From Salinisphaera orenii subsp. halophila YIM 95161 (GTDB lineage: Bacteria > Pseudomonadota > Gammaproteobacteria > Nevskiales > Salinisphaeraceae), in NCBI RefSeq assembly GCF_003732545.1, contig NZ_AYKF01000082.1:1-34971 (forward strand): a stretch of DNA of 34,971 nt, in the 5' to 3' direction. The position numbers and the translations under genes are program-made. Below the pieces are notes generated by a model. It was not told where the DNA came from, ran no database searches, and worked only from the letters and a program-made list of their open reading frames with translations. Of this stretch, positions 1-34,971 are shown one piece after another (position 1 is the stretch's first letter; each line of letters starts with the position of its first letter).

Positions 1-100
1 AAGTAATTGGTTGTTACTAAAGAGATTATACCGGCTTCGCCGTTCTGTTTGGTGCAATATCCGGGCTAGGCTTTCGCCCTTGCCCGGCCACCGACACCGC
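1..100. other. A+T-rich stretch at window edge
   Basis: The first 55 or so bases are much richer in A+T than anything else in the window (for example TTGTTACTAAAGAGATTATA). This could be the promoter region of the MFS gene at 101. No -35/-10 pair with good spacing stands out, so this is only a composition note. Confidence 0.3.
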
Positions 101-1339
101 ATGCGCCGCCGCTGGACGACCCTGCCCCGCGATACCCGTCTGCTGCTGGCTGCGCGCGCGGCGCGAAGCGTCGGCCAGGGTGCGCTGATCGTCGCCTTCG
201 CGCTCTATCTGGACGCACTCGGCTGGTCGGCGCCGGCGATCGGGGCACTGTTCACGGCCGGCCTGCTGATCGATACCGCGCTGATCGTCGCCCTGGGCCC
301 GGCCAGTGACCGTCTGGGCCGCCGCGTCTTTCTGCTCGCCTACGAGGCGGCACAGGCCGCGGCGGCGGTCATCGCCCTGTGCACGGCCGCGCCGGCCGCA
401 CTCGCGATCGCCGCCGTGGTGGGCGGCTTCGGGCGCGGCGCCAACGGCAGCAGCGGCCCCTTCGCGCCGATCGAGCTGTCATGGCTGTCGCAGGCCCTGC
501 CCCGGCGCGAGCGCGGCCGCGTGTACAGCCTGAACATGGCCATCGGGTTCTCGGGCATGGGCATCGGCGCGCTGCTCGGGGCCGGCCCGGCCCTGCTGGG
601 CGAGCTGCTGCCGGGGGCGCTGGCCTACCGACCCCTGTTCGCGCTGGTGCTGGCCGGCTCGCTCGTCTGTCTGGTCCTGATCGCGCTCGCGCGTGACGCA
701 CCGGCAGCGGCGCCACAAGCTACAACCGCGAGACCGGCCGCGGACGCAGAAGCTGACCGCGCGACCCGGCGAAGCGAGAACGCGCTCATGCGCTGGCTGT
801 TCGGCGTCAACGCGCTCAACGGCATCGCCATCGGCCTGGTCGGGCCGTTGATGACCTACTGGTTCGCGGTGCGTTTCGGGCGCGGACCGGCCGACATCGG
901 CCCGGTCATGGCGCTCGCCTATGGTGTCACCGCGGTCTCGTCGCTGTTCGCCGGCCGGCTGGTGGATCGCATCGGCGTGGTCCGTGCTGTGGTCTGGATG
1001 CGCAGTCTGGGGCTCGCGATCCTGCTCGTGCTGCCGCTGGTGCCGAGCTTCTGGATGGCCGCCGCACTGCACGTCGTGCGTTCGGCGCTCAACCGTGGCA
1101 CCGCCGGGGCCCGGCAGGCGCTGACCGTGAGCCTCGTGCGCCCGCACCGGCGCGGCGCCGCCGTCAGCACCGGCAGCGTGGCCATCCAGCTGCCGCGGGC
1201 GATCGGCCCCCTGTTCGCGGGTCTGCTGTTCGGCGGCGGCATGCTCGCGGCCCCGTTCTACATCGCCGCCGGTTTCTTTGGCGCCTACATCTACGCCTAT
1301 CGGCGGGTGTTCTCCGCCCACGATCCGACCCGGCGATAG
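101..1339 (+). CDS. MFS transporter
   Basis: This is a 413-residue polytopic inner-membrane protein with about 12 hydrophobic segments, the usual size for the major facilitator superfamily. A motif A-like loop, DRLGRR at residues 70-75, follows the second membrane segment, and a related DRIG loop sits in the second half, as expected for the duplicated MFS fold. It is probably a proton-driven exporter, but the substrate cannot be read from the sequence. The frame is open to the left edge of the window, with a TTG at position 11. I chose the ATG at 101 because the preceding codons are A+T-rich and unlike the rest of the gene. No clear ribosome binding site precedes it. The gene stands alone and ends in TAG. 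Confidence 0.8.
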   Translation: MRRRWTTLPRDTRLLLAARAARSVGQGALIVAFALYLDALGWSAPAIGALFTAGLLIDTALIVALGPASDRLGRRVFLLAYEAAQAAAAVIALCTAAPAALAIAAVVGGFGRGANGSSGPFAPIELSWLSQALPRRERGRVYSLNMAIGFSGMGIGALLGAGPALLGELLPGALAYRPLFALVLAGSLVCLVLIALARDAPAAAPQATTARPAADAEADRATRRSENALMRWLFGVNALNGIAIGLVGPLMTYWFAVRFGRGPADIGPVMALAYGVTAVSSLFAGRLVDRIGVVRAVVWMRSLGLAILLVLPLVPSFWMAAALHVVRSALNRGTAGARQALTVSLVRPHRRGAAVSTGSVAIQLPRAIGPLFAGLLFGGGMLAAPFYIAAGFFGAYIYAYRRVFSAHDPTRR

Positions 1340-1463
1340 CCGGACCGAACGGCTTATGGGCAGAAAATAAGCAGCTTCGGATTTGGATCGTGACGACAGC
1401 TGACAGCGATGTAGTTCATCTCGCGCGTTACCTGTCCGGCAGACCAGGCGATCGGTACCTGTT

Positions 1464-1714
1464 CTGGGCCTGTCAACACGTCGTTGGAGCCCGAGCCAGG
1501 CGCATCCTGAAAATCGACTATGGGCGGCAAGACGAGGCGTCGTGCACGCCGCGCAGTCACGCTGCGTCGAGGCTGGATTGCCGCACAGCAGCGCGTGTCC
1601 CTAAGGCTTGGGCCTCGAATCGCGCGCTGCGGCGTCGCCAGTCTTGACCATGGCGCAACACCAACGGTTTGCGGTCTCCAACGCGATGTTCATATAAGGA
1701 TTAACCGCTCCTAG
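1464..1714 (+). repeat. Dispersed intergenic repeat, copy 1
   Basis: This is one of three diverged copies of the same noncoding repeat (the others are at 15467-15771 and 26999-27260). Its left end, CTGGGCCTGTCAACAC at 1464-1479, is the exact reverse complement of the right end of copy 2. Shared internal blocks with copy 2 include TCCTGAAAATCGAC.ATGGGCGGCAAG, GGATTGCCGCAC, CTGCGGCGT.GCCAGTCTTGA and GCGGTCTCC.ACGCG. The right end is more degenerate (GGATTAACCGCTCCTAG). It lies between the converging MFS and TraB genes. It looks like a MITE-type element or a decayed insertion-sequence relic; no transposase is visible. Confidence 0.7.
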
Positions 1715-2119
1715 AGGGCCGGTGGACCTGCGCACACCCGACTTCGTCGCTATTGCGCCACGTTTCGTCGACGTAGCGCCTGAGGGCGTGATCGCATCGA
1801 TGCGCAAGGGCCGGCGGCGGCACAAATCCATCCGAACCGTGCATGCCATTGCCCTGTGCAATCCGGCCGAGGCCGCAGCGGGTGTGCTCGCCCAAGGCGC
1901 GATTCCGGCCTCGCATCGCCGGATACCGAACGGCACGAACTTGGACGGTCGCGCCCGGGCGGGCTCCGGTCCGACCGCCACGCCCGGCGCGGCCGATCGC
2001 GGCGTGGACGGGAACCTTAGACTGGCCCTTGAGCGCGGCGATGATCGACGGTCGGGCGGGGTTGGCGTGCAGGCACCGCTCGCCGTGCAGATGTCGCCGC
2101 GCCACCGCCGAGATCGGCG
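1715..2119. other. Intergenic stretch with no recognised gene
   Basis: Together with the 1340-1463 flank, this fills the gap between two convergent genes around repeat copy 1. Open frames exist on both strands (for example minus strand 1701-2123) but I recognise no domain, start signal or consistent codon bias. It may be decayed DNA belonging to whatever brought the repeat. Confidence 0.35.
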
Positions 2120-2989
2120 TCACTCCACGCGGGTGACCGTGTGCCCGCTCGCGCGCAGCCGCTCGACCAGACCACGCGGGCCGACGAGATGAACCGCGCC
2201 CACCAGCACGAGCGCGTTGCCGGATCGTGCAAGCAGGCGCTCTACGGTCGGCAACCAGGCCTCGTTGCGATCGTAGATCAGGCGGTCGTAGAGCGCCGGG
2301 TAGGCGTCGGCCTGTTCGGCGACGGAGGCCGCCAGCCCCGCCGCGTCACCGTTGCGCCAGTAGGCATAGATGTCGGCCGGCGCCTGTGCGAGTTCGTCGG
2401 CGCTGTCGAGGGTTATGGCGAGCTGGTCGCGCGACAGCGATGCCGGCATGTCGGTGACGATGGCGAGGTGCGCGTCGATGGCCTGCAGCGGCTGGACCGG
2501 GCGGGCGTCGGCGAGCGCGCGTTCGTGGAAATGGCCGTCGAGGCCGAGATCCGGGCGAAAGCCGGCCGCCCGGTAGGACTGCATCTCGATCGCCATGGCC
2601 ACGAACCAGGGCCGATAGCCGTCCAGCCGCCGCATCGACAGCCCCTGATCGCGCGCCACGGCCCGCGTGCGCCGATACAACTCCTCGCCGACGTGCGAGC
2701 GCAGATCGCCCGCGTCGTAGCGGGCGGCCGCCAGCAGGGCGTCGCGCGCCTGCGGCCGCTGCAGCGCCGCCTGATCGGCCTCCAGCACGAGCCATTCGGT
2801 CGCCTCATAGGCGCGTTCGTAGGGCGGCGGCAGCGGATACGCCCGCGGCGGCAGCATGTGCATCGAGCCGGCGAGATACACGTGGTTCTCGGCACCTTCA
2901 ACCCGCCAGACCAGACCAGCCGGGCTGGCGAGCGCGGATCCGGTGGTCACCCAGAGTACGGCGAGTAGAGCGATTCCGGCGCAGCGCAT
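2120..2989 (-). CDS. TraB/GumN family protein, secreted
   Basis: This 289-residue protein begins with a signal peptide (MRC, a hydrophobic core, then SALA before S22), so it probably acts in the periplasm or at the envelope. The TraB/GumN signatures are present: GSMHML at residues 41-46 and GAVHLVG at 264-270 near the C terminus. The family is related to Tiki-type metalloproteases that use a GxxH motif and conserved acidic residues, but its substrate in bacteria is mostly unknown. I chose the ATG at 2989 because it gives a compact signal peptide with a G-rich stretch upstream; ATGs at 3019 and 3022 are alternatives. It is divergent from the MFS gene at 3207. Confidence 0.85.
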   Translation of the reverse strand: MRCAGIALLAVLWVTTGSALASPAGLVWRVEGAENHVYLAGSMHMLPPRAYPLPPPYERAYEATEWLVLEADQAALQRPQARDALLAAARYDAGDLRSHVGEELYRRTRAVARDQGLSMRRLDGYRPWFVAMAIEMQSYRAAGFRPDLGLDGHFHERALADARPVQPLQAIDAHLAIVTDMPASLSRDQLAITLDSADELAQAPADIYAYWRNGDAAGLAASVAEQADAYPALYDRLIYDRNEAWLPTVERLLARSGNALVLVGAVHLVGPRGLVERLRASGHTVTRVE

Positions 2990-3206
2990 GGCCAGCCCCG
3001 TGTGTCGTGGTGCCCTCATCATCGCTGCCCGCGGCGCGCGCGTCACCCCGGCGGCGATGCCGGCGCATGCCGCGGCGTCACGACCGCGTTTACCGCAACG
3101 CAACAATGGCCGGGCTAGACTGGGCGCCCGGTCGGGATACGCAGCGCGCCTCGATGCCACCGGATCGATCACGCCATTCGCCGACGCGCCGCCCGAGCCC
3201 TGCGCC

Positions 3207-4388
3207 ATGTCCCAGACGCCCGCCAATCCGCTTTTCGTGCTCATCGCCCTGGCGACCGGCGGCTTCGCCATCGGGACGACCGAATTCGCGACGATGAGCC
3301 TGCTGCCGTTCATCCAGTCCAGCCTGGACATCGATCCATCCACGGCGAGTCACATCATCAGCGCCTACGCCCTCGGCGTCGTCTTCGGCGCGCCGGTGAT
3401 CACCGTGCTGGGCGCACGCATGGCCCGCAAACCGCTGCTGCTCATCCTGATGGTGCTGTTTGCGGCCGGCAACGCGCTGAGCGCGCTGGCGCCGAGCTAC
3501 GGCTGGCTGGTGTGCTTCCGCTTTCTCAGCGGCCTGCCGCACGGCGCGTATTTCGGTCTGGCCTCGCTCGTGGCGGCAGCCGTGGTGCCGCCGGCGCGCC
3601 GGACGCAGGCGGTCGGCTACGTGATGCTCGGATTGACCGCCGCGACCATCGTCGGCGTGCCGCTGGCGACCTGGCTGGGCGGGCTTGCCGGCTGGCGGCC
3701 CGGCTACTGGGTCATCGCCGGTCTGGCGCTGCTCGCGGCGGCCCTGATTCTACTGTTCGCACCACGCGACCGGGCCGCGGCCCAGGCCAGCCCCCTGCGC
3801 GAGCTGGGCGCGCTGGCGCGGCCGGCCGTCTGGCTGACGCTCGCGATCGGTGCGATCGGCTTCGGCGGCATGTTCTCTGTCTACACCTATCTGACCGCCA
3901 CGCTCGACGCGGTCACCGGTGTCGGCCAGCGCTGGATGCCGCTCGTTCTCGCGATCTTCGGCGTCGGCATGACGCTCGGCAATATCGTGCTGCCCCGGCT
4001 GGCCGATCGCGCGCTGATGCCCACGGCCGGCGGGCTGCTGGTATGGAGCGCCATGGCGCTGGCGGCGTTTCCGTTGGTCGCCGGCAACGTCTGGCTGCTG
4101 AGTGTCGACGTGTTCTGCATCGGCATCGGCGGCGCGCTCGGCACCGTGCTGCAGACCCGGCTGATGGATGTCGCCGGCGACGCCCAGAATCTCGCCGCCG
4201 CGCTCAACCACGTGGCCTTCAACACCGCGAACGCGCTCGGCCCCTGGCTGGCCGGTCTGGCGCTGGCGGCCGGCTTCGGCCTGCGCTCGACGGGCATCGT
4301 CGGCTGCGTGCTCGCGCTCGGCGGCCTGGCGATCTGGGCGATCGCATGGCGGGCCGGCCACCGTCCGGGGCCGGCCGCGCCCGACTGA
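3207..4388 (+). CDS. MFS transporter, AraJ-like DHA1 family
   Basis: This is a 393-residue, 12-segment inner-membrane transporter. The N-terminal pattern (GTTEFATM at residues 23-30, then SAYALGVVFGAP at 52-63 and the cytoplasmic loop GARMARKP at 69-76) matches the DHA1 branch that includes AraJ, NepI and Cmr-type drug or sugar exporters. A proton antiporter role is known for the family; the substrate here is not inferable. The ATG at 3207 was chosen because the family's first membrane helix starts right after it. The upstream frame continues antisense to the divergent TraB gene and is not used. Confidence 0.85.
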   Translation: MSQTPANPLFVLIALATGGFAIGTTEFATMSLLPFIQSSLDIDPSTASHIISAYALGVVFGAPVITVLGARMARKPLLLILMVLFAAGNALSALAPSYGWLVCFRFLSGLPHGAYFGLASLVAAAVVPPARRTQAVGYVMLGLTAATIVGVPLATWLGGLAGWRPGYWVIAGLALLAAALILLFAPRDRAAAQASPLRELGALARPAVWLTLAIGAIGFGGMFSVYTYLTATLDAVTGVGQRWMPLVLAIFGVGMTLGNIVLPRLADRALMPTAGGLLVWSAMALAAFPLVAGNVWLLSVDVFCIGIGGALGTVLQTRLMDVAGDAQNLAAALNHVAFNTANALGPWLAGLALAAGFGLRSTGIVGCVLALGGLAIWAIAWRAGHRPGPAAPD

Positions 4389-4448
4389 TCCCGACCGGAG
4401 CACGGCCCCGCCGACCGCCACGATTGCCGCGGCGATGCAAACATGGTA

Positions 4449-4478
4449 TTGGGTCGTACTGCTGCCCGCGGGCAGAAT
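4449..4478 (+). promoter_or_regulatory. Possible sigma70 promoter of the OmpA-like gene
   Basis: TTGGGT (4449-4454) and CAGAAT (4473-4478) are separated by 18 bases, about 95 bases before the ATG. The spacer contains a perfect 14-base palindrome, CTGCCCGCGGGCAG at 4462-4475, which could be an operator. Each hexamer matches the consensus only in part. Confidence 0.3.
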
Positions 4479-4573
4479 GACGCGAAAAACAAGAGAGGGG
4501 ACATCGGACGCCGGCGGATGGATCGACGGCGGCCGCTCTCGACGAACAACAATCGATAAAGGGAGAACGAGCG

Positions 4574-5254
4574 ATGAAAACCATTTTCGACTGGCGCCGC
4601 CTGGCCCTGGCGGCGACGGCGGCGATCGCACTCGCTGGCTGTGCCGCCGCACCGTCCTCCGGGGATGCCGACGACGACGGCGGCGCCTATGTCGTCGACC
4701 CGGACGGCAACGTCTACAAGGATGCCGACGGCAACTGCTGGCAGACGCCCAACGCACCCAAGAAGGAAATGCGGGCCGAGTGCGGCGATCAGATCGCCCA
4801 GACCGACGGCGATTCGGACGGCGACGGGGTGCCCGACAGCCGCGACGAATGCCCGGGCACCCCGCGCGGGGTGGAAGTCGATGCCCGCGGCTGCCCGATC
4901 GAGCAGCAGTCGCCGATCGTGCTCAAGGGCGTGACCTTCGAGTTCGATTCGTCGAATCTGACGATGTCCGCCGAGAACCGCCTCGACAACGTCGTCGACG
5001 CGCTGGAGGCCAGTCCCGACGTGCGGTTCCGCATCGACGGCCACACCGACAGCGTCGGTTCCGAGTCCTACAACCTCGACCTGTCGCAGCGCCGCGTGGA
5101 ATCGGTGCGCACGTATCTGATGGGTGCTGGCATCGACACGCGCCGCATCACGGCGACCGAAGGCCACGGCGAATCCGAGCCGGTGGCGACCAACGAGACC
5201 GCCGCCGGGCGCGCCCAGAACCGGCGTGTGGAACTCAGCGTCGTTTCCGACTAG
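4574..5254 (+). CDS. OmpA-family outer-membrane lipoprotein with TSP3 repeat
   Basis: The 226-residue product starts with a lipoprotein signal ending in ALAGC (lipidated Cys at residue 23). An acidic segment leads into a thrombospondin type 3 repeat (DGDSDGDGVPDSRDECPGTP, about residues 79-98), which normally binds calcium. The C-terminal OmpA/MotB domain (about 115-226) shows FEFDSSNL, IDGHTDSVGS and the final RRVEL, the parts that bind peptidoglycan diaminopimelate. It should tether the outer membrane to the cell wall, as other OmpA-TSP3 lipoproteins do. A good ribosome binding site, GGGAG at 4561-4565, precedes the ATG. It is a single-gene unit followed by a GC hairpin. Confidence 0.9.
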   Translation: MKTIFDWRRLALAATAAIALAGCAAAPSSGDADDDGGAYVVDPDGNVYKDADGNCWQTPNAPKKEMRAECGDQIAQTDGDSDGDGVPDSRDECPGTPRGVEVDARGCPIEQQSPIVLKGVTFEFDSSNLTMSAENRLDNVVDALEASPDVRFRIDGHTDSVGSESYNLDLSQRRVESVRTYLMGAGIDTRRITATEGHGESEPVATNETAAGRAQNRRVELSVVSD

Positions 5255-5269
5255 ACCGGTGTGACCGAC

Positions 5270-5299
5270 GCACCCGGGTCCCGGACGGGCCCCGGGTGC
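5270..5299 (+). terminator. GC hairpin after the OmpA-like gene
   Basis: GCACCCGGGTCCC and GGGCCCCGGGTGC form a 13-bp stem with one mismatch and a short loop, 16 bases after the stop codon. There is no T-run after it, so it is a U-less terminator or an mRNA-stabilising hairpin. Confidence 0.5.
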
Positions 5300-5428
5300 G
5301 CTCGGAGACCCTGCCCCGGACGCCGCCGATCCGCGCGCGGCACGGCCCTCGTCCGGCGGGTCGCGCTATACCGTCGGGCGCGGACCTTCTAGACTCGAGC
5401 CGACAACCGAACTGCGCTGGAGAGATGA

Positions 5429-5860
5429 ATGAAACGGGTCAGGGATCTGCTGCGGGAGAAGGACACCGACATGTGGTCGGTGGCCCCGGACGACACGGTC
5501 TACGACGCCATCAAGCTCATGGCCGACAAGAACATCGGCGCCGTCCTGGTGCTCGACGGCGGGCGGCTGGTGGGCCTGCTGTCCGAGCGCGACTACGCGC
5601 GCAAGATCACCCTCGAGAACCGGCGGTCCCGCGAGACCGCAGTCCGCGACGTCATGACCACTCACGTCGCCTACGCGGAGCCTTCGGAAACCCTCGAGGA
5701 ATGCATGGCCCTCATGACCGACAAGCGTTTCCGCCATCTGCCGGTCATGGAGGGCGACACGCTGATCGGAGTCTTGTCCATCGGCGACCTCGTCAAGGCC
5801 GTGATCGCTGAACAGCGCTTTCTCATCAAACAGCTCGAGCACTACATCAGCGGCGGCTGA
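5429..5860 (+). CDS. CBS domain pair protein
   Basis: The 143-residue cytoplasmic protein consists almost only of two CBS motifs (about residues 8-60 and 75-135) forming one Bateman module. Typical features are the GAVLVLDGGRLVGLLSERD block in the first and FRHLPVMEGDTLIGVLSIGD in the second. Such stand-alone modules bind adenine nucleotides such as AMP, ATP or NAD(H) and regulate partner proteins; there is no attached catalytic domain and the partner is unknown. A Shine-Dalgarno GGAGAG (5419-5424) sets the start. It is transcribed alone in the same direction as its flanks. Confidence 0.9.
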   Translation: MKRVRDLLREKDTDMWSVAPDDTVYDAIKLMADKNIGAVLVLDGGRLVGLLSERDYARKITLENRRSRETAVRDVMTTHVAYAEPSETLEECMALMTDKRFRHLPVMEGDTLIGVLSIGDLVKAVIAEQRFLIKQLEHYISGG

Positions 5861-5971
5861 AGCCCGTCAGCGGGCAGCTCGCTGCTGGCGGCCGGCGGCC
5901 GCGCCGCATCGCGCCGGCGCACGCCGACGTAACCGCCCCCCGGACGGACGCCGATATCGCGGGAGGTCCCA

Positions 5972-6277
5972 ATGCGCTACCGAGGCCGCACGAGCCTGAT
6001 CCTGATCCTGTCGCTCGCCGGCGTCGTGACGGCGCCGGCGCTGGCCGCCGGGTTGAACGACCACCGCACGCCCGCCGGGCGCGCGGGGTCGGACAGCCTC
6101 GATCGCGGCCTGGATTCGCGCAGCCGGCAGCGCGACAACCTGTCCCGGCAACTGGAGCAGAACCGCGAGCGACTCGACAGCGCATCGGAGGCGCGCCGGC
6201 TGGACCGCAACGCCGACGATCTGAGTGAGCGTCTGCGCCGAGAACGCCGGAACGCGACCGGCGCGGGGCCGGATTAG
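5972..6277 (+). CDS. Small secreted coiled-coil protein
   Basis: This is a 101-residue product with a clear signal peptide (RGRT, a hydrophobic core, then APALAA). The mature part is extremely charged and rich in Arg, Asp, Ser and Leu (SRQRDNLSRQLEQNRERL), with heptad-like spacing that predicts a helical coiled coil. I do not recognise a family. A strong ribosome binding site, GGGAGG (5961-5966), and the signal sequence support a real gene. Function is unknown; a periplasmic or cell-surface structural role is the simplest guess. Confidence 0.7.
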   Translation: MRYRGRTSLILILSLAGVVTAPALAAGLNDHRTPAGRAGSDSLDRGLDSRSRQRDNLSRQLEQNRERLDSASEARRLDRNADDLSERLRRERRNATGAGPD

Positions 6278-6520
6278 ACCGTCGACTGCATCCGAGCCCG
6301 CGCCGACACTGTTGCGCACCCGGACGAAGCGTTGCGGCGGCGCCCCGCTCGCCCGCGTGCGGCAAGGCCGGGTTGCTGCGCCCAGCGAATTTTACGGGGC
6401 GTCTGTTCCGTCGACGGGCGGTCCATGAGTCATCCGCCACGACCGCCCTGTCGCCCCGCACATTCCGATCGGCAGCCCTCGCAATCCGAGCCGCACCGCG
6501 CTGAACGCGACATGCTGACC

Positions 6521-6547
6521 AAACAGCCGCCGGCTTCGTCAGCCGGC
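6521..6547 (-). terminator. Intrinsic terminator of htpX
   Basis: On the minus strand, directly after the htpX stop codon, GCCGGCT and AGCCGGC form a perfect 7-bp stem (6529-6547) followed by TGTTT. It is the only hairpin in the window that I saw followed by a short T-rich tail. Confidence 0.65.
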
Positions 6548-6552
6548 AGCGG

Positions 6553-7422
6553 CTACATCCGCGCCCGCGTACCCGGGGCCATCGACTCCAGGCGACGGAC
6601 CCGCTCCTCCGTGGCCGGATGGGTCGAGAACAGCTTCGACACGCTCGTACCGCTCAGCGGGTTGACGATGAACAGGTGCGCGCTGGCCGGATTACGCTCG
6701 GCCGACTGCATCGGCTGGGCGTGATTGGCCTGTTCCAGCTTGCGCAGCGCGCTGGCCAGGCCCCGCGGGCTACCCGCGATTTCGGCGCCCCCCGCATCGG
6801 CGGCATATTCACGCGAACGCGATACAGCCAGCTGGATCAGCGTCGCGGCGATCGGCGCCAGGATCATCATCGCCAGGCCGCCCAGCATTCCGCCGCCCTG
6901 ATTGTCGTTGCCGCGAAAACCGCCGAACAGCATGGCCCACTGCGCCATGTTGGCGATCATGGCGATCGCGCCGGCGAAGGTCGCGGCGATCGCGCTGATC
7001 AGCGTATCCCGGTGACGCACATGCGCCAGCTCGTGCGCGAGCACGCCGCGCAGTTCCTCGCGGTTCATCAGCCGCATCAGGCCCGTGGTGGCCGCGACCG
7101 CGGCGTGGGTCGGATTGCGACCGGTGGCGAACGCGTTGGGCGTGACCGATTCCATCAGATAGACCTTCGGCATCGGCAGACCGGCGCGCTGCGATAGCTC
7201 TCGGACGATGCCGTGCAGCTCCGGCGCTTCGTCGGCGCCCACCTCGCGCGCACCGTGCATCTTCAGCACCAGACGGTCGGAGAACCAGTAGCTGCCGAAG
7301 TTCATCGCCACGGCGAAGCCCAGTGCGATGACCATGCCGCCGGTGCCGCCGAGCGCGTTGCCGACCAGCACGAGAAGCACGGTCAACCCGGCCAGCAGGA
7401 AGGTCGTGCGCAGTGCATTCAT
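6553..7422 (-). CDS. htpX: Protease HtpX
   Basis: This is a 289-residue inner-membrane zinc metalloprotease of the M48B family. Membrane segments lie at about residues 6-24 and 28-46, with two more after the catalytic helix. The zinc motif HELAH is at 130-134 and the third ligand region, [13 protein letters not shown], lies near 212. HtpX degrades damaged or misassembled membrane proteins together with FtsH. The ATG at 7422 has an AGAGAGGG ribosome binding site just upstream. It lies 65 bp downstream of the DUF421 gene on the same strand and could be cotranscribed or use its own promoter in that gap. Confidence 0.95.
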
Positions 7423-7461
7423 CGAGATGCCCTCTCTGATAACGAGCCCATCGCTCAACCT

Positions 7462-7491
7462 CTTAAATGGCGTCGGCGCGTCCGGAATCAA
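7462..7491 (-). promoter_or_regulatory. Possible htpX promoter
   Basis: On the minus strand TTGATT (7486-7491) and TTTAAG (7462-7467) are 18 bases apart, with four of six matches each to the sigma70 consensus. The -35 overlaps the stop codon of the DUF421 gene. No convincing heat-shock (sigma32) promoter was seen. Confidence 0.3.
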
Positions 7492-8081
7492 GCGCTGCGC
7501 GACGTCTGTCGACGGGCGTCGAACGTCGGCTGTTCGGCGAGCACGCCGGCCAGCAGTTCACGCCCGCGCACGCCCGAGAACAGGTCCGGGTCCACCGATT
7601 CGCGCCGTTCGATGACCGCCACGTCGCCGGTCGTCTCCATGACCACCGCCAGCACCTGGCTCGGATGGGTGACCCCGGCCAGCCGAAGCTTGGCGCGCAG
7701 GTCGTCCCGGGTGACCCGGGCCATGGTGAGATGATCGTCGAGGATGCGCTCGCCGGCCATGAGCAGGAGCGGCTCGTTGTCGATCAGCCGGGCGAAAGCC
7801 GGCCAGGAGCGCCGCAGCCGCGCGATCTTGTACTGAATGCCGTACAGCACCGCCAGGCCCACGATGCCGGTGACCAGCGGTGGCTTGTCATTGAGCAGCG
7901 TCGATGCGATCACCGAACCGAGCGCGACCGTGATGGCGAAGTCGAACCCCGACATCTTGGAAAAGCTGCGCAGGCCCACCAACCGGGTGAACAGCATCAG
8001 CGCGGCGTAAATGACCAGGCCCGACACGACCACGCCGATCAGCGATCCAAGGTCGCCGGCAAGCCAGCTGGATTGATTCAT
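7488..8081 (-). CDS. DUF421 (YetF-like) membrane protein
   Basis: The 197-residue protein has three N-terminal membrane helices (about 12-32, 44-62, 68-84) followed by a cytoplasmic alpha/beta domain. The conserved DUF421 segment [24 protein letters not shown] (residues 33-56) and the downstream [18 protein letters not shown] block identify the family, typified by Bacillus YetF. The biochemical role of DUF421 proteins is not settled; they are often found with stress or sporulation genes. The ATG at 8081 fits the family start, but no good ribosome binding site is visible. HtpX follows on the same strand. Confidence 0.85.
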
Positions 8082-8282
8082 GGGCGGACACGGCGGGCCG
8101 GAGGAAAGGATGCGCGGCACGATGCCTGCCGCCCGGCGAATCGGCAATCCGTAGCACCCGCGCGCTGCGAGAGCGCCGAACCGACGGTCGGTCCGGCGCG
8201 ATGGGCGATTCCTGCCACCGCCGTCCACGCCCTGCCGCCCGCATTTGCTAGTGTGGCATCGAATCACGCACGAGAAACGCCC

Positions 8283-8909
8283 ATGATCCGCTATCCGCTG
8301 CTTCTCCTGGCCATTGCCGTCCTCCTCGGCGGCTGCACGACCCTCCGGGAGACCGAACCCGATCAGACGGCACGCCACCAGATGCTGTTGTCCACCGCGG
8401 CCGACGAGGCCAGCCAGCGCATTTCGCCCAATCTGCCGGCGGGCACGTCCGTGTTCGTCAACACCGACCACTTCGGCTCGTCGGACGACTACCAGTCCAG
8501 CTATGCCATCGGCGCGATCCGGGCGGCGATTCTCAAGCAGGGATACAACCTCGCAGCCAGCGCCGACGAGGCCGACACCATTGCCGAGGTCAGCAGCGGC
8601 GCGCTGTCGATCGATCGCCGCGAACGACTGCTCGGCGTTCCGAGCGCTTCGGTACCCATCCCGCTGGCCGGGCCGTTCAAGACGCCCGAAATCTCACTCT
8701 GGAAGAGCAAGGAACGCACCGGCGTGGCCAAGTTCCGGCTGACCTTCTACGACGCCGAGACCGGCGCGCTGCAGGACGCCAGCGACCCGGTCTATGGGTT
8801 CTCCCACTTCGACCGCTCGTCGCTCCTGTTCTTCGGCAGCACGGACAGCAATCTCATGCCGCCGGACGTCGAGGAACGCCGCGAGAGCAACGCCGGGACC
8901 CAGGACTGA
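8283..8909 (+). CDS. Lipoprotein, DUF6655-like
   Basis: This 208-residue protein has a lipoprotein signal peptide ending LLGGC (lipidated Cys about residue 18). The rest is an alpha/beta sequence with SVFVNTDHFGS, an AIRAAILKQGYNLA helix, then LLGVPSASVPIP and TPEISLWKSKERTGVAKF. These blocks resemble lipoproteins that I know as DUF6655; I am moderately sure of that assignment. No enzymatic motif is evident and the function is unknown. It is divergent from the DUF421 gene, with about 200 bp between them. Confidence 0.75.
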   Translation: MIRYPLLLLAIAVLLGGCTTLRETEPDQTARHQMLLSTAADEASQRISPNLPAGTSVFVNTDHFGSSDDYQSSYAIGAIRAAILKQGYNLAASADEADTIAEVSSGALSIDRRERLLGVPSASVPIPLAGPFKTPEISLWKSKERTGVAKFRLTFYDAETGALQDASDPVYGFSHFDRSSLLFFGSTDSNLMPPDVEERRESNAGTQD

Positions 8910-8927
8910 GTCACCGCTTCCGGGCCT

Positions 8928-8949
8928 GCCCGGCGATTCGTCGCCGGGC
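8928..8949 (+). terminator. Perfect hairpin with UUCG loop after lipoprotein gene
   Basis: GCCCGGCGA-TTCG-TCGCCGGGC is a perfect 9-bp stem closed by a UUCG tetraloop, 18 bases after the stop codon. There is no T-run downstream. It probably terminates transcription or protects the 3' end. Confidence 0.6.
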
Positions 8950-9417
8950 GCCGGAGCCGGCGCCGCGGCCTGCTGCCCGCGTGGACACTCGAATCGGCCT
9001 GAGTCGCGCCGGCCACCCGGCACGCCGAGGCGACCGGCCGCCTTACTGAGAGGGGGCGGTAACGGACACCATTGATCACGGTCGTCCCGTCCTCCGGCGT
9101 CACGGCCCGCATCGATCATAGGCCCCGGTATCCGCGTTCGTAGCGGCCATCGCAGCCGCCACGTGGCCGCAAACGCCCGGCACGACTTGGCTGCGAAGGA
9201 TCGCAATGCTTGCATCGACATGCGTCGAAGCTGAATATGGCTTTCAGTTCGGGCCTGCCCCGCCGATAGCGATTGCACGGGGTTCCGTGTGCCAGTGGAG
9301 GCGCGCCATGGGGACATACGACTGCATCCGCCCATCCGGACAGCGTCCGCCGGTGCCGACGGCGGGACGCCGTGCGCCCCTACGCAGGATGCGGGCAGAC
9401 GGCACCATGGTCGGCCG
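8950..9417. other. Intergenic stretch before the EAL gene
   Basis: I find no gene here. There is a 7-bp inverted repeat, GCGGCCA/TGGCCGC (9143-9149 and 9164-9170), and a TCGAC-ATGC-GTCGA palindrome at 9215-9228. These may belong to the regulatory region of the downstream phosphodiesterase gene. Confidence 0.35.
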
Positions 9418-10488
9418 ATGAGTTCGTCCGATGTCAGCCGGCAGCGTGTCGCACCGCATACGGCGACCTTCGGCGCCTATCGCCTGCACAGTGTCTTCCA
9501 GACGATCTTCAGTCTCAGCCATCGCCGCGCGGTGGGCTTCGAAGCCCTCGTGCGGCCACAGCTGGGCGCAAAAATCCCGGTCAGCCCGGCCGGGCTGTTC
9601 GGCTGGGCGTCCGATCACGGCGAGCTGCGGGCCCTCGATGCCGCCTGCCAGCGACTGCACGTGCACAACTTCGCCGCGATCGCGCCGCCGGCACGCTGGC
9701 TGTTTCTCAACGTCGATGCACGGACCATCACGAGCCGCGGCTTCGACGACGGCCTGCTCGCGGATATCCTCGAACAGGCCTCGCTGAGCCCCCATCGACT
9801 GGTCATCGAGATTCTCGAAGGCCGCATCCGCGATGAGGGCCTGCTCCTGGAAGCCGTGGATTATTTCCGCTCTCTCGGCGCGCTGGTCGCGCTCGACGAT
9901 TTCGGCACCGGACACTCCAATTTCGATCGGGTGTGGCGGCTGGCCCCGGACATCATCAAGCTCGACGGTTCCCTGATGGCCCAGGCCGAGGCCCACCACA
10001 GCGACCGGCTGCGACGCATACTGCCGAACCTGGTCGCGCTCATGCACGAGGCCGGCAGCTTCGTGCTGGCCGAAGGGGTCGAAACCCACGATCAGGGCCT
10101 GATCGCCCTCGACGCCGATATCGATTTCGTCCAGGGCTTTCACTTCGGTTATCCCACCGGCGCAATCAACGCCGAGGAAACGGCCGAGACAACGGCGGCA
10201 CTGGCCGCGCTGACCCAAAACTTCGCCGAGACCGCCAGCCAGGAGCAGCAGGCGAGCCGTCAGTCGCTGGCGCCCCATCTGGACGTCTTTCGGGCCGTCG
10301 CCGAAGCCATCGAGCAGGGCACCGGTTTCGACGACGCCGTCGCTTCGCTGCTGGCGCTGCCGCGTACGGCACGCGTTTATCTGCTCAACGAATGGGGCGA
10401 GGAGATCGGGCACTACCGCGGCGTCGAGGACCGGGACGCGCGCGCCCGGCGTTTCGACCCCGTGGCCGATACCAGCGGCGGCACCTAA
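9418..10488 (+). CDS. EAL-domain c-di-GMP phosphodiesterase, ends at an in-frame TAA
   Basis: The 356 codons before the TAA encode a full EAL domain: EALVRP (42-47), N97, IEILE (129-133), DDFGTG (159-164), IIKLD with K180, AEGVE (217-221) and QGFHFGYP. All expected metal and substrate ligands appear present, so c-di-GMP hydrolysis to pGpG is likely. After a linker, a C-terminal sensor-like domain begins (VYLLNEWGEEIGHYRG, then DTSGGT). It is cut by TAA at 10486-10488, yet the same frame continues for 52 more codons with family-like sequence (see the next entry). The ATG at 9418 fits the domain start, though no clear ribosome binding site is seen. It may be a pseudogene, a recoded gene or an assembly error. 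Confidence 0.85.
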   Translation: MSSSDVSRQRVAPHTATFGAYRLHSVFQTIFSLSHRRAVGFEALVRPQLGAKIPVSPAGLFGWASDHGELRALDAACQRLHVHNFAAIAPPARWLFLNVDARTITSRGFDDGLLADILEQASLSPHRLVIEILEGRIRDEGLLLEAVDYFRSLGALVALDDFGTGHSNFDRVWRLAPDIIKLDGSLMAQAEAHHSDRLRRILPNLVALMHEAGSFVLAEGVETHDQGLIALDADIDFVQGFHFGYPTGAINAEETAETTAALAALTQNFAETASQEQQASRQSLAPHLDVFRAVAEAIEQGTGFDDAVASLLALPRTARVYLLNEWGEEIGHYRGVEDRDARARRFDPVADTSGGT

Positions 10489-10647
10489 TTCCGCCGCGGC
10501 TATTTCCGCAGCGCCGTCAACGAGCCGCGTCGCGTGCAAATCTCGCGGCCCTACCGCTCGAGCACGGGCACCGCACTCTGCGTCACGCTCTCGGTCTGCA
10601 GCCCGGACACGCCCCACCGCGTGTTCTGCTGCGACGTGATGTGCTGA
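10489..10647 (+). pseudogene. In-frame continuation of the EAL protein after TAA
   Basis: Without the TAA, the EAL reading frame runs on for 52 codons to a TGA at 10645-10647. It encodes FRRGYFRSAV, NEPRRVQISRPYRSSTGTA and LCVTLSVCSPD, ending FCCDVMC. This resembles the C-terminal end of EAL proteins with a sensor tail (the RRPYFRRAL...VSRPYLS...CVTLS pattern). Third-position G/C bias continues. A hairpin follows 5 bases after the TGA, as if this were the true gene end. Confidence 0.7.
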
Positions 10648-10651
10648 GCCG

Positions 10652-10675
10652 GTCTCGGGAGTTTTCCTGAGAGAC
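10652..10675 (+). terminator. Hairpin after the distal TGA of the EAL frame
   Basis: TCTCGGGA and TCCTGAGA (10653-10672) pair as an 8-bp RNA stem with one G-U pair around a GTTT loop; flanking GTCTC/GAGAC offers an alternative longer pairing. Its position right after the TGA at 10645-10647, not after the TAA at 10486-10488, suggests where the gene originally ended. Confidence 0.5.
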
Positions 10676-10754
10676 AGCCCCGCGCGGGCGACCCACACTG
10701 CGACTTGATGCGGCGTTCCCGTCGCACGCGCGTTCCGACGCCAATGGAGGTCCC

Positions 10755-11546
10755 ATGTCACGACGCAGCAAACCGATCGCCCGCCGGTCCCAGCCCGACT
10801 CGGGCCTGGCCGCCCTCGGTCTCGGCCTGGCCACCGGCGTGGCCGCCGCGGCCGGCCTGATGCTCGGCCGCCGCGCCAGCGGCAACGGTGTGCCCGGGCG
10901 CGGGCATCCGCTCAAGCACCGCCTGCTCGACAGCGCTTCCGGCGCACTGCAGCGCAAGATCCCGCTGGAGTCGATGAACACCTATCTCAACGGCTTCCAC
11001 ATGTACGCCGACGACATGGGCCGGCAGGTCGAGGCCACGCATTTCTGCATCCACCTCGAGCCGGACCTGCACCAGTGCGTGATATTCGACTCCAATCGCG
11101 CGGACGCGCGTCTGATCGGCATCGAATACATCATCAGCGCCGAGCGCTACCAGCGCCTGCCGGCCGAGGAGAAGCGGCTCTGGCACAGCCATCACTACGA
11201 GATCAAATCCGGGCAGCTGGTCGCACCCGGGATCCCCAAAATGGCCGAACACGCCTATTTCGAGGACCTGATCACGACCTACGGCAAGACCTTCCACACC
11301 TGGCAGATCGATCGCGACGATTTTCCCTACGGCGTACCGCAGCTGATGATGGCCTTCACAGAGGACGGCCAGGTGGATCCCGACCGGGTCGAGGCCCGCG
11401 ATCAGCGTCTGGGCGTTTCGACGCCCGAATGCCGGGCGCACCGTGCCGATATCCCCACCCCGAACGTGGACCCGCACGCCAACTGCTGGGAGTGCGGCCA
11501 GAGCGTGCAGACGCGGATCGAACAGGTCGATTTCCGCCGCAAGTAG
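10755..11546 (+). CDS. OBAP/DUF1264 family protein
   Basis: The 263-residue protein belongs to the oil-body-associated protein family (DUF1264), recognised by GFHMYADDMGRQVEATHFCIHL, HQCVIFDSN, ARLIGIEYIIS and LWHSHHYEIKSG. In plants these proteins sit on seed lipid bodies; bacterial members have no established role. Here an N-terminal hydrophobic stretch (about residues 17-38) after a basic start could be a membrane anchor or signal. A CWECG motif lies near the C terminus. The ribosome binding site GGAGG (10746-10750) supports the start. It converges on the metallo-hydrolase gene, with a strong hairpin between them. Confidence 0.85.
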   Translation: MSRRSKPIARRSQPDSGLAALGLGLATGVAAAAGLMLGRRASGNGVPGRGHPLKHRLLDSASGALQRKIPLESMNTYLNGFHMYADDMGRQVEATHFCIHLEPDLHQCVIFDSNRADARLIGIEYIISAERYQRLPAEEKRLWHSHHYEIKSGQLVAPGIPKMAEHAYFEDLITTYGKTFHTWQIDRDDFPYGVPQLMMAFTEDGQVDPDRVEARDQRLGVSTPECRAHRADIPTPNVDPHANCWECGQSVQTRIEQVDFRRK

Positions 11547-11559
11547 CCTCGCCGTCGTT

Positions 11560-11592
11560 GCCCGCGGGGCGGCCATCCGCCGCCCCGCGGGC
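11560..11592. terminator. Bidirectional 14-bp GC hairpin between convergent genes
   Basis: GCCCGCGGGGCGGC and GCCGCCCCGCGGGC form a perfect 14-bp stem around a 5-base loop (CATCC). It sits between the stops of the OBAP gene (plus) and the metallo-beta-lactamase-fold gene (minus). There is no T-run on either side. It is the strongest hairpin in the window and very likely a shared terminator. Confidence 0.7.
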
Positions 11593-11659
11593 GAGCGCGC
11601 CGGGATGGACGCGGCCGGGCCGCGCCTCTACGAGCGGCCCGAACGGCCCGGCGCTGCCC

Positions 11660-12409
11660 CTATTCCGGATACCAGTCGCCGAGGCGCACCTCGACGGCGT
11701 CGGTCCGCTCGTTGACCTGGCGCTTGAAGTCGGCCACGTCCTGACCGCGGTAGTGATACGGATAGACGATGGCCGGCTCGAAATCGGCCACCGCATCGGC
11801 CGCCTGGTCCACATCCATGGTGTAGGGCAGATTCATGCAGACGAAGGCGAGATCGATATCCTCGAGGGCGCGCATCGCCGGGATGCCCTCGGTGTCGCCG
11901 GAAATGTAGACGCGCTTGTCGGCGAGCGTCAGCACGTAGCCGTTGCCCCAGCCCTTCGGATGATAGGCGTCCTCCGAGGGCGGCAGGTTGTAGGTCGGCA
12001 TCGCCCGGACCTCCATGCCGGCCACGGAGAGCGTATCGCCGTTGGCCATGATCCGCTGGTCGGCACCGAAGTCGCCGTCGATCTCGTCGGCCACCGACTG
12101 CGGCATGATGACGGTCGCCCCATCCAGATCGAGTCCGGCCAGCGTCTCGGTGTCCAGATGATCGCCGTGCGGATGGGTGAGCAACAGCACGTCCGCGGCG
12201 CCGTGCTCGGCGTAGGCCGAGACCGGCCCGACCGGATCGACGTAGATCGTGCGATCGTTCCACTCCATGACGAAGCTCGCATGCTCGACCGGATGCAGCT
12301 GGACCGGGCCGGCCCGCGTGTCGAGCGCCGGCGCGGCGGCCGCGGCCGACATCGCCAAGGCGCAGACAAGAAAAATCGGGGCGTGCACTGACAGCAGGGG
12401 CGTCTTCAT
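11660..12409 (-). CDS. Secreted metallo-beta-lactamase-fold hydrolase
   Basis: The 249-residue protein has a signal peptide (hydrophobic 10-25, AAAA then PALD) and a metallo-beta-lactamase fold of the UlaG/UPF0173 type. The zinc motif THPHGDHLD is at residues 78-86, SGDTEGIP provides the bridging Asp, and VYPYHYRG gives the late His. The N-terminal pattern HASFVMEWNDRTIYVDPVG is typical of this subgroup, whose members hydrolyse lactone or phosphodiester bonds. A periplasmic location is inferred. The substrate is unknown, and antibiotic resistance should not be assumed. It is divergent from the EF-hand gene. Confidence 0.85.
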   Translation of the reverse strand: MKTPLLSVHAPIFLVCALAMSAAAAAPALDTRAGPVQLHPVEHASFVMEWNDRTIYVDPVGPVSAYAEHGAADVLLLTHPHGDHLDTETLAGLDLDGATVIMPQSVADEIDGDFGADQRIMANGDTLSVAGMEVRAMPTYNLPPSEDAYHPKGWGNGYVLTLADKRVYISGDTEGIPAMRALEDIDLAFVCMNLPYTMDVDQAADAVADFEPAIVYPYHYRGQDVADFKRQVNERTDAVEVRLGDWYPE

Positions 12410-12466
12410 GGCGGCTCGGTGAATCGGACTCTGTCCGCAACATAGCATGCGCTCCGAGTGAGCAAT

Positions 12467-12492
12467 GCGGCCCGCGGCCTCCGCGGGGCCGC
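12467..12492. other. GC hairpin in divergent intergenic region
   Basis: GCGGCCCGCGG pairs with CCGCGGGGCCGC (one bulged base) around a 3-base loop. It lies 58 bases upstream of the metallo-hydrolase start, in the shared control region with the EF-hand gene. Confidence 0.4.
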
Positions 12493-12540
12493 AGCTTCGG
12501 CCGTGGGGCGCACGGCCACGTCGTGCCGTCGAACCCGCAC

Positions 12541-12570
12541 GCCGGCCACATCGAAGTACCTGTGGCCGGC
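12541..12570. promoter_or_regulatory. Perfect 10-bp inverted repeat, possible operator
   Basis: GCCGGCCACA and TGTGGCCGGC are exact reverse complements separated by 10 bases. It lies about 100 bases upstream of the EF-hand gene and 130 bases upstream of the divergent hydrolase gene. It could bind a dimeric regulator or fold as an RNA hairpin. Confidence 0.45.
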
Positions 12571-12672
12571 CTGCATTGCACCGAAACGCCGAATCGGCGA
12601 TGTTGTCGAGGCGTCGGCGCCCCATCCGAACCGCGGCGCCAACGCCACGCCACAACGCCCAGGGAGATTGCC

Positions 12673-13086
12673 ATGCATCGACTCGCACCGCTCATCGCCG
12701 CCGGCGCGCTCGCGACCGGCGCCGCCGTGGCCGCCCAGGCCGCCGAAACGGAGGCGGACGCCGCCGGCGACACCATCTCGCTGCAGACGCTGTTCGAGCG
12801 GCTGGACAGCGACGACGACGGCACGCTGACCCGCGCCGAGGCCGAGGCCAATCCGCGCGTGGCCGAGATCTACGACTCGCTGGACACTCGGGAGAACATC
12901 GAAAACCCGTCGACCAACGCGCCGGCCGAGGGCATCAACTTCAATCAGTTCGAAGCCGGCATGACCGCCGATCGCGAAGGCAAGGGCACGGTCGGCCCCG
13001 CTGCCTCCGGCGGCGAGACGTATCTCGTCTACCCCGACGGTTCGCGGGAGCGAATCGACGACAGCGGCATCGATTCGAGCGACTAG
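12673..13086 (+). CDS. Secreted EF-hand calcium-binding protein
   Basis: The 137-residue product has a signal peptide (MHRLAPLIAAGALA, cleavage near AQA-A at about 23) and one canonical EF-hand loop at residues 45-56: D45, D47, D49, G50, L52, E56 in DSDDDGTLTRAE. A second, degenerate half-hand may lie around INFNQFEAG. The mature protein is very acidic. It should bind calcium in the periplasm or outside the cell; its partner is unknown. The ribosome binding site AGGGAG (12661-12666) supports the start. It stands alone and is followed by a hairpin. Confidence 0.85.
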   Translation: MHRLAPLIAAGALATGAAVAAQAAETEADAAGDTISLQTLFERLDSDDDGTLTRAEAEANPRVAEIYDSLDTRENIENPSTNAPAEGINFNQFEAGMTADREGKGTVGPAASGGETYLVYPDGSRERIDDSGIDSSD

Positions 13087-13091
13087 CGTCT

Positions 13092-13112
13092 GCATGCCGC
13101 GGCGGCGGATGC
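13092..13112 (+). terminator. Hairpin after the EF-hand gene
   Basis: GCATGCCGC pairs with GCGGATGC (8 bp, one bulge, GGCG loop) six bases after the stop codon, again without a T-run. Confidence 0.4.
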
Positions 13113-13469
13113 CGCGACCGATCGGCGAGCCGCGCCGGAATCGGCCGACGTCTCGACACGCGTGACAGGGGCGCCGTAACGGACAGGCCGGCGGAACAAC
13201 GGGGGGCCGCGACCCTCGGCTCCCCTCGGCACGAATGCCGGGGCTTGACCACATCGCCGGACGCTGCCCCGACGCGCGGCCGGTAGCAGCTACGGTCCGC
13301 TCCTGCCGCCATGACAGCCGCCCACGCGCGAGGCGGCTCGGCCGGTCGCACAGCCGGTCGAGCGCCTAATCACGCGCCGGGCGGCCAGCATACGACTGCA
13401 CATCGGCGACGAGCGGCGGGCTGCGGCCAATACGGCCCCACGCCTGAAGGGCGTCCCCTGCCGCGACGG

Positions 13470-13491
13470 GCGGCCGGCGAAAGCCGGCCGC
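13470..13491. other. Perfect 9-bp hairpin with GAAA tetraloop
   Basis: GCGGCCGGC-GAAA-GCCGGCCGC is a perfect stem closed by a GNRA loop, in the middle of the long gene-free stretch. It is not next to a gene end, so it may be part of a structured RNA or a REP-like unit. Confidence 0.45.
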
Positions 13492-13693
13492 GCGCGCCAT
13501 CGACCACGCCGATACGAGCACGCCCGTCCGGCACGGCGCTCCCCGACGCGTTCCGGACATTCACTCGCCCATGGCGGTCGCCCGCATCCGCGTGGTGTCG
13601 GCCCGAACGACACCCGGACGGGGCGCCCACCGATCAACGCCGAGGGCTGAGCGTCGGTTTCACCATGATCTCGCGATCGACCCGGGCCGTTCC

Positions 13694-13721
13694 GGTGTCG
13701 ATAAACATGACACCCCTGTCA
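13694..13721. promoter_or_regulatory. Cluster of GACACC/TGTCA half-sites
   Basis: GGTGTC (13694-13699) and GACACC (13709-13714) form an inverted repeat with a 9-base spacer. The second arm overlaps another palindrome, TGACA-CCCC-TGTCA (13708-13721). Overlapping dyads of this kind suggest an operator, about 280 bases before the next gene. No cognate regulator is in the window. Confidence 0.35.
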
Positions 13722-13852
13722 CCTCTCAGCCCCACCCACGCCGCGAATACGCGCCTTTGTCGCATCGGCCCGCTTCTTGCTGGGAATGCCCGAACACGGA
13801 TTCGCGATCCGCTTTCCGGAAGACCGACGGCACCGTAGCGAAACGACGCCGG

Positions 13853-13876
13853 GCGACGGAGCGACGGAGCGACGGC
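13853..13876. repeat. Tandem 8-bp repeat, three units
   Basis: GCGACGGA occurs twice in tandem, followed by GCGACGGC. It lies about 125 bases upstream of the zinc-finger membrane protein gene. Confidence 0.6.
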
Positions 13877-14000
13877 GATCAAGGGTGCACAACCGCAATA
13901 GCCCCCGACGAAACGCGCGCCGACCCGGCACCGGATCGCCCGGCCACTACTGCGACGGCGGCGCGCCGCGCGGAACCGGCCGCCCGACAGGATGACGACG

Positions 14001-15470
14001 ATGACCGATGTCGCGCACAACGCATTCGTCTCCCGACTGCGCGCCCGCGGCGTGGACCCGATGCTGCGTGCCGGTCTGACGATCCACTCGGTCGAGCCCG
14101 TGCCCGTGGCCGTGCATCGACACGATATCGGCGTGGTCCGGGTCACCCGCGAAGCGCTGTGCTGTGCGGGCGATCCCGATCCCGCGCTCCCCCGGCTGGA
14201 GATCGTGCCCGAGGCGCAGTTGCCGGCCCGCATCGAGATCCATCGACGCCGCGTCGGCATGGCGCTGGACGCGGCACTGACCGACCATCGCGCCACCATC
14301 GCAGAGCACGGCCATCTGCCCTGGGCCGCCCTCACCGCCCGCATCGGCCACACGGTGATGAGCACGGTCGCCTGTCCGGACTGCGCCGGCACCACGAGCG
14401 ATCCGGACACGGCCGACCCCGGCGCCGACCGCTGCACGGTCTGCCGTGGCACCGGCCGTTACAGCCGCGGCGCCCGCCTGCAGGCCGTGCTGGCCTGCGC
14501 CGAACGCACGCAGGACATCTACTGCGGCGATCACGAGACTCTCGTCGGTCCCGCCGTGGAGCGCGAACTGAGCGACGGCGACCGCTTCGTGTTCACTGCG
14601 ATCGAGCTGCTGCAACCGGGGCGCTGGCGACTGGAGTCGACGTACCGCCCGGAGCACATCCACATCATCGACGTCACTTTCGATGACCGGCGCATGCGTC
14701 TCGTGAGCAACGAGGCCGACGATGCCCTTCTGACCGGCGCCGAACTCGTGGACGAGATCGCCACGGCGACCGCACGCGTCGAGATCGAACGCATCGAGAC
14801 GATGCTCGACCGGATGGAACGCCGGCGCCGATTCGTGCATCCGCGGCGAATTCTGGCGGACGTCAACGCCAGCGCCACGGGCCGGGGCATCACCGGGGCG
14901 CGCCTCGCGCGCGACGGACTGACGCCGTGGCCCGAAGCGCATGCCGCGCCGGCACGCGTCGACGGCCTGCGCACCCGCCTCGCCGCCTTGATTCGGCGAC
15001 AGCGTCGACGCCACGGCCAGCGCCTGGCGACCGGCCTGTTCAGCGGCGTACTCCTGCTCGGGGGCATGCTGGTCGCCGGCCTCGTGCTTACCGCACCGGC
15101 CCAGGCCGCGACGCTGCCACCGTGGTTCGGCGGGCCGTGGCCGGAAGCCGGACGACGGCTGCTCGCCGGGCTGGGAGCGCACTGGCCGATCACCGCCGCG
15201 GTGTTCTTCCTGAGCATCGCCGCGATCGAGCTGTGCGCCACAGCCCTGGAACACCGCAGCAGTCGTCGCACGGCGCGCCGACACACCTGCAGCGGCCCGG
15301 TGGCCGAGGCGCTCTCCTGCTATACCGCCAGCCGGGCCAGCCTGGCCGCCGCCCTGATTCTGGCGCTGCTGGCCCTGTCGCTGCCCCACTGGGCCCCCGC
15401 CGCGCTCGGCGATATGCTGCCGAGCTCGCCGACGATCTTCTCCGCCGCCGGGGCCACGGGCGTCGGCTAG
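14001..15470 (+). CDS. Zinc-finger membrane protein of unknown function
   Basis: This 489-residue protein does not match a family that I recognise. The soluble N-terminal part contains a DnaJ-like double CxxC cluster, CPDC at residues 125-128 and CTVCRGTGRY at 145-154, which probably binds one zinc. An Arg-rich helical segment (about 250-335) leads to three predicted membrane helices (about 336-360, 390-412 and 445-467). The CxxCxGTG pattern is what DnaJ and similar chaperone-linked proteins use, but there is no J domain. I chose the ATG at 14001 because AGG at 13989-13991 is correctly spaced; an ATG at 13992 overlaps that site. The TAG stop lies inside the left end of repeat copy 2. Confidence 0.75.
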   Translation: MTDVAHNAFVSRLRARGVDPMLRAGLTIHSVEPVPVAVHRHDIGVVRVTREALCCAGDPDPALPRLEIVPEAQLPARIEIHRRRVGMALDAALTDHRATIAEHGHLPWAALTARIGHTVMSTVACPDCAGTTSDPDTADPGADRCTVCRGTGRYSRGARLQAVLACAERTQDIYCGDHETLVGPAVERELSDGDRFVFTAIELLQPGRWRLESTYRPEHIHIIDVTFDDRRMRLVSNEADDALLTGAELVDEIATATARVEIERIETMLDRMERRRRFVHPRRILADVNASATGRGITGARLARDGLTPWPEAHAAPARVDGLRTRLAALIRRQRRRHGQRLATGLFSGVLLLGGMLVAGLVLTAPAQAATLPPWFGGPWPEAGRRLLAGLGAHWPITAAVFFLSIAAIELCATALEHRSSRRTARRHTCSGPVAEALSCYTASRASLAAALILALLALSLPHWAPAALGDMLPSSPTIFSAAGATGVG

Positions 15471-15771
15471 GGCTGCCAACACTTCTCATGCGAGCCCGCG
15501 CCAAGCGCTTCCTGAAAATCGACCATGGGCGGCAAGTCGCGGCGTAGCGCGTGCCGCGCAATCATTCTGCGCCAGCGCGCGACAACGCTGGATTGCCGCA
15601 CCCTGGTCGTTTCGTGAGGCGCTTGGCCCGACGGGTTCCGCGCATGAAACATGGGCACTCTGCGGCGTTGCCAGTCTTGATCGTGGCGCGCCACGACCCG
15701 CGACTCACGCGTTGCAGAACACGATGTGCGGTCTCCGACGCGGCGTTCGCAGGAAGTGTTGACAGGCCCAG
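15467..15771 (+). repeat. Dispersed intergenic repeat, copy 2 (best preserved)
   Basis: This 305-bp copy has terminal inverted repeats: left CTAGGGCTGCCAACACTTC (15467-15485) against right GTGTTGACAGGCCCAG (15756-15771), consensus CTRGGSCTGYCAACAC read inward. Similarity extends further inward (TGCGA, then a CCGCG block). The core holds a perfect palindrome, CGTGGCGCGCCACG. It begins within the stop codon of the upstream gene. No coding capacity is seen. Confidence 0.75.
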
Positions 15772-15845
15772 GGCTGACGCCGTGCCTCGTGTGCGGCCGA
15801 AAACCGTGACAGCCTGTCCCTGCCCATTCGCCGACGCCAGCCCTC

Positions 15846-16634
15846 ATGACATCGCCCGGCCCGACCGCCGTCTACGAGCGCAACGGCGCCCTATTCCAAC
15901 CCAGCGGCCTGGCACGCGGCCCCTGGGATGAGCGCGCCCAGCACGGCGGAGCGCCGGCCGCCCTCCTCGCCCATCTGGCCGAGGAGGCAACAGGTCCGGC
16001 GTTCGCCCTCGCCCGGCTGACCTTCGAGCTCACGCGGCCGGTGCCGATCGCGCCGCTGACGGTGCGCATCGACAGCGGGCGGGCACGCACGGCCCGACGC
16101 CTGCGCCTGGAGATCGAGCACGCGGGCTTCGTCATCGGCCGCGCGGTCGCCCTCATGATCCGGCGCACCGCGGTCGAGGTGCCGGCCACGCCCGATCGCC
16201 GCCTCACGCCGGCGCCCGCGCAATGCCGTGCCGGCTTCGAGACACCGGGCATGCCGGCGGGCGAATCCTTTCACCACGAAGCCATGGAGATCCGGGTCGC
16301 ACGCGGCAGCACGCGAACGCCCGGACCGGCCGCGGCCTGGTTTCGCCTGCGCGTGCCGCTGCTCGCCGGGGTTGCGAACACGGCGACCATGCGCGCAGTC
16401 GCCGCCGCCGACTTCGGCAACGGCATCAGCTGGGTGCTCCCGGCCGACGATTTCCTCTTCGCCAACACCGATCTCACCGTCTACCTTCACCGGGCTCCGG
16501 AGGGGGAATGGATCGGCCTCGACAGCGAAACCATCGCCGGCGCCGACGGCGTCGGCCTGAGCAGTTCGACGCTTTACGACAGCCACGGCCGGATCGGGGT
16601 CGCCCACCAGAATCTGCTGATCCGCCCGCGGTGA
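15846..16634 (+). CDS. TesB-like acyl-CoA thioesterase family protein
   Basis: The 262-residue protein shows the double hotdog layout of the TesB-like thioesterase superfamily. The first hotdog has GPWDERAQHGGAPAALLAHLAEE and LTFELTRPVPIAPLTV; the second ends with FANTDLTVYLHR, WIGLDSETI and SSTLYDSHGRIGVAHQNLLI. Such enzymes hydrolyse fatty acyl-CoA thioesters in the cytosol. The exact chain length or aromatic substrate is not inferable. The start is at an ATG without an obvious ribosome binding site. Repeat copy 2 separates it from the gene upstream. Confidence 0.85.
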   Translation: MTSPGPTAVYERNGALFQPSGLARGPWDERAQHGGAPAALLAHLAEEATGPAFALARLTFELTRPVPIAPLTVRIDSGRARTARRLRLEIEHAGFVIGRAVALMIRRTAVEVPATPDRRLTPAPAQCRAGFETPGMPAGESFHHEAMEIRVARGSTRTPGPAAAWFRLRVPLLAGVANTATMRAVAAADFGNGISWVLPADDFLFANTDLTVYLHRAPEGEWIGLDSETIAGADGVGLSSSTLYDSHGRIGVAHQNLLIRPR

Positions 16635-16726
16635 CCACCGCGCACGAGGGCCGCCGGCGGAGTCGATGATGGTTCGGGCGGCGGCTGCTAGAGTGCCGAC
16701 ACCGAACGTCATCCGGGACTGAACCC

Positions 16727-16762
16727 ATGAATCGTCGCCCCCACCGGTTCCCGTCATGCTGA
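16727..16762 (+). other. 11-codon mini-ORF overlapping the antiporter start
   Basis: ATG at 16727 opens an 11-codon frame whose TGA (16760-16762) overlaps the start region of the antiporter. This could couple translation of the two. The peptide (MNRRPHRFPSC) has no recognisable attenuator feature, so it may be chance. Confidence 0.2.
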
Positions 16763-17742
16763 TGGCCGGGCTCGCCCTGATCGTCGGCCTGGCGTTGCTC
16801 ATCTGGAGTGCCGAGCGCTTCGTCGACGGCGCGGTGGCCACCGCGCACCACTTCCGACTGCCCGGGCTGATCATCGGCACGGTGATCGTCGGCATCGGGA
16901 CCTCGGCGCCGGAATTCGTGGTTTCGGGACTGGCCGCCTGGTCGGGCCAACCGGGGCTGGCGATCGGCAACGCCTACGGCTCGAACATCGCCAACATCGG
17001 GCTGATCCTGGGCCTCACGCTCCTGCTGTCGCCGATGATCGTGGCCAGCGGTGTCGTTCGCCGCGAGCTCGCCCTGCTGGCCGCGGTCACGTTGGGCTCG
17101 CTGCTGTTGCTGCTCGACGGCACCATCGGGCGGCTCGACGCCGCTCTCCTGCTGGTGCCGCTGATCGGCTATCTCGGCCTGTGCGTCCGCCAGGCGCGGC
17201 GGCCGATCGAGAGCACGAGCGGACCCGCCGCGGCCGCCGTCGAAACCGAGCCGCCGACGCTCGGCCTGCGGGGCGCGGTGGCGTGGCTGATCGTGGGCCT
17301 GATCCTGCTCGTGGCGAGTTCGCGCCTGCTGGTCTGGGGCGCGGTGACCATCGCGACCACGCTCGGTGTGAGCGATCTCGTCATGGGGCTCACCATCGTG
17401 GCGGTGGGCGCGTCGCTGCCCGAGCTGGCCTCCTCCATCAGCGCGCTGCGCCGCAACGCCCACGACCTCGTGCTGGGCAACGTGCTCGGTTCCAATCTGT
17501 TCAACACGCTGGGCGTGGTCGGTGTCGCCGGGCTGATCGCGCCGATCGACATCGAGCCGATCGTCGTGCAACGGGACTGGCCGGTGATGATGGCGATGAC
17601 GGTCCTGCTGCTGCTCTTCGCGATGCGCTGGCGCGCGCCGCGTGCGCGTCTCAGCCGCCTGGAGGGCGGCGTGCTGCTGGCGATCTTCGTGGGCTACACG
17701 ACCTGGCTCGTGCTCGGCGCCCTGGCCGCCCTGACGGGCTGA
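16756..17742 (+). CDS. Calcium/sodium antiporter (CaCA family, YrbG-like)
   Basis: The 328-residue inner-membrane protein has the two inverted alpha repeats of the Ca2+/cation antiporter superfamily. Repeat 1 shows GTSAPEF (48-54) with GNAYGSNIANIGLILG (71-86); repeat 2 shows GASLPEL (about 218-224) with GNVLGSNLFNTLGVVG (about 241-256). The conserved acidic residue in each repeat binds the transported ion. About ten membrane helices and a short charged central loop match prokaryotic members such as YrbG and MaX. It should export Ca2+ in exchange for Na+ or H+. Start codons at 16756 and 16762 are both possible. It converges on the DUF5062 gene. Confidence 0.92.
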   Translation: MLMAGLALIVGLALLIWSAERFVDGAVATAHHFRLPGLIIGTVIVGIGTSAPEFVVSGLAAWSGQPGLAIGNAYGSNIANIGLILGLTLLLSPMIVASGVVRRELALLAAVTLGSLLLLLDGTIGRLDAALLLVPLIGYLGLCVRQARRPIESTSGPAAAAVETEPPTLGLRGAVAWLIVGLILLVASSRLLVWGAVTIATTLGVSDLVMGLTIVAVGASLPELASSISALRRNAHDLVLGNVLGSNLFNTLGVVGVAGLIAPIDIEPIVVQRDWPVMMAMTVLLLLFAMRWRAPRARLSRLEGGVLLAIFVGYTTWLVLGALAALTG

Positions 17743-17801
17743 AGCCGCCGCGTCGCGCGCTCGAAGGCAGGCGCGGAGCCGACCGCGACCGAGATGCCGC
17801 G

Positions 17802-18050
17802 TCAGCCTGCCGGGTCCGGCTGTTTGGAGGCCCAGATCGCCAGCTTGTGCTGGATTGATTTCTGCGAGACCTGATTCTCCGGCAGCGGCTGGATGATGCC
17901 GTCGTGCACCAGCAGCCGATAGATGTATTCGAGCCGGTCGGCCGCGGAATCGGTGGCCTCGAACTCGACCGCACCGCGGCGCTCGCCGTAGTCCATGCCC
18001 AGTGCCAGCGCCTTCTTGGTCAGCGCTTTCTCGTTCTTGAGCTTTTTCAT
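17802..18050 (-). CDS. DUF5062 family protein
   Basis: This is a small cytoplasmic protein of 82 residues starting MKKLKNEKALTKKALALG, with YIYRLLVHDG and IQHKLAIWASKQ further on. This is the pattern of DUF5062, a family found mainly in marine gammaproteobacteria; its function is unknown. The ribosome binding site CGGGAG (18057-18062 on the minus strand) sets the start. It is a useful taxonomic pointer. It is a single gene, divergent from the cytochrome b561-YceI gene. Confidence 0.88.
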   Translation of the reverse strand: MKKLKNEKALTKKALALGMDYGERRGAVEFEATDSAADRLEYIYRLLVHDGIIQPLPENQVSQKSIQHKLAIWASKQPDPAG

Positions 18051-18273
18051 CGTCGTCTCCCGAAGCGTTTGTGACCGGCCCGTCACGGCCCATCCACACC
18101 GGGGGCCGGATCCCGCGATGCGAGCGCCGGCTGCGGCCGATGGCCACGGCGCGCGACGGCGAGCCCCGTCGACAGCGGCGATCATCGCGACCGGCCGGGC
18201 AGCCGCGCCGATCGCCGCAAGCGCAAACGCGGTATAGGTTGCGCGGATCGGGCCCGTCCGCCGACAGTAACGC

Positions 18274-19548
18274 ATGAGCATGCAACCGGCCGAACGCTAT
18301 ACCGCCGTCGCCATCGTCCTGCACTGGCTGATCGCGGCCGCGATCCTCGGCAACATCGCGCTCGGCTGGTGGATGCGCCGGGCCGTGGAGGCCTCCGCGA
18401 CCCGCGCCCTGGCGGTGGACGCGTTCCAGCTGCATAAATCCATCGGGCTGACGGTGCTGATTCTCAGCCTGCTCCGGCTCGCGTGGCGGCTGGGGCATCC
18501 GCCACCGGCGCTGCCCGCGGCCATGCCGCTCTGGGAACGCGCGGCCGCGCGGGCCACGCACGCACTGTTCTATGTGCTGATGATCGCGCTGCCGCTAACC
18601 GGCTGGCTGTATGTCTCCGCGCAGTGGCGCGGCGACACGCCCCTGCAGGTGCCCACGCTCTGGTTCGGGCTGTTCGAGGTCCCGCATCTGTTCGGGCTCG
18701 ACGAACAAACGCGCGCGTTTCGCGAGACCTGGGCCGCGACCACCGTCGATCTGCACACGTGGCTGGCCTGGAGCACGGCGGCGCTGGCCGCACTGCACGT
18801 CGGCGCCGCGCTCAAGCATCAGTGGATCGACCGCGATGCCGTGCTCACCCACATGCTGCCGCGGCCCGGCCGGCGCGTCGCGCTCGCCTCCGGCATCGGC
18901 CTGATTCTGGTGGTCGGCGTCGGCGCGGCGCTGCTGCGCCCGGATACGACGCGTCAGGCCGACGCGCCGCACGGCAGCGACACCAGCGAGGGTTCGGATA
19001 CCGTCGACAGCGGCGGTGCCCCCGGCGAATGGCGGCTCCTGCGATCGGCAAGCGCGATCCGGTTCGCCGGCGAGCAGGGCGGCAGTGCCTTCAACGGCCG
19101 CTTCGAACGTTGGCGCGTCGATGTCCGCATCGACAATGACGCGGTGTCGGAGTCGTCGATCAACGCCACCATCGAGACCGCCTCGGCGACCGACGGCGTG
19201 GCCATGCACGATCGCACCCTGCACGAGAAGGAATGGTTCGACGTCGCCAATCACCCGGCCGCCACCTTCGAGAGCCGCGCGATCCGACCGATCGAGGCCG
19301 ATCGTTACGCGGTCGACGGCGTGCTGACGATCAAGGGCAACGCCATCGACATCCCGCCCCTCACACTGAGCCTGGACGACAACACCGCGACCGTCACCGG
19401 CCGACTCGCGCTGGACCGGGCCGAGGCCGATCTGGGCATGGCCTCCGATCCGGAGGGCGAGTGGGTATCGCGCGAGATCGAGATCCGGGTACGCGCGGTG
19501 CTCAGTCGCCGTGCGGCCGGGGACGCCGCCTCCGGCACGGACGACTGA
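18274..19548 (+). CDS. Cytochrome b561-YceI fusion protein
   Basis: The 424-residue protein joins two modules. Residues 1-200 are a CybB-type cytochrome b561 with four membrane helices and candidate heme ligands H17, H54, H161 and H175. A further hydrophobic segment (203-221) and an acidic Ser/Thr/Asp linker (222-248) lead to a YceI domain (about 250-412), a lipocalin-like barrel that binds isoprenoid quinone-type lipids. The two families often occur as adjacent genes; here they are one chain, putting YceI on the periplasmic side. A role in quinone-linked redox or oxidative stress is likely. Start codons at 18274 and 18280 are both possible. Confidence 0.9.
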   Translation: MSMQPAERYTAVAIVLHWLIAAAILGNIALGWWMRRAVEASATRALAVDAFQLHKSIGLTVLILSLLRLAWRLGHPPPALPAAMPLWERAAARATHALFYVLMIALPLTGWLYVSAQWRGDTPLQVPTLWFGLFEVPHLFGLDEQTRAFRETWAATTVDLHTWLAWSTAALAALHVGAALKHQWIDRDAVLTHMLPRPGRRVALASGIGLILVVGVGAALLRPDTTRQADAPHGSDTSEGSDTVDSGGAPGEWRLLRSASAIRFAGEQGGSAFNGRFERWRVDVRIDNDAVSESSINATIETASATDGVAMHDRTLHEKEWFDVANHPAATFESRAIRPIEADRYAVDGVLTIKGNAIDIPPLTLSLDDNTATVTGRLALDRAEADLGMASDPEGEWVSREIEIRVRAVLSRRAAGDAASGTDD

Positions 19549-19712
19549 ATCGCGGCGCGAACCAGCACCGCCGGAGACGCCGGACGGAATCATTGCGTGG
19601 GCGAAAACAGGGCCGGCGCGACCGGGCCCCGGCCGCAGTGCACCCCTCGCCACCCTCGGGCATCGGATTCGCAGCAATATCCACCACCGGAACACGCCGC
19701 GACTCGCCGCGC

Positions 19713-20924
19713 TCAGCCGTGCGAAATCGAGGGCCGGCAGAGCCAGCCGAGGCCGTAGCCGAGACACAGGCTCATCAGCGTCGGCGCGAGAACCACGACA
19801 TCCCCGTAACGGCCGGCCCGCCATTCCCGACGCACGCTCCAGTAGGCCCCGCGCAGCAGCGCCGACAACGCGCCCCGGCGCGCATGGGCCAGACGGCCGA
19901 GAGTCCGGAAATACGCCAGCGGCGGTCGGGTCTCGCGGTTATCCACGTTGCCGAGTCTGGAGATATGCGTCCGCTCTTCCTCGGCAATACGCGCGCCGGA
20001 CGGGTCATGGACCGCACCGTAGAGCCGGAAATCCTCGACCGCTGCCTCGGGCAGACCGTGAATCGACATGATCGCGCCGCGCCGCAGCAGGGCGAGCCGT
20101 CGGTCGCCCGGCGGCGGCGACGCCTCGGCCGGACCGCCCACGTCAGCGCGCTGCGACGGCGGCAGGTACTCGGCGAGATCGAGCGCGGCCCGGACGCGCC
20201 GATAGATCGTTTGCTGATACTGCCGCCAGACGTGGTATCGGCTGGCTTCGTCGTGGGCCGCATCGCCGGCGCCCCGCTGTCCGCGGTGCTGGCGAAACGC
20301 CCAGGTCGGCGCATCGATGCGCCCGGCCCGGCAGTGGCGTGCCAGTCGCAGCAGAAAATCGTGATCCTGGGATCGCAGCAGGGTTTCGTCGAACGGACCC
20401 ACCTGTCGAAAACAACGGGTCGGGATCAGCATGCCCTGCAGCTGGGCGGGCACGAAATGCGACTCCATCAGCCAGAGCAGGAAGGACTCGGGCGGGTCGG
20501 CCGGCCATTCCAGCAGGGGATTGGCCTGCGCGCCGTCGGTCGTGAGCGTGTGCTCGAAGAAATAGTGCGGGCTGTAGCTGAAGTCGTACTTCGGATTCCT
20601 GCCGAGGAAATCCAGATGCCGTGCCAGCGCGTCGGGCAGCGCGAGGTCGTCATCGTCGAACAGCCAGATGTAATCGGTCTGAATATCCGGGATGACGCGA
20701 TTGAACGCGGCGGGCCGACCCCGGTTCGGCTGCCGGATCAGATTGACGCGATCACCGTAGGCGGCGACGGTCGCCGCCGTATCGTCGGTCGAGCCGTCGT
20801 CGATGACGTGGATCTCGTCCGGCACCCGGGTCTGGCCCAGCAGACTGTCCAGTGCCGCACCGATGAAGTGGGCGCGATTGTAGGTCGCCATGACCACCGC
20901 GACCGTCGGACGCCTTTCGCTCAT
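19713..20924 (-). CDS. Glycosyltransferase family 2
   Basis: This 403-residue protein has an N-terminal GT-A domain with VVMATYNR (10-17), IDDGSTDDT (41-49), the acceptor-side NRGRPAAFN (67-75) and the metal-binding FDDDD (89-93). The middle contains RSQDHDFLLRLA, the usual acid-base region of GT2 enzymes. The C-terminal third is Arg-rich and ends with a possible membrane-associated helix (about 376-396). It should transfer a sugar from a nucleotide donor to a growing glycan at the inner face of the membrane. The ribosome binding site AAGGAA is well placed before the ATG at 20924. It is the last gene of the glycan module, 215 bp after the propeller gene. Confidence 0.88.
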   Translation of the reverse strand: MSERRPTVAVVMATYNRAHFIGAALDSLLGQTRVPDEIHVIDDGSTDDTAATVAAYGDRVNLIRQPNRGRPAAFNRVIPDIQTDYIWLFDDDDLALPDALARHLDFLGRNPKYDFSYSPHYFFEHTLTTDGAQANPLLEWPADPPESFLLWLMESHFVPAQLQGMLIPTRCFRQVGPFDETLLRSQDHDFLLRLARHCRAGRIDAPTWAFRQHRGQRGAGDAAHDEASRYHVWRQYQQTIYRRVRAALDLAEYLPPSQRADVGGPAEASPPPGDRRLALLRRGAIMSIHGLPEAAVEDFRLYGAVHDPSGARIAEEERTHISRLGNVDNRETRPPLAYFRTLGRLAHARRGALSALLRGAYWSVRREWRAGRYGDVVVLAPTLMSLCLGYGLGWLCRPSISHG

Positions 20925-21139
20925 GCCATTCCTTTCAAGAGTCAGTTCGCTCGGCCGCGGCCAGTGGGCCCACCACGCGGACCCCACCCAGCCGGAATCG
21001 ATGGATCACGGTCGACCCGCCGTGGTTCAAGCCCGCACCGCCAAACGACGGGCGAAGCCGCGGCAACCCGGGGCGCAGATGCCGCGGCAGACGCCGGGCA
21101 CGCGCCCCGGCCGCCCGACCCGCTCGCCGCGAGTCGTTC

Positions 21140-22306
21140 TCAATCCGAACCGTGCAGCAGATACAGCTGGCGTCCGCCGTCATTGAGCGACGTCACCACG
21201 ATCCTGCGGCCGTCCGGGCTCGGACAGGGGTGCAGGTCGCAGCGGAACGGACCGCGGCTCGGGCGATGGTTGCCGAAGCGCGCGATGCGGCGGGCGCTGG
21301 CGTCCGACTCGTCGTAGACGCAGAGATCGATCTCCTCGGCGTAGGGCGTATCGAAGACGAACCGCCGCGTCGACCCCGGGAAATAGCGCACGTGCGCGTT
21401 GGCACCCAGCGCTTCGGGCGCGATCTGACGAATGCGCCGGCCTTCGGGCGCTTCGTCCGCGTACAGATAGAAACCGTCGCGCTGCCAGAAATAGAGCGAG
21501 CGGTTGTCGAGCCAGATCACGTGCGAGGTCGCGCTCGCGAGCAGACGCAGATCGCTGCCGTCGACGTTGCAGGTCAGACTGACGCCCATGCGGTCGTTCC
21601 AGCCGCCGCCGCGGGTGCGAAAGCGCAGCTTCACGGTGAAACGGCGGCCGTCGGGCGAGAGCTTGACGTGGTTGAACCAGTAGCGATAGCGCGACCGGGT
21701 GTGGCGCAGATAGGCGCGCCAGCCGATCCGCGACATGAGAAAGCGCACGGCGCGCCGGACCGACAGCACGAGCGTATCGCCGCCGTCGTCCAGCGACTGG
21801 CGCCAGACGCCGTCGCCGCGGGGCGCGCGCTGGGACAGCCGTGCGCCGCGACCGCCGGCGTAGCCGTAGCCGGGGCGTACCGCCTGGAGCCGCGCCATGT
21901 TCAGAGACAGCGTGAAGCGCCCGTTCGGGTCGACGGCGTAGCTGGGGCGGCCCAGCGTGCGCGTGGTGCCGCTCGCCAGATCGTGCACGCGGGTGACGAA
22001 GGTATCGTCGTCGCGGTCGTTCCAGATGAGCGTCGTTCGACCGGGCACCCACTGCGCCATCGGCCCCTGCTGCCAGCTCCACGCATGGCTCGTGCCCACC
22101 GGGATCCAGCGGGCGTCGTCGTCCAGATCGATGACCCCGACCTCGACCGAATCGTCGGCCGTGGGCTGGCGTTCGGCAAACGCCACGCAGTGCGCGGCGA
22201 CATAGCGGCTCGTCGAATCGAAGACGTTGATATCGTAATAGCTGTGCGTATGGAAACGCCCTTCGTCGGTGCCTTGGGTGAGTTGCTGCAACTGCCAGTC
22301 GGTCAT
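21140..22306 (-). CDS. Beta-propeller protein of the glycan cluster
   Basis: The 388-residue soluble protein has no signal peptide. It contains repeated blade-like motifs ending in acidic turns: VIDLDDDARWIPVG, TTLIWNDRDDDTFVTRVHDLASG, AVDPNGRFTLS, KLSPDGRRFTVKL and PCPSPDGRRIVVTS. This predicts a seven- or eight-bladed TolB/WD40-like beta-propeller, and the layout resembles oligogalacturonate-lyase-type propellers. I recall similar proteins near capsule genes, but no activity is established. The ATG overlaps the TGA of the upstream glycosyltransferase gene (ATGA), so the two are translationally coupled. It may recognise or modify the glycan; this is inference. Confidence 0.75.
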   Translation of the reverse strand: MTDWQLQQLTQGTDEGRFHTHSYYDINVFDSTSRYVAAHCVAFAERQPTADDSVEVGVIDLDDDARWIPVGTSHAWSWQQGPMAQWVPGRTTLIWNDRDDDTFVTRVHDLASGTTRTLGRPSYAVDPNGRFTLSLNMARLQAVRPGYGYAGGRGARLSQRAPRGDGVWRQSLDDGGDTLVLSVRRAVRFLMSRIGWRAYLRHTRSRYRYWFNHVKLSPDGRRFTVKLRFRTRGGGWNDRMGVSLTCNVDGSDLRLLASATSHVIWLDNRSLYFWQRDGFYLYADEAPEGRRIRQIAPEALGANAHVRYFPGSTRRFVFDTPYAEEIDLCVYDESDASARRIARFGNHRPSRGPFRCDLHPCPSPDGRRIVVTSLNDGGRQLYLLHGSD

Positions 22307-23283
22307 GTGGACAATCTCTGTCGGATTCGTCGAGCGATATAGCGCGCGTCGTCGCCCCGCGCCAGCGCGGACGCCATCAGGCGGAGCATCCGCACGCGCC
22401 GACGCCAGCCGAGCGGATCGACCCGGTGGCGCGAGCGCAGCGGAATGTCGGCCAGGCGGATGCCGCCCTCGGCCTCCACGTAGTCGACCAGCTTGCGACC
22501 GTACTCGGCGCCCGCGGCGCTGACGCCCGGCGTCGCGAGCCGGCGGCGCAGCGTCTGCGCCATCGACGCGGTCCATTTGAAGTGATGCACCCGGAACGGG
22601 ATGAAGAACCTGAAGCGCGCGCGGCCGATCGCGGGAAAGCGCGCCAGATGCCGGTCGAACAGATAACGCACGGGTACGTCGCCGTTCTGCGGATGATGCC
22701 CGCCCCGGCTCGGCAGAAGCTCGGCCTTCAGCAGCATGACCTTGATCGTGCCGAACCAGTCGTGGTGCCGCCCGGTCCGGCCGACCGTGCACTGCACATC
22801 GCCCTGCAGGGCGAACGTCTGCCCGATCGGCTGGTCCGGGTCGACGTCGACCAGGCGACCGTCGGCGGCGATGCGATCGATGAACACGCCCTGCACGCAG
22901 TTGACGCCGAGTGCCTCGCAGTGCGCGATGATCTCGCCCAGTGGCGCGGGATATTCGTGGAACTCGTCCACGTCGGCGCTGACCACCCAGGCGTCGGCGG
23001 GCACGCGTTCTGTCTGCAGGTCGCGCCGTCGCGCCCACATGGCGTCACTGGTGTAGGGCCCGATCCAGACATCGGGGGCAGGCAGCTGCCGGCTCTCGAG
23101 CAGCGCGCGAGCCCGCGCCAGGTTCGGCGAACCCGCATCGTCGGTATTGAGTATCAGATGGACGTTCTCGCGCCGGACGCCGAGCGCGAGATAGTGATCG
23201 AGGAAATGCGGCAGATGCGCGAATTCCGTATCGACGCCGATACAGCTGACGAGATGGATGGATCGATCATCGACCGCGCTCAT
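22303..23283 (-). CDS. Glycosyltransferase, GT92/GT2-like
   Basis: The 326-residue cytosolic protein starts like family 92-type transferases (LVSCIGVDTEFAHLPHFLDHYLALGV, residues 11-36), followed by NTDDAGS and the metal-binding motif SADVDEFHEYP (102-112). Later blocks are FIDRIAADG, PVRYLF and VHHFKWT. The family adds sugars in surface polysaccharides or glycoproteins; donor and acceptor are not inferable. It overlaps both the sulfotransferase gene upstream and the propeller gene downstream by 4 bp (ATGA), which indicates one operon and close functional linkage. Confidence 0.85.
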   Translation of the reverse strand: MSAVDDRSIHLVSCIGVDTEFAHLPHFLDHYLALGVRRENVHLILNTDDAGSPNLARARALLESRQLPAPDVWIGPYTSDAMWARRRDLQTERVPADAWVVSADVDEFHEYPAPLGEIIAHCEALGVNCVQGVFIDRIAADGRLVDVDPDQPIGQTFALQGDVQCTVGRTGRHHDWFGTIKVMLLKAELLPSRGGHHPQNGDVPVRYLFDRHLARFPAIGRARFRFFIPFRVHHFKWTASMAQTLRRRLATPGVSAAGAEYGRKLVDYVEAEGGIRLADIPLRSRHRVDPLGWRRRVRMLRLMASALARGDDARYIARRIRQRLST

Positions 23284-24272
23284 GTCTCATCATAGCGATT
23301 GAGAAACGAGAATTCGCGCGTCAGTGCCGCCACGCGCGCCTGCCGGTCCTGGGGCCAGTCGAGCCGATCGCGGCTGCGGTTCGGCGTCCGCTGGACCAGA
23401 CCACTGCAGGCCCGAACGTAGGCTTCGTCGACCGGCAAATCGAGGAAGGCGAGCATCGAACGGATCGTGGCTTCGGGATCGGCCGTGAGGGCCTCGTGGC
23501 TCAACTCGAACCAGTGGGCCGGCGCCGTCCGGTGCTTGATGTCGGCGACCGTCCGGCACAGCGCGGCGTAGTCCTCGATCTGGGAATCCAGCGCGACGTC
23601 GGCGATGCGGCCATCGGCCTGATAGGCGCGCAGCGCCGCGTCGAAATCCTCGGCCGCCACCGACGTGCGCAGTTCGTCGTAGGCCCGGCCCTTGCGCAGC
23701 GACATGGTGGCGATGTTGTCGAACGGATTGCGCAGCACCAGAATCCATTTCTTCGCGGGCCGCGGCCGCCGGTTCAGACGATCCAGCAATCCCGCATCCT
23801 GGGCCACGCGGCGCACGGCCTGATCGCCCTTCTTGTCGCCCAGCACCCGCAGCGGATCGGCGCTGGTGTGCGCACCGCCCGGCACGAGATAGGAGAATCC
23901 GTTCCAGCAGCGACCGTGACGCGTGAATTCGAGCGCCCTGCGGTCGATCAGCGAAAAGATCGCGGCCAAGGGCACGCCCTGGTGCAGCAGCCCCATGGCG
24001 TCGAGTTCGTGCGACACCCGGGCCTGCGGATGCGCATCCAGGATCGAGCCGATCAGCGAATGACCGGAGCGCGGAAACCCCGCGAACTGAACGAACGTCT
24101 CGACGTCGGTCAGACGCCGGCGCGCCTTGAGGGCGTGCGCCGAAGCCTCTGCGAGCAGTCGCCATACGGGCACGCTCTCGTGATGCCGGGATTCCCGCCC
24201 CTCGAAGCGTGGCACGGCATGGGTGGCCTGGGCGCGTCTTCGCAGCCCGTGGTAGATGGTCTTCGCCTTCAT
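23280..24272 (-). CDS. PAPS-dependent sulfotransferase
   Basis: This 330-residue protein has the two cofactor motifs of the sulfotransferase fold: the 5'-phosphosulfate loop GFPRSGHS (65-72) and the 3'-phosphate site RNPFDNIATMS (181-191). WFELSHEALTADPEATIRSMLAFLDLP near the C terminus is also typical. It should move sulfate from PAPS to a hydroxyl group, here probably on a sugar, given that it starts an operon with a glycosyltransferase. The ATG at 24272 follows a GGGAA ribosome binding site. It is upstream of, and 4 bp overlapping with, the GT92-like gene. Confidence 0.9.
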   Translation of the reverse strand: MKAKTIYHGLRRRAQATHAVPRFEGRESRHHESVPVWRLLAEASAHALKARRRLTDVETFVQFAGFPRSGHSLIGSILDAHPQARVSHELDAMGLLHQGVPLAAIFSLIDRRALEFTRHGRCWNGFSYLVPGGAHTSADPLRVLGDKKGDQAVRRVAQDAGLLDRLNRRPRPAKKWILVLRNPFDNIATMSLRKGRAYDELRTSVAAEDFDAALRAYQADGRIADVALDSQIEDYAALCRTVADIKHRTAPAHWFELSHEALTADPEATIRSMLAFLDLPVDEAYVRACSGLVQRTPNRSRDRLDWPQDRQARVAALTREFSFLNRYDET

Positions 24273-24466
24273 CGTGTAATTCCCGGTTCGCGGTCTGCCC
24301 GCGCTGCGCCCGGTCCGCGTAAAAGCGCACAGGATAAACGCTTCCCGCGGCATCGGGGCAGGCCGCGGGCGCGATTCGATACGCTCAGGGCAGACATTGC
24401 CAGAGCGCGCGCCGCGCCGGCGCCAGCGACTATGGCAAGGCCGGCACGCTTCGTCGCCGGCCGGCG

Positions 24467-24503
24467 GGCGCCTCGCGACAGGTCAGCGTCCACGAGAGGC
24501 GCC
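24467..24503 (-). terminator. Inverted repeat after the membrane protein gene
   Basis: GGCGCCTC and GAGGCGCC are exact reverse complements with 21 bases between them, 12 bases after the membrane protein's stop codon on the minus strand. It may separate that gene's transcript from the sulfotransferase operon. There is no T-run. Confidence 0.35.
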
Positions 24504-24515
24504 GCGAGCGACGCT

Positions 24516-25292
24516 TCATGCACGCGTATCTGCCGACACCATCGGCGGGCGGTGCACCAGATAGCGATACAGACAGATGAGCAGCGGCACCCAGATATAG
24601 ACATGGACCGTCGATATCTTGGCGCTGTAGTTACCGTAGATCGCGGGCATCACGATGAATATGAAGGCAAATACAAAGGACAGGGCAGCACGTGGCGCAT
24701 CCAGCTCGCGCCGGCTGCCGCGCAGCCGCCAGAGCAGCGCCGCGGCGCCGACCAGCACCGTGAACAGCGCGAACTTGAGCACGAGATGGCCGGGATCGCG
24801 CTGATAGTGCTGCAGACTGTTGCCGTAGGCGACCAGCATCGGCGGCACGAGCCACACCGCGCGTGCCAGCAGATGCCGGCCGGAGGGCGCCCGGCCGGCA
24901 GCCGCCCAGCACATCAGCGCGAACAGCAGATACAGGGCCGCCCCCAGCATCTCGAGCTCTTCCTCGACCATGCGGAAGTTATAGGCGACATCATCGCTCA
25001 GTCCGCCGATCTCGTTGCAATGGTTGGAGCACCAGTCGCCGATGTGTCCGGCCTGCATCGCCACGCCCGCGGCGGCGAGCACCCCCAGCAGCAGCCACTG
25101 CCGCCGCGGCCACAGCAGCAGAAGCAGACAGCCGCCGAAGAACGTACCGATCCACAACTGGTGGCGCCCGATCACGAAGTTGGACTCGGCGGCATACATC
25201 GCCAGCGCAAAGAAGCCGGCCACCAACGCGAGCCGTATCTCGTGGCGGGACGTGCCATGCAGATAGACGTCCACGAAGAGCATCATCGCCAC
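24516..25292 (-). CDS. Polytopic membrane protein, frame interrupted upstream by TAA
   Basis: The open part encodes about 258 residues with seven or eight hydrophobic segments; it is unrecognised. Notable loops are GDWCSNHCNE (two Cys, probably extracytoplasmic) and SLQHYQRDPGH. It resembles the integral-membrane proteins of glycan clusters in general layout only. The nearest start codon in this fragment is a GTG at 25292 with no ribosome binding site. The same frame continues upstream through a single TAA (25338-25340) to an ATG at 25499 with a strong ribosome binding site, giving 327 residues in total. So the gene is either a pseudogene, recoded, or carries a sequence error. Confidence 0.7.
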   Translation of the reverse strand: MAMMLFVDVYLHGTSRHEIRLALVAGFFALAMYAAESNFVIGRHQLWIGTFFGGCLLLLLWPRRQWLLLGVLAAAGVAMQAGHIGDWCSNHCNEIGGLSDDVAYNFRMVEEELEMLGAALYLLFALMCWAAAGRAPSGRHLLARAVWLVPPMLVAYGNSLQHYQRDPGHLVLKFALFTVLVGAAALLWRLRGSRRELDAPRAALSFVFAFIFIVMPAIYGNYSAKISTVHVYIWVPLLICLYRYLVHRPPMVSADTRA

Positions 25293-25337
25293 CAGCGGAA
25301 ACCAGCGGGAGACGACCTCGAAGAGTCGGTACTCGCC

Positions 25338-25499
25338 TTACGGCTTGCCCGTCGACACATGCGCGGGTGCTTCGAAGTAGTGCAGCACATCCAGCGTCAG
25401 GCCGTTGAGCCAGTCACGGCCGATGAAGCAGAACACCACGACGGCCGCCAGCGCCATGACCAGATCCCAGCGTATGCCGCTGACATCGAGTCGATTCAT
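25338..25499 (-). pseudogene. N-terminal part of the membrane protein, before the TAA
   Basis: ATG at 25499 is preceded by an excellent Shine-Dalgarno (AGGGGGTGA). It opens a 53-codon frame with a first membrane helix (LVMALAAVVVFCFIG, about residues 13-27) and ends APAHVSTGKP at a TAA. The same frame resumes directly with GEYRLFEVVSRWFPLVAMMLF and runs into the rest of the gene. Confidence 0.65.
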
Positions 25500-25793
25500 C
25501 GTCACCCCCTACACCTGTCGATCCGCCGCCCGCCCGGGCGACCTGTACATCGCTTTCCATGACCGTCATCGGCCCGAACCCGGTTTGGATTCACCTCGGC
25601 TCGACCGCCGTAGGCGTGATGGGGATGAAACCGGCATGCGCCGGCTCCCGCGCGCGCGTCATGTGACGTCGGGGGGGCGCCGATAAGCGCTGTATCATAC
25701 ACAACAGCCCGCGCCGACCTGGAGCCCTCGCAGGGGGCAAGCGATCCCGCCGCCCGAAACCGCGCAGTCGCGCCCGGCCCGAAGCGAATCGCG

Positions 25794-26174
25794 TCAACGC
25801 TTGCCGTCGCACGAGCGCCGGGCGCGGTAGACCAGCCACGCGTAGAGCACGACATTGACACCGATCACGGTCGCGCCGATGAACATCTGTGCCGATCGTG
25901 TAAGCCCGGCCGGGTAGATCAGCGCCATCAGATAATGATCGATGAAACCACCGCTATAACCCGCCTGCCCGGCCGCTCGCCTGAGCGCCTGCTCGAGCGG
26001 CGTCAACGGACAGAGGCGCCCCGAAAACGACACATACGCCGCCCAGCAGGCGGCCGGCACGTGCACGAAGGCCAGTCGCGGCCAGGCCAGAGCCAGCACG
26101 CCGCCACAGGCCACGAGCAGGATGAATGCCAGGTGGATAAGAAGCACCGCATCGGCGGTCAGCGCATACCACAT
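25794..26174 (-). CDS. DUF2784 family membrane protein
   Basis: The 126-residue protein has three or four membrane helices: ADAVLLIHLAFILLVACGGVLAL (8-30), then WAAYVSFSGRLCPLTPLEQALRR and IDHYLMALIYPAG, and a last helix near the C terminus. The CPLTPLE block after the second helix and the final YPAGL segment are typical of DUF2784, which has no assigned function. The start at 26174 encodes the usual MWYAL beginning. It is transcribed in the same direction as the lipoprotein gene upstream of it. Confidence 0.85.
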   Translation of the reverse strand: MWYALTADAVLLIHLAFILLVACGGVLALAWPRLAFVHVPAACWAAYVSFSGRLCPLTPLEQALRRAAGQAGYSGGFIDHYLMALIYPAGLTRSAQMFIGATVIGVNVVLYAWLVYRARRSCDGKR

Positions 26175-26336
26175 GCCCGCTCAGACCCCGGCACTCGGAC
26201 GGCGTCGCGACGAGCCTCGGCCGCATTCGCCCCGAGCCACACGGCCGATACGCCGGACGCAGCGCCGGCGGCCGGTCATGGACGAACCGTCACGCGTGGC
26301 GTGGGTTTCATCGGCACCCCCCGTGGCACCGACGCA

Positions 26337-26723
26337 TCACCGGGATGGCGCCGGCACCAGACGCCAGCCATCGGCGGTCTCGTTGAGCCGAAGGCGCCGG
26401 CTGACGACCTCCCGCTCGTCGCCGACGACCACGTCGTAGCGCACGTCCAGATCGTAGTCGCCGTGGTCGAGTTCGCGACTGTCCAGGATCTGGACATGTT
26501 CGACCTGCACGTCCGCCGGCTCCGGCGCGCCGAGCGACTCGATGAATGCGACACCGTCGGCACCGCCGAGCGTCTCGGCCATCGACCGCGCATGGACGAT
26601 GCCGCTGCGCAGCGAGTCCTCCACCAGCGGCTGCACATCGGCCGCTTCGGGCCCATCGGAGCAGCCGGCGAGTCCGGCCAGCACAAGCGTGATCGACAAG
26701 TATTTCAAAGCCGTTGTGCGCAT
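26337..26723 (-). CDS. Small lipoprotein of unknown function
   Basis: The 128-residue product has a lipoprotein signal peptide ending LAGLAGC (lipidated Cys at residue 21). The mature part is acidic, with VQILDSRELDHGDYDLDVRYDVVVGDE followed by RRLRLNETADGWRLVP, a pattern seen in small cystatin-like or NTF2-like periplasmic domains. I cannot name the family. The ATG at 26723 gives a normal signal peptide; a TTG at 26750 would add nine residues. It is likely anchored in the inner or outer membrane facing the periplasm. Confidence 0.75.
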   Translation of the reverse strand: MRTTALKYLSITLVLAGLAGCSDGPEAADVQPLVEDSLRSGIVHARSMAETLGGADGVAFIESLGAPEPADVQVEHVQILDSRELDHGDYDLDVRYDVVVGDEREVVSRRLRLNETADGWRLVPAPSR

Positions 26724-26998
26724 GGGGCGACCGGTGGCGAAATGATGCAAGAGCTATAGCGAACCAGCCGGTCGAAGACAAGCCGTGGCCGAAGCGGCCG
26801 AACAGTCGTATCGGCCCGGTCGCAGGCTGCCGCCGAGCCGCCCTGAAAGCCGGAGCGGTCACGACAGGCAGCCGCCGCGTCCACTCGGCCGAGCGGTCTT
26901 CGGCCCCCACCCGGGATGCCCGGCCCATCAGGCGCCGTCGGGCGCCGCCGAGGCTGCGGTGCACGTCGCCCAGTGCCGGGTCAATCGTCATGCGAGCG
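26724..26998. other. Intergenic stretch next to repeat copy 3
   Basis: I recognise no gene here. With repeat copy 3 it forms a 540-bp gap upstream of the lipoprotein gene. A minus-strand open frame beginning MTIDPALGDVHRSL near 26991 has no recognisable domain. Confidence 0.35.
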
Positions 26999-27260
26999 CG
27001 CTGAACACCGTCATGCGACGTGACGAGACGTAACGCACGCCGCGCAGCGACTTTCGCGACCGCGTGCGATCACACCGAATTGCCGCACGTCGTGAATGTC
27101 TCGGAGCCTTGGCCCTTCGGGTCGGGCTCCGTATGGACCGATGAGCATCGACGTCTGCGGCCTTTCACGTCCCGATCGTGGCGCGCCGGATCGGCGACTC
27201 GTGCCTTGCCTCACACGATATGCGATCGCCCAACGCGGCGTTCGCACGACGTGTCAGCGA
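26999..27260 (+). repeat. Dispersed intergenic repeat, copy 3
   Basis: This is a diverged 262-bp copy lacking about 45 bp near its left end compared with copy 2. Shared blocks include GC.CGCCGCGCAG, AATTGCCGCAC, CTTGGCCC, GATCGTGGCGCGCC, ACACGAT.TGCG and ACGCGGCGTTCGCA. Its own ends match each other (CGCTGAACACCGTCATGCGA on the left, reverse complement CGCTGACACGTCGTGCGA on the right). The right end stops three bases before the DUF1244 stop codon (27264-27266). Confidence 0.65.
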
Positions 27261-27263
27261 GCG

Positions 27264-27581
27264 CTAATTGCCGCCGCGCGTATCGGCGTGCATCGACTGC
27301 GTGGCCTCGAACCGCTGCTTCTGCTCGGGGCTGGCCTCGGCCTGGTGGCGCGTCTTCCACTCGTCGTAGGGCATGCCGTAGACGTGCTCGCGGGCCTCGT
27401 CGTAATCCATCGTCACGCCGCGCCGTTCCGCCTCGGCGCGGTACCACTTGGCCAGGCAGTTGCGGCAGAAACCGGCCAGGTTCATCAGGTCGATGTTCTG
27501 CACGTCCGTGCGCTGCTGCAGGTGCTTGATCAGGTCGCGAAACGCGGCCGCTTCGGCTTCGATGCGGGTCTGTTCATCCAT
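27264..27581 (-). CDS. DUF1244 family protein
   Basis: The 105-residue cytoplasmic protein carries the DUF1244 signature: LIKHLQQRTDVQNIDLMNLAGFCRNCLAKWY, with the CRNC pair, then GVTMDYDEAREHVYGMPYDEWK. The two Cys may bind a metal. The family is common in Alpha- and Gammaproteobacteria and has no known function. I chose the ATG at 27581 (MDEQTRIE) because it is the usual family start and GAGGA lies at the right distance; an ATG two codons earlier is also possible. It lies downstream of the DUF2252 gene on the same strand. Its stop codon abuts repeat copy 3. Confidence 0.9.
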   Translation of the reverse strand: MDEQTRIEAEAAAFRDLIKHLQQRTDVQNIDLMNLAGFCRNCLAKWYRAEAERRGVTMDYDEAREHVYGMPYDEWKTRHQAEASPEQKQRFEATQSMHADTRGGN

Positions 27582-27758
27582 GGGCATTGTCCTCGACGAA
27601 TCTCGCCAGCGCGCCGGCGGCGCGCCTGACGTATGGGTAAACGCAGATGGTCTCGCCCGGCGCGACGGCCATGCGCGCTCGACGATCGCAAGGGCGACCG
27701 CCCGACGACGGCGCGATACGGTCCGCTCGGGCCCTAGAGGTGCGGCCGGCGACACGTG

Positions 27759-27776
27759 CCTGGGCCGCCGCCCGGG
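27759..27776 (-). terminator. Hairpin after the DUF2252 gene
   Basis: CCTGGGC-CGCC-GCCCGGG gives a 7-bp stem, one pair being G-T, 12 bases downstream of the DUF2252 stop on the minus strand. There is no T-run. Confidence 0.35.
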
Positions 27777-27788
27777 CGAACCATCATC

Positions 27789-29282
27789 TCAACGGTGCAC
27801 GATATCGAGCTGCTTGAAGGCGCCGAGCGCATGGTCGGCACGGAACAGCCGATGGTCTCGGCGCACGCGTTCCGCGGCTTCGCCCGCGAACTCCACCATG
27901 TCTTCGACGAACAGCTCTGGCGGCCCGATGGCGTTCACGATGGCCGGCTCGATGTCGTAATCGATATTGCCGGACTCATCGGACAGCGCGTGCACGCGCG
28001 CGAGCATGCGCCCGCAGATGCCGGCGTAGTCCTTCCACTGGCCCTTGGACAGATCGTCCAGATCGATATCGTCGCGAAACGGGGCGCGCTCGCGCGACAT
28101 GTAGCTCAGGCCGTCGAACTCGATATGGCCGTAGAAGACGTCGCCGCGCACCAGCTGCACCGCCTGCGCGTGGCTGATGCGCTCGGCCCGCGAGTCCATC
28201 TCGTAGGCCGAGGGCGGCACCAGGCCCGACAGCGCCGAGCGCCGTGCCTGCTTGTATTCGATGATCAGATCGTCGCTGCCGTCACGCTGCGGACCCTCGA
28301 TAAGCACGTAGTAGCGGTTGAGTCCGAGCGACGCCGTGCCCTGGCCCTGACGTATCGCCACGTCCTTGACGCGCATGCGATCGGCGCGTGCCGGCACCTC
28401 GATATCGTTCTCGCTGACCAGCCGGTCCGTGATCTTTTGAAACTCGTCCCGGCGCGAGGAGATCGGCACCAGCTCCTCGTTGGATTGAAAGCCGGTGCCG
28501 GTCTCGTTGAGGTAGTCGTCCGTCAGCCACTCGGCGCGCTCCTCGTCGGCGTCCTCGATGAGCTTGCGGATGAGTTTCGGCGCGTTGTCGTAGCGCATTT
28601 CCTCGTCCTGCTCCGTGCCCTCGCGTGCCAGCCGCTGCATGGCCTCGACGTAGCCGCGCACGAAATGCCGCACGATCCTGACCTGGTGCTTACGCTTGAG
28701 TTCGCCTTCGGTCTCGGCGGCGATCATGAAGCCGACCGCGCCGCGCTTGATGTCCCAGGTGAAGGGCGCGTAGTAGGCCTCGTCGAAATCGTTGACCGAA
28801 AAGATCGGCACGTTGTTCACGTTGGGCATCACGCCGAAATTCTCGGGGTGCACATCGCCGAGCGTGAGCACCGTGGGCATCCAGGCATCGTCGCCGGCCA
28901 TGTCCCGGTAGAACAGCAGCGCCGTACCGCGAAAGAACGAGAACAGTGAATCCGACAGCTTGTCGAACTTGACCTCGGCCTCCTCGGACGACGCCGCGAT
29001 GCGCGTATCGTGATCCTCGCGCAGACACTGGCGCACGTGCAGGCGCCGGTCGTGGCCGGTCAGCACACGCGGTCGCAGCACGAACTCCCCGGCCGCAACC
29101 GCCTCGGCGAGCCGGCGGAAGGCATCGACGCGACTCGCGACCACCGGCCGCGCGTCCTCGTGGGACTCGCGCTCCAGCGCCGCCGCCAGCTCCGGCTTGC
29201 TCATGCGGGAACGGCCGGCGATCTCGCGCTCCTGGGCCCGCTCGTACAGGGCCTTGCGCGTTTCGCCCATCTCATCGGTCAT
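27789..29282 (-). CDS. DUF2252 protein with Rho_N-like N terminus
   Basis: This is a 497-residue protein of the DUF2252 family, a kinase-like fold. Its blocks include GDVHPENFG (142-150), NDFDEAYYAPFTWDIKR (164-180), TASLGLNRYYVLIEG and the late YAGICGRMLARVHALSDE. The HPEN and NDFD motifs resemble catalytic and metal-binding loops of aminoglycoside-phosphotransferase-type kinases, but no substrate is established. Residues 11-36 (ALYERAQEREIAGRSRMSKPELAAAL) look like a Rho N-terminal/SAP-type helical motif, which usually contacts nucleic acid. The ribosome binding site AAGGAAG supports the ATG at 29282. It is divergent from the GGDEF gene, with DUF1244 downstream. Confidence 0.87.
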   Translation of the reverse strand: MTDEMGETRKALYERAQEREIAGRSRMSKPELAAALERESHEDARPVVASRVDAFRRLAEAVAAGEFVLRPRVLTGHDRRLHVRQCLREDHDTRIAASSEEAEVKFDKLSDSLFSFFRGTALLFYRDMAGDDAWMPTVLTLGDVHPENFGVMPNVNNVPIFSVNDFDEAYYAPFTWDIKRGAVGFMIAAETEGELKRKHQVRIVRHFVRGYVEAMQRLAREGTEQDEEMRYDNAPKLIRKLIEDADEERAEWLTDDYLNETGTGFQSNEELVPISSRRDEFQKITDRLVSENDIEVPARADRMRVKDVAIRQGQGTASLGLNRYYVLIEGPQRDGSDDLIIEYKQARRSALSGLVPPSAYEMDSRAERISHAQAVQLVRGDVFYGHIEFDGLSYMSRERAPFRDDIDLDDLSKGQWKDYAGICGRMLARVHALSDESGNIDYDIEPAIVNAIGPPELFVEDMVEFAGEAAERVRRDHRLFRADHALGAFKQLDIVHR

Positions 29283-29722
29283 GTGATGCGCTTCCTTCGA
29301 GCCGGCGGATCGCTGCGCCGACGGTGTGCCATTCGTTCGACGGGCAGCATTGCACAACGTGAAACGGGCGTCAGCAAGGCTCCGAGAAGCAGTACGGCAC
29401 CGACACCACGCCCGCACCCCGGCCCGAGCCCGGCATCGCACGGGCCAACCCGTCGTGGGCGGCGCCGGCAGGTCTCGGCCTGCCGGTCCACGCCTGGATT
29501 CGCCGTGGCGTATTCCGCACGCCGGATCTCGTCCTTCGACCAGCCGGCATTAATGCCGGGCCGACGCACGCCGATAACATTCGGCACCGACAAGCGCTTC
29601 CCGCGACGGCACGCGCCCGACGACATTCGCATCCGTACCGCGTGCGCGTCGAGCAGCGGCCGGACCCCGGCGGCCGCAAGACATGCCGACCGCCCGACAC
29701 AGCGCGAGCCACGCCGAGGCCG
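29283..29722. other. Divergent intergenic region without a recognised gene
   Basis: This 440-bp gap separates the DUF2252 and GGDEF genes. A minus-strand frame around 29440-29560 encodes a protein-like segment (PGINAGWSKDEIRRAEYATA) but lacks a plausible start, so I leave it uncalled. A 16-base palindrome lies at 29544-29559. Confidence 0.35.
29544..29559. promoter_or_regulatory. Perfect 16-base palindrome
   Basis: CCGGCATTAATGCCGG is fully self-complementary with an A/T centre, midway between two divergent genes. It looks like an operator for a dimeric regulator. Confidence 0.4.
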
Positions 29723-30499
29723 ATGACCCCCGCGAGACGACAATCACCCATTGCTCCCCCCGACACCGCCGGCCGGCTGCGTCGTTTCGTGCGGCACGTC
29801 GGCGTCTGGCGCGGAGTCGCGGTATTCACCCTCGCCAACATCATCCTCGCGCTGACGATCACCGGCGTGGCGATGCGCCTCGCGGGGCTCGAGCACCGGC
29901 TGCTCGGCTACACCATCGCGCTGACCTGTTCGATCACGATCATGCCGCCGCTGATCGCCGGCCTGCTGGCGCTCATCCAGCGGCTGGACCGGGCGGAACG
30001 CGCCCTGCACCGGCTGGCCCGCACCGACGAGCTCACCGGCCTGCCCAACCGCCGCGCGCTGCTCCAGGCCGCGGCCCCCGCGCATTCCAGCGACGGTCCG
30101 ACGGCGCTGCTGTTCATCGATATCGATCATTTCAAGCGGGTCAACGATGCCCACGGCCACCAGACGGGTGACGAGATCCTGCAATACGTCAGCGCGGAGA
30201 TCGCGAACCGACTGCGCCACGGCGACCAGCTCTGTCGCTACGGCGGCGAGGAATTCGCGGCCCTCCTGCCCGCCACCGACGCAACGGCCGCCCATGACCT
30301 GGCCGAGCGTATACGCCGCCATCTGGCGCGGACGTCGATCGTTCTGGACAACGACGACCGGGTGAGCGTCACCCTGAGCATCGGCATCGCCACCACTCAT
30401 GATGTCGATACCGCCCGTATCCATCGGCTGATCGACCGGGCCGACCGCGCCGTCTATCGCGCCAAGCACGCCGGGCGCAACTGCACGCGGCAGGCCTGA
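29723..30499 (+). CDS. Membrane-bound GGDEF diguanylate cyclase
   Basis: The 258-residue protein has two membrane helices (about 32-52 and 61-83) and a short linker helix, then a GGDEF domain from about residue 95. Visible are the domain start DELTGLPNRRAL, DIDHFKRVNDAHGH, the active-site motif GGEEF and, five residues before it, RHGD, an RxxD product-inhibition site. It should make c-di-GMP from two GTP and be feedback-inhibited. There is no large sensor domain; the membrane part may sense or localise. The ATG at 29723 follows a GAGG ribosome binding site. It opposes the EAL enzyme at 9418. Confidence 0.92.
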   Translation: MTPARRQSPIAPPDTAGRLRRFVRHVGVWRGVAVFTLANIILALTITGVAMRLAGLEHRLLGYTIALTCSITIMPPLIAGLLALIQRLDRAERALHRLARTDELTGLPNRRALLQAAAPAHSSDGPTALLFIDIDHFKRVNDAHGHQTGDEILQYVSAEIANRLRHGDQLCRYGGEEFAALLPATDATAAHDLAERIRRHLARTSIVLDNDDRVSVTLSIGIATTHDVDTARIHRLIDRADRAVYRAKHAGRNCTRQA

Positions 30500-30653
30500 C
30501 CCGGCTGTGCGTCGTACAGTCACATTCCTTCACCACTCGAGCACCTGATTCGGCAACCGAAGAATAGCCGGCGGCCGGGTTCGACAAGGCGCCGATACGC
30601 GCGAATGCCGCCGATCCAGACACCAGCGCTACCGGTCATCGCGCGCCGTCAGT

Positions 30654-30680
30654 CCGGGGCCGCCCGGCGTTCGGCCCCGG
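30654..30680 (+). other. Perfect 9-bp hairpin upstream of the BCCT promoter
   Basis: CCGGGGCCG and CGGCCCCGG pair perfectly around a 9-base loop, 30 bases before the -35 element of the BCCT promoter. It may insulate the gene from upstream transcription. Confidence 0.45.
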
Positions 30681-30710
30681 CCGAGTCGACCGATCCGGCC
30701 GTCGGCTGTT

Positions 30711-30739
30711 TTGACACCACGCACCCGGCTGCCTAGGCT
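30711..30739 (+). promoter_or_regulatory. Sigma70 promoter of the BCCT gene
   Basis: A perfect -35 TTGACA (30711-30716) is followed after exactly 17 bases by TAGGCT (30734-30739), a weak -10. Start of transcription would be near 30747, leaving a leader of about 90 bases before the ATG. A perfect -35 with a poor -10 is a common feature of regulated promoters. Confidence 0.55.
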
Positions 30740-30838
30740 CTAGCCGACAGAAACCGCGATTACAGCATCCCGAGTGCACGCACTCGCGCACCGTTCGCTG
30801 TCGGCCGCGGCCATTTGTCCAGGGGAGGGCTTCATTCG

Positions 30839-32455
30839 ATGAACACGAACCAGCGAGTCGACGAACTCGAACAACGCTACGATTTCGACTACGAGATCGG
30901 CGAGGACAACATCCATCCGTTCGGGCTGGATCTGCACAATCCGGTCTTCATCTGGAGCGCGGTGCTCATCGTGGTCTTCGTCGTCGGCTCGATGATCTTC
31001 CCCGAGGCCTCGAAGTCCGGGCTGTCCAGCACCCGCGACTGGGTGATCAACAGCTTCGACTGGCTGTTCCTGCTCTCGGGCAACATCTTCGTGTTGTTCT
31101 GCCTGCTGCTGATCTGCCTGCCCTACGGCCGCGTTCGCCTGGGCGGTCAGGACGCCAAGCCCGAGTTCTCGCTCCTGTCGTGGTTCGCGATGCTGTTCGC
31201 CGCCGGCATGGGCATCGGGCTGATGTTCTGGAGCGTGGCCGAGCCGGTCGGGTACTTCACCGAATGGGCCGGCACGCCGTTGAACGTGGCCGGCGGCGAC
31301 CAGGCCTCCAAGACCGCCGCCATGGGCGCGGTGATGTATCACTGGGCGCTGCATCCGTGGGCGATCTACGGCGTGGTGGCGCTGTCGCTGGCGTTTTTCG
31401 CCTACAACAAGGATATGCCGCTGTCGATCCGCTCGACCTTCTATCCGCTGTTCGGCGATCGTGTCTGGGGCACGCTCGGCAACGTCATCGACACGATGGC
31501 CGTGCTCGCCACGATCTTCGGGCTGGCGACGTCGCTGGGCTTCGGCGCCCAGCAGGCCGCCGGCGGCATCGAATTCCTGTTCGGTGTGCCCGCCAACCTG
31601 CCGCTGGAAATCGGCATCATCGCCGGCGTGACCGCGGTCGCACTCGTCTCGGTCCTGCGCGGCATCGACGGTGGCGTGAAGCTGCTCAGCAACATCAACA
31701 TGGGCCTGGCCGGTCTGCTGCTGCTGTTCGTGATCATCGCCGGCTCGGTGTTCGCGTTCGCGGGCAACCTGCTGACCACTTTCGGCGGCTATGCCGAGTA
31801 CCTGCTGCCGCTGAGCAACCCAATCGGCCGCGACGACCAGAGCTTCTACCACTCCTGGACCATCTTCTACTGGGCCTGGTGGATCTCCTGGTCGCCGTTC
31901 GTGGGCATGTTCATCGCCCGCGTCTCACGCGGTCGAACCGTCCGTGAATTTCTCACCGCGGTGCTGATCGTGCCGATGGTCGTGACCGGCATCTGGATGA
32001 CGGCCTTCGGCGGCGCCGGGGTCGACCAGGCCCTCAACGGCGTCGGCTCGCTGGCCGGTGGCATTCAGGATTCGTCGCTCACGCTGTTCCGCATGCTCGA
32101 GAACATGCCGCTGACGAGCGTCACCTCGTTCCTGGCGATCGTGCTGGTGCTGGTGTTCTTCATCACCTCGTCGGACTCCGGCTCGCTGGTGATCGACACC
32201 ATCACCGCCGGCGGCAAGACCGAGGCGCCGGCCGCCCAGCGCGTGTTCTGGTGCGCCGCCGAGGGCTTCATCGCCGCAGCACTCCTGATGGTCGGCGGCG
32301 CCGACGCGCTGTCGGCGCTGCAGGCGGCCTCGGTCACGACCGGCCTGCCGTTCACCTTCGTGCTGTTGCTCATGTGCTATTCGCTGCTCAAGGGCATTCG
32401 GCACGAGTACGCGCTGCTCAAGCTGCAGGACCGGCAGGCGGCTGGCGTCACATAG
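30839..32455 (+). CDS. BCCT family compatible-solute transporter
   Basis: This is a 538-residue, 12-helix inner-membrane transporter of the betaine/choline/carnitine family. The first signature, GMGIGLMFWSVAEP, is at 123-136, where the Gly-rich unwound helix usually decides ion coupling. The aromatic box HSWTIFYWAWWISWSPFVGMFIARVSRG lies at about 338-365. The tail is short, lacking a long osmosensory C-terminal extension. It probably takes up glycine betaine, choline or a related osmolyte with Na+ or H+. The first Gly-Met-Gly-Ile-Gly resembles Na+-coupled members. The ribosome binding site GGGGAGGG (30822-30829) sets the start. A salt-stress role is expected. Confidence 0.94.
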   Translation: MNTNQRVDELEQRYDFDYEIGEDNIHPFGLDLHNPVFIWSAVLIVVFVVGSMIFPEASKSGLSSTRDWVINSFDWLFLLSGNIFVLFCLLLICLPYGRVRLGGQDAKPEFSLLSWFAMLFAAGMGIGLMFWSVAEPVGYFTEWAGTPLNVAGGDQASKTAAMGAVMYHWALHPWAIYGVVALSLAFFAYNKDMPLSIRSTFYPLFGDRVWGTLGNVIDTMAVLATIFGLATSLGFGAQQAAGGIEFLFGVPANLPLEIGIIAGVTAVALVSVLRGIDGGVKLLSNINMGLAGLLLLFVIIAGSVFAFAGNLLTTFGGYAEYLLPLSNPIGRDDQSFYHSWTIFYWAWWISWSPFVGMFIARVSRGRTVREFLTAVLIVPMVVTGIWMTAFGGAGVDQALNGVGSLAGGIQDSSLTLFRMLENMPLTSVTSFLAIVLVLVFFITSSDSGSLVIDTITAGGKTEAPAAQRVFWCAAEGFIAAALLMVGGADALSALQAASVTTGLPFTFVLLLMCYSLLKGIRHEYALLKLQDRQAAGVT

Positions 32456-32744
32456 ACGCGTCCCCGACCGCGGCGTCGCGGGGCAGGTGTAAAAGATGCC
32501 CCCGCCCCGGCCCTGCCGGCAGGAACCGGCTCGGGCCGCGAACGGCACTCATCATCCTGGCCGCCGGGTTCGATGATCGACTACGCTCGCTAGCGGATGC
32601 AGCCCGACCCGGGGGTTGGGGCGCGTACTGGCCGTACAGGCCGGGGCGATCGCCGCGACGTCGGCATCCGCCAGCCCGCACGAACGCCATACACCGAGCC
32701 GGGCCCGCGGCTAAGAAGCCGCCCCGGGCCACGAACCGGCCGTA
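32456..32744. other. Convergent intergenic region
   Basis: No gene is visible between the BCCT and metallopeptidase stops. It contains a 12-base palindrome, CCTGCCGGCAGG, and the hairpin at 32702-32730. Confidence 0.35.
32702..32730 (-). terminator. Hairpin after the zinc metallopeptidase gene
   Basis: GGCCCGCGGCT pairs with AGCCGCCCCGGGCC (three bulged bases) 14 bases downstream of the minus-strand stop codon. There is no T-run. Confidence 0.45.
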
Positions 32745-33713
32745 TCAGAGCCCTTGGGCGCCCCGCCGCAGCCAGTCGTGCACGAACGCCAGCTTGCGAT
32801 GGGTCGACTCCGCCAGCATGAACGGATAGAGATCGGCCAGGCCCATCGAGCGATTCACGTGGTTGATGCCCACGGCGACCGCGGCTGCGACGTAGATCAG
32901 GCGTTCCGAGTCGGTCTCGGTGTACGGATCCCAGCCCGGGCTGGGCAGATCCGGCGATGAGAGCTCGGCCGCGGCGAAGCTGTCGGTGAGGTCGGTCAGG
33001 TGCAGCAGGTGCGCCGTGGTCTCGGCCCAGTCCTCATGGGGATGGGCCGAGGCGTAGGTCGTCAGGAAACGCTGATTCCAGTCCGCCGGCGGGCCGTTGC
33101 CGTAGTGCCGCTTGAGCGCCTCCCCGTAATCCTCGCGCTCGTCGCCGAACATGTCGCGGAAGGCATCCAGAAAATCGTTGCGAAGACTCAGCCGCCACCA
33201 GAGCATATGCGCGATCTCGTGGCGCATGTGACCGACCATGGTGCGATACGGCTCGCCCAGGGCCTGCCGGCGTTTCGTGCGCACCACCGGGTCCGCCTCG
33301 GCCACGCTGATGGTGACCACTCCGTCGGCGTGCCCCATGGGCGCCGGCGTGTCGCCGTATTCGCCCAGCATATGAAACACGGGCCGGGTGCCCGGGTCCT
33401 CGGGCCGGAACCAGTGCCAGCGCCCCAGGTTGTCCAGAACCCAGCGCTTGGCCGCCTCGGTCTCCGCCCAGTCGGACATCACGTTCTCGATGGACGGATC
33501 CGGCGCCAGCGCGGTCATCGCACAGGAGCGACAGAAGGCACCCTGCTCGGGGGCGATCCAGTTGCAGCCGATACGCTCGCGATTGGCGCAGAACGGCGGC
33601 ATGGGCACGAACGCCCGGGCCTGCGGATCGTAGGCGACCGGCGTACCCTCGGCGGTGGCCAGATTATCGAACCAGAGCGACCCGGATCCGACCGGGTTGT
33701 TGAAAACACGCAT
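32745..33713 (-). CDS. Putative zinc-binding metallopeptidase with zinc ribbon
   Basis: The 322-residue cytoplasmic protein begins with a four-Cys zinc ribbon (C42, C50, C61, C64). A helical region with WHWFRPEDPGTRPVFHML follows, then a metallopeptidase core with HEIAH at 165-169. A downstream HPHEDWAETTAHLLH should supply the third zinc ligand. This is the layout of the putative zinc-binding metallopeptidase family (Pfam Zn_peptidase/Peptidase_Mx type), which is widespread in Proteobacteria and has no defined substrate. Typical length and an ATG at 33713 support the call. It is divergent from rsgA. Confidence 0.87.
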   Translation of the reverse strand: MRVFNNPVGSGSLWFDNLATAEGTPVAYDPQARAFVPMPPFCANRERIGCNWIAPEQGAFCRSCAMTALAPDPSIENVMSDWAETEAAKRWVLDNLGRWHWFRPEDPGTRPVFHMLGEYGDTPAPMGHADGVVTISVAEADPVVRTKRRQALGEPYRTMVGHMRHEIAHMLWWRLSLRNDFLDAFRDMFGDEREDYGEALKRHYGNGPPADWNQRFLTTYASAHPHEDWAETTAHLLHLTDLTDSFAAAELSSPDLPSPGWDPYTETDSERLIYVAAAVAVGINHVNRSMGLADLYPFMLAESTHRKLAFVHDWLRRGAQGL

Positions 33714-33842
33714 GCAGCGAGTACTCCGAAAGACGCGTCATTGGGATCAGGCCGACGACTCTACACGCGTTCGGGCCGCCTGAATCATCGTTCGATCTTT
33801 ATTCTCGACCGGGCACGGCCGGCCGCGGGATAGAATGCCGCC

Positions 33843-33869
33843 ATGATCCCCATTCGCCTCGCCGCTTGA
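33843..33869 (+). other. 8-codon mini-ORF overlapping the rsgA start
   Basis: ATG at 33843 opens an 8-codon frame (MIPIRLAA) ending in TGA at 33867-33869, which overlaps the TTG start of rsgA (TTGA). GGGATAG lies upstream of the ATG. Ribosomes ending this frame could restart at the TTG. It may be a coupling leader, or a sign that the start of rsgA is frameshifted. Confidence 0.3.
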
Positions 33870-34969
33870 GCCCCGATTTCGCACCGCTCCGTGCCATCGG
33901 CTGGCCCCACGAGGGCGCGCCGCCAGCCGGCCGCTGGGCGACGACGATCGCCGGCCATCCCGACGCCCGTCCGGCGCGCGTTGTGGAGCAGCATCGCTCC
34001 GGCTATATCGTGTCCGAGGGCCGCGGCGACGGCTTCCGCATCGAATCCCTGCCCGAGTGGCAGCGGCCGGCCACGGCGCCCGAGGCGCGCCCGGCCGTGG
34101 GCGACTGGCTTCTGATCAGCGGAAACGCCGGTGGCAAGCCCAGCGCCGTCGCATTGCTCCCGCGGCACAGTGCGATCAAGCGCGCCGTCGCCGGCGAACG
34201 TTATGCGCAGCAGGTGATCGCCGCCAATATCGATACGGTGTTCATCGTCTGCGGGCTGGACGGCGACTTCAATCCGCGCCGGATCGAGCGCTATCTGCTA
34301 CTGGTGCGCGGCGGCGCGCGGCCGGTGATCGTGCTGACCAAGGCCGATACCGATGGCGGACGCGATGGCCCGACCGCGACCGCGGCCCGGGCCCTGGCGA
34401 CCGAACTCGCCACGCGCGATCTGTCCGTATTCGCCATCAACGCCAGGCAGCCGGAAAGCACAGCCGTCCTGGCGCCCTGGCTGGCGGCGGGCCGAACCGC
34501 GGTCCTGGTCGGCAGTTCCGGGGCCGGCAAATCCACGCTGACCAACACACTCGTCGGGCACGAGCGCATGCAGACCGGGACGGTCCGCGAAAAAGACGCG
34601 CGCGGGCGCCACACCACGACGCACCGCGCCCTGATCGCCCTGCCCTCCGGCGCCTGCCTGATCGACACACCCGGCATGCGCGAGCTCAAGCCGACCGGCG
34701 AGGAAGACCTCGCCGAGACCCACTTCGCCGACCTGGACGCGCTCGCCCGGCGCTGTCGCTTTCGCGATTGCCGGCATCGGCAAGACCCGGGCTGTGCACT
34801 GCGCGCAGCGGCGACCGCGGGCACGGTCGACGCCGCGCGTCTGGCGCATTATCTCAAGCTGCACGGCGAGATCGCCGGCGCGGCCGACCGGCGCCTGCAC
34901 CGCGCCGGCGACAAACCCGGCGGCAAGCCGCCGCCACGACGGCCCCACACCGGCGGCCGACGGCGCTGA
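33866..34969 (+). CDS. rsgA: Ribosome small-subunit GTPase RsgA
   Basis: The 367-residue protein is the circularly permuted GTPase RsgA (YjeQ). An N-terminal OB-fold (about 30-105) precedes the permuted G motifs: G4 LTKAD (157-161), G1 GSSGAGKS (216-223) and G3 DTPG (267-270). The zinc-binding C-terminal region has C297, C302, H304 and C310. RsgA acts late in 30S subunit maturation, where its GTPase is stimulated by the subunit. The tail is unusually basic (Lys/Arg/Pro). The best start is a TTG at 33866, since the only nearby ATG is out of frame. The gene ends two bases before the window edge. Confidence 0.93.
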   Translation: MSPDFAPLRAIGWPHEGAPPAGRWATTIAGHPDARPARVVEQHRSGYIVSEGRGDGFRIESLPEWQRPATAPEARPAVGDWLLISGNAGGKPSAVALLPRHSAIKRAVAGERYAQQVIAANIDTVFIVCGLDGDFNPRRIERYLLLVRGGARPVIVLTKADTDGGRDGPTATAARALATELATRDLSVFAINARQPESTAVLAPWLAAGRTAVLVGSSGAGKSTLTNTLVGHERMQTGTVREKDARGRHTTTHRALIALPSGACLIDTPGMRELKPTGEEDLAETHFADLDALARRCRFRDCRHRQDPGCALRAAATAGTVDAARLAHYLKLHGEIAGAADRRLHRAGDKPGGKPPPRRPHTGGRRR

Positions 34970-34971
34970 TC

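Follow-up and report, generated by a model that had tools for sequence, protein, structure and literature searches.

The three repeats in the window

The question raised by this locus was what the repeats are that lie at three places in one stretch of a Salinisphaera orenii subsp. halophila contig (34,971 nucleotides, the window in the following): mobile DNA, a structured intergenic element, or both. The first-pass annotation had described them as a three-copy family with terminal inverted repeats (TIRs). When other collected copies were compared with the window by BLASTN, three regions were matched (1466-1699, 15469-15769 and 26986-27262, with 99, 104 and 93 matches, respectively), besides one weak single match at 6285-6379. 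Mononucleotide shuffles of the window gave 0 matches in each of 5, and the hairpin covariance model R1 found the three copies alone at E<0.01, which demonstrated that the family was real. No fourth clear copy was found within the window by BLASTN or by R1. All three copies have the same orientation. The positions initially given for copies 1 and 2 held, whereas copy 3, its ends read by eye, proved longer than assumed, with its decayed left TIR starting near 26972 and its right end lying at 27266 (Table 1).

Table 1. Repeat copies, hairpin modules and shared stop codons in the window
Feature	Position	Strand	Remarks
Copy 1	1465..1713	-	Decayed, with one hairpin lacking its apical part; CTG on the left, CTAG on the right
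Hairpin module H2 of copy 1	1509..1596	-	Covariance model R1, 36.2 bits, E 7.2e-7
Copy 2	15468..15771	-	Best preserved of the three; left CTAGGG, right GGCCCAG
Hairpin module H2 of copy 2	15514..15612	-	Covariance model R1, 70.1 bits, E 2.6e-15
Stop codon TAG of ORF 13992-15470	15468..15470	+	Target TA plus first G of copy 2
Copy 3	26972..27266	-	Most decayed; both TIRs degenerate; ends by eye (sequence and alignment)
Hairpin module H2 of copy 3	27000..27091	-	Covariance model R1, 26.1 bits, E 2.4e-4
Stop codon TAG of ORF 27264-27755	27264..27266	-	Common to the ORF and the right end of copy 3

Abundance in Salinisphaera

Three copies in one contig had been taken to imply many in the genome. 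This expectation was borne out: BLASTN with copy 2 gave at least 41 matches in the window's genome (40 of 148 candidates scored), and TIR-like ends with up to two mismatches occurred 57 times, versus 0 for the reversed pattern. The search of relatives with the same copy, suggested in the first-pass annotation, also yielded further copies; 15 of 41 genomes matched, namely 14 of Salinisphaera and one other of the family. Matches thus occurred in the window's genome and in each of the 13 other Salinisphaera genomes included, G007 having two weak ones. By seeking TIR pairs 180-360 bp apart and retaining those of 240-325 bp, a set of 100 full-length Salinisphaera copies was obtained. Their length was 241-316 bp, too short for a transposase.

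Genomes G008 and G010 each had dominant TIR variants of their own in many copies. From 100 of 148 places in G008, 31 neighbouring TIR pairs less than 4 kb apart were collected, 26 of which span 257-309 bp; the remaining five measured 166, 2224, 3505, 985 and 56 bp. The core described below was detected at E 0.001 in 36 of the 45 G008 loci fetched for their TIRs. Two of the longer units carry genes. At L087:2179-4402 the TIRs surround a unit of 2224 bp with ORFs resembling LysE and aldo/keto reductases, and at L088:940-1924 a 985-bp unit with two small ORFs resembling small transporters (all named by eye), the right end of which retains MITE-like sequence; both are possible passenger transposons. 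A large number of the TIR matches in G010 are close to a contig end (roughly 130 bp or less), so that the repeat seems to fragment the assembly, which suggests a recent burst.

Ends, target site and empty sites

The ends common to the aligned copies are the TIRs GGGCCTGTTRMCRYTTCRTRCG. TA was found at the left end of 61 of 100 copies, at the right end of 61 and at both ends of 39, with C at -3 in 83/100 and G at +3 in 76/100; the target is TA, usually within CTAG. As had been proposed for close strains, filled and empty sites were compared, using ten copies of the window's genome and the sister-species genome G012. The site was empty for four (L008, L014, L029 and L037) and filled for five (L010, L023, L025, L027 and L055), while the tenth, L019, had no clear ortholog. 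L008 has one TA at the empty site and two at the filled site, so that its duplicated TA is intact. The sites of L037 and L029 agree with duplication of TA and later mutation of the TA copies, and the empty site of L014 is ambiguous for target duplication. Taken alone, L008 would also fit a 4-bp duplication of CTAG, but the element's first G never varies among 30 copies, and L098 combines a left CTAG with a right CTAA, so duplication of TA fits better.

The G012 ortholog of L010 (C6:39676-41328) differs in having some 1.2 kb of additional DNA, which separates the left flank from the shared copy. At L087:4402-5418 an IS481-family transposase ORF (NF033577) adjoins a TIR end at CTAG, and L022 and L024 have an identical flank directly to the right of the element. 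The CTAG ends of the elements may be insertion hot spots.

A twin-hairpin core

The interior of the element consists of two inverted copies (H1 and H2) of one hairpin module of about 98 nt. Model R1, built from H2 of 20 copies and with the ends left out of it, detects H1 on the opposite strand. Inside the module the motif GCGTT...GCGCCTTG, which has a bulged CTT, is fixed while the stems covary freely: across 42 modules, identity reaches 98-100% in the bulge and in parts of the motif but not in the stems.

In an alignment of 30 Salinisphaera copies of 266-270 bp (L215 was left out as aberrant), RNAalifold gave nearly equal energy for both strands, with 85 shared pairs. Excluding the TIRs, double-sided changes were found in 33 of 79 internal pairs, compared with 9.4 ± 1.8 after shuffling, and 98.1% of the cells paired, compared with 31-40% when slid. 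Across genera the covariation score was 0.767 versus 0.184. In alignment A3 (42 modules), 25 pairs had double changes versus 22.8 in shuffles, 21 of 500 of which were as high; this measure is weak. A3 was fitted to the structure of the model, which itself favours G·U. Longer copies showed, by eye, matching inserts in both arms. Between the hairpins, the loop CCC-N3-GGG was present in 79 of the 100 Salinisphaera copies, N3 being TTC in 38 and GAA in 26. The two variants are reverse complements, as if the loop flips.

The initial alternative of a MITE-like or a structured intergenic element thus resolves into both, given the TIRs, TA targets, empty sites, covarying interior and the IS5 partners described below.

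The core beyond Salinisphaera

What the first-pass annotation had not seen is that the core is common to many Gammaproteobacteria, with different TIRs. At E 0.01, R1 matched 56 of 369 sampled gammaproteobacterial genomes in 45 of 271 genera, 3 of the 56 being Salinisphaera; the E-values are rough, and at this cut-off per genome a few of the 56 may be chance. A phylum-wide search at E 0.001 gave 22 of 398 genomes, ten of them outside Gammaproteobacteria. Among 16 named genomes, matches were found in five: Pseudomonas flavescens (9), P. mendocina FFL34 (1), Azotobacter vinelandii (2), Idiomarina sp. ATCH4 (5) and Nitrosomonas sp. Nm33 (1, weak). BLASTN added plasmids of Azotobacter chroococcum and one Halomonas plasmid as carriers; with single elements as queries it gave no match in phages or in RefSeq E. 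coli genomes.

Among 28 non-Salinisphaera loci, 17 had an inverted module pair, one (L297) a direct pair, and ten a single module (E up to 1). A TIR pair with a score of at least 14, a cut-off set after the ends had been inspected, was present at 67 of 74 non-Salinisphaera loci (among the matches listed, in places several from one genome), versus a single one of 141 control windows displaced by 800 bp. Loci without such a pair were L302, L305, L311, L348, L352, L354 and L360. Many of the non-Salinisphaera TIRs fall in a continuum around GGGCCTGTT; those of L294, L300, L304, L314/L317, L315, L316 and L320 lie, by eye, outside it. Two TIR types match the ends of two different IS5 subfamilies (IS5_3 and IS5_4). 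Since the TIRs differ and two types match different subfamilies, the core is conserved while the ends change.

Probable IS5-family partners

An autonomous insertion sequence with the same ends had been considered worth looking for. Such elements exist in related species and genera; none was found in the window's genome. In a search with PF01609 of four genomes, Salinisphaera sp. Q1T1-3 (G001) was found to contain an IS with the same ends as the repeat, 866 bp long with the flanking CTA bases counted, the transposase of which belongs to NCBIfam IS5_3. TAGGG(N)CTGTT-like ends were seen by eye in 24 of 27 relatives of this element, the exceptions being L133, L152 and L159. Pseudomonas flavescens carries this IS and, in addition, cores with its TIR. 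The search for transposase relatives covered 17 genomes, G011-G013 not among them. Good relatives, some partial, came from G001, G003, G005, G006 and G007; those in G000 and G002 were weak, and G004, G008, G009 and G010 had none. The window's genome contains no close relative, with pieces of 38-42% identity only. Copies thus persist in several genomes, including the window's, without a close partner. Of the 16 named genomes that have a transposase relative, only 5 carry the core.

The end of L304, CTAGGGAAACACTGATTAATG, recurs as the end of an IS5_4 element carried by plasmids of Caballeronia and Burkholderia; this partner was found in plasmids of Betaproteobacteria, not in the genome of L304. 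BLASTP between the IS5_4 and IS5_3 transposases gave no similarity, but each family model matched the other protein below its cut-off, indicating distant members of one superfamily. No partner was found for the other TIR types, and searching plasmids with the L316 and L300 TIRs did not reveal one. As a separate observation, the start of the IS5_4 element of Burkholderia ambifaria plasmid plas1 coincides with the stop codon of a TetR/AcrR-annotated gene (L371:2501-2504).

The hairpin model found no core inside the IS at 19 loci checked; its sole match there, which two records of a single locus share, was a separate copy at a distance of 1.2 kb. Derivation of the MITE from its IS by internal deletion (type I) is not what these coreless interiors show. 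Two further candidates were dropped: an IS630-type partner, because DDE_3 (PF13358) matches in G008 and G000 lacked a pair of matching ends, and other PF01609 matches in G000 and G008, which had no matching end pair in the fetched flanks.

The partners also bear on the proposal that the elements are giant relatives of REPs and BIMEs, moved by an HUH (RAYT) transposase acting on the hairpins, with the TIRs only a basal stem. The inverted pairs of bulged hairpins do resemble REP dimers, and a CGCCTT-like motif occurs in E. coli REPs as well. TAG stops are reportedly supplied by REP ends (PMC3733652). But two TIR types match the ends of DDE-type IS5 elements, a TA duplication is made, and the modules of about 98 nt fall outside the 20-40 bp palindromes by which REPs, BIMEs and REPINs are recognised. 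We consider this origin very improbable.

Stop codons, gene context and the level of action

Flanks of at least 400 bp were available for 95 copies. In 35 of these the element coincides precisely with the stop codon of a called gene, in three cases on both sides; in the window this holds for two of the three copies. Because the element starts with G, insertion at TA restores TAG (TA + G) and is harmless at a stop codon. The ratio of stop-codon to intergenic positions was 35:41 for copies and 17:52 for background CTAG sites nearby (odds ratio 2.6, p 0.009), and the CTAG target explains most of the enrichment. This comparison leaves out 19 copies whose junction continued an open frame and 5 whose flanks were short, counts orthologous copies of two genomes twice and uses genes from a rough custom caller. 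The distance to the element was within 5 bp for 47 of 102 neighbouring 3' gene ends, compared with 13 of 86 5' ends.

These positions would suit a core that works as RNA, in which hairpins copied from gene ends stabilise or terminate mRNA; as the two modules are inverted, either orientation would give one sense module. Strong covariation and a conserved unpaired motif also fit such a role. Across the 42 modules, G·T exceeded A·C in helix 2 (46 vs 2, mostly one fixed T·G pair) and in helix 3 (16 vs 8), helix 4 having two of each; an RNA or single-strand role of the module tip would be compatible with the excess. A strand test of the 30 Salinisphaera copies did not discriminate, with G·T and A·C among shared pairs numbering 16/5 in H1, 7/5 in H2 and 7/4 in the TIRs. 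The basal stem (stem 1), however, used all four Watson-Crick pairs, with 21 G·T and 30 A·C of 824 cells. It lacks the wobble excess expected under RNA selection, hinting at DNA rather than RNA. Moreover, element orientation relative to the stop-codon genes was unbiased (19:19), and divergent genes flank 17 of the 94 copies whose neighbours were both called. Rfam gave 0 matches at gathering score in the window, which leaves no known Rfam RNA family to assign, and a single match far below that score in four loci. Action of the core as RNA is, in our judgement, rather unlikely.

A basal stem that varies freely, keeps Watson-Crick pairs and shows no wobble preference would also be expected of a neutral passenger without function, in which template switching at quasi-palindromes keeps the stems paired and recombination among MITEs spreads the core; the reverse-complementary TTC and GAA loops agree with this. 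Template switching leaves unexplained, however, why the bulge and parts of the motif stay 98-100% identical across genera and TIR types, and a functionless core seems to us unlikely. The fixed motif points to recognition by a protein.

Proposed explanation

The repeat is a non-autonomous transposon (MITE), since each feature of this kind that was tested was found. How it spreads can be stated less firmly. We think it probable, with some reserve, that IS5-type enzymes cut and paste it while the twin-hairpin core acts as folded DNA that aids its spread. Most likely, IS5-superfamily DDE transposases would act in trans on the element ends, inserting the element at TA, mostly in CTAG, and duplicating TA. 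Folded into a hairpin or cruciform, the core would be bound by a protein of the transposition machinery or of the host, so that TIR pairs carrying it would spread better; it would last longer than its ends and take on new TIRs from any IS5-type element at hand. The action of the core, its binding protein and its benefit to spread are inferred. In its most general form the proposal is tentative, possible rather than probable: the mobile unit would be defined by the folded core rather than by its ends, and this core would repeatedly gain the ends of different IS5-type transposons and aid their spread as tiny elements through a protein recognising the bulged hairpin.

MITEs are usually viewed as ends around a meaningless middle. 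Here it is the middle that stays conserved and the ends that change; this holds for roughly one sixth of the gammaproteobacterial genera sampled and makes an old question testable: what beyond terminal repeats decides which non-autonomous elements amplify. The core also provides a marker family for genome annotation, and the element an example of a first base that makes insertion at stop codons harmless.

Comparison with known systems

Among the nearest systems in kind are the IS5 elements themselves (NCBIfam IS5_3 and IS5_4), which share their TIRs with two TIR types and use CTAG/TA targets; they differ in encoding a transposase and in having no core inside at the 19 loci checked. MITEPsy1 of Pseudomonas syringae, 100 nt long, shown to move and reported to make a 4-nt duplication, is likewise non-autonomous, tentatively IS5-like, directed to CTAG or YTAA targets and represented by relatives in several genera (PMC3189936). 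That size and duplication set it apart by description, and the part of the paper considered mentions no twin-hairpin core. REPs are units of 20-40 bp with GTAG or CGTC tags, the GTAG type being tied to RAYT transposases, and REP dimers, BIMEs and REPINs resemble the present elements as inverted pairs of imperfect hairpins in high copy near gene 3' ends that supply stop codons (PMC3733652); they differ from the longer modules found here, which lie within DDE-type TIRs and go with a TA duplication. The elements treated in PMC10969869, PMC4853749 and PMC4666352 are, in the parts considered, other than the present core.

The first-pass annotation knew of no named family that the repeat matches, and no description of this twin-hairpin core was found in Rfam or in the mainly open-access literature, on which its novelty rests. 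ERIC, Correia/NEMIS and RUP are palindromic, TA-inserting non-autonomous repeats able to fold as RNA, with sequences different from the present core; to our knowledge, each is tied to one TIR type. The MITE kind is thus known, and it is the conserved, apparently exchangeable twin-hairpin interior that makes the present family unusual.
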